From Dokdonia sp. PRO95 (GTDB taxonomy: Bacteria > Bacteroidota > Bacteroidia > Flavobacteriales > Flavobacteriaceae), in NCBI RefSeq assembly GCF_000355805.1, contig NZ_CM001837.1:3109966-3173965 (forward strand): a stretch of DNA of 64,000 nt, in the 5' to 3' direction. A program made the position numbers and the translations under genes. Shown here in pieces: positions 1-64,000 of this stretch. The notes beneath the pieces are model-generated. The model was not told where the DNA came from. It did no database searches and saw only the letters and a program-made list of their open reading frames with translations. Each line of letters opens with the position of its first letter. The stretch's first letter is position 1.

Positions 1-3000
1 CGAGAGAGGTGTAAAAGGTCTTGAAGATATTGAGACGTACATTGAAGACTTTTATAAGGAAGAAGATCACTTTCTGCCTAAAAATGGTTGTCCGCTGGAG
101 GTAATAAGCGTGAATGACGAAATAGAGCTTATACTCATAAACTCACAATGGTATATTGAGGATTGGAGTAAAACGGACGGAATTAATGATAAGTGTGAGT
201 TAAAGACAAGAGTACAATATAATACCTTGCTCGCTAGTGAAATGCGTAAAGCTCGTCACAAAACAGTGCTTATCGCTATGCATCATCCTTTATACTCAAA
301 TGGTATTTATGGGGGAGAAATCCCGTCTACTGTTGTATATAAACCTACTTCTGAAAATGCATTTATACCACTTGCAGGAGCCTCGTGGTCATTTTTAAGA
401 TCACAAGGAGGCCTTTCTAAGCAAGACCGATATAATCCTCTTATGAACGAGTTAATGTCTACCATAGAACTAGCTGCGTTTGATGTTCCTAAGGTAATTA
501 TAGTTTCTGGTCATGAACGCTCTTTGCAGTATATAGATCACGGGGCTATAAAACAAGTAATTACGGGAACGGGAAGTAGTGTAAAACCTGCCCGTTTGAG
601 TAAGAGAGGACTGTTTACCTCAACAAAGCCTGGATATACAGAAGTAAGAATTTATGAAGACAACTCATCATCTGTTCACTTCTTTACTTTGCAAGACGGT
701 GCGTTTAAAGAAGCCTTTAGCCAGAGAGGTGTTCCTAGGCTGTTTCCTGGTGGGCAACCAGAACCTTATAACCTTGATTCTCTTACTACAGTATTTCCTA
801 AAACAGTGAAGGCATCTGTGTATCCTGCAGAGGCTGTAAAGAAATCTGAGAAGTATGAAAAATTTTGGGGTAAACATTATCGATATGTATACGGAGTTGA
901 TGTAGAAGCACCCGTTGTACTACTCGATACCCTGTACGGAGGACTTACTGTAGAAAGAGCAGGTGGTGGAAACCAGACTAACGGTTTGCGACTAGTAACA
1001 AAAGACGATAAAGAGTATAACATGCGAGCTATTGCAAAAGACCCAATCGCCTTTCTTAAATCTGCTGGATATAATGATCTTGATGGAGAGAGTTATTTTA
1101 AAGGAACTGTGCCGGCGAGTATCATTAAAGATTTTTACACCGCTGCACATCCCTATGGCGCTTTTGCTATCCCTAGACTAGCAGGCGCTATAAAATTACC
1201 ACATACGCATCCTAAATTATTTTATGTGCCTAAGCAAAAACTTCTAGGCAACTTTAATAAAACACATGGAAATCAATTATACATGATTGTCGAAAAACCT
1301 GATGGCGATTTTGATAATTCACATATGTTTAGGTTTAGTAAGGAAGTAGAAAGCACTCAGGATCTTTTTAAAGAACTACGCGAAGATGATCAAAATCAAC
1401 TTGATGAAAGAACTTATATAAGAGCTCGCATTTTTGATATGCTCATAGGTGATTGGGATAGACATGAGGATCAATGGCGCTGGGCACAAAGTCAAGTAGA
1501 TGAGAAAGAAGGAACTACCATATACACTGCTGTCCCTAGAGATCGCGATCAAGTGTTTGCAAAGTTTGATGGTTCATTTCTTACCTCAATGCAAAAAGTG
1601 ATGAGTGGTTTGAGACAGTTTGGTAATTACGGCCCAGATATTCCATACATAGAACAATTTAGCCAGAGCGCTATTAATCTCGACCGGGCCTTAGTGATGC
1701 ATTCAGATAAGTCTGTGTGGATAGAAGAGATGAAGTATATCCAGCAAAATATCACACCTGAAGTGGTAAAAAAGGCTTTTAGTGAGGCTCCAATTGAAAT
1801 TCAAGATGAGATATGGAAAGGTATTCAAACTGATCTTCTCTCACGTAAAGACAACCTAGAGGACATTGTACAGAGGTACTACAAGCACTTTCTAGAGTTT
1901 CAAGTGCTCAAGGGAACCGATAAAGACGACCATTTTGATATCCAGAATCTTGCTAATGGTGAGGTACGTGTAACGGGCTATAGAATTAAAGATGGTGAAA
2001 AAGGAAACGTATTATTTGATCGTACTTTTAATCCTGTTGATACTAAAGATATCTGGATTTATGGACTTGATGACAAAGATGTATTTGATGTGCAAGGTGA
2101 ACATAAAAGTGCGATTAACATTGTGCTATCTGGAGGATTAGATAATGATACTTATGAAATTATTGGTGGAAATAATGTTACCATATACGATCAAAAATCT
2201 ACTAATAATAAGATTGTAGATAAAGGGAATGCGACAAGGCACATAGATGACATTTATGAAAACCGCATTTACGATGCAGAGAGAACACCTAAAAAAGGAG
2301 GAAGCTTTGGTCTTGAGGCGGTCTATAATCCAGATGAAGGTTTCTCTCCAAGAATACAATTTGGAAAAGCTACTTTAGGATTTGAAAGAAATCCTTTTAC
2401 TACAAAATTTGAGCTAGATGCTCGCTATATTTCCCTTACACAAGCTGGTGATGTTAACTTATCATGGCACAAAGCACACCTTTTTCATGACTGGAATTTC
2501 AAAGTTTTTGGACGAGCAACTACTGCAAATTTTACAGAAAACTTTTTCGGAGAAGGTAATAGTTCACTATACAACACCACCAACTCTTTTGACGCAAACC
2601 GCATTAATATGCAGTACCTCACAGGTGGTATAGGATTGTATTACAATGGAGAATACGGTACCACTTCTGAGATTGACATATCTTATGAAGATATAAACGT
2701 GGGACCTCAAAATAATACTAGCATAGTAGATGCTCGTTATTTTGTAATAACAGGGCTCTATAATTATCATAGTATCGATGATGAGCGATTCCCTACTCGC
2801 GGGATGGATGTGGCTATAAGAGGAAGTTTTCTTGATGAAGTAACCTGTACTAATACTGTAGGAGTGCTAGATCCTCGTCTTACGCTTTGGAATGCAATAG
2901 ATAGATCTCGTGATCTTGTACTTAAAACTAGTATAGCGGGACAGTTGCGCTTTGGAAATGATATACCATTCTATAAAGCAGCTTCGTTAGGAGCAAATAC

Positions 3001-3298
3001 AGGGTTGAGATCTTATAGGCAAGATCGTTTTATAGGCAAACAAGCGCTTGCAGCTTCAGCAGATCTGGCTTTCCAATTGAAACCCATTAAAACAGCATTT
3101 TTTCCATTGAGAATAGATATGTATGCAGGTTATGATACTGGAAGAGTCTGGAGCGAACTCATGGAAAGCAACACACTACATTATAGTTATGGTGGTGGTG
3201 TTAATCTTTCTACCGCTAGTGCTCTTAAAGGAAATATAAGCTACTTTGACGGTCCAGAAGGTGGAAGATTAGGCTTCGGCATATCATTAGGATTATAA
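1..3298 (+). CDS. phosphoesterase / kinase-like / Omp85-barrel fusion protein (5' end outside window)
   Basis: The reading frame is open from base 2 with no stop, and residues before the first internal GTG (110) match the complete paralogue at 3488-7213, so the gene is cut by the window edge. Visible parts, in order: the end of a calcineurin-like metallophosphoesterase (MHHP motif near 280-291), a middle segment with GGGNQT, GDWDRH and PRDRDQVF motifs resembling CotH/Fam20-type kinases, and a C-terminal surface-antigen (Omp85-like) beta-barrel. Two motifs differ from the paralogue: the metal-binding GHxH reads GHER (509-520; cgc instead of a His codon) and the barrel signature LRGY reads LRSY. 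The phosphoesterase may therefore be impaired while the other parts persist. It converges on its paralogue across a shared terminator. Family assignment of the ends is firm; the kinase-like reading is inference. Confidence 0.85.
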   Translation, partial: ERGVKGLEDIETYIEDFYKEEDHFLPKNGCPLEVISVNDEIELILINSQWYIEDWSKTDGINDKCELKTRVQYNTLLASEMRKARHKTVLIAMHHPLYSNGIYGGEIPSTVVYKPTSENAFIPLAGASWSFLRSQGGLSKQDRYNPLMNELMSTIELAAFDVPKVIIVSGHERSLQYIDHGAIKQVITGTGSSVKPARLSKRGLFTSTKPGYTEVRIYEDNSSSVHFFTLQDGAFKEAFSQRGVPRLFPGGQPEPYNLDSLTTVFPKTVKASVYPAEAVKKSEKYEKFWGKHYRYVYGVDVEAPVVLLDTLYGGLTVERAGGGNQTNGLRLVTKDDKEYNMRAIAKDPIAFLKSAGYNDLDGESYFKGTVPASIIKDFYTAAHPYGAFAIPRLAGAIKLPHTHPKLFYVPKQKLLGNFNKTHGNQLYMIVEKPDGDFDNSHMFRFSKEVESTQDLFKELREDDQNQLDERTYIRARIFDMLIGDWDRHEDQWRWAQSQVDEKEGTTIYTAVPRDRDQVFAKFDGSFLTSMQKVMSGLRQFGNYGPDIPYIEQFSQSAINLDRALVMHSDKSVWIEEMKYIQQNITPEVVKKAFSEAPIEIQDEIWKGIQTDLLSRKDNLEDIVQRYYKHFLEFQVLKGTDKDDHFDIQNLANGEVRVTGYRIKDGEKGNVLFDRTFNPVDTKDIWIYGLDDKDVFDVQGEHKSAINIVLSGGLDNDTYEIIGGNNVTIYDQKSTNNKIVDKGNATRHIDDIYENRIYDAERTPKKGGSFGLEAVYNPDEGFSPRIQFGKATLGFERNPFTTKFELDARYISLTQAGDVNLSWHKAHLFHDWNFKVFGRATTANFTENFFGEGNSSLYNTTNSFDANRINMQYLTGGIGLYYNGEYGTTSEIDISYEDINVGPQNNTSIVDARYFVITGLYNYHSIDDERFPTRGMDVAIRGSFLDEVTCTNTVGVLDPRLTLWNAIDRSRDLVLKTSIAGQLRFGNDIPFYKAASLGANTGLRSYRQDRFIGKQALAASADLAFQLKPIKTAFFPLRIDMYAGYDTGRVWSELMESNTLHYSYGGGVNLSTASALKGNISYFDGPEGGRLGFGISLGL

Positions 3299-3320
3299 TT
3301 AAATACTAGTTTTAGAGTTA

Positions 3321-3336
3321 CGCTTTCGCGAAAGCG
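3321..3336. repeat. palindrome CGCTTTCGCGAAAGCG (perfect copy)
   Basis: Perfect 16-bp copy of the dispersed palindrome, 22 bp after the stop of the first gene and between two convergent genes; extends to 18 bp with flanking A/T. Confidence 0.95.
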
Positions 3337-3414
3337 TGAAAAAGGAAATTTACCCCCTAAAAAAGAATCAAGTCTTAGTCTTTTACAACCTACACAAATT
3401 CAAAAATAGTACAC

Positions 3415-3446
3415 AAAAAAAGCTCCCAAATAGGGAGCTTTTTTTA
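3415..3446. terminator. bidirectional rho-independent terminator
   Basis: Stem AGCTCCC / GGGAGCT (3421-3427, 3433-3439) with loop AAATA, flanked by A7 on the left and T7 on the right. It sits between convergent genes and can serve both. Confidence 0.9.
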
Positions 3447-3487
3447 TGCATTAATGCGAGATTTTAAAGTCTTTCTATAAAGGATTA

Positions 3488-6400
3488 TTACAATCTTACA
3501 CCGAATCTAAAATCGATTCTCATACCATCTTCACCAGCAAACGCTCCTAGTTGGCCAGATACAGTATCTACCATATTTAACCAGAAACCTCCACCAAAGT
3601 TATTGTGCCACTTCTCACTATCTTCTCCATCAAGCCAAACACGACCTACATCTCCTCCGCCAAAAACACCTATCTGGATAGGAATCAATCCTGTAGAAAA
3701 TCTATTGAAACTATATCTCAAATCTGCCGAACCAGCTAGTGCTGATTCTCCTGTAAATCTATTAAATCTATATCCTCTCAAACCAGAATTTGCACCTAAA
3801 GATGCGGCTTGGTAGAACTCATAGTCATCACCTATGCGCACTTGAGCTTGCACAAGTGTTTTAAGGACTAACTTTCTGTTTTTAGACAAGGCATTATAAA
3901 ACCCTAATTTAGGATTTACATAAGCATACATTCTACTACCATCGCTTATATTGCGCTTTGCTCCTATTATTGTTGCAAAATCCATTCCTCTTGTGGGGTT
4001 AGCCTGGTTATCTGCACTTACATAGGTATAAGCTCCTTCTACGCCTATAAAAGATTGCCCTCCAAAGAAATTACTGCGATCTGGTGCAAATAAGCTAGCA
4101 TCATCTATCACTCGGCCACCTGTAGGTTCAATTTCAATACGCTCATAATTAAATACAAATCGCAATCTACTTCCAAAGGTGTTGTCACTTTCTACTCCTA
4201 TATGTGCGCCTACTTCCCCATTACGAACTCTATTGAAGTCTAACCCTAAATCATCATCATTATTTACAGTCTCGTTACCAAAACCAAAGAAGTTACGAGA
4301 AAAAGCTTCGTTTGTAAACTTACCTCCTACTATCAAGTTCCACTGCCCAAAAGCGTTTGCAAAATTCCCTTCATATTTTAAACTTAGGGACTCCGTAGCA
4401 AATGAATAAGTTCCATTTAGCGTATGCCTACTACTAAAAGGATCATTCTTAAAACCGTTAGTAGTAAACACATCATTTATTCCTATCAGAAAACCATCAT
4501 CAGGATTAAAACCTATAGCTGGTAAAATATTATTTGCATAACTCTTTTTCTTTAAGGGATCATAGGTGTTAAATGAATAAATATTTGACATTTTAAAACT
4601 TGCGCCTCCTTTTTCTTTTATCGTATTAGGCAATGTTTTGTGCTCATAAACCTTGAGGCGACGACCGTCTTTTATCTCGTAGATATCGTTGTTTTGTCCT
4701 CCTACAATTTTCATTCTTATAGGCGACTTTCCTTCTCCACTTACCTTAAAGCTATCATCATCATCAAGACCGTAAATCCATATCTCGCCAGTCTCATCAG
4801 AGTTTATAACACGATCTACAAAAGGAGTTTGAACTTCTCCATCTTTAATTCTTGATATCTGGACTCTAGTCTCCTTATCATTACGAGTAATTTCAAAATG
4901 ATCATCCTTATCTGTTCCTGTAAGTACTACTAGCGAAGCCAGATAATCATAATATTCACCTGCGATGTCAACAATGTTACCTCTACGTTCTTTAAGGCTT
5001 TTCTCAATCTCATCTACACCTACATCTTGAACTTCAAGAGGCAATTTTGTAAATGCTCTCGCGATATCTTCATCACTGAGATTATCTTGTATATATTGAG
5101 CTTGTGCTATCCAATCCTTCTTTACAGAATTCTTGGTGAGCACCCCACCAACCATTATTATACCTGCCTCGTTAATCCACTTTACATTTTCTAGATCTCC
5201 ATCATAATTTTGAAACTGTCTAGACGCTGGAATTAATGTTTTGAGTAATCCTAAAATAGCACCATCAAATTTTGAAAAAACCTGATCTCTATCTCTTGGA
5301 ATAGGCTTGTATATTTTTTTTCCATCACTATCAAAACGTGCCCATCTCCACTGGTCTGCGTGACGATCCCAGTCACCTATAAGCATATCAAAAATACGTG
5401 CTCGTAAATAGGAGTCTTCATCTACTTGATACTTCTCATCCTTACGTAAGTTTTCATAAAGATCATCTGTACTATCAATACTATCAGGGTTTCCAAAAGA
5501 AGGAACATCTAGAAAATCTTCGTCTGGGCGTTCTTCTATAATGTATAGTTCATTCCCGTACTCTGCATTGTACTTACCTAGTGCATCATGTTTGGGCACA
5601 TAAATTAAGCTAGGGTTTGTGTGATAAATACCCACTGCATCAGATAGCTCTGCCACCGCAAGGGAAGCATATGGATGTGCAGAAGTATAGAAATCTAAAA
5701 TTAAATCTTCTGTAAATGTATCTCTGAATTCTTCTTGAACAAAAACCTCTTTAAAAGCAACACTTTGTAGGAACTGCACTGCGCTCTTTCTCACTGCTCT
5801 TAAATTATAAGCTCTCCCATCTTTATCTTTAAGTCGTAAAGATCTCGTCTGGTGACCTCCACCCTTACGATCTACTGTAAAGCCGCCCATGAGTGTGTCT
5901 AGCGTAGCAACTTTAGCGGTTACTGGAGTTCCGTAAACAGCTCTATAATGATCTCCCCATAGTGACTCATGTACATCTGACACATCTGTATTATTCTGTG
6001 CATACACTGTAGCCATCACAGTCTCTGGATATATATCTGGTAGCGAATCTAAGTTTACTTCCTTACGAGGAGCAAAAACCTCTTTTGTATATAATAAAGT
6101 AGGTTCTCCTTGATTTGCCGCATAAAATCTTACAGATGAAGACTCATCTTCATATACGTCCAGAATAGCAAATCCCTGACCTCCGTAAGAAAACAAACCA
6201 TCGTCTCCTAAAGCTGCGGCACTGTTCTTTGCTCCTGCTCCGCTCACGATTTGCTTTATACCATCATGCTCTATATACTGGATACTATGCTCATGTCCTG
6301 ATGCAAAAATCACTTTATCTGTATCTCTCGCAAGTACAGAGATGCGCTGCATTAACTCATTATATTGCTTGTTATAGCGATCTTGAATTGACACTCCACC

Positions 6401-7213
6401 CTGTGATCTTACTTGGGTAACAAGAGACGCAAGAACAGGTAGTGGTAAATTACTCTGTGTAGGATACAATTGCTTTCTTATACCATACTTTCCACCATGT
6501 ATCCCATTTGTATACATCGGGTGGTGCATTACTACAAGAATAGTCTTTTCGTTATTCTTTTTGAACTCATTTTCTATTTCTAAAAATAAATCAGTTCTAT
6601 TCCTAATGTCACAATTATCATTAATTGTAGGATGCTTGTCCCAGTCTTCTAGATACCACTGTGTGTCTATAATCATTAACTCTACAGATTCACTTAAGCT
6701 TTTCATTTCAATAGGACACCCATTTTCAGGTTGAAATGCCTCCTTATCATCTAGCGCGTCTTCTATATACTTCTCTTGGCGCTTTACACCTTCTACGCCA
6801 TCTGCATACCAATCATGATTTCCTGGGATAAACATCGTTTTCCCCTTGAAGTTTTCGACTGCTGCTACTTGTATGTTTAATCTGCGCTCAGCTTCGGCTC
6901 TTTCTGGGTGTTTTTTTGATGGAAGTCCCGCATCATAAATATTGTCACCTAAAAAGATTGCATAGTCATTCTCTGTCTGTGCCGTGTCTATCACTTTCTT
7001 AAATGCGTCAAGAGCATAGGTGCTACCACCATCTTTATCTCCTCCTGCATCGCCTATGAGGTAGAAGGTTTTATGTATACGCTTTCGCGAAAGCGAACTA
7101 TTATCAAAACGAGAAGGCTCGCTTGACTCATCTGCATATTTAGGAGAATAAGTCGCACAACTACTAAGCAAAATGGCTACTGAGAAGTTAAGAAAACGGT
7201 AATATTTGTTCAT
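3488..7213 (-). CDS. lipoprotein-like calcineurin phosphoesterase / CotH-like kinase segment / Omp85 barrel fusion
   Basis: Encodes about 1241 residues. I start at the ATG at 7213, not the ATG at 7234, because it gives a lipoprotein signal (ILLSSC, Cys 19). Residues ~50-330 carry a complete calcineurin-like metallophosphoesterase set: GDAGG (54-58), GDN (89-91), GNHD (131-134), MHHP (~228) and GHEH (306-309). Residues ~445-700 hold a Gly-rich GGGHQT strand, LRAVRK, GDWDRH (613-618) and IPRDRDQVF (~638), which resembles the N-lobe, catalytic loop and metal-binding segment of CotH/Fam20/HipA-like kinases. Residues ~850-1241 form a surface-antigen/Omp85-like barrel with an LRGYR motif. Phosphoesterase and barrel assignments are family knowledge; the kinase reading is mine. 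A palindrome copy at 7080-7095 is read as LSRKR. Substrate unknown; most likely an outer-membrane enzyme. Confidence 0.9.
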   Translation of the reverse strand: MNKYYRFLNFSVAILLSSCATYSPKYADESSEPSRFDNSSLSRKRIHKTFYLIGDAGGDKDGGSTYALDAFKKVIDTAQTENDYAIFLGDNIYDAGLPSKKHPERAEAERRLNIQVAAVENFKGKTMFIPGNHDWYADGVEGVKRQEKYIEDALDDKEAFQPENGCPIEMKSLSESVELMIIDTQWYLEDWDKHPTINDNCDIRNRTDLFLEIENEFKKNNEKTILVVMHHPMYTNGIHGGKYGIRKQLYPTQSNLPLPVLASLVTQVRSQGGVSIQDRYNKQYNELMQRISVLARDTDKVIFASGHEHSIQYIEHDGIKQIVSGAGAKNSAAALGDDGLFSYGGQGFAILDVYEDESSSVRFYAANQGEPTLLYTKEVFAPRKEVNLDSLPDIYPETVMATVYAQNNTDVSDVHESLWGDHYRAVYGTPVTAKVATLDTLMGGFTVDRKGGGHQTRSLRLKDKDGRAYNLRAVRKSAVQFLQSVAFKEVFVQEEFRDTFTEDLILDFYTSAHPYASLAVAELSDAVGIYHTNPSLIYVPKHDALGKYNAEYGNELYIIEERPDEDFLDVPSFGNPDSIDSTDDLYENLRKDEKYQVDEDSYLRARIFDMLIGDWDRHADQWRWARFDSDGKKIYKPIPRDRDQVFSKFDGAILGLLKTLIPASRQFQNYDGDLENVKWINEAGIIMVGGVLTKNSVKKDWIAQAQYIQDNLSDEDIARAFTKLPLEVQDVGVDEIEKSLKERRGNIVDIAGEYYDYLASLVVLTGTDKDDHFEITRNDKETRVQISRIKDGEVQTPFVDRVINSDETGEIWIYGLDDDDSFKVSGEGKSPIRMKIVGGQNNDIYEIKDGRRLKVYEHKTLPNTIKEKGGASFKMSNIYSFNTYDPLKKKSYANNILPAIGFNPDDGFLIGINDVFTTNGFKNDPFSSRHTLNGTYSFATESLSLKYEGNFANAFGQWNLIVGGKFTNEAFSRNFFGFGNETVNNDDDLGLDFNRVRNGEVGAHIGVESDNTFGSRLRFVFNYERIEIEPTGGRVIDDASLFAPDRSNFFGGQSFIGVEGAYTYVSADNQANPTRGMDFATIIGAKRNISDGSRMYAYVNPKLGFYNALSKNRKLVLKTLVQAQVRIGDDYEFYQAASLGANSGLRGYRFNRFTGESALAGSADLRYSFNRFSTGLIPIQIGVFGGGDVGRVWLDGEDSEKWHNNFGGGFWLNMVDTVSGQLGAFAGEDGMRIDFRFGVRL
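7080..7095. repeat. palindrome copy inside coding sequence (read LSRKR)
   Basis: Perfect 16-bp copy within the N-terminal linker of the 3488-7213 gene, between the lipoprotein signal and the phosphoesterase domain. Confidence 0.95.
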
Positions 7214-7261
7214 GTCCTTGTTTTTAATGTACATTAGAGGTCTAACAGGCTTATAGTAACT

Positions 7262-8503
7262 ATGACTGAACTACTAGAAAAGACAGATAGATTTATTTCT
7301 GAACTATTTGATAATGAACTACCTAAGACATGTATATATCATAACTATGTCCATACCAAACGAGTACTTAAAAGTACCCAAGAAATAATTGATAATAGTG
7401 AAGAAAGTCTTAAAGATGAAGAAAAGCTCATCTTACAGCTTAGCGCACTACTACATGACATAGGATATGTAGATGGAACCGAAAATCATGAAGCGCGTAG
7501 TGCTCAAATGGCTGAAACGTTCTTAAAAGAACAAGGAGTTGAGACTTCCATCATTGAAGAAGTCAAAAAGGTGATTCTCGCTACAGATATGCGTGTAGAA
7601 CCTCAAACGTACCTAGAGAAAGTATTGAGAGATGCAGATGCATCACATTTTGCCAAGAATTATTTTCCTGAAGCAAGCGAATATTTGCGTCAAGAATTAA
7701 AAATTAAAGGCATTAAAGAATTTACCGCCGAAGAGTGGAATAAGGCAAATATTGAGATGTTTACTGTCAAGCATCGCTACTACACGCATTATGCACAAGA
7801 AAACTGGAAACCTAAAAAAGATAGTAACTTAAAAGACCTTACAAAAGCAAGAAAGAAGGCTAAAAAAGCACGCAAAAAGGAGAAACTAAAAGTCCAACTT
7901 AAAGATGCTAGCCCTGAAAAAGGCATACAGTCTATGTATCGCATAGCGCTGCGCAACCATATTAAATTAAGTGATATTGCAGATACTAAGGCAAACATCC
8001 TTCTTTCTGTAAATGCAATTGTGATTTCTCTCGCTCTAGCAAACCTAATCCCAAAACTAGAGTCTCCTAGCAATGCTCACCTTATTTACCCAACGGCTGT
8101 GTTTGTACTTTTTGCCATGATATCAATGATTATGTCTATAATTGCTACTCGACCTAATGTCACTAGGGGCGAGTTTGACAGAGAAGATGTAAAGTTGAAA
8201 AAGGTGAACCTACTCTTTTTTGGTAATTTTCATAAAATGAAACTAGAAGATTACGAATGGGCGATAGGAGAAATGCTTCAAGATAAAGAGTATATATATT
8301 CTGCTCTTACTAAAGATTTATATTTTCTTGGAGTCGTACTCGACAGAAAGTATAAACTATTGAGAATTACCTATAATATATTTATGGTAGGCATTGTTAT
8401 ATCTGTACTTACTTTTGCCGTGTTCTTTGCATACAGAGATCAAGCTGTTGAAGTCATGGAGGATGTAGAAGGCCTCACTAATGTAATATCAACACTACTA
8501 TAA
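7262..8503 (+). CDS. HD phosphohydrolase fused to Pycsar-effector (PycTM/DUF5706) domain
   Basis: 413 residues. The N-terminus is an HD domain: H31, HD pair at 65-66 (LLHDIG) and a later Asp near 129 (LRDADASH). A very basic linker (about 188-212, rich in KARKK) leads to a C-terminal domain of the PycTM/DUF5706 family, recognised by DIADTKANILLSVNA followed by two close membrane helices (~240-300) and a third near 367-390. PycTM proteins are known as membrane-acting effectors of Pycsar antiphage systems that respond to cCMP or cUMP, but no cyclase gene lies nearby. The HD domain could degrade or sense a nucleotide; this is inference. The gene starts only 48 bp from the divergent phosphoesterase gene and ends in a terminator shared with a convergent GAF gene. 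Confidence 0.85.
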   Translation: MTELLEKTDRFISELFDNELPKTCIYHNYVHTKRVLKSTQEIIDNSEESLKDEEKLILQLSALLHDIGYVDGTENHEARSAQMAETFLKEQGVETSIIEEVKKVILATDMRVEPQTYLEKVLRDADASHFAKNYFPEASEYLRQELKIKGIKEFTAEEWNKANIEMFTVKHRYYTHYAQENWKPKKDSNLKDLTKARKKAKKARKKEKLKVQLKDASPEKGIQSMYRIALRNHIKLSDIADTKANILLSVNAIVISLALANLIPKLESPSNAHLIYPTAVFVLFAMISMIMSIIATRPNVTRGEFDREDVKLKKVNLLFFGNFHKMKLEDYEWAIGEMLQDKEYIYSALTKDLYFLGVVLDRKYKLLRITYNIFMVGIVISVLTFAVFFAYRDQAVEVMEDVEGLTNVISTLL

Positions 8504-8510
8504 AAAGTAA

Positions 8511-8540
8511 AACGGGTTCTTTGCAGAACCCGTTTTTTTT
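8511..8540. terminator. bidirectional terminator
   Basis: Stem AACGGGTTC / GAACCCGTT (8511-8519, 8526-8534) followed by T8, between convergent genes. Confidence 0.9.
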
Positions 8541-8550
8541 ATGTGTTATC

Positions 8551-10938
8551 TTAATTTTTTATTTCCTCTATGAGATCTTCATAGGTATAAAACTCTTTTG
8601 CCTCTTTACCTATTACTTTTTTATACAATACATTCACACGTATAGCTTTTAAGCCTGTAACCGCTTGTAAGTCTTCTAACTCAAGGATTTCTACTTCATT
8701 ACCTAAGTGATTCTTTAATTGTAAGAAGTTTATATATCTAAGATACTCTTGCTCATCTGCTTCTTGTGAGTAGACTATAGTGATTTTTCCAGCTTGTGTT
8801 ATACGTTCTGTAGTACCTTTTATAAAAGCCTTATCCACACGTTTCTTTACAACTTCATAACGAGCATTATAAGTTCCATCTACATCAAATCTTTTTTCAT
8901 CCATACGGTAACGTACAGATAATGATGTATTAAACACGAGAATCATAGAGGCTACCTCAAGTGGATGATCCATTTTTTGCGCAAGCGAGAAATGCTCGTT
9001 TTCCATCTCACACATGACTTGTAGCTGCCACAACCTTAAGTTGTAGAGATAAATCTTATTGAAACTATTATGCTTTGTAATAGACTCACCTACATACATA
9101 TTGTGCTCTACCCCATCTGTCTTAAAAAGCTCAAAAAAGTGAGGGTACATCATTTGCGCCTCTTTCTGCTTGCGTTGTAATACAGAAGCTAGACGTTTAT
9201 TTAATAACATTACAGATTCATCATAAAATTTACGATGACGATATACAAGACCTAGGCTATCTTCTATCTGGCTTCTGTATGCAGTAATTAGCTCATTAAG
9301 CTCGTCACTTTTCTTAAGTAAATGCGTAAATAATGGTCGGATATTCTCACTCAAGAAATTTAAAATCTTACGCTCACTATCTACCTCTAATTTCTCTTTT
9401 GTTTTCTCTAAAAATATATTAAGATTGAAAATAAGTTGCTCATAAATAGGTAGACTTTCATTAGTCTTAGCAGCTTCTAATATCGCAATGGCATTATGTA
9501 ACTGTAATAATATATCTTTTTGAGTAGCCGCATTACGAGACTCAGAAGATCCTTTAATATCAATTTGACCAAATAATGGATAAACATCCTTAAAAACAAC
9601 ATCTCTATATTGCACGTTACTATCTCCTTCTATCTGTAACCTTAAGTAACGTTTTGCTTCTTTTTCAAACTTCCAATACACACTTTTATGAATAGATGTA
9701 CATTCATTTTGAATAATTAGATCTATTTCATTTTCTTGTTGCTCTTTGTTACGTAAAACCGCATCAATAAGATACGGCATAATGTCTGCAAGTTTATTTG
9801 CATTTATACTATTAAGAGCACCTTTATTAGGAGAGGCCAGCTCTAGAATACCAAGTAAAACTCCTTTGTGACGTATAGGGGCTAGAATAACACTTTTTAT
9901 ACCTTGGTCATAAAGATTTTGATACATCTTTATGCTCTTGTCGCTTTTGTGATGTTTTTCAATATCTGAAACAGCAAAGTAATCTCCTGTATTAAATACG
10001 GCTTCATAAGATCCTTTACAGAGTATGGTATTACATGAAGCCTCGGTATCTCCGTACAACAGGTAACTACTTATGTCTTTAAATGGCACAAGCTCAAAAG
10101 CCTCATCTTCCTTATTATAATTTGAGAAACCTATTTGTAATTCTGGAAGACCAAATATCGCTTGAAAAATTCTATGGAAATCGTGTGTAAAGTTTATATC
10201 CTCATCTTCATAACGAAGTAATCCCGACTTAAAATCTGAAATAGAAACTTCGGTGGTTGCGTCATATAAATTTGCCACCACAAATCCTTTAAAAATATAA
10301 CTGTGGGGAGGAAATTTTTCTTTCCACAATTCTATATTATCAAAATTATCTAGGAGTATGTTTACTTCTTCTTCAGTTATTTTAGGTGTTCCCTCCTTAC
10401 GCTCTATATCAATGTAATCTCCATTATAGAGCATCCTATAGAAACGTGTCATTCCTAGACCATCAGGAATTTCATAATAAAAAGGACGCCTAAAGTCTAT
10501 TTTAAAACCATAGTACTGCATGAGAATAATACTACATCCCATGAGATAATAGTGGTCATCATTAAAATTTTTAATCTCTGGAATAAAATTATCGCCGGCA
10601 TTGAGAAGTATATTATCATACCTCTCTGTAGATTGTAATACAGCCTCTTGAAAAGGCATAGAGGCAATTTTTATCTCATTTTGTTGCAGTGCGCTTGGAA
10701 ATAAATCACTAAAAAGATCATCTATTTGATTTTTATAAGTGCTCAGGCTATCAAGATTTTTTATTCCTGATTCTAATTCTGGATACTCAGAGACAATTTC
10801 CATTATTTCTTTTGCACGCCTTTGTAATCTTAAATTATTTGAGGCGAGATTATTTTTATAATGACTCAATAATTTACCTACACTAAAATGCAATTCTAGC
10901 GGGAACTCTTGATCTCTAAAATGTACTCCGGTTTTCAT
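8551..10938 (-). CDS. GAF-domain protein, function unknown
   Basis: About 795 residues. The ATG at 10938 is preferred to the upstream TTG at 10953. No signal peptide or membrane segment is visible, so it is probably cytoplasmic. A GAF-like sensor domain lies near residues 310-400: NTGDYFAVSD, then KSVILAPIRHKGVLLGILELASP, a typical beta-rich GAF pattern (described here in two pieces of the same stretch). The remaining regions are mostly helical, with no histidine kinase, GGDEF or helix-turn-helix motifs that I recognise. Large GAF proteins of this kind occur across Flavobacteriia without known role. It is divergent from the TlpA-like gene (about 80 bp between starts) and convergent with the HD-PycTM gene, so co-transcription with either is unlikely. 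The GAF call is moderately sure; any ligand or partner is unknown. Confidence 0.75.
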   Translation of the reverse strand: MKTGVHFRDQEFPLELHFSVGKLLSHYKNNLASNNLRLQRRAKEIMEIVSEYPELESGIKNLDSLSTYKNQIDDLFSDLFPSALQQNEIKIASMPFQEAVLQSTERYDNILLNAGDNFIPEIKNFNDDHYYLMGCSIILMQYYGFKIDFRRPFYYEIPDGLGMTRFYRMLYNGDYIDIERKEGTPKITEEEVNILLDNFDNIELWKEKFPPHSYIFKGFVVANLYDATTEVSISDFKSGLLRYEDEDINFTHDFHRIFQAIFGLPELQIGFSNYNKEDEAFELVPFKDISSYLLYGDTEASCNTILCKGSYEAVFNTGDYFAVSDIEKHHKSDKSIKMYQNLYDQGIKSVILAPIRHKGVLLGILELASPNKGALNSINANKLADIMPYLIDAVLRNKEQQENEIDLIIQNECTSIHKSVYWKFEKEAKRYLRLQIEGDSNVQYRDVVFKDVYPLFGQIDIKGSSESRNAATQKDILLQLHNAIAILEAAKTNESLPIYEQLIFNLNIFLEKTKEKLEVDSERKILNFLSENIRPLFTHLLKKSDELNELITAYRSQIEDSLGLVYRHRKFYDESVMLLNKRLASVLQRKQKEAQMMYPHFFELFKTDGVEHNMYVGESITKHNSFNKIYLYNLRLWQLQVMCEMENEHFSLAQKMDHPLEVASMILVFNTSLSVRYRMDEKRFDVDGTYNARYEVVKKRVDKAFIKGTTERITQAGKITIVYSQEADEQEYLRYINFLQLKNHLGNEVEILELEDLQAVTGLKAIRVNVLYKKVIGKEAKEFYTYEDLIEEIKN

Positions 10939-10990
10939 AAATTGGGTCTTCAAAACTCCTCTTCTCTTCTTTATTAATAACTGTAAACCT

Positions 10991-10998
10991 TATTTTTG
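10991..10998 (+). promoter_or_regulatory. -7 element TATTTTTG
   Basis: Matches the Bacteroidota -7 consensus TAnnTTTG, 21 bp before the ATG of the TlpA-like gene. I see no clear TTG at -33, so it is only moderately supported. Confidence 0.5.
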
Positions 10999-11019
10999 TT
11001 ATTATAAAAATATGATCTC

Positions 11020-12156
11020 ATGAAACAATTACTAATTCTTGTAATTTTATTCTCTTTATTCTCCTGTGGAGATAATAATAGTACTCCTATAAAAGGTACC
11101 GCTGCTGGTATGGCTGATGGTACGTCACTTATCTTAGAGGAATTAGGGCCTAATAATAAACGTATTCCTTTAGACACTGCCATTGTAAATGCTGGTAAAT
11201 TCACTTTTACAAAAGCTATAACAGAAGGCACTGGATTATTAATACTAAGTGAAGCTACAGCTACTAGCCAACTTTTGCTAGTAAAAGATGAGCAACCACT
11301 TACTCTAACTCTGTACAAAGATAGCTTATCTAGCTCTTTAGTCACAGGTAGTATAGAAAATGAGTTGTTTAATAATTACCGTAAGACTGCTATGCAGACT
11401 AACAAAAAGAGACAACAGCTCATTCAAGAGATGCAAAAGGCACAGAGAGAAACAGATGGAATTAAGGTAAACATTATCCGTGACCAAATAGCAGCCATGG
11501 ACACGCAATTTATTACCGATAAAAAAGCAGTAGTTGAGAAAAATACTGACAAAATGGTCTCCGTAATTGCACTATCTGACTTAATAAATGAGAAAGTCTT
11601 GAAAATTGAAGAGTCCGAAGCATATTACAATAGTCTTTCTGAGGATATTCAAAACTCTACTGTGGGAGAAAGTGTAGAAAATTATATCGCTCAACTCAAA
11701 TCACAACGTATCGCAAGCAGTCTCGCTAGCATAGGGAATAAAGCTCCTGAGTTTACCGCAAAAACTCCAGAAGGTAAAGACCTATCACTTTCTGAAACTT
11801 TAGGTAAATATACCATCATTGACTTTTGGGCTTCATGGTGTCGTCCTTGCCGTATGGAAAATCCTAATGTTGTAAATGTGTATAATCAATATCATGATAA
11901 AGGCCTTAATATTATAAGTGTATCTCTTGATAGGCCAGACCAAAAAGAAAGATGGCTACAAGCCATAGAAAAAGATAAAATGGACTGGTATCACGTATCA
12001 AACTTACAGTTTTGGCAAGATCCTATACCTAGAAGTTATGGAGTACGAGCAATACCTGCGACATTTTTACTAGATGAAAATGGCGTTATTATAGCAAAAG
12101 ATCTAAGAGGCCCTGCACTAGGAGCAAAAATGAAAGAGCTCTTAGGAGAAATTTAG
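11020..12156 (+). CDS. TlpA-like thiol-disulfide oxidoreductase lipoprotein (DUF4369 N-domain)
   Basis: 378 residues. The first ~17 residues form a lipoprotein signal (SLFSC, Cys at ~16). Residues ~20-110 look like the DUF4369 beta domain common in Bacteroidota TlpA proteins, followed by a helical linker. Residues ~235-378 are a thioredoxin fold with the active-site pair in WCRPC and a cis-Pro loop near AIPATF. Such proteins reduce disulfides in the cell envelope, for example in cytochrome c maturation or redox repair; the actual partner cannot be read from the sequence. The gene is monocistronic by appearance: a promoter at 10991 and a strong terminator at 12181-12210 frame it. I am confident about family, not about substrate. 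Confidence 0.9.
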   Translation: MKQLLILVILFSLFSCGDNNSTPIKGTAAGMADGTSLILEELGPNNKRIPLDTAIVNAGKFTFTKAITEGTGLLILSEATATSQLLLVKDEQPLTLTLYKDSLSSSLVTGSIENELFNNYRKTAMQTNKKRQQLIQEMQKAQRETDGIKVNIIRDQIAAMDTQFITDKKAVVEKNTDKMVSVIALSDLINEKVLKIEESEAYYNSLSEDIQNSTVGESVENYIAQLKSQRIASSLASIGNKAPEFTAKTPEGKDLSLSETLGKYTIIDFWASWCRPCRMENPNVVNVYNQYHDKGLNIISVSLDRPDQKERWLQAIEKDKMDWYHVSNLQFWQDPIPRSYGVRAIPATFLLDENGVIIAKDLRGPALGAKMKELLGEI

Positions 12157-12180
12157 GTTTATTCTTCACAAACAATTCTA

Positions 12181-12212
12181 AAAAGCATCGCTCCTATCGC
12201 GATGCTTTTCTA
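12181..12212 (+). terminator. rho-independent terminator
   Basis: Stem AAAAGCATCG / CGATGCTTTT (12181-12190, 12200-12209) with following T-rich bases, 25 bp after the TlpA-like gene. Confidence 0.85.
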
Positions 12213-12223
12213 TTTTTACTATA

Positions 12224-13279
12224 ATGTTACTACTACTATTCTCAATATTTATCATAGGGCCACTACTCCCCTTGCTTCCGGCGACACACTGGAGCATACG
12301 CTTTTTTGATTTTGTGAGAATTCAAACAGTAGTTATTCAGCTACTTTTATTGGGAGTTGCATTTATATCCTGGGAGGTCTTCACTGTGACACAAATAGTA
12401 TTTATCGCTGTGATGATAGCGGTACTTTTATTTCAATTATGGCTCATAAGACCTTACACACCTTTTTATCACAGACGCAAGCCTAAGGCAGAGTTCCATA
12501 AAGAACAGCTCACACTCGTTACCGCAAATGTATTGCAGACTAACACGAACTACGATAAATTTATAACTATCATAAAGGAGAGCAATCCTCATATATTTAT
12601 CACCATGGAGTCTGATCAAAAGTGGGATGAAGAAATATCTCAAGCTTTTCCAGAGTATACTCACACCGTAAAAGCAACATTAGATAACTTTTATGGAATG
12701 CATGTGTATTCAAAAATTCCGTTTCAATCTTCAGAGATTAAATATCTTGTAGAAAAGGACATTCCATCGATACACTGCGAGATAACCTATGCAGACCAGC
12801 CATTTAATCTTATAGCAATACATCCTGCTCCTCCTAGTCCATCAGAAAACGAAACTTCAAAAGAACGTGATGCAGAGTTGATGCTGGTAGGTAAGCAATG
12901 TAGAGAATCTAAAGATGCAACCGTCGTTTGCGGTGATCTCAATGATGTGGTGTGGTCTAAGACTTCGAGACTTTTTAGTAAAATCACAGGATATCTAGAT
13001 CCGCGCGTAGGTCGTGGTCTCTATCCATCCTTTCATGCAAATTACTGGTTGCTCAGGTTTCCCCTAGACCATTTATTTTACTCAAAGGATCTGCATGTAA
13101 CAAACATGAAACGACTCGCATATTTTGGGTCAGATCATTTTGCAATGTACTACAACATAGCATTTCCTATGGTAAATATTGATGTTGCAAATCCTAAAAT
13201 GAGTACAGAAGACAAGCAAAACATTCAGGAGATAATAGGCGATGGAATTCTTTCGGCTAGAGCTTCACAAAATCCTTAA
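12224..13279 (+). CDS. membrane-anchored endonuclease/exonuclease/phosphatase (EEP) family protein
   Basis: 351 residues. Three hydrophobic helices fill residues ~1-75, followed by an EEP-fold domain. The metal and catalytic residues are visible: the Glu in ITMESDQKW, the Asp/Asn pair in VCGDLNDVVWS, and the terminal GSDHFAMY with the Asp-His pair. This family includes phosphodiesterases and lipid or nucleic-acid phosphatases; the membrane anchor argues for an outward-facing or lipid-linked substrate, but none can be named. The start directly follows the terminator of the previous gene, so its promoter must overlap that terminator or read-through is used. A palindrome copy lies 22 bp after the stop. 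Family confident, function open. Confidence 0.85.
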   Translation: MLLLLFSIFIIGPLLPLLPATHWSIRFFDFVRIQTVVIQLLLLGVAFISWEVFTVTQIVFIAVMIAVLLFQLWLIRPYTPFYHRRKPKAEFHKEQLTLVTANVLQTNTNYDKFITIIKESNPHIFITMESDQKWDEEISQAFPEYTHTVKATLDNFYGMHVYSKIPFQSSEIKYLVEKDIPSIHCEITYADQPFNLIAIHPAPPSPSENETSKERDAELMLVGKQCRESKDATVVCGDLNDVVWSKTSRLFSKITGYLDPRVGRGLYPSFHANYWLLRFPLDHLFYSKDLHVTNMKRLAYFGSDHFAMYYNIAFPMVNIDVANPKMSTEDKQNIQEIIGDGILSARASQNP

Positions 13280-13301
13280 GCGGAGGATTAATGTTTTTTC
13301 A

Positions 13302-13317
13302 CGCTTTCGCGAAAGCG
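13302..13317. repeat. palindrome copy (perfect), intergenic
   Basis: Perfect 16-bp copy in the 160-bp gap between the EEP and MscS genes. Confidence 0.95.
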
Positions 13318-13440
13318 TGACAATTCCCATTGAACTTCTTAATATTTACTCAAAATATCTTAGTACACGCGTTAATGATGGTTAAAGCCCTTGTGCAAGG
13401 CAAGAAGCAGAGGTAAATTGAAATCCAACAAAAAAAAGAC

Positions 13441-14328
13441 ATGGATAAGATTACCGAATCATTAAATAACCTATCGACTAAATTGTGGGGATGGGTAGAA
13501 GCATTTATAAGAAACTTACCGAATTTAGGCGTTGCTCTTTTAGTATTACTTATTGCTTACTTCGTATCGAGATTTGTAAATAAGTACTCCCAAAAAATTG
13601 TAAAACGATATGTACCGCAACAGTCTATCACTAAACTTATAGGTAGAGCCCTCGCTGTATTTGTAGTACTTGTAGGTATATTTCTTGCCTTAGGCGTATT
13701 AAACTTAGATAAAACATTGAATACCTTAATTGCTGGTGCAGGAGTTTCTGGGCTTGTTATAGGTCTAGCATTGCAAGGTGCTCTTGCAAATGGAATCGCG
13801 GGTATTATTTTATCATTTAGAAAAAGAGTAAATATAGGAGACTGGGTAGAAACTAGTGGATATGTAGGTTTTATAGAAGATATTAAGCTCAACAACTTTA
13901 GTATTAGAGAGCCAGATAATAATATTGTGGTGATACCTAACAAAACAATTACTGATAATCCGATGAAAAATTATTCGGTTACAGATCGCATGCGCATTAT
14001 CATAGAATGTGGTGTAGGTTACGAGTCTGACCTAGAAATGGTAGAAAAACTTACTAAGGATACCATCTCAAGTAAATTCCCTCAAGAAGGTGATAAGGAG
14101 GAGGTAGAATTCTTTTATACAGCCTTTGGAGGAAGCTCAATTGACTTTGTATGTAGATTTTGGGTAGACTGTGTAAATGGCAAACAAAAACTAACTGCCA
14201 AGCACAAAGGAATGCTAGCGATAAAGAAAGCCTTTGATGCAAATGATATAAATATTCCATTCCCTATTAGAACATTACAATTTGATAACCAATTGCACAT
14301 GGCTTCATCTACTGATAGTCAAGAATAA
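13441..14328 (+). CDS. small-conductance mechanosensitive channel (MscS family)
   Basis: 295 residues, the size of a minimal MscS subunit. Three membrane helices are visible (~24-45, ~65-90, ~95-125). The third is the pore helix with the Gly/Ala-rich packing pattern AGAGVSGLVIGLALQGALAN, continuing into GIILSFRKRVNIGDWV at the start of the beta domain, and the C-terminal cytoplasmic alpha/beta vestibule follows with IPFPIRTLQ. MscS heptamers open under membrane tension and release solutes on osmotic downshock, acting in the inner membrane. The gene stands alone, with a bidirectional terminator at 14351-14388. Nothing unusual in length or motifs. Confidence 0.93.
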   Translation: MDKITESLNNLSTKLWGWVEAFIRNLPNLGVALLVLLIAYFVSRFVNKYSQKIVKRYVPQQSITKLIGRALAVFVVLVGIFLALGVLNLDKTLNTLIAGAGVSGLVIGLALQGALANGIAGIILSFRKRVNIGDWVETSGYVGFIEDIKLNNFSIREPDNNIVVIPNKTITDNPMKNYSVTDRMRIIIECGVGYESDLEMVEKLTKDTISSKFPQEGDKEEVEFFYTAFGGSSIDFVCRFWVDCVNGKQKLTAKHKGMLAIKKAFDANDINIPFPIRTLQFDNQLHMASSTDSQE

Positions 14329-14350
14329 ATTTAAAATAGTTTTAAAAAAA

Positions 14351-14388
14351 ATAAGCCGTTACTCAAAAAGTAACGGCTTATTTTTTTA
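14351..14388. terminator. bidirectional terminator
   Basis: Stem ATAAGCCGTTAC / GTAACGGCTTAT (14351-14362, 14370-14381) with A-run left and T-run right, between convergent genes. Confidence 0.92.
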
Positions 14389-14403
14389 TTATTTATTAGA
14401 ACT

Positions 14404-15663
14404 TTATGCTCCAAAAGCTTCTGCTACCTTAGCAGAAAGTCTCTTATATGTTCCATTATCTAATCGTTCTCGTATTGCCTCAAAAGCATTGAGCGTCTCT
14501 TCTACATCTGTAAGTGTATGTGAAGCTGTAGGTATCATTCTAAGTAGAATAAGCCCTTTAGGAATCACTGGATATACTACAATAGAACAAAACACACCGT
14601 GGTTCTCGCGTAAGTCTTTTACAAGCGCCATTGCTTCTGGCACACTCCCTTTAAGATATACAGGTGTTACACAAGATTGCGTTGTTCCTATATCAAAACC
14701 TCTTTCTTTAAGACCTCCTTGAAGTGCATTAACATTCTCCCATAACTTCTCGCGAAGTTCTGGCATAGAGCGTAACATGTCAAGACGCTTAAGTGCTCCG
14801 ACCACAAGTTGCATTTGCAATGACTTTGCAAACATTTGTGAGCGTAAATTATATTTTAAGTAATCTATTATTTCTTGATCTCCAGCTATAAAAGCTCCTG
14901 TAGATGCCATAGACTTTGCAAATGTTGCAAAATATACATCTATATCATCTTGTACTCCTTGCTCTTCTCCTGCCCCTGCTCCCGTTGCTCCTAAAGTTCC
15001 AAAACCATGAGCATCGTCAACTAATAAACGGAAGTTAAATTTTTTCTTAAGGGCAACTATCTCTTTTAGTTTTCCTTGCTCACCACGCATTCCAAAAACA
15101 CCTTCAGAAATCACAAGGATTCCTCCTCCAGTTTGCTCTGCCATTTTTGTAGCTCGCTCAAGGTTTTTTTCGATACTTGCCATATCGTTATGCTTGTAAG
15201 TAAAACGTTTACCCATGTGTAAACGAACACCATCTATAATACAAGCGTGAGTATCTACGTCATATACGATAATGTCATCTTTACCTACTAATGCATCAAT
15301 AGTAGACATGATACCTTGGTAACCAAAATTTAAAAGATATGCCGCTTCTTTTTGTACAAACTCGGCACATTCGTTTTGTAATTGCTCATGTAGCGCAGTG
15401 TGACCAGACATCATACGAGCACCCATAGGGTAAGCCGCACCATAGTCTGCTGCTGCTTGCGCATCTACCTCACGTACTTCCGGACGGTTTGCAAGACCTA
15501 AATAATCATTTACACTCCATGTAATTACTTCTTTCCCTTGGAACTTCATTCTGTTAGAAATAGGTCCTTCTAGTTTAGGAAAAACAAAGTATCCCTCTGC
15601 CACTGAAGCCCATTTACCTAATGGCCCCTTATCCTTGTAAATTTTATCAAATAAATCTCTCAT
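14404..15663 (-). CDS. alpha-oxoamine synthase; probable cysteate-fatty acyl transferase of sulfonolipid synthesis
   Basis: 419 residues. ATG at 15663 is chosen because the upstream GTG frame start overlaps the promoter. It is a fold-type I PLP enzyme of the alpha-oxoamine synthase family (serine palmitoyltransferase, KBL, BioF): SVNDYLGLA near the N-terminus, the cofactor-stacking HACIIDG, VDDAHGFG for the PLP-binding Asp, and the Schiff-base Lys in FAKSMASTGAF. Such enzymes decarboxylate an amino acid while joining it to an acyl-CoA. The neighbouring cysteine-synthase-like gene, and published capnine work (CapA/CapB/CapC), suggest cysteate as the amino-acid partner, giving the sulfonolipid backbone. 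Alternatives are serine palmitoyltransferase or 2-amino-3-ketobutyrate CoA ligase. Family certain, substrate inferred. Confidence 0.85.
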   Translation of the reverse strand: MRDLFDKIYKDKGPLGKWASVAEGYFVFPKLEGPISNRMKFQGKEVITWSVNDYLGLANRPEVREVDAQAAADYGAAYPMGARMMSGHTALHEQLQNECAEFVQKEAAYLLNFGYQGIMSTIDALVGKDDIIVYDVDTHACIIDGVRLHMGKRFTYKHNDMASIEKNLERATKMAEQTGGGILVISEGVFGMRGEQGKLKEIVALKKKFNFRLLVDDAHGFGTLGATGAGAGEEQGVQDDIDVYFATFAKSMASTGAFIAGDQEIIDYLKYNLRSQMFAKSLQMQLVVGALKRLDMLRSMPELREKLWENVNALQGGLKERGFDIGTTQSCVTPVYLKGSVPEAMALVKDLRENHGVFCSIVVYPVIPKGLILLRMIPTASHTLTDVEETLNAFEAIRERLDNGTYKRLSAKVAEAFGA

Positions 15664-15685
15664 AAACTTGTTTTGAAAACAGGTG

Positions 15686-15717
15686 CAAAAGTACACCTTT
15701 TTGATATTTTGAACAAA
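15686..15717 (-). promoter_or_regulatory. promoter: -7 TACTTTTG and -33 TTTG
   Basis: On the minus strand, -7 TACTTTTG (15686-15693) and -33 TTTG (15714-15717) are separated by 20 bp, a textbook Bacteroidota promoter, 22 bp upstream of the ATG at 15663. It decides that start and shows that the synthase has its own promoter. Confidence 0.8.
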
Positions 15718-15752
15718 TGCAAAAACAATTGCAATATGATGCCCAAAATAAA

Positions 15753-15776
15753 AAGCTCCTACATAGGTAGGAGCTT
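15753..15776 (-). terminator. terminator of the cysteine/cysteate synthase gene
   Basis: Stem AAGCTCCTAC / GTAGGAGCTT with loop ATAG, followed on the minus strand by a T-rich run. It separates the two sulfonolipid-type genes into independent transcripts. Confidence 0.85.
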
Positions 15777-15800
15777 AAATATACGTAATATTCTAGATGT

Positions 15801-16841
15801 TTACTTTATGTATTCTATAGTCGCTACTGTCTCTTCATTTTGACTATCAAAAAAACCTTGATCATTCATCCACTTGTCACTAAATACTTTACTCATATAG
15901 CGACTTCCGTGATCTGGAAATATAACAACCACCTTGCTATTGTCATCAAATTCTCCTTGTGCTGCGAGTTGCTTAAGACCTTGTACAGCTGCTCCACTTG
16001 TATAACCTACAAACAGACCTTCTGTAGTTGCAATTTCTCTTGCTGTATGCGCACTCTCTTGATCACTTACTTTTTCAAACTTATCAATGGCATCAAAATC
16101 TGTTGCTGTAGGTATTAAGTTTTTACCTAGTCCTTCTATACGATATGGATAGATTTCTGCTGCATCAAATTCACGAGTTTCATGATATTTTTGAATCACA
16201 GATCCATAGGCGTCAATCCCTATAATTTTTATGTCTGGATTTTGTTGCTTTAAAAATCTTGCAGTACCAGATATAGTACCTCCTGTTCCACTACAAGCAA
16301 TTAAGTGAGTGATATTTCCTTCTGTTTGATTCCAGATTTCTGGTCCCGTAGTATTAAAGTGAGCATCCATATTTGACTCATTAAAATACTGGTTGATATA
16401 TACAGATCCTTTGTTTTCCTCATGTAAACGTTTTGCAACGCTATAATAAGATCTTGGGTCGTCTGCCTTTACATTTGCAGGACATACGTACACCTTTGCT
16501 CCCATCGCTTTTAAAGCATCAATCTTATCTGGCGATGATTTTGAGCTTACAGCAAGAATACACTCATACCCCTTAATTATACTCACCATTGCAATACTAA
16601 ATCCAGTGTTTCCAGAAGTAGTTTCAATTATCGTATCTCCAGGTTTAAGGACTCCTGTGCGCTCTGCCTCTTCTATAATGTGAAGAGCAATACGATCTTT
16701 TGATGAGTGTCCTGGATTAAAAGCCTCTACCTTTGCGTGAAATTGACCTTTAAAACCTTCAGTAATTTTATTTAACTTGATGAGCGGTGTGTTACCTACT
16801 AGTTGTAACACATTATCATACACGTTTAAATCCTTATTCAT
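15801..16841 (-). CDS. PLP-dependent cysteine/cysteate synthase family protein
   Basis: 346 residues, longer than typical CysK (~310). Fold-type II PLP enzyme: [10 protein letters not shown] at the N-terminus, the Schiff-base Lys in SSKDRIA, the SGNTG cofactor loop in [10 protein letters not shown], and the phosphate-binding [10 protein letters not shown]. Generic family chemistry is beta-replacement on O-acetyl- or O-phosphoserine with a sulfur nucleophile. Its position directly upstream of an alpha-oxoamine synthase matches published capnine clusters, where this family member makes L-cysteate from phosphoserine and sulfite. That makes cysteate synthase my preferred role; ordinary cysteine synthase or cystathionine beta-synthase are alternatives. 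A -7-like TACTTTTG lies at 16895-16902. Family sure, product inferred. Confidence 0.85.
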
Positions 16842-16894
16842 ATATCTTGATTAAAGCGTTGCACAATCCTAAAAAAGAGCCGTGCAAAACAGAG

Positions 16895-16902
16895 CAAAAG
16901 TA
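16895..16902 (-). promoter_or_regulatory. -7 element TACTTTTG
   Basis: Minus-strand TACTTTTG, 53 bp before the synthase ATG. No clean -33 TTG at the usual distance, so moderate support. Confidence 0.5.
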
Positions 16903-16974
16903 ACACAAAAATGTGGAACGTCTTTCCTCTACTTCACTTCAATATCATGCAGTTATAAACAGCAAACTGGCACA

Positions 16975-19035
16975 CTATTGGTTAATAGACTCTAAATCAA
17001 GCAAAAAGGCATAATCTTCGGCAATTTCTTTTAAGGCTTCAAAGCGTCCAGAAGCACCACCATGACCAGCATCCATATTACAATGAAACATGACTTTTGT
17101 ATCCGCAACGTTCATTTCTCTTAATTTTGCCACCCATTTTGCTGGTTCCCAGTATTGCACTTGACTATCATGATATCCAGTGGTTACAAAGATATTTGGA
17201 TACGCTTTCGCGAAAGCGTTGTCATAAGGACTGTAGCTCTTCATGTACTCATAGTATTCCTTTTCATTAGGATTACCCCACTCATCATACTCCCCTGTAG
17301 TAAGCGGAATAGTATCATCAAGCATCGTAGTTACTACATCTACAAATGGTACAGCAGCGATTACACCATTATAAAGCTCTGGCGCTATATTTATAATTGC
17401 ACCCATTAATAAACCTCCAGCCGAACCTCCATAAGCATATAAATGACTAGCCGAAGTATAAGACTTACTTATCAAATGTTTTGAAACATCAATAAAGTCT
17501 GTAAACGTATTCTTTTTCTTGAGGAGTTTTCCATCCTCGTACCATTTTCTACCTAAATATTCACCTCCTCTCACGTGAGCAATTGCATATATAAAACCAC
17601 GGTCTAAAAGAGATAATCTTATTGTAGAAAAAGAAGGATCTGTCGTACTTCCATAACTTCCATAAGCATACTGTAATAATGGAGCAGTACCATCTAGCTG
17701 CGTTTCTTTATGATAGATTATAGAGACAGGAACTTTAACGCCATCTTGAGCAGTTGCCCAGATGCGCTCCATATTATAATTATTTTTATCAAAGGTTCCA
17801 CCCAAAACCTCTTGCTCTTTGAGCACTACTTTTTCTTGGGTAACCATATTAAAATCTATGACAGACGCAGGTGTATTAAGAGCATTGTATGCATATCTTA
17901 AAATCTGCGTATCAAAATCGATATTTGTGGTAGGGTAAGCATCATAAGTTTCATTATCAAATGGCAAATAATAGCTTTCTGTATTGTCCCATCGCTTAAT
18001 GTGAATTTTATTCAAACCATTATTGCGCTCACTTACCACAAGAAAATCCTTGAAAATCTCTACATCTTCTAGTAGGGTATCATCACGGTGAGGTATAACA
18101 TCTACCCAATTTTCCATTCCAGTAGCAGAAACTGGCGTTTTCATCAGTTTAAAGTTGGTCGCCTTATCCTTATTAGTCTGTATATAAAAAGAATCGTCAT
18201 AATGAGATACTGCATACTCTAGCCCCCTTGTACGTTCTTGAAAAACCTTAAAATCAGTAGTCCCTTTTGCCGCAGATGCAAAACGAAATTCACTTGTCAT
18301 CGTACTGTCAGAACCTATCATAATATAGTCCTTAGACTTTGACTTAAAAACATACGTATAGAATGTCTCATCATTTTCTTGATAAACAAGCTCGTCTTTA
18401 CTTGGATCTGTACCTAAGGTGTGCTTAAATATTTGATTAGACCTTAACGTTTCTTCATCTTTACGCGAGTAATAAACGGTTTTATTATCGTTAGACCAAA
18501 CGGCACCACCAGTAGTATTTTTAATTTCAGCTGGATAAATTTCTCCAGTCTTGAGGTTTTTAAACCTTATTGTATACTGTCTTCTACTTACTGTATCTAT
18601 TCCAAAAGCAGCAATCATATTATCCTCAGATACAGCATAACTGGCTTGACTAAAATAAGAATGTCCTTCTGCCATTTTATTATTATCAAAAACAACAATC
18701 TCTTCACTATCTAAGCTAGCTTCTTTTCTACAATATAAAGGATAGTCTTTTCCAGTCTCAAAACGACGATAGTACCAAAAACCGTTGTGTTTATATGGCA
18801 CCGAGGAATCATCTTCTTTGATACGCCCTTTCATTTCTTCAAAAAGCGATTGCTGAAAGTCCTTAGTATGAGCTGTAAGTTTATGATAATATTCATTCTC
18901 TTGATTTAAATAATCAAGAACCTCAGGAGCATCACGCTCTTTCATCCAGAAATATTCATCAGTTCGAATGTCTCCGTGTTTTTCTAATTGTACGGGAATT
19001 TTATTAGCTACAGGAGGTAATATGGGCTTTGTCAA
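16975..19035 (-). CDS. S9 family oligopeptidase (PtrB-like)
   Basis: 686 residues from the TTG at 19035. That start reads (M)TKPILPP, which fits homologue N-termini; the farther TTG at 19071 overlaps a TATTTTTG promoter element and the next ATG would delete conserved HGDIRTDEYFW. N-terminal beta-propeller, then an alpha/beta-hydrolase domain with the nucleophile Ser in GGSAGG, the Asp in GYHDSQVQYW and the His in DAGHGGASGR. Oligopeptidase B cleaves short peptides after basic residues; it lacks a signal peptide here and is likely cytoplasmic. A palindrome copy (17203-17218) is read NAFAKAY inside the hydrolase domain without disturbing it. Single gene; no terminator seen downstream. Confidence 0.9.
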   Translation of the reverse strand: MTKPILPPVANKIPVQLEKHGDIRTDEYFWMKERDAPEVLDYLNQENEYYHKLTAHTKDFQQSLFEEMKGRIKEDDSSVPYKHNGFWYYRRFETGKDYPLYCRKEASLDSEEIVVFDNNKMAEGHSYFSQASYAVSEDNMIAAFGIDTVSRRQYTIRFKNLKTGEIYPAEIKNTTGGAVWSNDNKTVYYSRKDEETLRSNQIFKHTLGTDPSKDELVYQENDETFYTYVFKSKSKDYIMIGSDSTMTSEFRFASAAKGTTDFKVFQERTRGLEYAVSHYDDSFYIQTNKDKATNFKLMKTPVSATGMENWVDVIPHRDDTLLEDVEIFKDFLVVSERNNGLNKIHIKRWDNTESYYLPFDNETYDAYPTTNIDFDTQILRYAYNALNTPASVIDFNMVTQEKVVLKEQEVLGGTFDKNNYNMERIWATAQDGVKVPVSIIYHKETQLDGTAPLLQYAYGSYGSTTDPSFSTIRLSLLDRGFIYAIAHVRGGEYLGRKWYEDGKLLKKKNTFTDFIDVSKHLISKSYTSASHLYAYGGSAGGLLMGAIINIAPELYNGVIAAVPFVDVVTTMLDDTIPLTTGEYDEWGNPNEKEYYEYMKSYSPYDNAFAKAYPNIFVTTGYHDSQVQYWEPAKWVAKLREMNVADTKVMFHCNMDAGHGGASGRFEALKEIAEDYAFLLDLESINQ
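17203..17218. repeat. palindrome copy inside oligopeptidase gene (read AFAKA)
   Basis: Perfect 16-bp copy in the coding sequence, read in the AFAKA phase on the minus strand. Confidence 0.95.
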
Positions 19036-19060
19036 AGTATTTTGTTTTAAAAACTGCTTG

Positions 19061-19068
19061 CAAAAATA
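19061..19068 (-). promoter_or_regulatory. -7 element TATTTTTG
   Basis: Matches TAnnTTTG, 25 bp before the TTG at 19035; it makes the farther TTG (19071) an unlikely start. No obvious -33. Confidence 0.5.
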
Positions 19069-19123
19069 CAACGCGTACGGTTAACTATTTTCCATTCTTG
19101 TAAATAGCTTCATAATCATTTAA

Positions 19124-19131
19124 TAACTTTG
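19124..19131 (+). promoter_or_regulatory. -7 element TAACTTTG
   Basis: Exact TAnnTTTG match 25 bp before the YbaB ATG, with a TTG at 19098-19100 (spacing 23 bp). Confidence 0.6.
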
Positions 19132-19156
19132 TTTTCTTAATATTAAACACAAAATT

Positions 19157-19480
19157 ATGTTTGGAGATATGATGGGCTTAATGGGTAAACTCCAGGAAGC
19201 AAAAGTAAAAGCAGAAGAAACAAAGGAACGTCTTAAAACAGTTCTTGTGGATGAGTCATCATCTGATAATTTGTTAAAACTTACAGTTACAGCAAGTGGA
19301 CGCTTAAAGGAGATCACTCTTGATGATAGTCTACTTGAAGATAAAGAGCAATTAGAAGATTATTTAATCTTAACCCTCAATAAAGCCTTAGAAAAAGCAC
19401 AAAGCATTCACGATACAGAAATGGCAGCAGTTGCCAAAGAAGGGATGCCTAACATCCCTGGTATGGATATGTTCAAGTAA
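19157..19480 (+). CDS. ybaB: YbaB/EbfC nucleoid-associated protein
   Basis: 107 residues, the usual length. The pattern is typical of YbaB/EbfC: an N-terminal helix ([20 protein letters not shown]), a central sheet with [17 protein letters not shown], and a C-terminal helix ending in [12 protein letters not shown]. These proteins form dimers that bind DNA with little sequence preference and help shape the nucleoid; in many bacteria they sit next to dnaX-recR, which is not the case here. The gene is a single transcription unit with a TAACTTTG promoter element and a strong terminator at 19502-19537. Assignment is confident; physiological role in this organism is not visible. Confidence 0.92.
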
Positions 19481-19501
19481 GCATTATCCAATATTAAAAT
19501 T

Positions 19502-19537
19502 AAAAGCCAATCAATTAATTTGATTGGCTTTTTTTTG
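19502..19537 (+). terminator. rho-independent terminator
   Basis: Stem AAAAGCCAATCA / TGATTGGCTTTT followed by T8, 22 bp after ybaB. Confidence 0.9.
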
Positions 19538-19577
19538 GTTTACCGTATTAAACCAATAGTAGAGATTACTATAAATA

Positions 19578-19606
19578 AAAAAAGCGCCTTCTTACGAAGG
19601 CGCTTT
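19578..19606 (-). terminator. rho-independent terminator
   Basis: Stem AAAGCGCCTTC / GAAGGCGCTTT (19581-19591, 19596-19606), loop TTAC; T-run on the minus strand, directly after the OmpA-family gene. Confidence 0.88.
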
Positions 19607-19641
19607 AACATTGGGCTGGTTAGCTAATGTTTTATAAAGTC

Positions 19642-20748
19642 TTAGTTATTGATAAGACGGAATTCAGTACGACGGTTAGCAGCATGCTGACGCTCAGTAC
19701 AAGAAACACCATCTGCACAACGGTTTTTAAGCTTACGCTCACCAAATCCGTTTGCTACAAGAAGACTGTTGTTTACTCCTTTAGAAATAAGGTAGTTTGC
19801 TACAGACTGTGCACGACGCTCAGAAAGATCCTGGTTAGAAGAAGCAGCTCCTCTAGAATCAGTATGTGAAGCAATCTCTAATTTTACACCTGGGTTTTGA
19901 GCTAATAATGGCATAAGACGTGTGTCGATGATGCTTTTAGCAGCAGGAGTTAATGTTGCAGAGTTAGTATTCCAGTTGATTGGAAGTGCTTGGTACTCAA
20001 CAAGAGCACACTCAACTTCTCTCCAAGTAGTAAGACCACCTTTTTGCTTAAGAACTTCTTTAGATACAGTGTCAAAAGTTGCAGCAACTACATCTTCAGT
20101 AGTAGTAGCATCTTTTACCATTACAGTTTTAGTAATAGTTGCAAATTCAGCTGGGATTTCTTCCTCAACTACACGTGCTGGCTGATCAATTACTCTTACA
20201 GTGTAAGTTCCGTTTGCAGAAGCACCTGGAGTAGACTGTACAGTTGCATCAGAAGCTAAAGTACGCTTAGATACAGTAGTATATTCTGCTGGGTATCCTT
20301 TGTAACACCAGTAACGACAATCGTCAGGGTTAGAAGAAGCACAATCAGGAGCTGGAGCACCTAATTCCCACTGCGCATATGCAGATTTTACTTCAATAGT
20401 TTCAGTATCGTTAGAAAAAGATGCAGGAATTACTCTTAAAGAAGATCCTGAAGTACTTTTAACATAAGTTACTGTTTCAGTTTTGTAAGTAGCAGGAATT
20501 ACTCGAAGACGCTTAGAAGCTTCTTTTACCATAACACGCTCAGTAACTGTATCATATTGAGCAGGTACTACCTTAAGAACCTTGTAAGCAGGAGTCTTTT
20601 GGATTTGAACACTTTGAGTCTCATAAATGTCTGGAGTAGTACAACGTACATAACATTTTCCTGGCTCTGGGTTTGTTGGTAAATCTTGCGCTTGAACATT
20701 TGCAAATGCAAAACCTACAAAGGCACATAAAAATAAAATTTTCTTCAT
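19642..20748 (-). CDS. OmpA-family protein with tandem beta repeats
   Basis: 368 residues from the ATG at 20748, which gives a clear Sec signal (MKKILFLCAFVGFAFA, cut near NVQAQ); the longer start at 20790 is rejected. Residues ~25-250 contain about five degenerate repeats of ~35-45 residues with the pattern VxPAxYxTVTxxVxVKxA. Residues ~265-368 are an OmpA/MotB peptidoglycan-binding domain, with HTDSRG, NQDLSERRAQSVANYL and NRRTEF marking the Asp and Arg that hold diaminopimelate. No membrane barrel is evident, so it is likely a periplasmic or outer-membrane protein tying the envelope to the cell wall. The role of the repeats is unknown. TATTTTTG/TACTTTG promoter elements lie at 20787-20820. 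Confidence 0.88.
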   Translation of the reverse strand: MKKILFLCAFVGFAFANVQAQDLPTNPEPGKCYVRCTTPDIYETQSVQIQKTPAYKVLKVVPAQYDTVTERVMVKEASKRLRVIPATYKTETVTYVKSTSGSSLRVIPASFSNDTETIEVKSAYAQWELGAPAPDCASSNPDDCRYWCYKGYPAEYTTVSKRTLASDATVQSTPGASANGTYTVRVIDQPARVVEEEIPAEFATITKTVMVKDATTTEDVVAATFDTVSKEVLKQKGGLTTWREVECALVEYQALPINWNTNSATLTPAAKSIIDTRLMPLLAQNPGVKLEIASHTDSRGAASSNQDLSERRAQSVANYLISKGVNNSLLVANGFGERKLKNRCADGVSCTERQHAANRRTEFRLINN

Positions 20749-20786
20749 AATGTTGATTTTAAAAGTAATTGTTGTGAATTTCAATT

Positions 20787-20820
20787 TCAAAGTACAAAAA
20801 TAAGTGCTTTCCCTAACAAA
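20787..20820 (-). promoter_or_regulatory. promoter region: TATTTTTG / TACTTTGA with -33 TTTG
   Basis: Minus strand: -33 TTTG (20817-20820) and two overlapping -7 candidates, TATTTTTG (20795-20802) and TACTTTGA (20787-20794); spacing favours the latter (22 bp). It lies over the discarded upstream start of the OmpA-family gene. Confidence 0.5.
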
Positions 20821-20940
20821 TGCGTTAACTTTTTTTTAAGAATTTTAAATTCTGACGAAATCACATCTTTTACCGATGAAATACATGAATAAAATGAAAC
20901 TTAGCAATTGTTATGATATTAATGCATAAATCCTCAAAAA

Positions 20941-21969
20941 CTAGACACTCTCAAATTTCTTCAAAACGTCTAAAACAAGCTTATGAGAAGCTTCACTGTA
21001 GTCATAATGAGTAACAATTCTCAACTTACCCTGCCCCATATCACTTATAACAATATTATTATCAATGAGATAACTCAAAAAAGCAGCTTCATCAGTAGTT
21101 TCTTTAAGATTAAATATTAAAATGTTGGTCTCTATTTCTTCGACAGATTTTATATATGATAACGAGTCAAGTAATTTTCCAATTTCTTTTGCTTTAGAAT
21201 GATCATCGGCCATTCTATTTATGTGATGATCTAAGGCATATAAACCAGCAGCTGCCATAAAGCCCACTTGCCTCATTCCTCCACCTAATACCTTACGCAC
21301 GCGCATAGCTTTATTCATAAATTGCTGTTTACCTACTAAAACAGAACCCATAGGAGCTCCAAGTCCTTTGGATAAACACACAGAAATCGTATCAAATAGC
21401 TCTCCATAAGAGCTAGCCGTTTGACCAGTAGCTACAAATGCATTCCATAAACGCGCTCCATCTAGATGTAATCCTAGACCATGGGCATCACAAACTTCTT
21501 TAATTTTTACAATCTCATCAAGATCATAACAAGCACCACCACCTTTATTAGTTGTGTTTTCTAGACATACCAATGTTGTAAGCGGGCTATGATAAAAATC
21601 TGGTGGATTTATAGCATCTTCCACCTGCGCTGCAGTTATTAAACCACGATGACCATCTATAAGCTTGCATGAAACTCCACTATTAAAGGACACTCCTCCA
21701 CCTTCATAATTATAAACGTGTGCATACTTATCTGCGATGAGTTGTTCTCCAGGTTGGGTGTGAATTTTTATGGCAGCTTGATTAGTCATACTTCCTGTAG
21801 GGAAATAGAGCGCGCTATCCATCCCAAACATCTCTGCAATACGCTGTTCAAGCTTATTTACCGTGGGATCCTCTTTATAAACATCGTCGCCCACTTCTGC
21901 ACGCATCATATAATCAAGCATTTCAGGCGTAGGCTTTGTAATTGTATCAGAACGTAAATCTATTTTCAT
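20941..21969 (-). CDS. ltaE: low-specificity L-threonine aldolase
   Basis: 342 residues from the ATG at 21969 (the frame also opens with a TTG one codon earlier). Fold-type I PLP enzyme of the threonine aldolase / beta-eliminating lyase family: IDLRSDTITKP at the N-terminus, VGDDVY, FPTGSMTNQ, HLDGARLWNA for the cofactor-contacting Asp, and the Schiff-base Lys in CLSKGLGAPMGS. It splits L-threonine or L-allo-threonine into glycine and acetaldehyde in the cytoplasm, serving glycine supply or threonine breakdown. The family also includes related lyases, but the motif set and length fit threonine aldolase well. Monocistronic by appearance; downstream gap to the OmpA gene is 190 bp with no clear terminator. 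Confidence 0.88.
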   Translation of the reverse strand: MKIDLRSDTITKPTPEMLDYMMRAEVGDDVYKEDPTVNKLEQRIAEMFGMDSALYFPTGSMTNQAAIKIHTQPGEQLIADKYAHVYNYEGGGVSFNSGVSCKLIDGHRGLITAAQVEDAINPPDFYHSPLTTLVCLENTTNKGGGACYDLDEIVKIKEVCDAHGLGLHLDGARLWNAFVATGQTASSYGELFDTISVCLSKGLGAPMGSVLVGKQQFMNKAMRVRKVLGGGMRQVGFMAAAGLYALDHHINRMADDHSKAKEIGKLLDSLSYIKSVEEIETNILIFNLKETTDEAAFLSYLIDNNIVISDMGQGKLRIVTHYDYSEASHKLVLDVLKKFESV

Positions 21970-22038
21970 CAAAAAATATAGGTATTAATTAAGGAGATTG
22001 TTAGCTAATCTCCATTATGATTGGCTTAATAATGTATG

Positions 22039-22054
22039 CGCTTTCGCGAAAATG
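22039..22054. repeat. palindrome copy (right arm degenerate)
   Basis: CGCTTTCGCGAAAATG, core intact; it directly abuts the stop codon of the metalloprotease gene. Confidence 0.85.
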
Positions 22055-24451
22055 TTATTCAAAACACCCTATAGGCGATCCATCGGGAATCTTAGGTGAT
22101 GGAAGAACTTTAAACTTCTCTGGTGATTTCAAAAAGTCCTTAATCTCATCTACCATAAATGCAGCATTAGCATCAGAGGATTTTGAACCAAAATTAGACA
22201 TCACCTCTTTTAACTGTGCTTTTGCAAAAGCCTTAGTTTGTGGTATCGCCCTTGAATGATTTGCAAGGTTCATTAGGTGCTTCAGTACATTATAATTTAT
22301 AGTCTGCTGCACCTCCTTGTGGTAACTATCTGATTCTTTTGAATAAAGTGTAGCCTCAACTAAAGTCTCTAACATACCATCTAATCCCATTTGCTTACTA
22401 TCTAATGCCTTCTGTTGCACTAGTCTGTTTGCTCGTTCTGGGTGCAATAGCAAACCTAATGTCATATCACTAGCTGTCGCTGCTGCGCCTAGTGCATCAA
22501 ATGCTACTCCATCATTACTTTTAAAACTTTCTCTAGAGCGATAATAGCCCTGCGCTCTAGGTGGAAATAAAGCCAATTTATCTTTGGGAATTGCTAGTTG
22601 GCTAGCGGTAAGTGTTTTTAAAACACTTTTTAAAGCTCTCTGCTGCTCTTTGGGCGTAAGTGTTTCTGTTACTTTGAGATTATTATCTCCTTTAACAGCA
22701 TAGTTATAATCAAGACCTCCTATCATCTTTACTGCTCCTTCGGTTTGATATCTATGATAGAAATATAAAGGGACAAAAACATCTTCAAGCACTGAGTATG
22801 GCTCGTTTGTACGGATGTTGTCTATAGAAAAGTTTGAAATTGCACCTTTTCTAAGAACAAGCATTTTCTCTAACTCATCTGCCGCATCTGTTCCGTTATC
22901 CCATAAGTGTGCTTTATAATGTGCTCCGCCTTGAGCTCTTGCATCACTATCTGTAATGTATCGCAATCCTGCCTTTTCTGCACTAGTAAGTATATTATCA
23001 AGAAAGACCTCTTCTGATGTTCCCTGAGGTGCCACTCCGTAGCTATAGTTAACAGTTACTTTATCCCAAGCTCCTATTCCTGTGGCGTAGGCATTAGAAA
23101 AATCTACTTCGTCACCAGACCATGTAAGTGTAGGGTGTGGATAATCCATCACACTTGCTCTATTTTCTGTACTAGCAGCAAAGTTATGTGCAAAACCAAT
23201 GGTGTGTCCCACTTCGTGAGCGCTTAGCTGGCGTATTCTAGCTAACGCCATTTCTAGCATAGGCTTGTAATTATCATCTCTTTCGGCAAAAGGTTTATTC
23301 ATGAGCGCTTGAGCAATAAGGAAATCTTGACGAATACGCAGACTCCCTAAACTTACATGACCTTTGATAATCTCACCCGTACGTGGGTCTGTAACGCTTG
23401 CTCCATAACTCCACCCTCTTGTACTGCGATGTACCCATTGTATCACGTTATATCGCACGTCCATAGGATCTGCATTTTCGGGTAACATTTTTACTTGAAA
23501 AGCATCTTTAAAACCAGCAGCTTCATAGGCTTGATTCCACCAGCTGGCTCCTTCTAATAATGCAGAACGAACAGGTTCTGGAGTACCTGGGTCTAGATAA
23601 TATATGATAGGCTCTACCGACCCACTTACTGCTGCCGTTGGGTTTTTCTTTTCTAAACGGTGACGGTTTGCATAACGTTTTACAATAGGCTCTTGTATAG
23701 GTGTTGCATAATCTAGATATGTAGTTGAGATATTTCCAGCTCTTGGATCAAAACGTCTAGGTGTATAATTATCATCTGGTAATTTTACAAATGAGTAATG
23801 TTGCACCACTGTGAGTGCACTCGCATCTGGAGCTACACTTCTTATGTTTCTGCCAGTAGGTGTACCTTTAAATGTAAGTAGCGCTTCAAACTCTGTATTT
23901 TCTGGAAATGCTTTTGTGCGTTCCATATACATTGCGCTTCTAGTCTTATCTAATTTATAGGCTCCTTCTTTACTTCGCTTTAATCTAGCAGCCACTCCAT
24001 GAGTGTCTTCTAGTAAAAATGGTGTGAAATCAATGAGGTACTTCCCTCCTTTTGTTTCCTTAATAGGAAACCCAAACAGCACCGACTTTGCAAATGCTTC
24101 CTCTATAGATTTACGCTCTAAGGCATTATCAGTGTTTGCTCGGTATTTTAAATTAGGCTGGACTAGTAATAATTTATTACCTGCCTTTTGAAACTTTACA
24201 ACCGCAGTTCCTCCTAGTTGACCTCTATCTATCCCAATATCATTACTTCCTAAACCTGTGCGAAGAGAGTGAACATATAAAAACTCCTCATCCAGCTTAT
24301 CTACCTCTACATATACTTTATCCTCGCTTTCGTCATAGTGAAGGGTGAAGAAACCCTTTTCTGTAACGAGGTCTTTTTTTGTTTCTAAAAATTGTGCGAA
24401 GGCAGAGCTTGCGACAAGCAAGGTAACGGTGAGAATTAGATATTTTTTCAT
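22055..24451 (-). CDS. secreted zinc-dependent metalloprotease, metzincin-like (DUF4953/DUF5117 type)
   Basis: 798 residues with a Sec signal peptide (MKKYLILTVTLLVASSAFAQ). An N-terminal DUF5117-like region (~25-260) precedes the catalytic part: zinc motif HEVGHTIGFAH (HExxHxxGxxH, metzincin type) followed by SVMDYPHP, which looks like the Met-turn. The C-terminal ~300 residues are helical. Proteins of this type are common, often in several copies, in marine Bacteroidota and are assumed to be periplasmic or exported proteases; substrates are unknown. No T9SS sorting tail is visible. The palindrome copy abuts its stop codon. Upstream is the GC-rich block at 24545-24660, which could be a leader or separate RNA. 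Confidence 0.88.
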   Translation of the reverse strand: MKKYLILTVTLLVASSAFAQFLETKKDLVTEKGFFTLHYDESEDKVYVEVDKLDEEFLYVHSLRTGLGSNDIGIDRGQLGGTAVVKFQKAGNKLLLVQPNLKYRANTDNALERKSIEEAFAKSVLFGFPIKETKGGKYLIDFTPFLLEDTHGVAARLKRSKEGAYKLDKTRSAMYMERTKAFPENTEFEALLTFKGTPTGRNIRSVAPDASALTVVQHYSFVKLPDDNYTPRRFDPRAGNISTTYLDYATPIQEPIVKRYANRHRLEKKNPTAAVSGSVEPIIYYLDPGTPEPVRSALLEGASWWNQAYEAAGFKDAFQVKMLPENADPMDVRYNVIQWVHRSTRGWSYGASVTDPRTGEIIKGHVSLGSLRIRQDFLIAQALMNKPFAERDDNYKPMLEMALARIRQLSAHEVGHTIGFAHNFAASTENRASVMDYPHPTLTWSGDEVDFSNAYATGIGAWDKVTVNYSYGVAPQGTSEEVFLDNILTSAEKAGLRYITDSDARAQGGAHYKAHLWDNGTDAADELEKMLVLRKGAISNFSIDNIRTNEPYSVLEDVFVPLYFYHRYQTEGAVKMIGGLDYNYAVKGDNNLKVTETLTPKEQQRALKSVLKTLTASQLAIPKDKLALFPPRAQGYYRSRESFKSNDGVAFDALGAAATASDMTLGLLLHPERANRLVQQKALDSKQMGLDGMLETLVEATLYSKESDSYHKEVQQTINYNVLKHLMNLANHSRAIPQTKAFAKAQLKEVMSNFGSKSSDANAAFMVDEIKDFLKSPEKFKVLPSPKIPDGSPIGCFE

Positions 24452-24544
24452 GGATTGCTGTTAAGGTTGTCTAAGATACGTGTTTAGCTCAAAAAAGTAA
24501 ATCCAAATATCAAAATAGCTAATATCATCTGGCTGAATATAGTA

Positions 24545-24660
24545 GGGACACACAACACCCTCCAAGCTAGCCCCGATTGCCGTGTAAATCCCACAGCTGC
24601 CTGGCGCAGCCGGCGCGAGGAATTGCAACAGAAAGCGGGAAACCTAGTGTCCGGTTACAC
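24545..24660. ncRNA. candidate structured RNA or element remnant (GC-rich, foldable), unknown family
   Basis: The gap 24452-24766 has no gene, but 24561-24660 is 59 of 100 bases G+C by my count, against a much lower genome average. Nested complementarity is visible: GGACAC (24546-24551) with GTGTCC (24647-24652), GTGTAA (24582-24587) with TTACAC (24655-24660), and a hairpin GCTGC / GCAGC (24596-24610). The first two pairs overlap in a way that allows alternative folds. It does not match tmRNA, RNase P, SRP or cobalamin-riboswitch signatures I know; the phrase GAGGAATTGCAACAGAAAG faintly recalls group II intron domain I. Orientation cannot be decided. Confidence 0.4.
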
Positions 24661-24686
24661 AGCGACCAATATGCTCCAAACAAAAA

Positions 24687-24711
24687 AAGAGCACCCCAAG
24701 GGATGCTCTTT
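24687..24711 (-). terminator. terminator of the sigma/DUF4252 operon
   Basis: AGAGCACCC / GGATGCTCT hairpin with one mismatch and an eight-base T-run on the minus strand, ~55 bp after the last DUF4252 gene. Confidence 0.8.
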
Positions 24712-24766
24712 ATATATGGAAAGCCTATCGCCAAATAGGACTCATGCGTTCAACATTTTTTGATCA

Positions 24767-25315
24767 TTACTGATTTTCAAAAACTTCCATAATACTGCCA
24801 AACTGAGATACGTCTATATCACTTTTGTTAAGTGACTCTGCCATGCGCATCATATCTCCTATATTCATGTCATTACCTAACAGACGAGCCAGAACGAATC
24901 CTTTATTCTCATCTGCACCAAAGAAAATTACTTCATCGATAGCCTCTTCTTCTCCTTTAAAATAAAGGCGCATTTGCCCCATATCTCCAGAAGCTTTCAT
25001 AAGCTCTTCATAATCATCTGAGGTAAGGATATCTTTTACTTTATCACGCTCTATCTGCATGGCTGCAGTGTCTCCAGATTTTGTTTGATATGCCATAAGA
25101 TTGATCTTACGCACGGTCTTAAAAACCTTTTGTTGCTCCTCTGTTAATGCCTCTACATTCTTACCCAGCAGGCTTGTAGGTACATCTACAAGAATGAAAT
25201 CGCCATTCTCCTGATTGTCTACATAATACTCTTGTAAAGACTGCTTATTACTACAACTGGCTAGTGTAAGAACAGCTAGCACTGCAGTGATGGTTACTTT
25301 TATAAATGTGTTCAT
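24767..25315 (-). CDS. DUF4252 lipoprotein (last gene of ECF sigma operon)
   Basis: 182 residues. A lipoprotein signal ends at LASC (Cys ~21), so it is probably anchored in an envelope membrane facing the periplasm. The rest fits DUF4252, a Bacteroidota family nearly always encoded next to an ECF sigma factor; no enzymatic motif is visible. It starts 1 bp from the stop of a second DUF4252 gene (gene order sigma, anti-sigma, DUF4252, DUF4252), so the two are certainly co-transcribed and are distant paralogues. Function is unknown; a role in an envelope-stress response controlled by the sigma factor is the contextual guess. The strong terminator at 24687-24711 closes the operon. Confidence 0.85.
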   Translation of the reverse strand: MNTFIKVTITAVLAVLTLASCSNKQSLQEYYVDNQENGDFILVDVPTSLLGKNVEALTEEQQKVFKTVRKINLMAYQTKSGDTAAMQIERDKVKDILTSDDYEELMKASGDMGQMRLYFKGEEEAIDEVIFFGADENKGFVLARLLGNDMNIGDMMRMAESLNKSDIDVSQFGSIMEVFENQ

Positions 25316-25316
25316 C

Positions 25317-25853
25317 TTACGATTTTTTTGCGTTACCTACTTCTTTAAGGGCATCACTACCTTTAAAGTCTAAATCTTGTGCAAGTTTTGAGATTTGCTT
25401 GAGATCAATGTTTCCTGTTACTTGAAAGAATACAGCACGTTTCTCACCTTCCATATCTCCGCTTAAGAACATTACAAATTCTTTTACATAATCTTCACTA
25501 CTTCCTTCTTTGTAGTAGAATTTTACATTCTTACCATCGTCCTTTACTCTCATTAATTCTTGAAGATTGCTACTTGTAATATAGCTCTTCATAGTACCGC
25601 TCATCTGGTCCATTACTCCTGTATTTGCACTTGTGTACATCTTTACATTCTCAAGATTATCTACAAGGTTGATATACTTTTGCATTTCTGGGTCAGATGA
25701 GTTGAGATCTACTTTACTAAGCAGCTTGAACATCTTTTGATTCATTACAATAGATGTAACTCCTTTTACATCCTCGTATTTATCAAAAGGACTTTGTGCG
25801 TAACTTACTAAGGTTACTAGGGCAAATGTCACTAACATTATTGATTTTTTCAT
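25317..25853 (-). CDS. DUF4252 secreted protein (third gene of ECF sigma operon)
   Basis: 178 residues. The signal peptide (MKKSIMLVTFALVTLVSYAQ) is of the plain Sec type, with no lipobox, unlike the paralogue downstream. The mature part belongs to DUF4252: it shares the pattern of a predicted alpha-helix near NLENVKMYTS and the ISKLAQDLDFKG-like C-terminal stretch with its neighbour. It is thus a soluble or loosely attached periplasmic partner of a lipoprotein. The two DUF4252 genes may act together, for instance as sensor or target of the anti-sigma protein; this is inference. Twenty bp separate it from the anti-sigma gene. No catalytic residues recognised. Confidence 0.85.
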   Translation of the reverse strand: MKKSIMLVTFALVTLVSYAQSPFDKYEDVKGVTSIVMNQKMFKLLSKVDLNSSDPEMQKYINLVDNLENVKMYTSANTGVMDQMSGTMKSYITSSNLQELMRVKDDGKNVKFYYKEGSSEDYVKEFVMFLSGDMEGEKRAVFFQVTGNIDLKQISKLAQDLDFKGSDALKEVGNAKKS

Positions 25854-25873
25854 AATATTTTTAATTTGAATTT

Positions 25874-26317
25874 TTATTTAAACAAAGTGCTGGATGCCTT
25901 ATCAAATTCTTGTACCACCTCCAGCTGTGTCGTACTTTGATTAATCATCTGGGACATCACCCCAAGTGCTTGTTTTGTTTTTAAGATGGCTAGTTCTTCA
26001 TTCTCATAGTTAGTAGAAATACTAGCATCTACCTGAGCACTTTGCGTCCATAATACTAACCCTACAATAACTGCAGCTGCAGCACTAGCTGCAAATCTGT
26101 AAATAGATGTTGACCGTTGTTTTTGAGGTAGCACTATTGGTGCATCATATGTTTCCTTAGAAGCAACGCTAAATGCTGTAAACATGCTAGTATATTCTTC
26201 CAAGTGTGGCGCCACATGATCACTTGTAAAATAAGCTCTTAACTCCTGCTCTTCCTTAAGCGTAGTTGCTCCTTCAAAGTAACCATCTAGTAGCTTCTCT
26301 ATATTATGAGATTCCAT
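25874..26317 (-). CDS. putative anti-sigma factor, single-pass membrane protein
   Basis: 147 residues. The cytoplasmic N-terminus begins with LLDGYFEGATTLKEEQELRAYF, the helix pattern typical of Bacteroidota anti-sigma proteins, followed by one membrane helix (~72-90; AASAAAAVIVGLVLW) and a ~55-residue periplasmic tail. It overlaps the upstream sigma-factor gene by 14 bp, implying translational coupling and stoichiometric partnership. Anti-sigma factors hold the cognate sigma at the membrane until an envelope signal releases it. I cannot assign it to a zinc-binding (ZAS) class: no HxxxCxxC motif is present. The function is inferred from gene position and topology rather than from a named domain. 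Confidence 0.7.
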   Translation of the reverse strand: MESHNIEKLLDGYFEGATTLKEEQELRAYFTSDHVAPHLEEYTSMFTAFSVASKETYDAPIVLPQKQRSTSIYRFAASAAAAVIVGLVLWTQSAQVDASISTNYENEELAILKTKQALGVMSQMINQSTTQLEVVQEFDKASSTLFK

Positions 26318-26813
26318 AGTTTCGTTTTTTAATCAATTCTTCTCTTAGTTTTTTGCGAGCTCTAGATAAAGCTACTCTTACAGCAGTTTCATTCATCTCG
26401 AGTATCACAGCAATCTCTGCGTTATCCATTTGCTCAACATCTCTCATTTGTACAATAAGTCGTTGCTGCTCTGGTAAATCTTCCATGAGTTTAAAAACCC
26501 AAGCTACCTCATCTGCAACCTCTATATGCTTACTCGTATTTCCTGAGTGATCTTCATAATTGTTATGAACGATTTTAAGATTATTGCTTCCTTTAGCCTT
26601 AAGCTTATCATAGCAATAATTTTTTGTCATCGTCATCGCAAATGCTTCAACACTTCGATATTTTTTTATGTCGGACCTCTTCGTCCATAAACGCAGTAGT
26701 ACTTCCTGCGTAGCATCTTGAGCCTCATCGTCAGATACGAGTAACCGCTTTGCAACGCGGTACACTTTATCCTTAAAAGGAGTCACAAGTTTTATGAACG
26801 TATGTTGGTCCAT
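26304..26813 (-). CDS. ECF-family RNA polymerase sigma factor
   Basis: 169 residues, normal for ECF sigma factors. Region 2 is seen in LVTPFKDKVYRVAKRLLV and DEAQDATQEVLLRLW, and region 4 in LPEQQRLIVQMRDVEQMDNAEIA followed by MNETAVRVALSRARKKLRE, the helix-turn-helix that reads the -35 element. First gene of a four-gene unit with a coupled anti-sigma and two DUF4252 envelope proteins, so an envelope-responsive regulon is likely; the operon itself is often the main target. The 14-bp overlap with the anti-sigma gene fits tight co-expression. The inducing signal and promoter motif cannot be read from the window. Confidence 0.93.
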   Translation of the reverse strand: MDQHTFIKLVTPFKDKVYRVAKRLLVSDDEAQDATQEVLLRLWTKRSDIKKYRSVEAFAMTMTKNYCYDKLKAKGSNNLKIVHNNYEDHSGNTSKHIEVADEVAWVFKLMEDLPEQQRLIVQMRDVEQMDNAEIAVILEMNETAVRVALSRARKKLREELIKKRNYGIS

Positions 26814-26886
26814 CGATTAATTGGTTAGTTATAAGGAAGACGAAGCAGTATTACTTTTGTTACAATGGGGATAAGAATTTTTATTT

Positions 26887-26902
26887 CGCTTTCGCGAAAA
26901 CG
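26887..26902. repeat. palindrome copy (one base off)
   Basis: CGCTTTCGCGAAAACG, in the 187-bp gap between the sigma-factor gene start and yidC end. Confidence 0.9.
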
Positions 26903-26936
26903 TGATACAAACACAAACAACTCTTCTATAAAAACA

Positions 26937-26968
26937 AGAAATCCCGTCTCAATAAAGACGGGATTTCT
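26937..26968 (-). terminator. terminator after yidC
   Basis: Stem AGAAATCCCGTCT / AGACGGGATTTCT (26937-26949, 26956-26968), 32 bp after the yidC stop. Confidence 0.85.
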
Positions 26969-27000
26969 AAGTAATTATGAAGTAGTAATACTAAAGTGTA

Positions 27001-28887
27001 TTATTTCTTTCCTTTTTGTTGTTGCTCTGCCTGCTCCATCATCTGTTGCATTTTCTTAGCAAATTTACCTTGCTTTTTCGGCTTAGCTTTCTTCACTTCA
27101 ATTTTTGCTTTAATCTTTTCTTCATCGATAATGAAGTTTTTGATTACCAAAATAATACCAATCGTAAGAAGGTTTGATATGAAATAATATAAACTCAATC
27201 CACTTGCATATTGGTTAAAGAAAACAAGCATAAGTAGTGGAGAGAAATACATCATGTACTTCATCATCTTACTCATATCTGGCATTCCTTCTTGCGTAGG
27301 CTGTTGCATTTGCTGGTTACCTGTAGTTAATCTCATTGAGAAGAAAATAGTAACTGCTGCAAGTATTGGGAATAAACTCACGTGATCTCCATAAAAAGGA
27401 ATCTCAAACGGAAGCTTTGCAATCTCATCATAGCTAGATAAATCATCTGCCCATAAGAAGCTCTTTCCTCTTAAATCAAACGCAGATGGGAAGAATGTAA
27501 ATAGCGCATAAAACACAGGAATCTGTAATAACGCTGGCAAACAACCTGCAGCGGGACTTGCTCCTGCTTTACTGTATAGCGCCATTGTTTCCTGCTGCTT
27601 CTTCATCGCATTGTCCTTATGCTTCTCTGAAATTGCTGCAATTTCTGGTTTTAAGATTTTCATCTTAGCCTGAGAAGTGTACTGCTTGTACTGAACTGGT
27701 GACAATAATAACTTTATTGAAATAGTCATCACAATAATTGCGATTCCAGCTGGTAAGAATCCAGATAAAAATGCAAAAAACGGAATTACCAAGTACTTGT
27801 TTAAGAACCCAAAGATTCCCCATCCTAATGGCATTGCCTCATCTAGACCTTGATCATAAGACTTTAAGATTGTATAATCTGTAGGTCCATAATACATCTG
27901 CATGGCATAGTCTATCTCACCATTTTTTGCTTCTAGCAATAGGTCAGACTTATACTCTTTTGTAAATATAGTTTTCTCGTCTCTATCATCTGCTTCCTTA
28001 TATAAATCTGTAGATGATAATCTTGCCTCTTTAAATGGAGTCTCAGAAATAAGCATTGAGCTAAAGAAGTGCTGGCGGTAATTCATCCATACAAGATCTT
28101 CTTCTATCTCATCGTCATCTCCTGCTGGAGATAACTTATCTGTCTTATCTTCTTCATACTTATAGGTAAGACGTGTATATCTATTTTCGTAAGACTGGCT
28201 ACGTGCGTGACGCATTCCTTTAAAATCCCACTGCATGCGCATAGGGTTAGACGTATTTAGACGAGAAGAAAGCCCTTGAGACTTCATCCCAAAATCCATC
28301 ATATAATCACCCTCTTTGAGCTCATAACGATACTCTAAGTATTCACTAGGAGACACCTTAAGCTTCATAGACAGAACATCATTCCCTCCATTTTTTGATA
28401 ACGTAGGCTCAAAAAACAAGTCTTTAGTATTAAGATTACGATTATCTGCAGTGCTGAAACTTACATTAAATTGGCTATTACCATCTTTAATAAGATATAC
28501 AGGAATAGAGTCAAAAGTACTGTGTTTAAGCAGCTTTACTTCTGTAATATAACCTCCTTTATTACTTACTTTAACCTCTAATACATCATTTGCAATCGTA
28601 GTGCTTGCTCCTTCCTTTGCAGATGGTAAGGACCCAGAGTAAGCAAAACTTCCAAGTTTGTTTTGCAATGCTATGTTACTCAAAGAGTCTGTCGCAATTG
28701 CAGGCGTAGTATCCATAACTGGCAAGGAAACAACATCCTCATCAGTTTCTTGAAGTTGTTCTGTTTGTGCTGCTTTTTGTGCTTCAATTTCTTCTGGAGT
28801 AGGCTTATTAAAATATATAATCCATACTAGAATCCCTCCCATAAGGAGCATTCCGATAAGAGAGTTTGTGTCGAAATTCTTTTTCAT
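27001..28887 (-). CDS. yidC: membrane protein insertase YidC
   Basis: 628 residues, the usual size in Bacteroidota. An N-terminal membrane helix (~10-28) is followed by the large periplasmic beta-sandwich domain (~90-340), then the five-helix YidC/Oxa1/Alb3 core with ISIKLLLSPVQYKQYTSQ, MALYSKAGASPAAGCLP and the C-terminal membrane helices. The tail is strongly basic (KKAKPKKQGKFAKKMQQ) and may contact ribosomes. It inserts or assists folding of inner-membrane proteins alone or with SecYEG. The ATG at 28887 is used rather than the TTG one codon upstream. It follows pyrG on the same strand 82 bp later, with a palindrome copy in the gap. Confidence 0.96.
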   Translation of the reverse strand: MKKNFDTNSLIGMLLMGGILVWIIYFNKPTPEEIEAQKAAQTEQLQETDEDVVSLPVMDTTPAIATDSLSNIALQNKLGSFAYSGSLPSAKEGASTTIANDVLEVKVSNKGGYITEVKLLKHSTFDSIPVYLIKDGNSQFNVSFSTADNRNLNTKDLFFEPTLSKNGGNDVLSMKLKVSPSEYLEYRYELKEGDYMMDFGMKSQGLSSRLNTSNPMRMQWDFKGMRHARSQSYENRYTRLTYKYEEDKTDKLSPAGDDDEIEEDLVWMNYRQHFFSSMLISETPFKEARLSSTDLYKEADDRDEKTIFTKEYKSDLLLEAKNGEIDYAMQMYYGPTDYTILKSYDQGLDEAMPLGWGIFGFLNKYLVIPFFAFLSGFLPAGIAIIVMTISIKLLLSPVQYKQYTSQAKMKILKPEIAAISEKHKDNAMKKQQETMALYSKAGASPAAGCLPALLQIPVFYALFTFFPSAFDLRGKSFLWADDLSSYDEIAKLPFEIPFYGDHVSLFPILAAVTIFFSMRLTTGNQQMQQPTQEGMPDMSKMMKYMMYFSPLLMLVFFNQYASGLSLYYFISNLLTIGIILVIKNFIIDEEKIKAKIEVKKAKPKKQGKFAKKMQQMMEQAEQQQKGKK

Positions 28888-28915
28888 CAATTGTATTTAG
28901 GTAGTGTTTTTATTA

Positions 28916-28931
28916 CGCTTTCGCGAAAGCG
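28916..28931. repeat. palindrome copy (perfect), pyrG-yidC gap
   Basis: Perfect 16-bp copy between pyrG stop and yidC start; it would lie in any pyrG-yidC mRNA and could fold as a hairpin. Confidence 0.95.
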
Positions 28932-28969
28932 TGATTTTCTCAAAGCAATTCTGCTTCCATTATTGTACT

Positions 28970-30661
<1,692 letters not shown>

Positions 30662-30694
30662 TTAAGACACTTGACCCGTTTATTTAATCAAAAC

Positions 30695-30724
30695 AAAAGG
30701 CAATCCTAAGCTGGATTGCCTTTT
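30695..30724 (-). terminator. terminator after guaB
   Basis: Stem AAAAGGCAATCC / GGATTGCCTTTT (30695-30706, 30713-30724), loop TAAGCT, T-rich on the minus strand. Confidence 0.85.
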
Positions 30725-30759
30725 ATAATTTAAGTTATGCTTTTTAGAATGCAGCCTAC

Positions 30760-32231
<1,472 letters not shown>

Positions 32232-32268
32232 CGCAATTATTGTTTTAAGAAGTGAGAGTGGATTATTA

Positions 32269-32284
32269 CGCTTTCGCGAAAGCG
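32269..32284. repeat. palindrome copy (perfect), upstream of guaB
   Basis: Perfect 16-bp copy 38 bp before the guaB start. The rest of the gap 32232-32568 holds only AT-rich sequence and an AGGAG-like stretch before the next gene. Confidence 0.95.
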
Positions 32285-32568
32285 AATAAACGATAAATCC
32301 ACGCTAACAATTAATTGCGTGTAAAGATACATTTTATTCCGCAATATGTAAGGAAATCAACTGCAATCTAATAATTACTAACCTACATTCTTTAAACTAC
32401 AGTCGCTTAACCTAATTTGCTATTATAATTATCTAGAAACTACGCCAAGTATAGAACAACTATTCTTACTCAATCTAAATACAAACAGACTGATTAACAA
32501 TTAATTATAATCTTTATGCTTTATTAATACTTAACTTTAAAGGAGAAATAAATTAAAAAGATAAAATT

Positions 32569-32814
32569 ATGGCTATCAAACTCGCACACAACTGCTCAAA
32601 TTGTAACCAACTAAAAGATGGTAATTTTTGCAAAAAGCATGAAGTACACGTAGGTGCTCAATACACCTGTGATAGCTTTGATATGAAAGCTGCTTTAAAA
32701 GACGATCGCAATTGCGTTACTTGCACTCGCTATCATGAAAGTGATTGCGCAAACCCTACACAAGCTGCTCCCGGAATGCTCTGCGCTTCTTGGGCTCCAC
32801 AAGGCAATGCGTAA
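32569..32814 (+). CDS. small duplicated Cys-rich protein, unknown function
   Basis: 81 residues with eight cysteines in two matching halves: C9-x2-C12-x8-C21-x12-C34 and C49-x2-C52-x7-C60-x11-C72, each followed by an aromatic-containing CDSF or CASW turn. The spacing suggests two zinc or iron-sulfur centres, or a redox-active pair; nothing more can be said. No signal peptide, so cytoplasmic. An AAGGAG sequence (about 32540-32545) lies unusually far, some 25 bp, before the ATG. The gene is clearly bounded: an upstream TAACTTTA promoter-like site and a very strong downstream hairpin. I do not recognise a named family. Confidence 0.75.
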   Translation: MAIKLAHNCSNCNQLKDGNFCKKHEVHVGAQYTCDSFDMKAALKDDRNCVTCTRYHESDCANPTQAAPGMLCASWAPQGNA

Positions 32815-32828
32815 CACAACATCACCAT

Positions 32829-32870
32829 ATAACAAAGCCATCTCATAAACTTATGAGATGGCTTTGTTAT
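32829..32870. terminator. perfect 19-bp stem-loop between convergent genes
   Basis: Arms 32829-32847 and 32852-32870 pair over 19 bp with a four-base loop AACT. Only a short T/A-rich flank is present, but position between convergent genes fits a shared terminator. Confidence 0.75.
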
Positions 32871-32887
32871 GGAGTAAAACTCAACTT

Positions 32888-35365
32888 CTATAACTTAATC
32901 TGAAGTGTCGTATAGAAGGTAACTGGCTCTGCAGGTATAATTCCTGGGCCAGGATATCCTGTAGCACGTCTTGTGAAGTAAGATTCATCTAGTACATTAT
33001 TTACTCCAGCCTCTAGCTTGAAACGCTTCCAAGTATAGGCTGCCGAAATATCTAGTACTCCGTATGAAGGGATTGTTCCAACAATTCCTGATAAATTGCT
33101 TTGGCCAGCTTGAGGTGCTGGATTATTATTTGCGTCTGTAAATTGTTCAGATAATAATGTGTACTGTATGCTCGTAGATAGGTTTTTGTACCCAAAATTG
33201 ATTCCCGTTTTAAAATTGAATCTAGGTATAAACTCCACAGAATTATCTTTAATATCCGGTTCTACTACGGTAGTACTGCCCGGAATATTAAATGCGTTTC
33301 CACTTAGGTATTCAGAATTTGTCAAGGCCAAATTTGCAAATACTTTCAGTCGATAGTCATCCCTTTGACTAAAAAAAGCTTCCTTTAAGTTCCAATCTAC
33401 AAAACTTTCTAACCCATAAATAAATGCGTCACCAATGTTACCTCTACGTCGCTTTATACTTCCATCAGTGCTCACAAAAGTCAAAAATCCTAAACGATCA
33501 TCATATCGCAAACCAAAAACACTTATATCATAAGACAGCTTATTATCAAAATTGCCTCTTACTCCCAAATCTACCGTATACCCTTCCTCGTCTTTTATAT
33601 TGGGGTCGACCGATGCATTTGGATCAACCACTCGAATATCATTAAAAGTAACGGAACGATAATTCTGGCTAAAGTTTCCATACAATTCAACTGCTGAAGA
33701 TAGATCATACGTTACACCTGCACCTAATAGTAAAAAATCACGGTCAAAAACTCTATTATCTGCTACATCTTCATTTAGAAGTACATTACCTGCTAAGTCA
33801 ACCACCACATTATTAAAAGAACCTTCACTTTCTGTTTTGATTTGCTCATACCTAAAACCTGGAGTTATAGAAAGCCTGTCTGTCACATTAAAAATGTTTT
33901 CCCCAAAAATAGCTAGGTTTCTATTAGGAAAATCAAATTCAGCTTGACGTTCATAATTAGGAAACTGCTCTGTAGCAAAACTAAAATCTGCATCGTCTGC
34001 TGTAGTTCCAGGCCCTTGCTGCTGACTGTTACTTGCATCGTAATACTTACTTCCTATTAAGAAAACAGCATCCTTCTCTCCTATCTTATATCTCGTAAGC
34101 AAGCGCGCCTCCGCACCCCAGTTTGTAAAGTTATCCACAAGAAGTTCTCTAGGTTCTTCAAGATCATCTGGCTGTGACACTCTATTCGTTCTAAAACCTA
34201 CAGCACTACGTTGTGCATCTAGACCAAACACATTTAAACTAAAATCTGTTTTCTCACTAAAGGCGTGATCAAGGCGTAAAGAGTATACTTTCCAGTCTAC
34301 ATCAAACCAGTTACGATCACGGTTACTAAAGCTAGGGTCTTCTATAAATTGAGCATCTGTGAGACCTCCGGCTTGTTTTGCTAAATAATTAAACAAAGTC
34401 AATTCTCCAGTTATTTTAGTGTTCTCACTAAGCTGGTATGCAGCGTGTGCAAGGTAATTACGGCTGTTAAACTGAGAGTTAGGTCTCCAGCCATCTCCTT
34501 CTTTGTAATTAAAATAAGTGTAATAACTGAACTTCCCCACTGTACCGCTTAAACTATTAAAAGAAGTAAGCAACCCATAAGAACCTGCAGTCTGTCTCGA
34601 TATTAATTCAATCTTCTTGTCTTTTACTGGCTCTTTAAATTTAAAATTTATCAATCCGCCAAACTGTGTCCCGTATTGTAAAGATGCAGCACCACGTACA
34701 ACTTGAATTTCTTTAAGAGCCTCTGCCGGTGGCGTATAATAACTTTCTGGATATCCAAGAACGTCTGCACTTATATCATAGTTATTCTGTCTAATATTAA
34801 AGTTGGCAGAGCGGTTAGGGTCTAGACCACGGCCACCTATATTGAGTTGCAATCCAGCATCTCCGTTTTCATAAATATTAAGTCCTACCACTTGACTATA
34901 AATCTGTCTAGGTGCATTTGCTGCTAGGTTTGCCGTAAGTTGATCTACAAGTACTACTTCACTCTTTTTACCAGCATAAATTGCTGTTCCCTCTACTTTT
35001 TTAAGTGAGCGAAGTGCAAAAATCTTCTCACGACGGCTTGTAAGCACCACCTCAGAAAGTGACTCTCCAAGCTCTTGAAGGCTATAATTTTTAGTGATAT
35101 TACTGGTAATAGAAACCTGGTCTTCTATAAGCTCGTAAGCAAAACCAAAAACAACTACAGCGTAGTTTCCAGATGGCACATTATCAAATGTAAACGCACC
35201 AGAAGCATTTGTAGTAACCACCATATTTGCCTGGCGCACATATACCTCAACCTCTGGAATACCAGCACCAGTGGCGTCTCTTACTTTACCTGAAAATGTA
35301 AATTGTGCACTCATAGAAAGCGCACATAAAATCAATAATAACGTACTATAAACCTTTAATTTCAT
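32888..35365 (-). CDS. TonB-dependent outer-membrane receptor (FecA-like, iron locus)
   Basis: 825 residues. The ATG at 35365 gives a proper signal peptide (MKLKVYSTLLLILCALSMSAQ); the ORF start at 35398 would not. A CarboxypepD_reg-like domain (~22-105) leads to the plug (RRENIFALR-type region, KEIQVVRGAASLQYGTQ, GGLINF) and a 22-stranded barrel ending in FYTTLQIKL with the terminal aromatic/hydrophobic pattern. TonB receptors import ferric siderophores, haem, citrate or other large nutrients. Its start overlaps the HTTM gene by 20 bp, and imelysin and DUF4856 genes precede it, so iron or an iron complex is the probable cargo; FecA-like by resemblance only. Regulated by the promoter and palindrome at 39174-39224. 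Confidence 0.9.
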   Translation of the reverse strand: MKLKVYSTLLLILCALSMSAQFTFSGKVRDATGAGIPEVEVYVRQANMVVTTNASGAFTFDNVPSGNYAVVVFGFAYELIEDQVSITSNITKNYSLQELGESLSEVVLTSRREKIFALRSLKKVEGTAIYAGKKSEVVLVDQLTANLAANAPRQIYSQVVGLNIYENGDAGLQLNIGGRGLDPNRSANFNIRQNNYDISADVLGYPESYYTPPAEALKEIQVVRGAASLQYGTQFGGLINFKFKEPVKDKKIELISRQTAGSYGLLTSFNSLSGTVGKFSYYTYFNYKEGDGWRPNSQFNSRNYLAHAAYQLSENTKITGELTLFNYLAKQAGGLTDAQFIEDPSFSNRDRNWFDVDWKVYSLRLDHAFSEKTDFSLNVFGLDAQRSAVGFRTNRVSQPDDLEEPRELLVDNFTNWGAEARLLTRYKIGEKDAVFLIGSKYYDASNSQQQGPGTTADDADFSFATEQFPNYERQAEFDFPNRNLAIFGENIFNVTDRLSITPGFRYEQIKTESEGSFNNVVVDLAGNVLLNEDVADNRVFDRDFLLLGAGVTYDLSSAVELYGNFSQNYRSVTFNDIRVVDPNASVDPNIKDEEGYTVDLGVRGNFDNKLSYDISVFGLRYDDRLGFLTFVSTDGSIKRRRGNIGDAFIYGLESFVDWNLKEAFFSQRDDYRLKVFANLALTNSEYLSGNAFNIPGSTTVVEPDIKDNSVEFIPRFNFKTGINFGYKNLSTSIQYTLLSEQFTDANNNPAPQAGQSNLSGIVGTIPSYGVLDISAAYTWKRFKLEAGVNNVLDESYFTRRATGYPGPGIIPAEPVTFYTTLQIKL

Positions 35366-36725
35366 CTGTAAATGGTATAATCCAATTTTTATGAGCAAAT
35401 GAATCTTCTATTTGCGCGAGATCCACTTTAGGATCAACATAAGCGGTACTTAACCTTCCATTGAGAGCAACATAAGACTCAACGTAGACTTCTACCTCTT
35501 GATGACCTTGCCCCTCAAAATGGTCGCGAAGATAGTGAGCATATTCTAAAATAAAGTCTGGTTGGAAGCTCATTTGCTTTTCTTGCAGTGGCGTTAAGAA
35601 ATCTGTATTATCTACATAAAATCGCTTTCCGCTTACGCCGTCTACTATTTTAAATTGTGCATAGCCAGATTTTTCCATAAGCATCACTCTCCATGAAAAT
35701 CTGTAACCTTCTTCTGTCCAAAATAACTCCCCAGGATACGCGAGGTTACGCCATGGCAAGAGCAGTTGTATAGTAAAAAACACTGCTACTATGACTACAG
35801 AAGTCCTTGCTAGATTAGAATTTTTAGGTACATAGCGCTGTTTAGTTTGTAATAACTGTTGTGGGTATTTTACCGCTTTCGCGAAAGCGTAAATAATCTT
35901 TTTATGAAAACCTGCATCAAAGAAAATCAACGCACTCACTATCATCACATACGGAAACATCCCGATAGGAAATAGTACTCGGGTGAGCACATGGAAGATA
36001 ATTACCATGATAAATGCAAAAGTTCTAGACTTACGCCAGAGCAGAAAAAATGGAATAAATAAGTCATATCCCGCTCCAAACCAGCTAAAAACATATTGCA
36101 CCCATTCCTCTCCCAGCAAGTTTCCTATAAATGGAATATCAAACTTAGAGGGTAACCAGATTTTAAGCGGCATAGCCTTAATGAGCCAGTCGCTATTAAG
36201 TTTTGCTAGGCCAGCATACACATACACTATCCCCAGAAGTAGTTTTATACTATCTATAGTCCAACGAGGCACAAACTGTATAGGTGTTATGGTACGCTTT
36301 CGCGAAAGCTGTAACGCATCAATCGAAAAATAAGAACCTGCAGGTATAAAAATCATCAGGAAACTAAGCATACTGATGAAGTAGTAGTGATTGAGATACA
36401 TGGTTTTATCCATGAGCTCTATGTAAGTAAAGCTTAAAAAGAAGACAATGATTGCCAAACGGTATTTATAACCTAGGGTAATCATGATCGTACTTAACGC
36501 ACATATCGCAAATAATAAGTAGGTATAATTCCCAAAAGGACGCACCCACTCAAAACCATAAAATGTAAAATGAAAGGATGGCGCAATATAGAATTTTTCA
36601 ATCCATCCGTAACTCCAGAATCTGATGAGACTGGCTAGCATGAGCAGCCCAAAAGACACACGAAAGACCGCTAGTGGTGCGGCCTCTCTTTGTGTATTTA
36701 AATATCTTTTGACTTGCTGTATCAT
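35346..36725 (-). CDS. HTTM-domain membrane protein (vitamin K-dependent carboxylase-like)
   Basis: 459 residues with 8-10 predicted membrane helices across ~15-330 and a soluble C-terminal tail. The HTTM family is related to the gamma-glutamyl carboxylase; the conserved region around DKTMYLNHYYF is present and resembles the substrate-helix motif of that family. In Bacteroidota it is repeatedly found between imelysin and TonB-receptor genes, as here (8 bp from the imelysin stop and overlapping the receptor start), which suggests a part in handling an iron-related ligand. Two palindrome copies fall inside: 36295-36310 read QLSRKRT and 35874-35889 read YAFAKAV. Activity is unknown. Confidence 0.85.
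   Translation of the reverse strand: MIQQVKRYLNTQREAAPLAVFRVSFGLLMLASLIRFWSYGWIEKFYIAPSFHFTFYGFEWVRPFGNYTYLLFAICALSTIMITLGYKYRLAIIVFFLSFTYIELMDKTMYLNHYYFISMLSFLMIFIPAGSYFSIDALQLSRKRTITPIQFVPRWTIDSIKLLLGIVYVYAGLAKLNSDWLIKAMPLKIWLPSKFDIPFIGNLLGEEWVQYVFSWFGAGYDLFIPFFLLWRKSRTFAFIMVIIFHVLTRVLFPIGMFPYVMIVSALIFFDAGFHKKIIYAFAKAVKYPQQLLQTKQRYVPKNSNLARTSVVIVAVFFTIQLLLPWRNLAYPGELFWTEEGYRFSWRVMLMEKSGYAQFKIVDGVSGKRFYVDNTDFLTPLQEKQMSFQPDFILEYAHYLRDHFEGQGHQEVEVYVESYVALNGRLSTAYVDPKVDLAQIEDSFAHKNWIIPFTDEIKGL
35874..35889. repeat. palindrome copy inside HTTM gene (read AFAKA)
   Basis: Perfect 16-bp copy in the coding sequence. Confidence 0.95.
36295..36310. repeat. palindrome copy inside HTTM gene (read LSRKR)
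   Basis: CGCTTTCGCGAAAGCT, one terminal base off; read in a different phase from the copy 420 bp away in the same gene. Confidence 0.92.
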
Positions 36726-36732
36726 CTAAGAT

Positions 36733-37854
36733 TTAATCTCCGTCTGCATCTGCAAAGTCAATACTAATACTCATCGCGCTTACCATATCTACTTTGAGAA
36801 GTGGTACAAGACGCTGTACTTCATTATAAGACTCTAAGAATGTTGTAGGCGGATTTTGAGAAAGTTCGCTTTCAAAACTACCTAAAGCCGTTACAGAAGC
36901 ACGAGCAACATCAAACTGATTATTAATAATCGAACTTAGAAATATATCACCTTCTATAGCGTTAAGCTCATCCAGGTATGATGATAAGCTTTCGCCTTGA
37001 GCGCTCGTGTTATAAGCTATTCCATTAAAGAAGTCTTGAGTTGCATCTAGACCTACTAAGAATAAATCTTTAGAAAGGTTGCCTGCATACAGTGCTTCTA
37101 TATTTCCTACCTCTACGTTACCAGAAAATACGCCTCCAGGAATCCCCATTTTTCCTGCTCTTAGGTGCTTTTCAAAGTAAAAGATATAATCATTTACAAA
37201 ACGATCTGTAGATGCCGTCGCCGAAGCTCCATCATTTTCTACAAAAGCAGCTCTGTAAGAACCTTGCCACTCGCTTAATACTGATGATGTAAGTTGCTTC
37301 ATATCTGCAACTACATCGATTAAATACTGCTTATAATCTGCGCCTTCTGCTCCATTATAAACAGCAAGAATTGCAGCGTCGTCTGCTCCAAGACCGTATA
37401 ATAAATAATCGATTGCGGGAAAACCTTTGGCAGAACGGTTAGATGAAAGTCCAAAATCATAAGAGCCATTATCAATATTACTTTCTATAGTAGTAACATT
37501 TGCTGGGTAAATATTTACGTTAAGACGTAGGTTTACCGTTTCGGCTGGGCCTATTTCAAACATAGAAACTCGTTGCCATGTTGTGTAAGCGTCTAACCAT
37601 GCGGCACGCACTGCTGTAAGATCACTAGCATCTGCAGTAAATGCTGCTGTTGCGCTTTCTAGCGCATTTACCTTTGCATTAAAGTCTACATAACCTGGCA
37701 CAATAATATTATCTGCCCAATTAGTAAGCATCGCACTACGATCAAAGTTACTTGTGTTTTCTGTCCCACTATCGTCTGTTGTAATGGTTGTATCATCACT
37801 ACCACATGCATAAAAGAACAAAGCAATTGCTATAATTCCAAAAATCTTTTTCAT
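36733..37854 (-). CDS. imelysin-family lipoprotein (M75-like, iron uptake)
   Basis: 373 residues. Lipoprotein signal (ALFFYAC, Cys ~17), then two imelysin-type four-helix halves with AWLDAYTTWQRVSMFEIGPAE as the family landmark. The GxHxxE motif seen in classical imelysins reads GFPAID here, with His replaced by Pro and Glu by Asp, a change found in the IPPA/ICMP-like subgroups, so direct metal binding at that site may be lost. The gene is between a DUF4856 lipoprotein and the HTTM gene, consistent with a periplasmic or surface iron-binding component feeding a TonB receptor. Family is clear; the bound ligand is not. A hairpin (37881-37900) lies upstream. Confidence 0.88.
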   Translation of the reverse strand: MKKIFGIIAIALFFYACGSDDTTITTDDSGTENTSNFDRSAMLTNWADNIIVPGYVDFNAKVNALESATAAFTADASDLTAVRAAWLDAYTTWQRVSMFEIGPAETVNLRLNVNIYPANVTTIESNIDNGSYDFGLSSNRSAKGFPAIDYLLYGLGADDAAILAVYNGAEGADYKQYLIDVVADMKQLTSSVLSEWQGSYRAAFVENDGASATASTDRFVNDYIFYFEKHLRAGKMGIPGGVFSGNVEVGNIEALYAGNLSKDLFLVGLDATQDFFNGIAYNTSAQGESLSSYLDELNAIEGDIFLSSIINNQFDVARASVTALGSFESELSQNPPTTFLESYNEVQRLVPLLKVDMVSAMSISIDFADADGD

Positions 37855-37880
37855 AGTTAATTCTTCTTTTTACCCCCAAA

Positions 37881-37900
37881 AGGGAGCCAATGGGCTCCCT
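37881..37900 (-). other. intercistronic hairpin
   Basis: AGGGAGCC / GGCTCCCT stem with loop AATG between the DUF4856 and imelysin genes, without a proper T-run. It may be a leaky terminator or an mRNA stabiliser tuning relative expression. Confidence 0.5.
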
Positions 37901-37921
37901 GTTAATAGGTGTTATCTCTTG

Positions 37922-39130
37922 TTAACTTCCTGCCTGCTCTAGTGTGAAGTCAAAACGATCTGAAATTGTAGTTGAAATCAAATCAAGTGTTTCAGGTGTA
38001 ACTTCCCAAAGTCCGTTACCAGCTGTAAGTTGGCTCACAATTCCTTGCACTTCTTCTCTAGATAAGTATGGTGCATCTGTATCAGGGTTACGTGTAAATT
38101 GTAAACTATATACAAATCCAAAACCTTCAGATAAATCATGAAATGCAGTTCCAAAGTTATCTTGCTCTACTGCATTTTTACCTTGTTGTAAGTAGTAAAC
38201 CGCACGCACTCCAATAACTTCAGATATTTTTGTTCTTAAGATTTCTGCTTGCTCATCTCTCAATTCGTAGTCCTTTGCAACGATTGCTGCACGACCTAGT
38301 TTAAAAGCATCAAAAACATCTTGAGCGATACCTGCAAAGTCTTCATCACCTTCCACACGACCTAAGTATCTGTTTAAGAAGAAATCATCTGTACCTATTG
38401 TAGCATTTGCATTTGCTGGGTCTGCACTGTTACCAAAGAGGTATCCAAAAGCCTCGTCCCACTTGTGCTCCATATCTGTATAAGCTTTACCCTCTACAAG
38501 TATATCTGCATCATTATCTGCTACATTAGTACCCGCATCTAGTACGTTTGTACCTAGGTAATTGTTAAGCATTTGATCTACCATCAAAGCACCTATAAGA
38601 CTCTTTGCTACTACTTGGTTATATTCAAAACCATTTGCTGCTACATAGCGAGTACTTTCTCCATCTGCTATTTGACCCGCAACACCTATAGAGGCTTGTG
38701 TATTTTGAGCTGGAAACACTTCATTTACTTGAGTTGTAAAGTGTGACTCTATATATGCTTTAATTTCGGCAGAGGCTGCTGCATTTGTAGAAAAATAATC
38801 TGTAGAAGCAGCTACTTTGCTTTTTACACTCTTATCAGACGCATTTAAATCTGCATCCTCAAAAGGGTTGTTCTCATTTGCAAACATATCTGTTAATGAT
38901 GCTACTGAAGCATTATCAAAATCACTCATCTCGCTCACAATTTCTTGTGCCATCGCGATACGTGTTGTTTGGCCTGAGAAGCTCACAGTGCTTTCTCCAT
39001 TTCTTTCAAAAGAATAAGTTGCTGGTGCAACTACTTCAATTTCTTGATCGATTACTGGGCTATCGTCATCTTCACATGATGTAAAGGCGATTGTCGTAAT
39101 TGCTAATGCTATTGGTAAGAAGTTTTTCAT
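37922..39130 (-). CDS. DUF4856 lipoprotein (first gene of iron operon)
   Basis: 402 residues. Lipoprotein signal ends in AFTSC (Cys ~18). The remainder is a helical Bacteroidota family, DUF4856, often encoded beside imelysins, and may share their alpha-helical bundle fold; regions such as HKWDEAFGYLFG and FHDLSEGFGFVYSLQ are conserved-looking. No catalytic residues are evident. It is the promoter-proximal member of the DUF4856-imelysin-HTTM-TonB receptor operon. The promoter (-7 TATTTTTG at 39174-39181, -33 TTG at 39202-39204) is bordered by a 19-bp palindrome resembling an iron-responsive operator. Its role is likely in binding or passing iron at the cell surface; this is inferred from context. 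Confidence 0.82.
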   Translation of the reverse strand: MKNFLPIALAITTIAFTSCEDDDSPVIDQEIEVVAPATYSFERNGESTVSFSGQTTRIAMAQEIVSEMSDFDNASVASLTDMFANENNPFEDADLNASDKSVKSKVAASTDYFSTNAAASAEIKAYIESHFTTQVNEVFPAQNTQASIGVAGQIADGESTRYVAANGFEYNQVVAKSLIGALMVDQMLNNYLGTNVLDAGTNVADNDADILVEGKAYTDMEHKWDEAFGYLFGNSADPANANATIGTDDFFLNRYLGRVEGDEDFAGIAQDVFDAFKLGRAAIVAKDYELRDEQAEILRTKISEVIGVRAVYYLQQGKNAVEQDNFGTAFHDLSEGFGFVYSLQFTRNPDTDAPYLSREEVQGIVSQLTAGNGLWEVTPETLDLISTTISDRFDFTLEQAGS

Positions 39131-39173
39131 TTTTATTTAGACTTAATATAAATAGTGAATTTGTTTACGACGG

Positions 39174-39224
39174 CAAAAATAATAGTCATTTCTTGTTCTC
39201 GCAAGCTTATTTAGAATAAATAAG
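39174..39224 (-). promoter_or_regulatory. iron-operon promoter with adjoining 19-bp palindromic operator
   Basis: Minus-strand -7 TATTTTTG (39174-39181), 20-bp spacer, -33 TTG (39202-39204), then the inverted repeat CTTATTT-AGAAT-AAATAAG (39206-39224). Position and length fit a Fur-type operator, but binding is inference. Confidence 0.65.
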
Positions 39225-39258
39225 AATAAGAATGTGTTAAAATTGATTTTTGCTTGTC

Positions 39259-39726
39259 CTACTCAACCACCATCTTGCTCTGTAACTGGGATCGAGTGGC
39301 TTTTGCCCAATTTTCTAAAAGCTCTTTTTCTTCTTCAGAGAGGTCTCCATGAAGCAACGTATATGACTTCAATGGCATTTCTCCCTCTTCTACTTCTTCT
39401 ATAAGCTCATCTAGTTTATGGTCTTTTTTCTTAAGCGAGTAGTTATTCCACTCTTCCACATCAAAATGTCTTTTTCCATCTTTAATATGATCATTAACCC
39501 AGAAAGATAATGGTGCTATATCTGCATACCAAGGATATGTAGTTACACCACTATGACAATCATAACAATTGTTTCTAAATATTGCTTTAACCTCTGCTGG
39601 CATGTTAGTCTCTGCCTCAAAAGCATCGATAGCAAGGTAATTACCCTCCTGCTTGTCAGGTCTGATAAATTGGATAACCACAAGGACTATAAGTGCAAGA
39701 ATCAAAAAGTAGCGAAGTATTTTCAT
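39259..39726 (-). CDS. membrane-anchored haem-binding (CxxCH) protein
   Basis: 155 residues from the ATG at 39726; the longer frame start at 39780 would cross the promoter. One N-terminal membrane helix (~5-22), then a Haem_bd-type domain with one c-type haem site CYDCH near residue 53 and the conserved surrounding YPWYADIAPLSFWVNDHI and EMPLKSYTLLH. It should be translocated and attached to haem in the periplasm. Proteins of this type appear beside iron and respiratory genes in marine Bacteroidota; electron transfer is assumed, partner unknown. It is a separate transcript from the iron operon, yet its promoter carries a similar palindrome, so co-regulation by iron is likely. Confidence 0.85.
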   Translation of the reverse strand: MKILRYFLILALIVLVVIQFIRPDKQEGNYLAIDAFEAETNMPAEVKAIFRNNCYDCHSGVTTYPWYADIAPLSFWVNDHIKDGKRHFDVEEWNNYSLKKKDHKLDELIEEVEEGEMPLKSYTLLHGDLSEEEKELLENWAKATRSQLQSKMVVE

Positions 39727-39749
39727 AATATATATAAGTATTGAGCTCG

Positions 39750-39806
39750 CGAAAATAATAAGCAATTGAAAAACAAACAACCTTATATTTAATTATTCTA
39801 AATAAG
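39750..39806 (-). promoter_or_regulatory. promoter with operator-like repeat upstream of haem-binding gene
   Basis: Minus strand: -7 TATTTTCG (39750-39757), 20-bp spacer, -33 TTG (39778-39780), then TTATTCTAAATAAG (39793-39806), which in reverse complement shares CTTATTTAGAATAA with the iron-operon operator. Also ATTTA...TAAAT arms at 39787-39803. Confidence 0.6.
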
Positions 39807-39835
39807 TTTAAGGATAATAAAGTTTTCTTAACATA

Positions 39836-39851
39836 CGCTTTCGCGAAAGCA
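39836..39851. repeat. palindrome copy (terminal base off)
   Basis: CGCTTTCGCGAAAGCA, between the terminator of the helicase gene and the haem-binding gene promoter. Confidence 0.92.
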
Positions 39852-39856
39852 TAAAA

Positions 39857-39886
39857 AAACCCTCTATCCATATAGATAAAGGGTTT
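39857..39886 (-). terminator. terminator after DEAD-box helicase gene
   Basis: AAACCCTCTATC / GATAAAGGGTTT hairpin with one mismatch, T-run on the minus strand, ~20 bp after the helicase stop. Confidence 0.7.
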
Positions 39887-39907
39887 GATAATAACAAAAG
39901 ACAACGA

Positions 39908-41191
39908 TTAACGTCTTCTTGAATTTTTTGTTCTACTATCAGAATTTTTGTTTCCTCCAGTATTTTTGCCTCGTCCTCCACCATTACGTGAGTTACGACG
40001 GCCTTGCTGATGCCTGGCTTTATTTTCGGCAGCTTGTTTTTTAATTTGTGCAAGCGTGTCTGTTGGCTGGAAACCTTCTAGAACTTCGCTATGTAGTTTT
40101 TCTCCCAATAGTTTTTCTATACCTTTTACATAGTCTACCTCATCTACTCCTACTAGTGAGATTGCTTGTCCACTTGCTCCTGCTCTACCTGTACGACCTA
40201 TGCGGTGTACGTAATCTTCTGGTACATTAGGCAGCTCATAGTTAATTACATAAGGTAATAATGGAATATCAAGACCACGTGCAGCAATATCTGTCGCTAC
40301 AAGTACACGTACTTTACCGCTTTTAAAACCTGCGAGTGCTTTTACTCTTGCGTTTTGCGTTTTATTACCATGTATCGCAGCAGATGAGATTCCTGTTTTA
40401 TCTAATTTTTGAGATAGTCTATTTGCACCGTGTTTTGTTCTTGTAAACACAAGTACTTGATCCCAATTTCCCTCTTTTATGAACTTTATAAGCATTTCTG
40501 TCTTACGAGACTTATCTACTCTATAGGTTTTTTGATCTACTTTTTCGGCAGTTGTATTTTCTGGTGTCGCTTCTACTAGTACAGGATTTGTAAGGATGCT
40601 ACTTGCAAATTTCTTGATATCTGTATTAAAGGTTGCACTAAAAAGAAGATTCTGCCTTTTGGCAGGAACCATTTTCAACACTTTCTTAATATCGTGTATA
40701 AAGCCCATATCTAGCATACGGTCTGCTTCGTCAAGTACTAAGAACTCCACATCAGAAAGACTTAGTAGACCTTGATTTTGTAAATCTAATAACCTACCTG
40801 GAGTGGCAACTAGAATATCTACCCCTTGACGCAAAGTACGTACTTGTGGATTCTGGTTTACTCCTCCAAAGATTACCATAGATTTAATATCTACATACTT
40901 ACTGTACTCTAATACATTTTCTTGTATTTGTGCAGCAAGTTCTCTTGTAGGTGTAAGCACAAGTGCTCTTATCTTGCGGCGTCCTTGTTTTGGGTTACTT
41001 ATAAGCCTATGAATCATAGGCAATGTGAATCCTGCAGTTTTTCCTGTTCCTGTTTGTGCACTAGCAAGGACATCTTTGCCTTTTAGTACTTCCGGAATTG
41101 CTTTTTGTTGAATAGGTGACGGCGTTGTATAGCCTTTTTCGCTCACAGCTTTGAGCAGGGCATCAGAGAGCCCTAAAGATTTAAATGACAT
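39908..41191 (-). CDS. DEAD-box RNA helicase (RhlE-like)
   Basis: 427 residues. All core motifs are visible: Q motif (GYTTPSPIQ), I (AQTGTGKT), Ia (PTRELAAQ), GG, II ([10 protein letters not shown]), III (SATF), IV (LVFTRTK), V ([10 protein letters not shown]) and VI (HRIGRTGR). The C-terminus after ~375 is basic and Asn/Arg/Gly-rich, an RNA-binding tail common in RhlE-type enzymes and cold-adapted marine bacteria. It unwinds short RNA duplexes in ribosome assembly or mRNA turnover; the precise role is not visible. Monocistronic between its terminator (39857-39886) and the next gene upstream. A second DEAD-box gene lies at 45564-46922 in another sub-branch. Confidence 0.95.
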
Positions 41192-41327
41192 ATAAAGGTT
41201 TTGTTAAATGACCTAAATGTAGCCACTTCTTTAAAGGCACGAAGGTAGTGCTTATTTAATTACTTACTTCACTATTAGCAAAGTCTTGTGACTACATGAA
41301 TTTTCTTTACCGCTCCACACAGAAATA

Positions 41328-42080
41328 CTACTTCCAGAATTTCAATCTCTTTTTGAGTCGTTTCTTTTTGTAGAATGCTTCTTGAAATTTTTGTACTCCT
41401 GCAAGCATCGCATCATATACATTTTTTTCATTTTCACCACTTACTAAAGCATAAGCTCTAGCCATCACCGCAATATCCTCCGGACGTGGAGACAAACGTG
41501 CAAAATTATTCATGCGCGTATGAAAGTCCATAGGGCCAAATTTCATTCTATTAAGGTCTACCAAGTAAAAATCGTATCCTTTTTCTGTAATAACAATGAG
41601 TGTATTACCTAGAGAATGATCAAGAAAGTGAATTCCCTTTTCATGTAAATTATACGTAAATCTTGCAAAAGCGCTCAGTATATCTTTATTTCCTAGGTAA
41701 GGAGATGCCTCACATAGTTCTCTATAGGTAAGATCATAATTAAGATGATTACTCACATAATAACTATGTCCAAACAACAATCCCTCTTCTTCAAAATAAG
41801 CAATAGGCTCTGGTGTAAGTATTCCTTTTTCTAAAAGTTTATGAGCATACTCAAAAGATCTCGCTGCTTTTGAGCCGCGCACATATTTGTAAGCTATTCT
41901 ATTGACAAGATTAGGAACCTTAAAAGACTTCACATTAATGACTTTCCCTCCTACTTCAAAAAGTTTTAGAGAATTGCGATTACGCTCATCAAACTTCTTT
42001 CCCGAAGTATCAAAATCTGTGATACACTGCGTGATTGCTTCTGTATCACCCTTAAAATTTTTAGAGAAAACTATATTCAC
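41328..42080 (-). CDS. Kdo/WaaP-family lipopolysaccharide kinase-like protein
   Basis: 250 residues from a GTG at 42080. It has the lipopolysaccharide kinase (Kdo/WaaP) pattern: an N-lobe with GGKVINVKSFK (the Lys may be the ATP-contacting one), a catalytic loop HFLDHSLGNTLI (HxD type with the downstream Asn), and the metal-binding YLVDLNRMKFG. Such kinases phosphorylate the Kdo or heptose of the LPS core at the inner-membrane face. The tail is very basic (KKRLKKRLKFWK), which suits a membrane-proximal position. It stands alone between the helicase gene and sua5. Fold and catalytic residues look intact; the exact sugar target is not decided by sequence. Confidence 0.82.
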   Translation of the reverse strand: MNIVFSKNFKGDTEAITQCITDFDTSGKKFDERNRNSLKLFEVGGKVINVKSFKVPNLVNRIAYKYVRGSKAARSFEYAHKLLEKGILTPEPIAYFEEEGLLFGHSYYVSNHLNYDLTYRELCEASPYLGNKDILSAFARFTYNLHEKGIHFLDHSLGNTLIVITEKGYDFYLVDLNRMKFGPMDFHTRMNNFARLSPRPEDIAVMARAYALVSGENEKNVYDAMLAGVQKFQEAFYKKKRLKKRLKFWK

Positions 42081-42260
42081 AGATATGAGTTCGTTAAGAT
42101 GGTAATTAATACCGTTCCCTTAGAAATCCATAAGAATTTGCTCTTATGATTAACCTAACTAGTGGCAAAGCATTAATACATTATATCTCGCAAATATATA
42201 AAATTGCAATCCTTCCCTTTACAAAGTGCCGCAGAGTATACTAATAAAAAAAGAATAGGT

Positions 42261-42268
42261 TATTTTTG
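42261..42268 (+). promoter_or_regulatory. -7 element TATTTTTG
   Basis: Exact TAnnTTTG match 16 bp before the Sua5 ATG; no clear -33. Confidence 0.5.
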
Positions 42269-42284
42269 CATTTAAACTTATTTG

Positions 42285-42845
42285 ATGAAACAAGAACACG
42301 ACGCAGCACTAGCCGTTTTAAAAAGAGGTGGCCTTATTCTTTACCCTACTGACACTGTATGGGGAATAGGTTGTGATGCTACAAACCCAGATGCCGTAGA
42401 TAAAGTTTATGCACTTAAAAAGCGCGCAGAGAGTAAATCTCTTATCTGTCTTGTAAGTGATTTTAAAATGCTTAACCAGTATGTCGAAAATATTCCTGAA
42501 GTGGCATATGACATACTTAAATATGCTGCAAAACCTACTACCATCATTTATGACGACCCTATACGCGTAGCAACTAATGTGATTGCACCAGATAACAGCA
42601 CTGCATTTAGAGTATGTCGCAATCAGTTTTGTAACTTTTTACTTAAAAAGTTTAGAAAACCTATTGTTTCTACAAGCGCAAATGTGTCTGGAAAACCTAC
42701 TCCACAAAGTTTCAGTGAGATTTCTCAAGAAATTATAGATGGTGTAGATTATGTTGTGAATCTAGATCGCAATCGCACTTCAACAAAACCTAGCGCAATT
42801 ATAAAACTTACAGAAGACGGTAAAGTAACCATCATAAGAGATTAA
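42285..42845 (+). CDS. L-threonylcarbamoyladenylate synthase (Sua5/YrdC/YwlC family)
   Basis: 186 residues, YrdC-domain size, without the extra Sua5 C-terminal domain. The ATG at 42285 is preferred to the preceding TTG. Landmarks are GGLILYPTDTVWGIGCDA, KKRAESKSL, TIIYDDP and RVCRNQFCNFLL, ending in TKPSAIIKL. The enzyme makes threonylcarbamoyl-AMP from threonine, bicarbonate and ATP, the first step of t6A at position 37 of ANN-decoding tRNAs; it works with TsaB-TsaC-D-E proteins encoded elsewhere. The following cca gene, 125 bp later on the same strand, is another tRNA maturation enzyme. A palindrome copy sits in the gap. Confidence 0.93.
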   Translation: MKQEHDAALAVLKRGGLILYPTDTVWGIGCDATNPDAVDKVYALKKRAESKSLICLVSDFKMLNQYVENIPEVAYDILKYAAKPTTIIYDDPIRVATNVIAPDNSTAFRVCRNQFCNFLLKKFRKPIVSTSANVSGKPTPQSFSEISQEIIDGVDYVVNLDRNRTSTKPSAIIKLTEDGKVTIIRD

Positions 42846-42916
42846 ACTATGTAGCACCTACTTTTAATCAAGTCGTTGCTATCTCTCAATTTATAAAAAT
42901 ACGCTTGGTATTATCT

Positions 42917-42932
42917 CGCTTTCGCGAAAATG
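42917..42932. repeat. palindrome copy (right arm degenerate)
   Basis: CGCTTTCGCGAAAATG in the 125-bp gap between the Sua5 and CCA genes. Confidence 0.85.
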
Positions 42933-42970
42933 TACCAAAAAACACCTTTACCTCTATTTAAATTCTAGCA

Positions 42971-44386
42971 ATGAATCTAAAGAATGCACTCTCCCTTCCT
43001 ATCTTTAATACCATTTCTAATGCTGCCGATGCACTTGAACTAGAAACCTACGTTATAGGTGGATTTGTGCGTGATTACCTTTTAAAACGTAATAAAGAAG
43101 TTAAAGATATTGATGTAGTCGCTGTAGGTAGTGGGATTACTCTTGCTCGCAAAGTATCACAAATTTTACCGAAAAAGCCAAAAGTACAAGTTTTTAAAAC
43201 TTACGGTACAGCCATGTTACGTTCTGGTAATATGGATATAGAGTTTGTAGGAGCTCGTAAAGAATCGTATGCTGCCGATAGTCGGAATCCTATCGTAGAG
43301 AATGGTACACTAGAAGATGACCAAAATCGTCGTGACTTTACTATCAATGCACTTGCCATTAAACTTAATGATAACGGTTATGGCGATGTAATTGACCCCT
43401 TTGATGGAATAAGCGATCTTGAGCGTAAGATTATAAGAACACCTCTAGATCCAGATATTACTTATAGTGATGATCCCCTACGTATGATGCGTGCAATACG
43501 CTTTGCATCACAATTAGACTTTATGATTGAGCGCACGTCGCTAGAATCCATAACTAAAAATGCAGAGCGCATTAAGATTATCACAAATGAGCGCATTGTA
43601 GATGAGCTTCATAAAATAATGTTGAGCCCTACTCCTTCTAAAGGTTTCTTACTACTAGAAAAAACAGGGCTACTTCCATACATCTTACCAGAGCTTATGG
43701 CGTTAAAAGGTATAGATGAGATAGAGGGACAAAAACATAAAGATAATTTTTACCACACGCTAGAAGTAGTAGATAATATCTCAGAACATACTGATGACCT
43801 CTGGCTACGCTGGGCTGCTTTATTACATGACATAGGTAAGGCACCAACAAAGAAGTTTTCAAAAAAAGTAGGCTGGACCTTTCACGGGCACGAGTTTGTA
43901 GGTTCAAAAATGGTCTACAAATTATTTAAACGCCTCAAGATGCCATTAAATGACAAAATGAAATTTGTTCAGAAAATGGTACTTATGAGCTCGCGACCTA
44001 TTGTTATCTCAGAAGATCATGTCACAGATAGCGCCGTACGAAGACTTATTTTTGATGCAGGAGATCACATTGAAGATCTCATGACTTTATGTGAGGCAGA
44101 CATTACGACTAAGAATCCAAAACGTTTTAAAAGGTATCACAATAATTTTAAAGTGGTACGCGAAAAAATGAAAGAGGTTGAAGAACGCGACCACATACGT
44201 AACTTTCAGCCGCCAGTATCTGGAGAAGAAATCATGGAAGCTTTTAACATTAAACCCAGCCGTGAGATCGGAATACTTAAAGAGGCTATTAAAGAAGCTA
44301 TTTTAGAAGGTGAAATACCTAATGAAAAAGAAGCCGCCATTGCTTTTATGATGAAAAAAGCAAAAGACATTAAACTCATTAAATAG
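42971..44386 (+). CDS. cca: CCA-adding tRNA nucleotidyltransferase (HD-containing)
   Basis: 471 residues. The head domain has IGGFVRDYLL and the catalytic DIDVVAVG (DxD), then the RRDFTINALA block that fixes nucleotide choice and DPLRMMRAIRFASQ in the neck. An HD domain follows, with LLHDIGKAPTKK and FHGHEFVG. It adds the CCA end to tRNAs without template; the HD part has phosphatase-type activity in some homologues. Class II nucleotidyltransferase of the family shared with poly(A) polymerase, for which CCA-adding is the normal Bacteroidota role. A strong bidirectional terminator follows at 44406-44446. No truncation. Confidence 0.92.
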   Translation: MNLKNALSLPIFNTISNAADALELETYVIGGFVRDYLLKRNKEVKDIDVVAVGSGITLARKVSQILPKKPKVQVFKTYGTAMLRSGNMDIEFVGARKESYAADSRNPIVENGTLEDDQNRRDFTINALAIKLNDNGYGDVIDPFDGISDLERKIIRTPLDPDITYSDDPLRMMRAIRFASQLDFMIERTSLESITKNAERIKIITNERIVDELHKIMLSPTPSKGFLLLEKTGLLPYILPELMALKGIDEIEGQKHKDNFYHTLEVVDNISEHTDDLWLRWAALLHDIGKAPTKKFSKKVGWTFHGHEFVGSKMVYKLFKRLKMPLNDKMKFVQKMVLMSSRPIVISEDHVTDSAVRRLIFDAGDHIEDLMTLCEADITTKNPKRFKRYHNNFKVVREKMKEVEERDHIRNFQPPVSGEEIMEAFNIKPSREIGILKEAIKEAILEGEIPNEKEAAIAFMMKKAKDIKLIK

Positions 44387-44405
44387 AGAAGGTCTTCATT
44401 TTAAT

Positions 44406-44446
44406 AAAAAACCCTTAGCATATCTGTGAAATGCTAAGGGTTTTTT
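44406..44446. terminator. bidirectional terminator
   Basis: Sixteen-bp stem AAAAAACCCTTAGCAT / ATGCTAAGGGTTTTTT (44406-44421, 44431-44446), between convergent genes. Confidence 0.93.
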
Positions 44447-44464
44447 AGTGATAGCTAGTTAAGC

Positions 44465-44719
44465 TTATCCTATCTCACACGTCTTGTGACTACCATCACA
44501 GTATGGAGGATTCTTTGTCATCTTACAATTACATAAATAAGCAGTTCCTGTTTTTTGCGCTTCAAAACGTAAACTAGGTGTACTTTCTGCCGCTTTATGT
44601 CCTCCATCGCAAAAAGGTTGCTTCTCAGAGTGTCCACACGTACACCATGAATATTTCTTTCCTTCTTCTAGCTCTACGGCTATTGGTGCAATACCCGCTA
44701 CTTTTTTATTGTCTTCCAT
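44465..44719 (-). CDS. two-motif CDGSH iron-sulfur protein
   Basis: 84 residues. Two CDGSH-type [2Fe-2S] motifs are visible: CTCGHSEKQPFCDGGH (Cys, Cys, Cys, His ligands) near 26-41 and CNCKMTKNPPYCDGSH near 62-77. Small bacterial proteins with tandem CDGSH sites are likely cytoplasmic Fe-S transfer or redox proteins; the physiological partner is not known. The second motif retains the full set of ligands, so both clusters should form. The gene is small and single, in the 45-bp gap after the cca terminator. No signal peptide or membrane segment. Confidence 0.9.
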   Translation of the reverse strand: MEDNKKVAGIAPIAVELEEGKKYSWCTCGHSEKQPFCDGGHKAAESTPSLRFEAQKTGTAYLCNCKMTKNPPYCDGSHKTCEIG

Positions 44720-44764
44720 AATTTATTTGATAATCACCTATAAAGATGGTGTTGATTTATAGTG

Positions 44765-45556
44765 TTAATTTGTTACTGCTGCCATAGTTTCAGCAGTGGT
44801 CTTTTCTTCTAGATTATTTTTTTTAAACATGTTGATTGTATAATCTAGTAACTCCTTGTTCCCTCTACCTCCATGTCCTGGGATTACCAGTAGTACTTTT
44901 GGATAATGGTTTTGTAGTGTAGTTACCGTATTTGACCATTCATCAAGGTTTGCATCTTCTAGATTTCCTTTTGTTCCATCTAATGGCTTGATCATACAAC
45001 CTCCTAATAAAATATCTGATGCTTGTATGTATGCAATGGAGTTATCATCACTATGAGCAGGACCAAGATATTCCAAAATGATAAAGTTTTTGGCTATCTG
45101 TATGCTGTCTTTTTGTAAAAATGAATTGCTCACTGCAACGGAATCTTGAGCTAGTAATGCCGCTGTTTTGGCAGAAGCGTAGGTGGGGATTTTTGCTTTC
45201 GCGAAAGCGTTAATACCACCAGCTCCATCCATATGCGAGTGACTTACTTGCACCCCTTTTATAGTTGCCTTTAAGTCTTCTTGTACAAATGCGATAAGCT
45301 GCTCAGAAAGAGTATCATTTATAGGTGTGTCAAAAATAAATGCCTCACCTTCTTGAACGCGTATATAACCGTTACAAGGAATATAACCTCCATGTTGATC
45401 TTGTAGAAAAGAAACATGAATGTAATCTTGCTCAGATAATTTTATGATTTCCAGAGATCTTACGTATGGCTGTGGATCATACTTACTATTATCAAAACAG
45501 GAGTTTAATAGTAGTACGGCTAGACAGATCCCTAACATCTGTAGTAGTCGACGCAT
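44765..45556 (-). CDS. subclass B1-type metallo-beta-lactamase lipoprotein
   Basis: 263 residues. Lipoprotein signal (VLLLNSC, Cys ~20). Zinc ligands match B1 enzymes: HSHMDG (HxHxD), GPAHSDDN (third His), GGCMIKPLDG with the B1-specific Cys, and PGHGG (last His). The stretch GNLEDANLDEW and IPTYASAKT strongly resemble IMP-type enzymes. It would hydrolyse beta-lactams including carbapenems in the periplasm if active; the lipid anchor is unusual among B1 enzymes, though known in NDM. A palindrome copy (45194-45209) codes NAFAKAK just after the zinc motif with no change in spacing from IMP. It overlaps no neighbour but lies 7 bp from the helicase stop. Activity untested. Confidence 0.85.
   Translation of the reverse strand: MRRLLQMLGICLAVLLLNSCFDNSKYDPQPYVRSLEIIKLSEQDYIHVSFLQDQHGGYIPCNGYIRVQEGEAFIFDTPINDTLSEQLIAFVQEDLKATIKGVQVSHSHMDGAGGINAFAKAKIPTYASAKTAALLAQDSVAVSNSFLQKDSIQIAKNFIILEYLGPAHSDDNSIAYIQASDILLGGCMIKPLDGTKGNLEDANLDEWSNTVTTLQNHYPKVLLVIPGHGGRGNKELLDYTINMFKKNNLEEKTTAETMAAVTN
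45194..45209. repeat. palindrome copy inside metallo-beta-lactamase gene (read AFAKA)
   Basis: TGCTTTCGCGAAAGCG, one terminal base off; codes the helix right after the HxHxD motif. Confidence 0.92.
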
Positions 45557-45563
45557 TGTTCTA

Positions 45564-46922
45564 TTATTTACGTTTATTTCTTTTGTTGTAGTTCTTGTCT
45601 CCCCTAGTCTTAGGTTTCTTGTATTTTTTTGCTATTTCTCTTCGATAAGAACCGCCTAGGTTAACCTTTGAATTCTTCTCACTTTTCTCGTGAAAAGCAG
45701 GTCCAGGAGCATCATCGTCATTTTTATTCCATCGATGCGGATTAAAAATCTCTTTTGCCTCTGGGCGCTCCTCAGGTGTAAGTTCTTTTGAGATTTGCAC
45801 ATCTTCAGGAAGGTCTTTTATAGCAACCTTTACTCCCATTAGTGCTTCTATCTCAGCTAGATACTCATCTTCTTCTGGAGTGCTTAACACAATAGAAACT
45901 CCTTCTTTTTGCGCACGCCCTGTACGACCTATCCTGTGCAGGTAATTTTCAGGAAAGCGAGGAGTATTGATATTAATTACGTGTGTAATATCATCTATGT
46001 CAAGACCACGCGCCATGACATCTGTAGCAACCATCATACGTACCTTACCTGCCGAGAAGGCCTTGATACTATTGATACGGTAATTTTGAGTTTTATTTGA
46101 GTGTATAAGATCTACCTGCCCCGGGAATGCTTCTTCTAGTTTTAAGTACAGCCTATCTGCCATGCGTTTATCTCGCACAAATAATAAGGCTTTAGGATAC
46201 CTTTTTGAAAAAGCAAGCTCTTCTAGTAAGAAGTTAACCTTCGTATAGAAGTTAGGCATTTTATAACCTATCTGCGTGATATTTTCTAACGGAGTACCAC
46301 TTTTTGCAACTTTAATGTACTGTGGTTTATTAAAGTAATCCTTTATTAAAGCATCTACATCTTCTGTCATTGTTGCACTAAACATGATATGCTGGCGACG
46401 CTTAGGTAAAATATCAAAAATATTCATGAGCTGTGGTCTAAAACCTAAGTCTAGCATCACATCTACCTCATCAATCACCACCTTCTGGATACTCTTGAGT
46501 TGCAGTACCCTGCTCACTGCAAGATCATATAACCTTCCTGGAGTAGCAATAACAATATCTTGCCCTTGAGCAATAAGTGCTTTTTGAGTATTAATATTTG
46601 CACCTCCATATACACCAGCCACACGCACATCAATGTACTTTGTAAGCTTTTCTAGTTCACTCACCACTTGCAGCACTAATTCTCGTGTAGGGACAAGGAT
46701 AAGCACACGCGGATTCTCTTGGCGAGAATATGGTAGTGTTCTAAGTATAGGAAGTAAGTACGCGTAGGTTTTACCCGTACCAGTTTGTGCAATCCCAACC
46801 ACATCTCCACCAGACATTACTGGAGCGAGTGCATCCACTTGTATAGGAGTAGGTTGAGTGAATCCCATATCGTCTAGGGCATTCCACAAAAATTTATCGA
46901 GATTGAGGTCTTTAAAAGTCAT
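45564..46922 (-). CDS. DEAD-box RNA helicase
   Basis: 452 residues. Complete helicase core: GFTQPTPIQ (Q motif), [10 protein letters not shown] (I), PTRELVLQ (Ia), VIDEVDVMLD (II, DEVD rather than DEAD), SATM (III), LLFVRDKR (IV), ATDVMARGLD (V) and [10 protein letters not shown] (VI). The basic C-terminal tail (KKPKTRGDKNYNKRNKRK) should bind RNA. It belongs to a different branch from the RhlE-like enzyme at 39908-41191. The metallo-beta-lactamase gene follows 7 bp later on the same strand, so both are probably in one transcript, although a functional link is unlikely. General role in RNA remodelling; no specific target visible. Confidence 0.93.
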   Translation of the reverse strand: MTFKDLNLDKFLWNALDDMGFTQPTPIQVDALAPVMSGGDVVGIAQTGTGKTYAYLLPILRTLPYSRQENPRVLILVPTRELVLQVVSELEKLTKYIDVRVAGVYGGANINTQKALIAQGQDIVIATPGRLYDLAVSRVLQLKSIQKVVIDEVDVMLDLGFRPQLMNIFDILPKRRQHIMFSATMTEDVDALIKDYFNKPQYIKVAKSGTPLENITQIGYKMPNFYTKVNFLLEELAFSKRYPKALLFVRDKRMADRLYLKLEEAFPGQVDLIHSNKTQNYRINSIKAFSAGKVRMMVATDVMARGLDIDDITHVININTPRFPENYLHRIGRTGRAQKEGVSIVLSTPEEDEYLAEIEALMGVKVAIKDLPEDVQISKELTPEERPEAKEIFNPHRWNKNDDDAPGPAFHEKSEKNSKVNLGGSYRREIAKKYKKPKTRGDKNYNKRNKRK

Positions 46923-47002
46923 AGCTATAAACGCGAAAATACCTCTTTTTTAAAGATTGACAGTACTTTAGCGCCTACATTATGTATAGCTTGTATATAA
47001 AA

Positions 47003-47030
47003 AAAGCACTCACGATGATGTGAGCGCTTT
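47003..47030 (-). terminator. terminator after ABC permease gene
   Basis: AAAGCACTCAC / GTGAGCGCTTT (47003-47013, 47020-47030), one internal mismatch, minus-strand T-run; ~30 bp after the permease stop. Confidence 0.75.
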
Positions 47031-47040
47031 GATGTATGTA

Positions 47041-47056
47041 CGCTTTCGCGAAAGCG
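47041..47056. repeat. palindrome copy (perfect), just after permease stop
   Basis: Perfect 16-bp copy between the permease stop (47062) and its terminator. Confidence 0.95.
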
Positions 47057-47061
47057 AGATC

Positions 47062-47904
47062 TTATAAATCCCTCTTTTTAAGTAAAGCAAGACTCGCATA
47101 GATAAATATGAATATCCATACAGATACAATGGCAATCTCGTGGAAATATACCGTGTAATCTGAAAGCACATCTGCCTGAATTTGATTTGCTGCAGATTGT
47201 ACTACATTTAATCTAGTAATAGGCTCTTCTATCAAGTTGCTCATAGATTCTAGCGGCAAAAACTGTGTTACACTGCTGCGTAAGCCTTCCATGTCATACT
47301 TCTCTTGAAAGAATAAGCACACTAATTGTACTACACCTTCAAAGAAATACCACATAAGTAGAAAACCTAATGCAAAAGCCGAACGCTTTATAAGTATCCC
47401 TAAAAAGAGACAAAACGAAAAGAATGCAACTAGCTTGATAAAAAATGCCAGTAAGTACTCCATATCAGAAAAAACGATAGATGCTTCTGTAAAGTCTGAA
47501 AATGCAAAGCCTAAAATAAGACTCATTACTGCTACAAATATGGTAGACACTGCCGAAAACACAACAACTGTAAGAAACTTAGAGAGTATAAACTCCTTCT
47601 TGCTTAATCCATCAATAAGGTTTTGCTTTAGTGTTCTATTGCTATACTCATTTGCCGTCATGGATACAATCACCACGGCAAGAAAGAATTTAAGTATTGC
47701 CGCAATATAGGTGTTAAAATGCCAGATGTACGGGAAGTTAAATATACCCTGATCTGCAAGGCGGAATTCGGCTCCAAAAAGATTAAATTTTATAGAGGCA
47801 AGCAATGCTATTGCCGATAGTAAAATAAAGTAGCCTATGATGAGTACTCGCGACGTTTTACTGTGCTTGAGTTTATGATATTCTATGGTAAGTAGTCGTA
47901 ACAT
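47062..47904 (-). CDS. ABC-2 type transporter permease
   Basis: 280 residues with about six membrane helices, the first near 20-40. The sequence and the neighbouring ATPase fit the ABC-2 (DrrB/NatB-like) exporter family; typical text such as AIVIVSMTANEYSNRTLKQNLIDGLSK (split here by a helix) shows the elbow and coupling regions in an ABC-2 permease. It forms a two-gene unit with the ATP-binding protein upstream (8 bp between them). The substrate is unknown; relatives move drugs, lipids, peptides or metal ions out of the cytoplasm. A palindrome copy follows the stop by a few bases. Confidence 0.85.
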   Translation of the reverse strand: MLRLLTIEYHKLKHSKTSRVLIIGYFILLSAIALLASIKFNLFGAEFRLADQGIFNFPYIWHFNTYIAAILKFFLAVVIVSMTANEYSNRTLKQNLIDGLSKKEFILSKFLTVVVFSAVSTIFVAVMSLILGFAFSDFTEASIVFSDMEYLLAFFIKLVAFFSFCLFLGILIKRSAFALGFLLMWYFFEGVVQLVCLFFQEKYDMEGLRSSVTQFLPLESMSNLIEEPITRLNVVQSAANQIQADVLSDYTVYFHEIAIVSVWIFIFIYASLALLKKRDL

Positions 47905-47912
47905 CTGGTTGG

Positions 47913-48806
47913 TTAGTTTTTAGTTAATTCAAGGAATTGCTCTTCAAGGCTTTCTTTACGTTTCACTAGGTGCGTAAGTACTATCCCTTGCTGGTGTAGT
48001 TGGGTATTTAACGTTTTCGCGTCAAGCGGATTTGTTAAGAACCCCGTGAGGAGATCATCTTTAATACTCACTTCTCCAAAGTCTGAATGACTCTCTAAAT
48101 AGGTTTTTAGCAATGTAAGATCGTCTGAGCGTAGCTCAAAGAACCCATGACTTGCATTCATAGCATCTACACGACCAGCATAAAGTTTTACTCCTTTACG
48201 TAAGATTACAACATGCGTACATACTTTTTCAACCTCGTCTAGTAAGTGAGAAGCTAAGAGAATGGTAGTTCCACCTGCTGCGATGTTTTTTATAATCTCT
48301 CTTATCTGGTGTATTCCTTGAGGATCTAAACCATTAGTAGGTTCGTCTAGAATTAAAATCTCAGGATCATTGAGTAATGCAGAAGCAATAGCTAGACGCT
48401 GTTTCATCCCAAGGGAATACGTACTGAACTTGCTGTGCATGCGATCTAGTAGACCTACAACAGTAAGCTTTTCTTGTATTTTATCTGGTGAGACATCTTT
48501 AATCTTACAAACTAAAGCAAGATTTTGTGCTGCGGTCATGTATGGGTAAAAATTAGGACGCTCTATAATTGCTCCTACTTTCTTTAAGGCATTGTGTGTA
48601 GTATCTGTCCCGTCAAACCAGTGAAAGGTTCCTGCTGTGGGGTTTACCACATTAAGCACCATTCCTAAGGTAGTAGATTTACCACTTCCGTTAGGTCCTA
48701 GAATTCCGTACACGTTTCCTTTTTCTATCGTAAACGAGAGATCATTTACCGCCTTCACATGGCCGTAATGCTTCGTGAGATTGTTAATCGTTAAAATAGT
48801 TTCCAA
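47913..48806 (-). CDS. ABC transporter ATP-binding protein
   Basis: 297 residues from a TTG at 48806, giving METILTINNLTKHYG, a natural family N-terminus. Walker A GPNGSGKSTT, signature YSLGMKQRLA (SLGMKQ rather than LSGGQ, as in many ABC-2 exporters), Walker B LILDEPTNGLD, and the H-loop ASHLLDEV are all present. Residues ~215-297 form a C-terminal extension of the NatA/DrrA type. It powers the ABC-2 permease encoded 8 bp downstream. Substrate unknown. It is divergent from the kinase-like orphan gene, with about 96 bp to that gene's ATG. Confidence 0.93.
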   Translation of the reverse strand: METILTINNLTKHYGHVKAVNDLSFTIEKGNVYGILGPNGSGKSTTLGMVLNVVNPTAGTFHWFDGTDTTHNALKKVGAIIERPNFYPYMTAAQNLALVCKIKDVSPDKIQEKLTVVGLLDRMHSKFSTYSLGMKQRLAIASALLNDPEILILDEPTNGLDPQGIHQIREIIKNIAAGGTTILLASHLLDEVEKVCTHVVILRKGVKLYAGRVDAMNASHGFFELRSDDLTLLKTYLESHSDFGEVSIKDDLLTGFLTNPLDAKTLNTQLHQQGIVLTHLVKRKESLEEQFLELTKN

Positions 48807-48902
48807 TATCTTGGTTGTTTTTTGATTGCTAGTGTTTACAAGACGTCTGTCTCCAGTATTTGTTACAAGCCTTTAGTATCTTTACTAAAAAGCATACACC
48901 CC

Positions 48903-49973
48903 ATGGAGAAAAAGTTAATGTCAAAGAAGAAACCTTCCTTCCCTGTAAATGAGAAGCTCTTAGCTTATCTAGATAATTATGGAAGGACTACAAAGGTTTC
49001 TATTTCTTATGAAGATCTTTTACGCTTTTCTGGTGGTATTACGGTTTATGACAAGGAAGATAATGACACGCTATGGATACGCGTGTACTACCCCGAGTTT
49101 GAACAAAATGAAATTGAATACAATCTCAAAAGTATATATACCCAACTACACTCTGATGGTAATGAAAACATCTTCGACTACTTAAAGATAGCCGGCATAG
49201 ACTACTGTACATTTGGAAACTCTAAGCCTTTTCGCATCAAAGTTTTAAATGTGTACAATAATAACTACGTATACTTTTATGTAAAACAAGCAGACGCGAG
49301 TAGAATTTATGGACTAGAACTAGAGCACATACTTTCTCCTAACAGAATAAATTTTTTAGTTTATAAAAATACGCTCATTGAAGAGCATATTGCTGGTATT
49401 CCTGGTGACGAATTTATCAATGAACACCTTAAAGATTGTGATGACTTAGGACTTGCCCAAATAGCCAAAGAATTTGTAAAGTTTAATGAGCGCTGTATGA
49501 TTACCTTATTAGGCGATATGAGAGCTTATAATTATGTGATTATACCAACCCATGATTTTGACTTAGTTCGCTATAAAATACGGGCTATAGATTTTGACCA
49601 GCAGTGTTATGAAGGTAACTTTAAAGTGTACCAACCTGCAATTTTTAAAGAAAATATAAAACTTGTTAGGCTTGTTGCAAAACGCTTAGATAATAGATCT
49701 ATAGAGCAATATCGCAATGAGGAGAGAGCACTACTAGCAAAGCGTATTATTAATGGTAAAAAACGTCTCACTAGATTGCTTAGGGTAATGGCAACAGATA
49801 ATATCTCACCACGCGACCATGTAAAACAATTGCGAGCAGATATTTACGACTTCACAAATGATATGAAATTTAGACGTGCAGCAAATATGGGAGCTATACT
49901 GAGAGCGGCCCTAGAATTTGTAAAACGTAACTACGAAGACATTAGTTTAAAGAGACTTATAAAAGAAATCTAA
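48903..49973 (+). CDS. unknown protein with kinase-like catalytic signature
   Basis: About 356 residues from the ATG at 48903 (the frame opens earlier, but an M at 48918 is also possible). I do not recognise a named family. Two stretches recall a protein-kinase/aminoglycoside-phosphotransferase fold: LLGDMRAYNYV, like a degenerate HxDxxxxN catalytic loop with Gly in place of His, and IRAIDFDQQCYEG, like the metal-binding DFD/DFG segment. A helical C-terminus with repeated Arg/Lys follows. No signal peptide; cytoplasmic. It is divergent from the ABC exporter and ends in a clean bidirectional terminator, so it is an isolated transcript. Kinase-like character is a guess from two motifs. Confidence 0.6.
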   Translation: MEKKLMSKKKPSFPVNEKLLAYLDNYGRTTKVSISYEDLLRFSGGITVYDKEDNDTLWIRVYYPEFEQNEIEYNLKSIYTQLHSDGNENIFDYLKIAGIDYCTFGNSKPFRIKVLNVYNNNYVYFYVKQADASRIYGLELEHILSPNRINFLVYKNTLIEEHIAGIPGDEFINEHLKDCDDLGLAQIAKEFVKFNERCMITLLGDMRAYNYVIIPTHDFDLVRYKIRAIDFDQQCYEGNFKVYQPAIFKENIKLVRLVAKRLDNRSIEQYRNEERALLAKRIINGKKRLTRLLRVMATDNISPRDHVKQLRADIYDFTNDMKFRRAANMGAILRAALEFVKRNYEDISLKRLIKEI

Positions 49974-49996
49974 CCACTAGTAACTAGTGCATAAAA

Positions 49997-50025
49997 AAAA
50001 GCGTAGCACAAAGTGCTACGCTTTT
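49997..50025. terminator. bidirectional terminator
   Basis: Stem AAAAGCGTAGCAC / GTGCTACGCTTTT with loop AAA (49997-50009, 50013-50025), between convergent genes. Confidence 0.92.
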
Positions 50026-50045
50026 CTAGTATTTAAAAGTTCTTA

Positions 50046-51101
50046 CTACTTCTGTTCTTTATTAAAGTACACTAAGTAATAATACATTTGCTTTTCTTCA
50101 TCCCATCCTTTTTCAACAAACTTCTCTGCACTTTCTCCATTTACAAAGTCTAGCTTAATTTGAATATTGGTATCAAGTGAGATAAGACTTTTTATCTTTT
50201 TGCGCTGGGCTGTTACGGCCTTGTTGCTTATAGAGAAATCGGTGAGATCTTCTATTTTATATTTTGGAGATTGCTCTGTTTTATAATTACGAAACTCTGG
50301 TATCAGATCTGGATTTTCAATCACCTCATTCATAAAAGCCGACTCATCAAAGGTGTCATTTTTTGCAAAGTGATTTACTGCACGGTTCATAAACAGCACT
50401 TCTTCCTTTTTATCCTCTGCTGGTAGTACAACGTCTTTTGCAAAGTCTTGACAAAATTTTAAGTACTTCTTCGTGTAAAAAGTTTCGTCTTCAAAAATCT
50501 CTACACCTAAGAAATTCTCTAGCCAGTACTTTGTATCATAGCGATTAGAATCTACAGAGAGTACTTTGTACCCCTCCTCTTCTTTATGGTTAAAGATTAA
50601 ACACCCTTTATCAAGTTTATTAAGGTTAATCCCTTGCTCAAGAATCATCTCGAGGTTTGTCCCGCTTTCGCGAAACTGTAAGAAATCTTGTTTTAACTCG
50701 CTCTTAAAGATACCTATCGCGTCTGTTTTCAAGTTATCTATTTGTACCCCTTCTAAGTGAACGATGTATAATTCTCCCGGCTTAATATGTGGGTGGTCAC
50801 TTTGAGCATAGAGATGCTTTGCGATATCTTCAGAAAGTAAGTGAGTACCGCTAGGATTATCAAAAATTTTCTTTGCAAGTCCAAAGAGCGTATTAAACTC
50901 AATGTCTTGCTCATGAAAGAACTTATAATAATTCTCCTCTTTCTCACGAAAAGGCTTAAAGAAAAACTCCTTAATAAGTGGCGTAAGTTCGTCGCTTAGT
51001 GGATATGGATCTTGAGATACAAAAAGCCCTTCTGCTTTACCTTTATTCCCAACACGGTGAATGGAAAGTGATTCTATCTGGGCACTATATAAGTTTATCA
51101 T
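50046..51101 (-). CDS. nucleoid-associated protein, NdpA/YejK (37-kDa) family
   Basis: 351 residues, standard for the family. The landmark sequence SLSIHRVGNKGKAEGLFVSQDPYPL and the later FCQDFAKDVV place it in the 37-kDa nucleoid-associated protein family (YejK/NdpA). These proteins associate with the nucleoid and may modulate topology; detailed activity is unclear. A palindrome copy (50663-50678) is read LQFRESG in the middle of the gene, the third phase in which this repeat is used. The gene is separated from the convergent kinase-like gene by a shared terminator, and its start lies 70 bp from the end of the pRiA4b-type gene on the same strand. Confidence 0.88.
   Translation of the reverse strand: MINLYSAQIESLSIHRVGNKGKAEGLFVSQDPYPLSDELTPLIKEFFFKPFREKEENYYKFFHEQDIEFNTLFGLAKKIFDNPSGTHLLSEDIAKHLYAQSDHPHIKPGELYIVHLEGVQIDNLKTDAIGIFKSELKQDFLQFRESGTNLEMILEQGINLNKLDKGCLIFNHKEEEGYKVLSVDSNRYDTKYWLENFLGVEIFEDETFYTKKYLKFCQDFAKDVVLPAEDKKEEVLFMNRAVNHFAKNDTFDESAFMNEVIENPDLIPEFRNYKTEQSPKYKIEDLTDFSISNKAVTAQRKKIKSLISLDTNIQIKLDFVNGESAEKFVEKGWDEEKQMYYYLVYFNKEQK
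50663..50678. repeat. palindrome copy inside NdpA-family gene (read RFRES phase)
   Basis: CGCTTTCGCGAAACTG; right arm degenerate, core intact; read FRES. Confidence 0.85.
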
Positions 51102-51172
51102 CTGTAGGTTTAAGTTGTTAGTAATGTGATTACAGTAGTAAACACATAATAATTGGCACGTTTAAAAAAAGC

Positions 51173-51694
51173 CTAATTCCAGTTTTCATCAAAACTAAGA
51201 TCGTCAAAGTCGTCGATGTTATAGTCATCATTAAACTCATCATCATCGTCGTCCTCTGCTCCTAGATCTTGATCTTCCATTTCAAACTCTGGTGCTTGAT
51301 CTGGTACTTGACCTTGTACATACATAAGATTAGGATACGTCATTCCATCTTCTGGCTCTGTAATTTCGGCCAGTTCTACTAGAAAACGCCACATATTTAA
51401 AAAGTCATACACATAGATAAGACGTGTCTGGTGCTCTCCTAGAAGACCATCTAGCGATGTCTCATTCATAATACGAAGCTGGCTCTCACCTTCTCCCATT
51501 TCAAATTGTGCAAACTCCTCTCCTTGCATCCATGTATCATCACTCAAGTAAAAAGCGGCAACCTCTGCCCCATCAAACCCAAAAGACTGATTAATAGCAT
51601 TATGTAAATCTTCAAGAGTATCTGTTGCTTCAATTTCAAGATCGCGAAAAACGTCTTCCTCTGTGTCTAGAATTGCTCTAAAACGGTAAATCAT
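51173..51694 (-). CDS. plasmid pRiA4b ORF-3-like protein, acidic tail
   Basis: 173 residues from the ATG at 51694; the longer frame start has no family support. The N-terminal ~115 residues fit the pRiA4b ORF-3-like family (PF07929): MIYRFRAILDTEEDVFRDLEI, then LHNAINQSFGFDGAEVAAFY and LIYVYDFLNMWRFLVEL. The C-terminal ~50 residues are extremely acidic (EDDDDDEFNDDYNIDDFDD). No catalytic site is known for this family; an interaction or nucleic-acid mimic role for the acidic tail is a guess. It shares the operon with ctaA, starting 42 bp after that gene's stop. No signal or membrane segment. Confidence 0.75.
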   Translation of the reverse strand: MIYRFRAILDTEEDVFRDLEIEATDTLEDLHNAINQSFGFDGAEVAAFYLSDDTWMQGEEFAQFEMGEGESQLRIMNETSLDGLLGEHQTRLIYVYDFLNMWRFLVELAEITEPEDGMTYPNLMYVQGQVPDQAPEFEMEDQDLGAEDDDDDEFNDDYNIDDFDDLSFDENWN

Positions 51695-51736
51695 TGTAAA
51701 ATTTTTAAGATGGTAAAGATAATTGGTTTTAAACAA

Positions 51737-52789
51737 CTACGCAGGAGAGACAGCTCCCCTTTTTGGGAAACTTTCTAACAATACGTAGAATTGTGCGCCA
51801 AATAATAGTGACGAGATCACAAGGTGTAAAGGTTGCGTACCAAATGGAAAATCTATATAGTACATGGCAATCCCAGTAACAACCTCAAGAGCTATAAAAA
51901 TAAGCACCCAGTTAAGCAACTTGGTATGACCTAGTGATAGGCTTCTGCTACGCCAGAAAATATAAAGATTTAATAACGTTACGAGTATTGAAAAAGATCT
52001 GTGCACATAAAACCAAAGGGTTGCAGGGTTAAGCCATAACTCTTTTGCTTCATAGCCTACTTGAGCAACGCGCTCGTCTACATATTGACGTACTTGAGTT
52101 CCCAGCGCAATCTGTACAAGCGTGAGAATACTTGCTATGATTATTAAGTTCTTAAAACGAGGATCATAAATACGCTTTCGCGAAAGCGCATCCTGCATAC
52201 CTTCCTTGATCTGAGATTTCCACCATAAGAATAACAATAAGGCTACAATAAATAACGCCGCTATCATGTGAATCGTAATCTTCACAGGAAGTAAATTTGA
52301 ATCTACCACTTGCTTCCCTAGCCATGCTTGAAAAAGCATGAGAGGTAACACCATGAACGTGGCAAAAATGAGCCATTTATTACCTTTCCAATACCAGAAA
52401 GCAAGGATAACCATAAGTAACATAGGGATTCCTGCAAGTGCAGTTACAAGCCTGTTTATATACTCTATCCAAGTATGCCATACGTTAAAACTAGCATAGT
52501 CGTGCTTATCATAAGTATCCCAGTTTGCCTCGTTGAAAGTCTCTCCAGAAGTAAAATCTGTAGGAGCAATACGCAAGGATTCCTCTAGTATGATTACTTG
52601 TCCGTCTTCATACAGATGGTTAGGTTCCCATCGCAGCTCACTCTCCTCTGTAGGTGGCACCAGATAACCAAAACACTGCGGCCAGTCTGGACATCCCATA
52701 CCACTTCCCGTCATACGCACCACCGCTCCTGCAATGATAATTAAGTATAGAAATATAATGGATATTTTAAGGAGGCGTCTGTACCACAT
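51737..52789 (-). CDS. ctaA: haem A synthase (CtaA/COX15)
   Basis: 350 residues from the ATG at 52789; an earlier start would lie over the promoter. Eight membrane helices are predicted, with the two-fold repeat of this family. Landmarks: AGAVVRMTGSGMGCPDWPQCFG (described here as the loop with the conserved Cys pair), HTWIEYINRL for a haem-ligand His/Glu helix, and HMIAALFIV and HRSFSIL for later His ligands. It oxidises haem O to haem A for cytochrome c oxidase in the inner membrane. A palindrome copy (52173-52188) is read ALSRKRI in a loop between helices. It shares a transcript with the pRiA4b-type gene. Confidence 0.93.
   Translation of the reverse strand: MWYRRLLKISIIFLYLIIIAGAVVRMTGSGMGCPDWPQCFGYLVPPTEESELRWEPNHLYEDGQVIILEESLRIAPTDFTSGETFNEANWDTYDKHDYASFNVWHTWIEYINRLVTALAGIPMLLMVILAFWYWKGNKWLIFATFMVLPLMLFQAWLGKQVVDSNLLPVKITIHMIAALFIVALLLFLWWKSQIKEGMQDALSRKRIYDPRFKNLIIIASILTLVQIALGTQVRQYVDERVAQVGYEAKELWLNPATLWFYVHRSFSILVTLLNLYIFWRSRSLSLGHTKLLNWVLIFIALEVVTGIAMYYIDFPFGTQPLHLVISSLLFGAQFYVLLESFPKRGAVSPA
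52173..52188. repeat. palindrome copy inside ctaA (read LSRKR)
   Basis: Perfect 16-bp copy in a soluble loop of haem A synthase. Confidence 0.95.
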
Positions 52790-52810
52790 AAATGCTCTTT
52801 TTAGGAGGTG

Positions 52811-52818
52811 CAAAAATA
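52811..52818 (-). promoter_or_regulatory. -7 element TATTTTTG
   Basis: Exact TAnnTTTG match 21 bp before the ctaA ATG, supporting the start at 52789. No clear -33. The rest of the gap 52819-53088 shows no gene. Confidence 0.5.
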
Positions 52819-53088
52819 CAAAACGACCTTATTTTAAATCTCGTTTGGTGTTCAAAATACTTGAAAATTGAGACTCCTATTAAAATTCATTTTCTAGTCG
52901 TAATTACACCTTAATTAAAAGCTTTTACCTCTTACAGAACTGTCTATTCCAATGTTTTAAACCCTATGCAACAGCCACCTAGGTAGTTAATCGAGAGTAA
53001 TTATGATTATATCGAAAAAACTCACTTTTGAATTACTGACTTACAGTCAATTACTATTTTTACGACTGGTTAACCCAAGTCTATTGCT

Positions 53089-54273
53089 ATGAAATTTACT
53101 ACAACAGTCCTCTTAGTTGCTTCATTACTTTGTTCAATACAGTCCTTTGGCCAAGTAGGAATAAATACTACGTCACCTGCTAGTACTCTTGACATTACAG
53201 CTAGTAACGAAGCCCTACCTAGTAATACAGATGGAATCTTAATCCCGAGAGTGCAGGCTTTTCCTGTTGTAGACCCTACAGCAGATCAAGATGGTATTTT
53301 AGTCTTTTTAAATACTACAGACGGTTCTGATAATCGTGGCTTTTATTACTGGGATCACTCGCAAACAAGATGGGTAGGTTTTGCAGATGAATGGAGAGAT
53401 GGCATAAACGCATCTGGAGATGATTTAATCTTTGCATCTCAAGCAAGCACAACAGGAACACAAATCGTGATTACAGATGATGGTCGTATAGGTTTTGGGA
53501 CAGAAGATCCTATAGAACGCTTTGAGTTTAGAGGCCCTGGAGATAATGATTTTCAAATTACAAGTGCAAATACTAACCCACCTAATGTAATTGTATACAA
53601 TACAGGAGGAACACTAGATAGTCCAACAGCACTTGCTAGTAATGGTGAAGTTGGTTCATTTATAGCAAAAACTCACGATGGTAATGGTATACAAGAAATA
53701 GGTGGTTTTAGATTTTATATGGACGGCATGGCCTCTCCAGGAAATACGCCATCTCGTTTTGTAATTAATACTACACCTCAAGGTGCTACTACTCAACGTG
53801 AACGCATAATTGTAAGAAGCACGGGTAATACTGGACTTTCTGAAGCAAACCCTACTGCAACCTTACACATAAGACCAGGTACGACAGCAGCACAATCTGC
53901 ACCTATAAAGCTAAGTCAAGGAACCATCATGACTACACCAGAAAGAGGTGCGATAGAATATGATGGAACAAGCGTGTATATTACTGATAATACAGACACT
54001 CGTGATGAAGTTGTCTTAGGAAGTCGCAGCACGTCCACGACAATATCTACTACCATCAATGGACGAAGCACTTTTGATTCAGCAAATATTACGGTTACAG
54101 GTGCGAGAGTAGGAATGGCTTGCAATTGCGCTCCTCAAACACTACCTCCTGCAGGATTAATGTGGAGTTGCGTTATCACTGCAGCAAACACTGCAAGAGT
54201 ACGACTAGCAAATGTTACTAATGCTAACATTACTACAGGTAGTTTAGTTTTTACAGTAAAGGCTATTAAATAA
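53089..54273 (+). CDS. secreted fibre-like protein with tail-fibre-type repeats
   Basis: 394 residues with a Sec signal (MKFTTTVLLVASLLCSIQSFGQ). The mature part contains repeated elements of the type VGINTTSPASTLDI, IGFGTEDPIERFEF and TGLSEANPTATLHI, each marking a turn of a beta-rich rod as in phage tail fibres and trimeric surface proteins, then a stretch around APIKLSQGTIMTTPERGAIEYDG typical of tail-fibre C-domains. The last ~70 residues contain four Cys in the ACNCAP and WSCVI region. No T9SS sorting domain seen. It is likely an exported or surface-attached rod protein; its own function is unknown. Strong terminator at 54317-54352. Confidence 0.7.
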   Translation: MKFTTTVLLVASLLCSIQSFGQVGINTTSPASTLDITASNEALPSNTDGILIPRVQAFPVVDPTADQDGILVFLNTTDGSDNRGFYYWDHSQTRWVGFADEWRDGINASGDDLIFASQASTTGTQIVITDDGRIGFGTEDPIERFEFRGPGDNDFQITSANTNPPNVIVYNTGGTLDSPTALASNGEVGSFIAKTHDGNGIQEIGGFRFYMDGMASPGNTPSRFVINTTPQGATTQRERIIVRSTGNTGLSEANPTATLHIRPGTTAAQSAPIKLSQGTIMTTPERGAIEYDGTSVYITDNTDTRDEVVLGSRSTSTTISTTINGRSTFDSANITVTGARVGMACNCAPQTLPPAGLMWSCVITAANTARVRLANVTNANITTGSLVFTVKAIK

Positions 54274-54316
54274 TACGATATAAACTCAAGGTACTATTAA
54301 AGTTTGAGAACGATTT

Positions 54317-54352
54317 AAAAAGAGCTAAACACAATGTGTTTAGCTCTTTTTT
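54317..54352 (+). terminator. rho-independent terminator
   Basis: Sixteen-base stem AAAAAGAGCTAAACAC / GTGTTTAGCTCTTTTT with loop AAT, T7 after it, about 45 bp downstream of the fibre-like gene. Confidence 0.9.
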
Positions 54353-54523
54353 TGGGTTGATGTTTTATGAGTTGGATCAAAGATTGCATTTACTAAAAAA
54401 TCGTGTTATATGTTAATAACACTTGGTAAGTAAGAAACTCACATTAAGCTTAATAGGTATTTCTGGTTGTATATTTAGGAAAAGAACACAAACCCTTTTA
54501 ATTAAATTAATCAAAGTAAACTA

Positions 54524-55678
54524 TTGGAAAAAGCAAAAATTTTTATCGATGAATTTGGAAACTCACATTTGAATCTTTCTAAAAAAGGCACATTTAGTCA
54601 CTTCGTTTATGCTTCAGTTATTATACCTGAATCAAGTATTGAAAAGGCAAGAATATTAAGGAGTGAAATTTGCGCAAAATTTAGACTAGGTAGTGATATC
54701 AAATCAAAAAATATCGGAGATAAAAAACACTTTCAAAAGAGATTAGATATATTAAATTATTTAGTAGAGAATTTAGATTTTACTATTGACGTTTTAGTTA
54801 TTGACAAAAGTAAACTAGATCAAGAAAAGGGAGGACTAAAGTTCAAAAAAACGTTTTACAAATATTTCCAAAAACTATTAATCAGCAAATATAATAACCT
54901 ATACAACTCATATAACATACACTTAGATAGATTAGGTTCTGATAGCTTCAAAACAGAACTATCTCAATTCATTGACAATTATGGCACTCAAAGAGATCTT
55001 TTCAACCCAGATCGTACATTTGAACTTTCTGATGATAAAACTGATGAGAAATTAGTCCAATTTGCGGATATAATTGCAGGTTCATTAGGAAGATTATTTT
55101 GCTTGAGTAATTATAATTCAAATAGTGATAAAATTTATCAGATTTTACACACACGAATGTCTGTAAGCTACTTTCCATATCTTAAGATTACGAAAAAAGA
55201 AACTTCAAAAACTAAGATACTTAGTGAAGAAATAAGTACATTAAATTTAGAATCCTTAAAAAATTACTTAAAAACTTCTGAGAAAAGTGAAGATGCTTTA
55301 AAAAGAAGATTACTGGAATACTTATATACAAATTCAAAAATTGACTCAGATAGACTTGTACCTAGCTACGAGTTAATTGATTACTTAAAAAACTTTTCAA
55401 AAACGATTAATGAAGATAAATTAAGACTTCTTATTAGAGATTTACGTTATGAGGGCTTATTTATAATTAGTCATTCAGGAAAACCTGGTTATAAATTAGC
55501 TTCGAACTATTCAGATATAGAACAGCACTTCGGTCATTTTATGAAATATATTGAGCCTATGCTTCAAAAAATAAATGTTCTAAATCAAAATATTTCTCAG
55601 CTTTCATTCAACAAAATAAATCCTTTAGAAAAAGATAAACAATTCATTAGAATCAAAAAATTAATAGAACAACTGTAG
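54524..55678 (+). CDS. DUF3800 protein with C-terminal winged-helix-like part
   Basis: 384 residues from a TTG at 54524 (no in-frame ATG or GTG fits better). The N-terminal ~200 residues belong to DUF3800, an RNase H-like family: FIDEFGN at the start, a central LDR, and DDKTDEKLVQFADIIAGSLGR with the last acidic residues. The C-terminal ~150 residues look helical with a possible winged-helix segment (VPSYELIDYLKN, LRLLIRDLRYEGLFI). It is much more AT-rich than neighbours (22% GC in a 60-base sample), which suggests recent transfer. DUF3800 genes are frequent in defence and mobile islands but their activity is unproven. It stands alone, with a terminator after it. Confidence 0.8.
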   Translation: MEKAKIFIDEFGNSHLNLSKKGTFSHFVYASVIIPESSIEKARILRSEICAKFRLGSDIKSKNIGDKKHFQKRLDILNYLVENLDFTIDVLVIDKSKLDQEKGGLKFKKTFYKYFQKLLISKYNNLYNSYNIHLDRLGSDSFKTELSQFIDNYGTQRDLFNPDRTFELSDDKTDEKLVQFADIIAGSLGRLFCLSNYNSNSDKIYQILHTRMSVSYFPYLKITKKETSKTKILSEEISTLNLESLKNYLKTSEKSEDALKRRLLEYLYTNSKIDSDRLVPSYELIDYLKNFSKTINEDKLRLLIRDLRYEGLFIISHSGKPGYKLASNYSDIEQHFGHFMKYIEPMLQKINVLNQNISQLSFNKINPLEKDKQFIRIKKLIEQL

Positions 55679-55710
55679 CTCCTTGTTTATTTACAAACCC
55701 ACAAACAAAA

Positions 55711-55740
55711 AAAACCTGCTATCACTAGCAGGTTTTTTAT
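55711..55740. terminator. bidirectional terminator
   Basis: Stem AAAACCTGCT / AGCAGGTTTT (55711-55720, 55727-55736) with A- and T-runs, between convergent genes. Confidence 0.88.
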
Positions 55741-55759
55741 TCTATAAATCTAGTGGTGA

Positions 55760-57157
55760 CTAGATATGTAATGCGCGATCCTCGGTTGCAGCAAGTGCTG
55801 CTTCTTTTACAGCCTCTGCATAAGTAGGGTGTGCGTGGCTCATGCGTGCAATATCTTCTGCACTTGCACGGAATTCCATTGCGGTTACACCTTCAGCAAT
55901 TAAGTCTGCTACACGAGCTCCTACCATATGTACTCCTAGTACCTCATCTGTTTCCTTGTCTGCAAGGATTTTTACAAATCCATCGGTATCACCACTTGCG
56001 CGGCTACGTCCTAGTGCACGCATAGGGAACTGTCCAGACTTGTATGCTACTCCAGCTTCTTTAAGTTGCTCTTCGGTTTTACCTACAGAGGCAACCTCTG
56101 GCCATGTGTACACAACACCTGGAATTAAGTTATAATCAATGTGAGGTTTTTGACCTGCCATGATTTCGGCAACGAGTGTTCCTTCTTCTTCGGCTTTGTG
56201 AGCGAGCATCGCTCCTTTTATCACGTCTCCTATTGCATAAATGTTTGACACATTAGTTTGCAAGTGCTCGTTTACCTCAACTTTTCCTCTCTCATCTGTC
56301 TTGATACCTACGGCATCAAGATTAAGACCATCTGTATAAGCACGACGTCCTACGGCTACAAGCACGTAATCTGCCTTAAACTCAACTTCTTTACCTTTCT
56401 TATCTGTAGCTTTTACAGTAACCTCATCTCCGTTTCTCTCTACAGCAGTAACACCGTGAGAAAGTGCAAATTTCATTTTTTGCTTCTTGAAGACTTTAAG
56501 TAGTTCTTTACTTTGCGCACTATCCATAGTAGGGATTATGCGATCCATATACTCTACTACGGTTACTTCTGCACCTAGACGCTTGTATACTTGTCCAAGC
56601 TCAAGACCTATCACTCCTCCACCTATCACAACAAGGTGCTTAGGTACTTCTGGAAGTTTTAACGCCTCTGTAGAAGTAATGATACGCTCTTTATCTAGTG
56701 TGATAAAAGGTAATGTACTAGGCTTAGAACCTGTGGCAATAATGGTATTTTTTGCCTCAATAGTTTCGTTCTTTTCTCCTGTGATATTGATATGCGTAGC
56801 ATCTTTAAAAGAACCTACCCCTTGATAAACGTCTATGCTATTTTTACCCATCAAGAACTCGATACCCTTTGTAGTAGTATCTACAACACCTTGCTTGCGC
56901 GAGATCATTTTCTCTAGGTTAAATTTTACATCACCTACCTCGATACCGTGCTCTTCAAAGTGCTTGATGGCATCTTCATAGTGGTGTGATGAGTCTAGAA
57001 GCGCCTTAGAAGGGATACACCCTACGTTAAGACATGTTCCTCCTAGTGTACTATATTTTTCTATAATTGCAGTTTTCATTCCTAGTTGTGCACAGCGTAT
57101 TGCTGCAACATACCCACCAGGACCAGAGCCTATAACGGCTACATCGTATGAACTCAT
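55760..57157 (-). CDS. lpdA: dihydrolipoamide dehydrogenase
   Basis: 465 residues, standard length. FAD-binding GSGPGGYVAAIRCAQLG at the N-terminus, the redox disulfide GGTCLNVGCIPSKA, NAD-binding VIGGGVIGLELG, AIGDVI for the second FAD segment, and the C-terminal catalytic HAHPTYAE (His and Glu). It regenerates lipoamide in pyruvate, 2-oxoglutarate and branched-chain keto-acid dehydrogenase complexes and the glycine cleavage system. It stands alone here; the complex subunits are not in the window. A TATCTTTG element at 57179-57186 upstream fits the -7 consensus. Intact in every motif. Confidence 0.96.
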   Translation of the reverse strand: MSSYDVAVIGSGPGGYVAAIRCAQLGMKTAIIEKYSTLGGTCLNVGCIPSKALLDSSHHYEDAIKHFEEHGIEVGDVKFNLEKMISRKQGVVDTTTKGIEFLMGKNSIDVYQGVGSFKDATHINITGEKNETIEAKNTIIATGSKPSTLPFITLDKERIITSTEALKLPEVPKHLVVIGGGVIGLELGQVYKRLGAEVTVVEYMDRIIPTMDSAQSKELLKVFKKQKMKFALSHGVTAVERNGDEVTVKATDKKGKEVEFKADYVLVAVGRRAYTDGLNLDAVGIKTDERGKVEVNEHLQTNVSNIYAIGDVIKGAMLAHKAEEEGTLVAEIMAGQKPHIDYNLIPGVVYTWPEVASVGKTEEQLKEAGVAYKSGQFPMRALGRSRASGDTDGFVKILADKETDEVLGVHMVGARVADLIAEGVTAMEFRASAEDIARMSHAHPTYAEAVKEAALAATEDRALHI

Positions 57158-57268
57158 AATTTGTTTTTAAAAGTTACACAAAGATACAAAGAGCTGCGAA
57201 GTTAGATAGATAATGGGTCGCTCTTTTTACTCGTAAAATATGTTGCTTTTGAACTATTGTACATAAAA

Positions 57269-57290
57269 AAAGCCCTCTAGTGAGGGCTTT
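57269..57290 (-). terminator. terminator after DUF2911 gene
   Basis: AAAGCCCTC / GAGGGCTTT hairpin with T-run on the minus strand, ~35 bp after the DUF2911 stop. Confidence 0.8.
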
Positions 57291-57292
57291 CC

Positions 57293-57308
57293 TATTTTCG
57301 CGAAAGCG
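57293..57308. repeat. palindrome copy (left arm degenerate)
   Basis: TATTTTCGCGAAAGCG, core intact, between the DUF2911 stop and its terminator. Confidence 0.8.
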
Positions 57309-57320
57309 AAAAAGAATAAT

Positions 57321-58169
57321 TTACATAGCTCCCCATTCTTTTAGAGAGTCCATATTCATCTTGATATAATCTTGATTCTTTGCTTTCTTAGCTCCTTCTA
57401 GAGATGCTTTTGCTGCCTTGATAGCACCTTTTTTATTGCCCACTTTTGCAAGTAATAAAGACTGCTGGCGTAGTTGCCAGAACTTAGGGTCTTTGTTCAT
57501 AGCCATTGCTTTCTCCATATAAGTGTTGGCTTTTTCTAGAGATTGCCCAGTGCTTGAAAGGTATACTGCTGCTGCATAGTAATCGCCCACGCCCGCTCCA
57601 CCCATCATTTTATCAATCTGAGCCATTACAGTCTCGTTTGCTGGTACATTAAAAGGTACTGCAACATACGTTTTATCCCACTGCATTGTTAAGTGTGCAC
57701 CATCATTATTAATGTGGTTGATGCCCATAGTAAATGACTCTGCAGCCATATTAGTAGTCTGCACTTTTGCTGTAAACGTAGCTGCTACTTTACTTTCATC
57801 CCAAGTTGCTGGAGTTCCCCAGTTGCTTGTATCTGTATAAAAATATACTTCCCATGCATCTTGCATAGGCTTTGTGTATATAGCATAAGAACCTGCTTTA
57901 AGCTCTTTCCCTCCTACTGTTACTGGAGTAGAAAAACTTACTGTAGAATTTGCATTTGCTCCCGTACGCCACATTGCACCGTAAGGAACTAGATCTCCCA
58001 TAATAGTACGTCCTCTCATAGCTGGACGTGAGTATTCTAGTGTAACATCTGTAAGACCTACAACTTGCATCACTTTGGCCGCTGGGCTAGGTGCTGGTGT
58101 GTCAATTTGTGCAGTAACTCCAGCAGTCATAAGACCTAAGAAAGCTACAAAAAGTAATTTTTTCATCAT
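57321..58169 (-). CDS. DUF2911 secreted protein with C-terminal helical repeat
   Basis: 282 residues from the ATG at 58169 (an adjacent ATG at 58166 is equally possible); the longer frame at 58241 is rejected because it reads through a palindrome copy and lacks a signal. Sec signal MMKKLLFVAFLGLMTAG, then a DUF2911 beta domain with SPAAKVMQVVGLTDVTLEYSRP and RTGANANSTVSFS, followed by a helical, TPR-like tail (ANTYMEKAMAMNKDPKFWQLR). The family is abundant in marine Bacteroidota, periplasmic, and has no known activity. A TATTTTTG at 58222-58229 is a plausible promoter -7, which puts a palindrome copy in its 5' leader. Confidence 0.85.
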   Translation of the reverse strand: MMKKLLFVAFLGLMTAGVTAQIDTPAPSPAAKVMQVVGLTDVTLEYSRPAMRGRTIMGDLVPYGAMWRTGANANSTVSFSTPVTVGGKELKAGSYAIYTKPMQDAWEVYFYTDTSNWGTPATWDESKVAATFTAKVQTTNMAAESFTMGINHINNDGAHLTMQWDKTYVAVPFNVPANETVMAQIDKMMGGAGVGDYYAAAVYLSSTGQSLEKANTYMEKAMAMNKDPKFWQLRQQSLLLAKVGNKKGAIKAAKASLEGAKKAKNQDYIKMNMDSLKEWGAM

Positions 58170-58198
58170 TGTTGTTTTATTAGTTAAGGTGCTTTTTA

Positions 58199-58214
58199 CG
58201 CTTTCGCGAAAAAG
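58199..58214. repeat. palindrome copy in leader of DUF2911 gene (right arm degenerate)
   Basis: CGCTTTCGCGAAAAAG, core intact, immediately downstream of a TATTTTTG -7 (58222-58229), so near the transcription start. Confidence 0.85.
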
Positions 58215-58221
58215 TCTCTCA

Positions 58222-58229
58222 CAAAAATA
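58222..58229 (-). promoter_or_regulatory. -7 element TATTTTTG
   Basis: Exact TAnnTTTG match 53 bp before the DUF2911 ATG; it rules out the longer annotated start. The remaining gap up to 58487 contains the inverted repeat described next and no gene. Confidence 0.5.
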
Positions 58230-58420
58230 AGGCGTTCTCAAAGGCTAAGTGTTAACAAAATCTTAATATCAACGCATTCTCTTAAAAAGGATTACTACTG
58301 TTTATTCATATAATTTGTTTGAAATTTTGCACTCACTATTGACGCAGCCGCCTACTTAACGTACCTCTGAAGTCCTCAACTCATAAGTCTGGAAACCGAA
58401 AGTTATTTTAATTTAATTTT

Positions 58421-58451
58421 TGTTTAACCTTTATGCGCTTGTAATTAAACA
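58421..58451 (+). promoter_or_regulatory. inverted repeat upstream of light-protection operon
   Basis: TGTTTAA (58421-58427) and TTAAACA (58445-58451) are exact inverted arms 17 bp apart, 37 bp before the SRPBCC ATG. The spacing would suit a dimeric regulator such as a MerR/LitR-type protein; no such gene is in the window, so this is tentative. Confidence 0.4.
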
Positions 58452-58487
58452 TTTTGATTGTATTTTTAAACTTTCAATAAAGAGCCT

Positions 58488-58997
58488 ATGAAAATCTACC
58501 AAATACATACCAAGCAAAATGTTCCTATCTCTGTGGAGGAGGCTTGGAATTTCTTATCAAATGCCCGTAATCTAGGCACCATCACGCCATCATATATGAA
58601 CTTTAATATCTTATCTGGTGCAGATAGACCTGTATATGCAGGACAGCTCATACAATATACGGTAACTCCTATTTCTAATATTAAGATGAAGTGGGTGACA
58701 GAGATTATAAGTGTAAAAGAAGGAGAGTACTTTGTAGATGAGCAAAAATATGGTCCATATGCATTATGGCATCACAAGCACTTTATCAAAGCAATACCGG
58801 GAGGTGTAGAGATGGAAGACATTGTAGACTATGCTGTACCTGCAGGATTTTTGGGAAGACTAGCACATCCCTATCTCGTGCAACCTAAGCTTGATGAGAT
58901 TTTTGAATATAGAAAGAAAGCATTAGAAGAAAAATTTGGAGTGTACAAAGCTCCTACAGATACTACCACAACTTTAAAACAAGATATAATCGCATAA
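58488..58997 (+). CDS. SRPBCC-family protein (light-protection operon)
   Basis: 169 residues. The START/Bet v 1-like SRPBCC fold is indicated by VPISVEEAWNFLSNARNL, ITPSYMNFNIL, the long central sheet and a C-terminal helix. Such proteins form a hydrophobic cavity for lipids, carotenoids or flavins. It opens a three-gene set with an SDR and a photolyase (28 bp to the SDR), an arrangement common in marine Flavobacteriia and usually linked to light exposure. Ligand is unknown; a chromophore or carotenoid precursor would fit the context but is inference. An inverted repeat 37 bp upstream may control it. No signal peptide. Confidence 0.85.
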   Translation: MKIYQIHTKQNVPISVEEAWNFLSNARNLGTITPSYMNFNILSGADRPVYAGQLIQYTVTPISNIKMKWVTEIISVKEGEYFVDEQKYGPYALWHHKHFIKAIPGGVEMEDIVDYAVPAGFLGRLAHPYLVQPKLDEIFEYRKKALEEKFGVYKAPTDTTTTLKQDIIA

Positions 58998-59025
58998 CTG
59001 CATTACCGCAATAACAAACAATATT

Positions 59026-59724
59026 ATGGGAAAGAATATACTATTAATAGGAGGAAGTCACGGGATTGGTTTTGAAATAGCCAGCAAATTACACCACGAT
59101 CACACTGTATACGTAGCATCGCGTACCAATGAAAATCTTGGAAATCTTGATGTAAATTACATCGAGTACGACACAGAAAAGGATGAACTAGATTTGAGTC
59201 AGCTGCCGGATCATATCGATGGTTTTGTATTCTGCCCTGGGACCATCAACCTCAAGCCTTTTAAAATGCTGAGTGTAGACACTTTTAGGGATGACATGGA
59301 GCTTAACTTTTTGAGCATGATTAAAGTGGTGCATCAGGTTATGGAACATTTAAAGAAATCTGAGCAAGCGAGTTTAGTATTCTTTAGTACCGTAGCAGTA
59401 AAGGTAGGTATGCCTTTCCACACGAGTGTAGCGGCAGCAAAAGGCGCTATCGAAGGTTTTGCAAAAGCACTAGCAGCCGAGTATGCTCCAAAGCTTAGAG
59501 TAAACGTGATTGCTCCATCGCTTACAGATACTCCACTTGCCAAAAGGTTACTGAGCAATGACAAGAAAAAAGAAATGATGGACGCTCGTCACCCACTTAA
59601 ACGCGTAGGTACTAGCCAAGACATTGCAAATATCGCAGCCTTTTTATTAGGTGATGAGAGCTCTTGGATAACTGGACAAGTGATTGGTGTAGATGGAGGA
59701 ATGAGCACGCTTAACGTAAATTAA
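59026..59724 (+). CDS. SDR-family protein lacking the catalytic Tyr
   Basis: 232 residues. A Rossmann fold with GGSHGIGFE (TGxxxGxG type) and the C-terminal GQVIGVDGGMST identify the SDR family. At the active site, where YxxxK is expected, the sequence is HTSVAAAKGA: the Lys is kept but Tyr is replaced by Val, while the preceding Ser (FFST) is retained. A normal hydride-transfer reaction is therefore doubtful, or uses another acid. Between an SRPBCC protein and a photolyase, it may act as a cofactor or lipid-binding partner. The exchange is in the DNA itself (gtagcggca), so it is not a frameshift artefact. Confidence 0.88.
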   Translation: MGKNILLIGGSHGIGFEIASKLHHDHTVYVASRTNENLGNLDVNYIEYDTEKDELDLSQLPDHIDGFVFCPGTINLKPFKMLSVDTFRDDMELNFLSMIKVVHQVMEHLKKSEQASLVFFSTVAVKVGMPFHTSVAAAKGAIEGFAKALAAEYAPKLRVNVIAPSLTDTPLAKRLLSNDKKKEMMDARHPLKRVGTSQDIANIAAFLLGDESSWITGQVIGVDGGMSTLNVN

Positions 59725-59753
59725 ACCCCTACATTTATTAATAATGGGTGGTA

Positions 59754-59769
59754 CGCTTTCGCGAAAGCG
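59754..59769. repeat. palindrome copy (perfect), SDR-photolyase gap
   Basis: Perfect 16-bp copy in the 110-bp gap; it creates the false upstream extension of the photolyase frame (read VRFRES). Confidence 0.95.
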
Positions 59770-59834
59770 TAAAACTCATTTTCACAAGGCTCAGAGATGC
59801 GATTAGTATCTTTGAGCTTTCTTATGCAACAACT

Positions 59835-61145
59835 ATGAGCAGTAATAAAGTAAATATTTTTTGGTTTCGTCGTGATTTACGATTAGATGATAACGTAGGA
59901 TTTCTTGAAGCACTAAAAGGTGATCTACCAGTACTTCCTATCTTCATTTTTGATAAAGAAATTCTCGATAAATTACCAAAAGATGATGCTCGTGTGACGT
60001 TCATTTTTGAAACGCTCCAAAGAATGCGCAGCACATTGCAGGATGAGTATGGTAGCTCGCTAGCCATGTATTATGACACGCCAGAAAAGATTTTCAAGCA
60101 GCTTAGTAAAGATTATGAGATTACTACGGTTTTTACAAATCGTGATTATGAGCCATATGCAAAGGAGAGAGATGAAGCGATTACTTCATTGCTAGAAGAA
60201 AATGATATTGAATTCAAGACCTTCAAAGATCAAGTGATTTTTGAAAAAGACGAGGTGGTTAAAGGCGATGGTGATCCTTACGTAGTCTACACACCGTTTA
60301 AGAATAAGTGGAAAGAACGCTTTGATGCAGATAAAGATCTTACCATACACTATACTTCCCAGCATCTCCACAATCTTATAGAACACAGTCGCCTGCCTAA
60401 TCTGAGTTTATCAGACATGGAGTTTGAAAAATCATCTATTGAAGTTCCTGAGTATGACGTCACTCCTACTCTTATCCAGAATTATGAAGATACACGCAAC
60501 TTCCCTGCGCAAGATGGCACCTCACATTTAGGTCCGCATTTGCGTTTTGGGACGGTGAGTGTGCGTAAAATGATGAAAAAAGCCATCGCTGAAACCAATG
60601 AGATTTTCTGGAGCGAACTCATATGGAGGGAGTTTTTTATGCAAATTCTGTATCACTTTCCACATACAAAGGATAAAGCCTTCAGATCAAAATACGACCG
60701 TATAGACTGGCGCAATAACGAAGATGAATTTGAGAAGTGGAAAAATGGTGAAACTGGTTACTTACTAGTAGATGCTGGTATGCGCGAGCTCAACGCTACG
60801 GGATATATGCATAATAGAGTGCGTATGCTGGTGGCGAGCTTTTTGTGCAAACACTTACTTATAGACTGGCGATGGGGAGAAACCTATTTTGCTGAAAAAT
60901 TATTGGATTACGACATGAGTTCAAACGTAGGAAACTGGCAGTGGGCAGCAGGTTCTGGAGTGGATGCAGCACCTTACTTCCGCATATTTAATCCTATGAC
61001 GCAGGTGGATAAATTTGACAAGCAAAAAGAATACATCTCAAAGTGGATTCCAGAGCATGACACAGATAAGTATCCTGAGAAAATGGTAGATCACAAAGAA
61101 GCTAGAGAGCGTTGTTTGAAGACGTATAAGGAAGCGGTGGCTTAG
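59835..61145 (+). CDS. phrB: deoxyribodipyrimidine photolyase, class I / cryptochrome family
   Basis: 436 residues from the ATG at 59835; the earlier frame start at 59748 is an artefact of the palindrome. N-terminal alpha/beta domain for the antenna cofactor (NIFWFRRDLRLDDN), then the helical FAD domain with HLGPHLRFGTVS, WSELIWREFFMQIL, GYMHNRVRML and NWQWAAGSGVDAAPYFRIFNP. Class I CPD photolyase repairs UV-induced pyrimidine dimers using blue light. Members of the DASH or (6-4) branches are alternatives, but the motif set points to the CPD type. It closes the SRPBCC-SDR-photolyase operon and ends one base before a palindrome copy. Confidence 0.93.
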   Translation: MSSNKVNIFWFRRDLRLDDNVGFLEALKGDLPVLPIFIFDKEILDKLPKDDARVTFIFETLQRMRSTLQDEYGSSLAMYYDTPEKIFKQLSKDYEITTVFTNRDYEPYAKERDEAITSLLEENDIEFKTFKDQVIFEKDEVVKGDGDPYVVYTPFKNKWKERFDADKDLTIHYTSQHLHNLIEHSRLPNLSLSDMEFEKSSIEVPEYDVTPTLIQNYEDTRNFPAQDGTSHLGPHLRFGTVSVRKMMKKAIAETNEIFWSELIWREFFMQILYHFPHTKDKAFRSKYDRIDWRNNEDEFEKWKNGETGYLLVDAGMRELNATGYMHNRVRMLVASFLCKHLLIDWRWGETYFAEKLLDYDMSSNVGNWQWAAGSGVDAAPYFRIFNPMTQVDKFDKQKEYISKWIPEHDTDKYPEKMVDHKEARERCLKTYKEAVA

Positions 61146-61147
61146 TA

Positions 61148-61163
61148 CGCTTTCGCGAAAGCG
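61148..61163. repeat. palindrome copy (perfect), just after photolyase stop
   Basis: Perfect 16-bp copy starting two bases after the photolyase stop codon. Confidence 0.95.
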
Positions 61164-61299
61164 CAACTACATAGGTAGTAAAATTCAAAAACCTTACAAA
61201 ATAAAATAGGTTTAACAACGCTGCCAAAATTTTCATAAAGAACACATAATTACTTTTGACGCGTCTCGTACTTACTAGAGATTTGTTTTAAAAATAATT

Positions 61300-61707
61300 A
61301 TGAAAACAACAACTATAGCAAAAATACTAACCATAATAACCATTGTGGCAATAGGGTATTTTGCATTACCAAAACTGATAGGCCTTGAACAAAGCGTTAA
61401 AGGTTTTTCTAATTTTAATGAGGTCATAGGAATTCCTAACAACATTGCGAGATACGTGACGGGGTTTGTAGAGTTAATAACGGCTATACTACTTATACTC
61501 TCGCTTACGCTTACAAGAAAAAGAGAGGTTACTCATATTTTAGGTTATTTACTACTAACGGGAACAATGCTGGGAGGCCTACTTACGGAGTATTTAATAC
61601 GTCCCGAGCCTAAAATGATGCTCGTATATATTGCCATAGCTTTGCTTATAATTGCTGTGTACCAACTTCTTAATACCTATACACTTAAAACCGAAAACCA
61701 TGACTAA
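61300..61707 (+). CDS. DoxX-like small membrane protein
   Basis: 135 residues with four membrane helices at ~8-25, ~50-70, ~80-98 and ~105-125, which fits the DoxX family in length and layout; LPKLIGLEQSVKGF is typical of the first loop. DoxX proteins have been tied to oxidative or thiosulfate-linked electron transfer, but the role in this operon is unknown. Its stop overlaps the start of an SDR gene by 8 bp (ATGACTAA), so the two are translationally coupled and probably cooperate. No terminator is seen between them. Family call is moderately firm; weak conservation in this family limits certainty. Confidence 0.75.
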   Translation: MKTTTIAKILTIITIVAIGYFALPKLIGLEQSVKGFSNFNEVIGIPNNIARYVTGFVELITAILLILSLTLTRKREVTHILGYLLLTGTMLGGLLTEYLIRPEPKMMLVYIAIALLIIAVYQLLNTYTLKTENHD

Positions 61708-62437
61708 CTCACTTAATAAAGTAATACTCATCACAGGTTCATCAAAAGGGATAGGCAGCGCGACAGCAAAACTACTTGCAGCACATGGCGCAAAAGTGGT
61801 CATTAACTATGCATCAAGCGATAAGGAGGCTTCTGAAACATTAGAAACTATCAAAGAAAACGGCGGTGATGCGATTGCTATAAAAGCAGATGTAAGTAAT
61901 CCAGAAGATGTACAAGCGTTATTTGATAAAACCATTGCTCATTACGGTAAAGTAGATGTGCTTATCAACTGTGCGGGCATTATGAAAAACAAACCTTTTC
62001 AAGATATTGAGCAAGATGATTTTACATCACAATTTGATGTAAATGTGAGAGGTGTTTTTAACACCATGCAACGAGCATACCACGAACTTTCTGACAACGG
62101 AACTATCCTTAATTTTTCATCTAGTACTACAAAAATGATGTTGCCCAGCTACGCTATTTACTCGGCTACCAAAGCTGCTGTTGAGCAAATGACGCGAGTA
62201 GTAAGTCAAGAGATAGGACGCGGTATTTCTGTAAACTGTATTGCTCCTGGCCCAACAGAAACCGATTTATTTCTAGAAGGCAAATCTGCCGACTTTATAG
62301 AGCAACTTAAAAGTAAATCCCCATTCAACAGACTAGCACAACCAGAAGATATTGCTAAAGCAGTTCTCTTTATGGTAAGTGACGAGTCAAAATGGGTCTC
62401 TAGCCAAGTACTATACACAAATGGCGGTATCGTATAG
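61700..62437 (+). CDS. classical SDR-family oxidoreductase
   Basis: 245 residues from the ATG at 61700, which overlaps the DoxX stop by 8 bp. Classic short-chain dehydrogenase: ITGSSKGIGSATA (NAD(P) glycine motif), NCAG, FSSSTT for the Ser, YSATK with the catalytic Tyr and Lys, and a C-terminal SQVLYTNGGIV. The Tyr-x3-Lys set is complete, unlike the other SDR at 59026-59724. Substrate is unknown; FabG-like, sugar or steroid-like substrates are all possible. Together with DoxX it may serve a redox step on a membrane-derived compound; this is speculation. A degenerate palindrome copy follows the stop. Confidence 0.9.
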   Translation: MTNSLNKVILITGSSKGIGSATAKLLAAHGAKVVINYASSDKEASETLETIKENGGDAIAIKADVSNPEDVQALFDKTIAHYGKVDVLINCAGIMKNKPFQDIEQDDFTSQFDVNVRGVFNTMQRAYHELSDNGTILNFSSSTTKMMLPSYAIYSATKAAVEQMTRVVSQEIGRGISVNCIAPGPTETDLFLEGKSADFIEQLKSKSPFNRLAQPEDIAKAVLFMVSDESKWVSSQVLYTNGGIV

Positions 62438-62448
62438 TTTTCTTTTTA

Positions 62449-62464
62449 CACTTTCGCGAAAATG
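62449..62464. repeat. palindrome copy (both arms degenerate)
   Basis: CACTTTCGCGAAAATG; core intact; 11 bp after the SDR stop. The rest of the gap 62438-62641 holds no gene that I can see. Confidence 0.75.
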
Positions 62465-62641
62465 TGCTTGTTAAAAACACATTTTTAAGCGCTTCGCTCT
62501 CTATGCCAATTCATTATATATTTAGATCGAATAAACGGGAACAGATTTTAAAACGAATCAGGAGTTCCTTTAGCTATTAGGAAGGGTATTTCTTTTATAT
62601 CATGGGCTATAGTACATAAATTTGAGAAAAATATCAAAAAT

Positions 62642-63028
62642 ATGAAGGTACACGTTTTTTTAGGAGAGTTTAAAACTAGAAAAGACGCTACATCATATAC
62701 TGAATCATATTGGGAACCTGAACCTGATGAATCTGTATCTGATAGAGATTACGAAATATGGGAAAATAGTAATCCAAAATGGAAAATGAAATCTGATTTA
62801 AACTGTTATTTGGATGGAGATTTTATTGAAACAATTACTGAGGGTAACAAATTTGAATATCTATGTGGAATGATACAAAACCCAGAAAGCATAAAACATT
62901 TAAAAACAGAACTAAACAAGAAAGTACTTGTTTTAATATTTGAAAAGGGAATAAATAGTCAAAAATCTAAATTAAAATCAACTGAGGTTTTAGAATATAT
63001 AGGAGTTTTTGAAAGTACTTTGAAATAA
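62642..63028 (+). CDS. small orphan protein, possibly immunity-like (Imm22-like)
   Basis: 128 residues, cytoplasmic by lack of signals. It begins KVHVFLGEFKTRKDATSYTE and contains DLNCYLDGDFIETI, which loosely resembles the SMI/Imm22-type immunity proteins; length is also similar. No toxin gene is next to it, so if it is an immunity protein it is an orphan or a relic. It is AT-rich, flanked by 200-bp gaps without genes, and its start has no clear ribosome site, all consistent with a recent or decaying insertion. I would treat the family call as a weak hint; the sequence could belong to an unrelated small family. Confidence 0.45.
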   Translation: MKVHVFLGEFKTRKDATSYTESYWEPEPDESVSDRDYEIWENSNPKWKMKSDLNCYLDGDFIETITEGNKFEYLCGMIQNPESIKHLKTELNKKVLVLIFEKGINSQKSKLKSTEVLEYIGVFESTLK

Positions 63029-63192
63029 AACATCCGTTAGACTACATATCCACACTCCAACCCTGCTAGAGCTTAGCTAATTTCAAACTTTAAATAATAT
63101 AGGTTTACCCTTATAACAAGTAACGGCTTCCTTAAAAAGATTACACATAACTCCAAATAATACTAGTATGTTGCTGTAACCTTTCTTCATTA

Positions 63193-63208
63193 TTCTTTCG
63201 CGAAAGCT
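63193..63208. repeat. palindrome copy (left arm degenerate)
   Basis: TTCTTTCGCGAAAGCT; core intact; ~35 bp before the small membrane protein gene. Confidence 0.8.
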
Positions 63209-63241
63209 TACTTTTCATATATTAGTAGCTAACAATCAACC

Positions 63242-63613
63242 ATGCTAGCACCCATACTCACTTTCTGGAAGTCCTTATCATACACTACCAGATTCTCCAT
63301 CATAGCTTTTGTAGCAATACTTCCTATGGGACTCTTTAGTATGGGAATTCTAGGAGCGTTACTGTATTATCCCGTTTCATTCTTATTTACCTCCTATCCC
63401 ACCCTTAATGATTGGACAGGCGATTGGGTATGGCCAGCAACTATAGGTGTTGGGATGTTTTGGTCTTTTGGCTTTATCTGGGCTGGACTTGCTTGGCACT
63501 TTCTAAGCAACAAACTACATTCTGTACATATTCTGAGAGTTATATATGCGATTATATGTTGGGCGTGGGCTGCAGTATTATGGTATGGAGTGATAAATAC
63601 TAACCTGTCGTAA
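63242..63613 (+). CDS. small integral membrane protein, unknown function
   Basis: 123 residues with three or four hydrophobic segments (~15-50, ~63-85, ~95-120). Trp-rich loops (DWTGDWVWPATIGVGMFWSF) are the most notable feature. There is no signal peptide beyond the first helix and I recognise no family. Isolated gene in a region of small orphans between the SDR and the amidohydrolase. The ORF is supported by a clean ATG, steady codon use and hydrophobic helix spacing, not by homology. Function cannot be inferred. Confidence 0.6.
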   Translation: MLAPILTFWKSLSYTTRFSIIAFVAILPMGLFSMGILGALLYYPVSFLFTSYPTLNDWTGDWVWPATIGVGMFWSFGFIWAGLAWHFLSNKLHSVHILRVIYAIICWAWAAVLWYGVINTNLS

Positions 63614-63680
63614 CGATATCATTTTCTGGAGTTTTGATTTTGTGTATCTTAGAAGCTACCAACCAAAATGTTAGACTTTA

Positions 63681-64000
63681 ATGAAAAAATTGACACTCCT
63701 CTACGTTTTGAGTATAATCACGCTAAGCGTCTCTGCTCAAAAACTATCAAAAAACAAACAAGCAGTAATTGCCTCTGTTGAAAAACATGAAAAAGAACTC
63801 ATCCGCATTTCTGATGAGATATGGTCTATCGCCGAGACTGCTTTTGAAGAAACCCAGTCGGCTGAAATTCTTGCAAGTTATGCTGAGAAAAATGGATTTA
63901 AAGTAGATCGTGGCGTTGCAGGAATGCCTACAGCTTTTGTTGCTACGTATGGATCTGGAAGCCCTCTAATTAGTGTTTTGGGAGAGTTTGATGCACTGCC
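63681..64000 (+). CDS. M20-family amidohydrolase (AbgB-like), 3' end outside window
   Basis: The frame opens with ATG at 63681 and continues to the window edge (106 codons visible). A signal peptide (MKKLTLLYVLSIITLSVSAQ) precedes KHEKELIRISDEIWSIAETAFEE, the classic start of M20D amidohydrolases that include p-aminobenzoyl-glutamate and indole-acetyl hydrolases, and LGEFDALP carries the first metal-binding Asp. It should be a secreted zinc or manganese carboxypeptidase-type enzyme. The remaining metal ligands lie beyond the window. Family assignment from the N-terminus only, so moderately certain. Confidence 0.8.
   Translation, partial: MKKLTLLYVLSIITLSVSAQKLSKNKQAVIASVEKHEKELIRISDEIWSIAETAFEETQSAEILASYAEKNGFKVDRGVAGMPTAFVATYGSGSPLISVLGEFDAL

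What the first reader, a model, noticed from the sequence alone, without database searches (positions are those of the whole stretch)
3321..63208. A 16-bp palindrome repeated 22 times across the window, in coding and non-coding DNA
Seen: the core TTTCGCGAAA occurs 22 times in 64 kb (about one per 2.9 kb); 11 copies are perfect CGCTTTCGCGAAAGCG and 3 more differ only at one end base. My estimate for the 10-mer core in random DNA of ~38% GC is below 0.1 copies. Fifteen copies lie between genes, often just after stop codons (22039, 47041, 61148), and seven lie in genes, read as AFAKA, LSRKR or FRES. Inference: a HIP1-like, chromosome-wide recognition site (nucleoid protein, uptake, repair or methylation target) rather than a mobile repeat, because it is tolerated in all three reading phases.
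Basis: partly seen in the sequence, partly recalled or inferred. Interest (0 to 1): 0.75.

Follow-up and report, generated by a model that had tools for sequence, protein, structure and literature searches.

The report
Evenly spaced palindrome across Dokdonia chromosome
A 16-letter DNA palindrome is repeated about a thousand times, at surprisingly even distances, in a marine bacterium, in a few of its relatives and in some flavobacterial viruses, so it is probably a docking site that some still unknown protein needs every few thousand letters.

Summary
TTTCGCGAAA occurs 22 times in the window (0.09 expected) and 1018 times in the whole 3.3-Mb genome, a Dokdonia (reversed-pattern control 10). 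In the family it is high in 5 of 299 sampled genomes (559-1107 copies, three genera); the others have at most 34.

New here: (1) the unit is larger than reported: a 16-22 bp palindrome with G/T-rich, C-poor arms on both sides, about 40-50 bp in all. (2) In the two genomes tested, copies are spaced far more evenly than chance, about one per 3-5 kb. (3) Copies stay put while their surroundings diverge, and some coding copies clearly arose in place. (4) Phages carry the same element, evenly spaced and position-conserved. (5) Two methyltransferase families, ParB, Y1/RAYT transposases and NA37 do not track it; gene ends and starts are not favoured.

Most likely it is a site for an unidentified dimeric protein, needed every few kb on resident DNA. 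A DNA-uptake signal is the main rival. The HIP1 analogy is only partly supported.

The parts
3321..3336 (.). palindrome copy, perfect 16-mer, intergenic
7080..7095 (.). palindrome copy, perfect, in ORF 3488-7234 (phosphoesterase-like), read LSRKR
13302..13317 (.). palindrome copy, perfect, intergenic
17203..17218 (.). palindrome copy, perfect, in ORF 16975-19071 (prolyl oligopeptidase); core kept in Dokdonia MAG L001
22039..22054 (.). palindrome copy, 2 mismatches to the 16-mer, intergenic; core kept in L001 and L003
26887..26902 (.). palindrome copy, 1 mismatch to the 16-mer, intergenic; core kept in L003; the one core of seven that is changed in L001 (TTTTGCGAAA)
28916..28931 (.). palindrome copy, perfect, between yidC and the next gene; core kept in L001 and L003; G206 has a copy in the same gap
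32269..32284 (.). palindrome copy, perfect, intergenic; core kept in L001 and L003
35874..35889 (.). palindrome copy, perfect, in ORF 35346-36725 (HTTM/gamma-carboxylase-like); core kept in L001 and L003
36295..36310 (.). palindrome copy, 1 end mismatch, same ORF; core kept in L001 and L003
39836..39851 (.). palindrome copy, 1 end mismatch, intergenic
42917..42932 (.). palindrome copy, 2 mismatches, intergenic
45194..45209 (.). palindrome copy, 1 end mismatch, in ORF 44765-45556
47041..47056 (.). palindrome copy, perfect, intergenic
50663..50678 (.). palindrome copy, 2 mismatches, in ORF 50046-51101 (NA37 nucleoid-associated family)
52173..52188 (.). palindrome copy, perfect, in ORF 51737-52813 (COX15/CtaA)
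57293..57308 (.). palindrome copy, core intact but more than 2 mismatches to the 16-mer, intergenic
58199..58214 (.). palindrome copy, 2 mismatches, near the start of ORF 57321-58241 (DUF2911)
59754..59769 (.). palindrome copy, perfect; inside ORF 59748-61145 as listed but probably upstream of the true photolyase start
61148..61163 (.). palindrome copy, perfect, just after the photolyase gene
62449..62464 (.). palindrome copy, core intact but more than 2 mismatches to the 16-mer, intergenic
63193..63208 (.). palindrome copy, core intact but more than 2 mismatches to the 16-mer, intergenic

Best explanation
The palindrome is the centre of a symmetric DNA element of about 40-50 bp: core TTTCGCGAAA, usually CGCTTTCGCGAAAGCG, consensus TTACGCTTTCGCGAAAGCGTAA, with a G/T-rich, C-poor arm on the 5' side of each strand. 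I think an unidentified homodimeric, sequence-specific protein binds it inside the cell, and that one bound site every few kb benefits any DNA that resides there, chromosome or prophage: chromosome folding, segregation or topology, or marking DNA for repair. Shown: the element, its even spacing, its conservation, its presence in phages and its restriction to three genera among the genomes sampled. Inferred: the dimer, the intracellular place of action and the benefit.
For: Symmetric element with arms in coding and intergenic copies alike: keto fraction at -20..-11 of 0.68 (G000) and 0.74 (G242) against about 0.51 further out. Strict inner core: 135 exact copies against 33 with one mismatch summed over all positions, and CGCG, TCGCGA and TTCGCGAA outside the elements near background, as expected if only the whole site works. 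Even spacing: gaps under 1 kb 10 of 114 against 24.8 in a strict null that allows one site per gene or gap (lowest of 400 simulations 11), and 1 of 89 against 15.6 in G242 of genus g11 (lowest 7). Conservation: 6 of 7 aligned cores identical in Dokdonia MAG L001, where 15.6% of other 10-mers and 7.8% of those 26-60 bp away are. Phages: 37 sites in 232,825 bases of seven records, gap CV 0.61 against 0.88 simulated (P 0.006); 37 different flanked phage sites have the same arms, keto 0.68. Cores kept at the same place between phages at 64-69% identity, where 2-3% of other 10-mers survive in most pairs and 24% in one. No preference for gene ends or starts: 1.62, 1.56 and 1.46 copies per kb in tandem, divergent and convergent gaps (from counts). 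E. coli Chi sites in 200 kb are clustered (50 sites, CV 1.37), so even spacing does not come with every frequent motif.
Against: No binding protein was found. ParB is single in each of the 5 carriers, and only one variable column near its end separates them from 11 others; the NA37 nucleoid protein is in 19 of 20 genomes, carriers or not. At least one of the phages is probably temperate (integrase among the L086 genes), so phage sites could have been acquired while resident, which the uptake rival also allows. Even spacing was claimed for uptake sequences too (Karlin et al. as cited in PMC1939737), although that paper's author finds them less even than a compaction role would need (passages). 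Two Nonlabens phages with no annotated integrase have no site; whether their host is a carrier is unknown. The phage records were chosen because they hold the 16-mer, which inflates density there. Evenness was tested in two genomes only.
Confidence: 0.45

Rival explanations
1. A DNA-uptake sequence: a surface receptor for natural transformation prefers DNA with the palindrome, and biased uptake plus recombination has spread it through the genome, as with DUS in Neisseria and USS in Haemophilus.
For: About a thousand copies, about half in coding DNA in all frames, some clearly made by substitution; a core plus flanking tracts; even spacing has been claimed for USS (passage in PMC1939737). Riemerella, placed in Flavobacteriaceae by its authors, is naturally competent with unusual machinery (abstract of PMC8459023), and R. 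columbina is reported to prefer its own DNA (passages of PMC7965970). Sites occur at the homologous place in 3 of the 6 orthologue pairs of G000 and g11 in which both have one, among 88 pairs compared, compatible with exchange.
Against: Known uptake sequences are not palindromes (passage in PMC1939737). Near-miss cores are scarce (33 against 135 exact). Phages keep the sites over deep divergence, which a transformation drive explains only for prophages. I did not search for evidence of competence in Dokdonia.
Confidence: 0.3
2. A bidirectional Chi-like repair signal: a helicase-nuclease arriving from either side reads the palindrome and RecA is loaded on the G/T-rich 3'-ended strand beyond it.
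For: The G/T-rich arm lies on the 3'-ended strand beyond the site for an enzyme coming from either side (geometry; inference). T peaks at -11, -14, -17 and -20/-21 in g11 resemble RecA's triplet step (recalled). RecA prefers TGG repeats (abstract start seen in the listing, PMC3763553). Density is close to that of E. coli Chi (50 in 200 kb). Phages would profit.
Against: Half sites are few: GCGAAAGCG 5 vs 1.3 expected, CGCGAAAG 11 vs 5.3, beside 135 whole sites, although one half should serve each direction. AddB of carriers does not group together and one conservative column separates 5 carriers from 9 others. E. coli Chi is not evenly spaced.
Confidence: 0.1
3. A HIP1-type sequence created and kept by a DNA methyltransferase with mismatch repair.
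For: Palindromic, GC-rich centre, lineage-specific, as in PMC4390886 (abstract, outline and part 1 of section 3.4 read). That model also predicts saturation at a set density.
Against: C5 methyltransferases (PF00145) have no match in carriers G190 and G242, and PF01555 has none over its cut-off in G000, G206 and G242. Inner CGCG and TCGCGA are near background elsewhere. A 16-22 bp unit with arms exceeds an enzyme site.
Confidence: 0.06
4. A mobile REP-like palindrome or a transcription terminator.
For: Ten-fold denser between genes (69 of 135 copies in 9.5% of the DNA); three copies tried can fold as DNA hairpins of about -6 kcal/mol, hardly better than shuffles (z -1.3 to -1.6). Y1 transposases are present in three of five carriers. 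Some coding copies sit in or beside segments of variable length.
Against: Some coding copies align ungapped to homologues without the site; Y1/RAYT transposases absent from G000 and G190; T-rich before and A-rich after the palindrome on either strand, the reverse of a terminator; equal density in convergent, tandem and divergent gaps.
Confidence: 0.03

Closest known systems
HIP1 and alternate HIPs of cyanobacteria (GCGATCGC)
   Same: Palindromic, chromosome-wide, limited to certain lineages.
   Different: Here 16-22 bp with long one-sided-composition arms and even spacing; the inner core is not enriched outside the unit; neither tested methyltransferase family tracks it.
DNA uptake sequences: Neisseria DUS, Pasteurellaceae USS
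   Same: About a thousand copies, core plus flanking tracts, coding and intergenic, claimed even spacing of USS.
   Different: Palindromic; few near-miss cores; carried and conserved by phages; no uptake shown.
Chi recombination hotspots
   Same: Similar density, G/T-rich stretch where RecA would load.
   Different: Palindromic and long; half sites few; evenly spaced, unlike E. coli Chi in 200 kb.
parS and Noc-binding sites
   Same: 16-bp and 14-bp palindromes bound by dimeric ParB-type proteins (motifs recalled).
   Different: A thousand sites all over the chromosome; ParB single and practically unaltered in carriers.
REP/BIME elements with RAYT transposases
   Same: Palindromic, mostly extragenic, hundreds of copies (recalled).
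   Different: About half the copies in coding DNA, some clearly not inserted, transposase absent from two of five carriers.

Membership tests
Highly iterated palindromes (HIP1 kind) | Short palindrome far above expectation genome-wide | tested here: met
   1018 copies vs 10 of the reversed pattern
Highly iterated palindromes (HIP1 kind) | A methyltransferase specific for the sequence in carrier genomes | tested here: inconclusive
   PF00145 in 3 of 5 carriers, PF01555 over cut-off in 2 of 5; other families, site specificity and methylation not tested
Highly iterated palindromes (HIP1 kind) | Unit of about 8 bp built around a 4-6 bp enzyme site | tested here: not met
   Unit of 16-22 bp plus arms; inner 4- and 6-mers near background elsewhere
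DNA uptake sequences | Hundreds to thousands of copies, coding and intergenic | tested here: met
DNA uptake sequences | Core that is not a palindrome | tested here: not met
   Self-complementary over 16 bp or more in 75 of 134 copies
DNA uptake sequences | Raises uptake of DNA by competent cells | not testable with these tools
   Needs a transformation assay
Chi sites | One strand read by AddAB/RecBCD, so a half of the palindrome should work alone and be common | tested here: not met
   5 vs 1.3 and 11 vs 5.3 half sites beside 135 whole ones
Chi sites | Changes the helicase-nuclease to recombination mode | not testable with these tools
   Needs biochemistry; AddB shows no carrier-specific group, AddA not compared
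parS/Noc sites | Extra or altered ParB/Noc protein in carriers | tested here: not met
   One ParB in each of 5 carriers; one variable column, near the end, separates carriers from 11 others
REP elements | RAYT/Y1 transposase in the genome | tested here: not met
   PF01797 absent in G000 and G190, present in the other three carriers and 4 of 15 non-carriers
Intrinsic terminators | T run after the hairpin and placement at gene ends | tested here: not met
   A/C-rich after, equal density in all gap types

The most novel reading that the evidence does not exclude
A genome-wide spacing code of a new kind: a palindromic, about 50-bp element that some marine Flavobacteriaceae need every few kb on all resident DNA, recognised by an unknown dimeric protein, and which their phages have had to adopt with the same arms and spacing in order to persist in these hosts. 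It would act as a mark of self or as a structural anchor.
Probability: 0.3. Interest if true: 0.85.

Novelty: new variant of a known kind. Interest (0 to 1): 0.72.

Why it matters
Evenly spaced, sequence-strict, symmetric sites on a chromosome and on phages are a rare handle on how bacteria measure or mark their own DNA. Dokdonia strains are cultivable (recalled), so the binder can be fished out directly. The restriction to three genera in two separate branches allows a clean gene-presence comparison. The element also serves as a tag: blocks of it in non-carrier genomes suggest DNA that came from carriers.

Tried and rejected
Methyltransferase reading: PF01555 and PF00145 over 20 genomes do not track carriers; other methyltransferase families not tested. 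ParB/Noc reading: rejected. NA37 nucleoid protein, which happens to be encoded in the window: in 19 of 20 genomes, no association. RAYT/Y1 transposase: rejected. AddB as carrier of a new Chi specificity: carriers do not group; AddA not compared. Gyrase or topoisomerase site: considered, not tested. A canonical parS search, up to 2 mismatches, in the own sequence then held (655,887 bases scanned, overlaps counted twice) found nothing. Named phages and plasmids searched with a 36-base consensus: two mycobacterial phages with 17 matching bases, and no plasmid; at that E-value shorter matches to real copies would be missed. Large gaps between sites: two (9.8 and 14.7 kb) contain very long ORFs (3214; 1751 and 1633 codons), a third of 10.6 kb looks ordinary. 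Papers: searches returned no paper that, by title and listing, describes this motif in Flavobacteriaceae; there I read only listings, so it may be in print.

Limits: gene calls are mechanical; genome samples are drawn evenly from larger groups; the homologue set held other carriers as well as non-carriers. Of the 41 viral stretches, from 30 records, 22 hold a single core; 22 records were counted whole and the other 8, with one core in the stretch held and GC of 0.48-0.67, were not, and may be chance hits.
Full report
What was claimed and what is there. The count is exact, against 0.09 in shuffles; 11 copies are the perfect 16-mer CGCTTTCGCGAAAGCG and 4 more differ by one base. By my mechanical gene lie between genes and 9 in ORFs; one of the nine (59757) is probably upstream of a photolyase gene, so 14 and 8.

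Whole genome and relatives. The window lies in a single-contig genome of 3,305,093 bases with 1018 copies, one per 3.2 kb; the reversed pattern has 10. Its nearest named relatives by YidC are two Dokdonia MAGs (98% and 92% identity), which also hold 6 and 7 copies in about 20 kb; the other 78 named loci hold fewer than 2. Of 299 sampled genomes of the family, 5 are rich: G000 1018, G206 (same genus) 1107, G242 700 and G010 595 (genus g11), G190 559 (genus g191); the highest other count is 34. With the 14-mer GCTTTCGCGAAAGC, 395 genomes of the order give 794, 857 and 578 in G000, G206 and G010 and at most 16 elsewhere (G242 and G190 were not in that sample); 394 genomes of the phylum give 794 in G000 and at most 6 elsewhere (the other carriers were not in that sample). 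In a YidC tree of 100 rows Dokdonia and G190 form one supported clade and g11, on a long branch, lies apart, so the label needs two changes. Whether that is two gains, a transfer or many losses is open: among 88 orthologue pairs between G000 and g11 samples, six hold a site in both, three of them at the homologous place, two in proteins about 90% identical and one in a protein of 48%.

Anatomy. In 464 kb of own sequence there are 135 cores. Around the 134 with full flanks CGC/GCG is kept at 82-90% per base, TTA/TAA at about 61-67%, and outside this the left side is poor in C and rich in G/T to about -20 or -25, the right side its mirror image. The arms are there in coding and in intergenic copies, and in g11: keto fraction at -20..-11 is 0.68 in G000 and 0.74 in G242, 0.51 and 0.505 further out. 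The two arms of a copy are uncorrelated (r -0.08 and 0.10), so copies are not one-sided. In g11 T peaks at -11, -14, -17 and -20/-21; in G000 the peaks are weaker. G190, with 46% GC, has weaker arms and outer positions. One-mismatch cores are rare (33 in all) and the inner CGCG, TCGCGA and TTCGCGAA outside elements are near Markov expectation; half sites are slightly above it. What is enriched is the whole unit.

Placement. Coding DNA is 90.5% of the sample and holds 66 of the 135 copies; the other 69 lie in 9.5%, a ten-fold difference in density. All frames occur, 35 of 66 in the frame that reads FAK, mostly as AFAKA. Tandem, divergent and convergent gaps hold 46, 15 and 6 copies in 28.3, 9.6 and 4.1 kb, equal densities, so neither promoters nor terminators are favoured. 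In g11 the corresponding numbers are 22, 14 and 2 in 23.9, 11.8 and 7.7 kb, fewer in convergent gaps on small counts.

Even spacing. In 120 gaps (the first 100 places and the window) the coefficient of variation is 0.67 and 6 gaps are under 1 kb, against 30.7 for random placement. Since gene structure itself imposes some order, I used a strict null with at most one site per gene or gap: G000 has 10 gaps of 114 under 1 kb against 24.8 (lowest of 400 simulations 11), G242 has 1 of 89 against 15.6 (lowest 7), with CV 0.60 and 0.40 against 0.85 and 0.81. Very close pairs do exist in G000, the nearest with cores 27 bp apart. G190 and G206 samples (14 and 20 gaps) are too small for a test. As a yardstick, Chi sites in 200 kb of E. 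coli have CV 1.37.

Conservation and origin. Against Dokdonia MAG L001 (about 79% DNA identity in the longest match) 6 of 7 aligned cores are identical, where 15.6% of other 10-mers are, and 7.8% of those 26-60 bp away; against L003 6 of 6, where 46.6% of 10-mers are. For 19 of 66 coding copies a homologue could be aligned across the site, in a set that held carriers as well as non-carriers. Some align without a gap to homologues lacking the site there: L134_734 to the non-carrier Confluentibacter at 62% identity, and L127_13085, L138_13457 and L138_15451 to g11 proteins at 65%, 46% and 32%. Those arose by substitution. Others sit in or beside segments of variable length, which is less clear.

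Phages. A scan of viral contigs for the 16-mer gave 41 stretches from 30 records. The 22 records counted whole hold 2 to 8 cores each. Of 20 proteins tested from four of them, 15 match families, among them terminase, portal, major head, head protease, tape measure, baseplate hub and sheath, and one integrase, so these are phages, at least one probably temperate. In seven records that I took as distinct (some are distant relatives) there are 37 sites in 232,825 bases, gap CV 0.61 (P 0.006), and 37 differently flanked phage sites have keto arms of 0.68. Aligned phages at 64-69% identity keep the core at the same place in L095/L110 and L095/L106 (one comparison in effect), L085/L101, L112/L118 and L095/L113; one further site of L101 is not kept in L085, and relatives L108, L096 and L094 have a one-base change at one such place. 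Two Nonlabens phages without annotated integrase have none. The selection of contigs by the 16-mer biases density upward; it should bias the sharing of positions much less. Hosts of these phages are not known; matches to named phages of Cellulophaga, Winogradskyella and Flavobacterium suggest flavobacterial hosts.

Horizontal blocks. In the non-carrier G076, the 80 kb fetched from one contig hold 17 of its 26 cores, and the 10 places listed of its 16 14-mers all lie there; G160 and G101 have copies with the same 933-bp spacing. The blocks share RND efflux (PF00873), outer-membrane efflux, heavy-metal P-type ATPase and multicopper oxidase genes (for G076, similarity). They look like metal-resistance DNA received from a carrier.

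Candidates tested and excluded. Over 20 genomes with all five carriers: ParB one in each carrier, with one carrier-specific but variable column of the alignment (16 proteins); PF01555 over cut-off in G190 and G010 only among carriers; PF00145 in G000, G206 and G010 only among carriers; NA37 in 19 of 20; Y1 transposase in 7 of 20, absent from G000 and G190. Over 14 genomes AddB is universal and carriers do not group.

Mechanism. Symmetry, strictness of the whole unit, and arms without partial sites point to a dimer that contacts about two helical turns on each side; even spacing points to a need for one site per few kb and no more; conservation on phages points to an effect on resident DNA. That is inference. 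An uptake signal would explain most chromosomal facts and, through prophages, some of the phage facts; palindromic form and the scarcity of near-misses speak against it. A palindromic Chi would explain the G/T strands, since these lie where RecA would load for an enzyme from either side, but half sites are few. I give 0.45, 0.30 and 0.10.

Literature. PMC4390886 (abstract, outline, part 1 of section 3.4), PMC1939737 and PMC7965970 (passages found by term), PMC8459023 (outline and abstract), PMC3763553 (listing only). Motifs of parS, Noc and Chi are recalled.

Noticed in passing
L182-L187, L191, L193 (G076:C3, G160:C1, G101:C1): Metal-efflux gene blocks in non-carrier genomes carry the palindrome (17 cores in 80 kb of G076), with a pair 933 bp apart in three genomes; probably moved horizontally from a carrier.
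   Followed up: partly
genus g128 genomes such as G544, G315, G446: Several genomes of one large genus hold 1-6 copies of the 14-mer, above the control of 0-1; unexplained.
   Followed up: no
L133 against L176: Two enzymes about 90% identical between G000 and g11, among neighbours of 53-81%, both with the palindrome at the same codon; transfer or strong conservation not resolved.
   Followed up: partly
window 50046-51101: NA37 (YejK-like) nucleoid-associated protein, in 19 of 20 family genomes tested though in only 1 of 14 control genomes.
   Followed up: yes
window 35346-36725: HTTM plus vitamin K-dependent gamma-carboxylase lumenal domain protein in a marine bacterium, with two palindrome copies in its gene.
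   Followed up: no
G000:C1:2994546-2996633: Two adjacent C5 DNA methyltransferase domains, possibly a restriction-modification locus.
   Followed up: no
AddB alignment column 419: Tyrosine in all 5 carriers and phenylalanine in all 9 non-carriers compared; may be chance.
   Followed up: no
own 464-kb sample: CCGCGG (1 vs 12.7 expected) and TTCGAA (21 vs 116) are strongly under-represented, as if avoided restriction sites.
   Followed up: no
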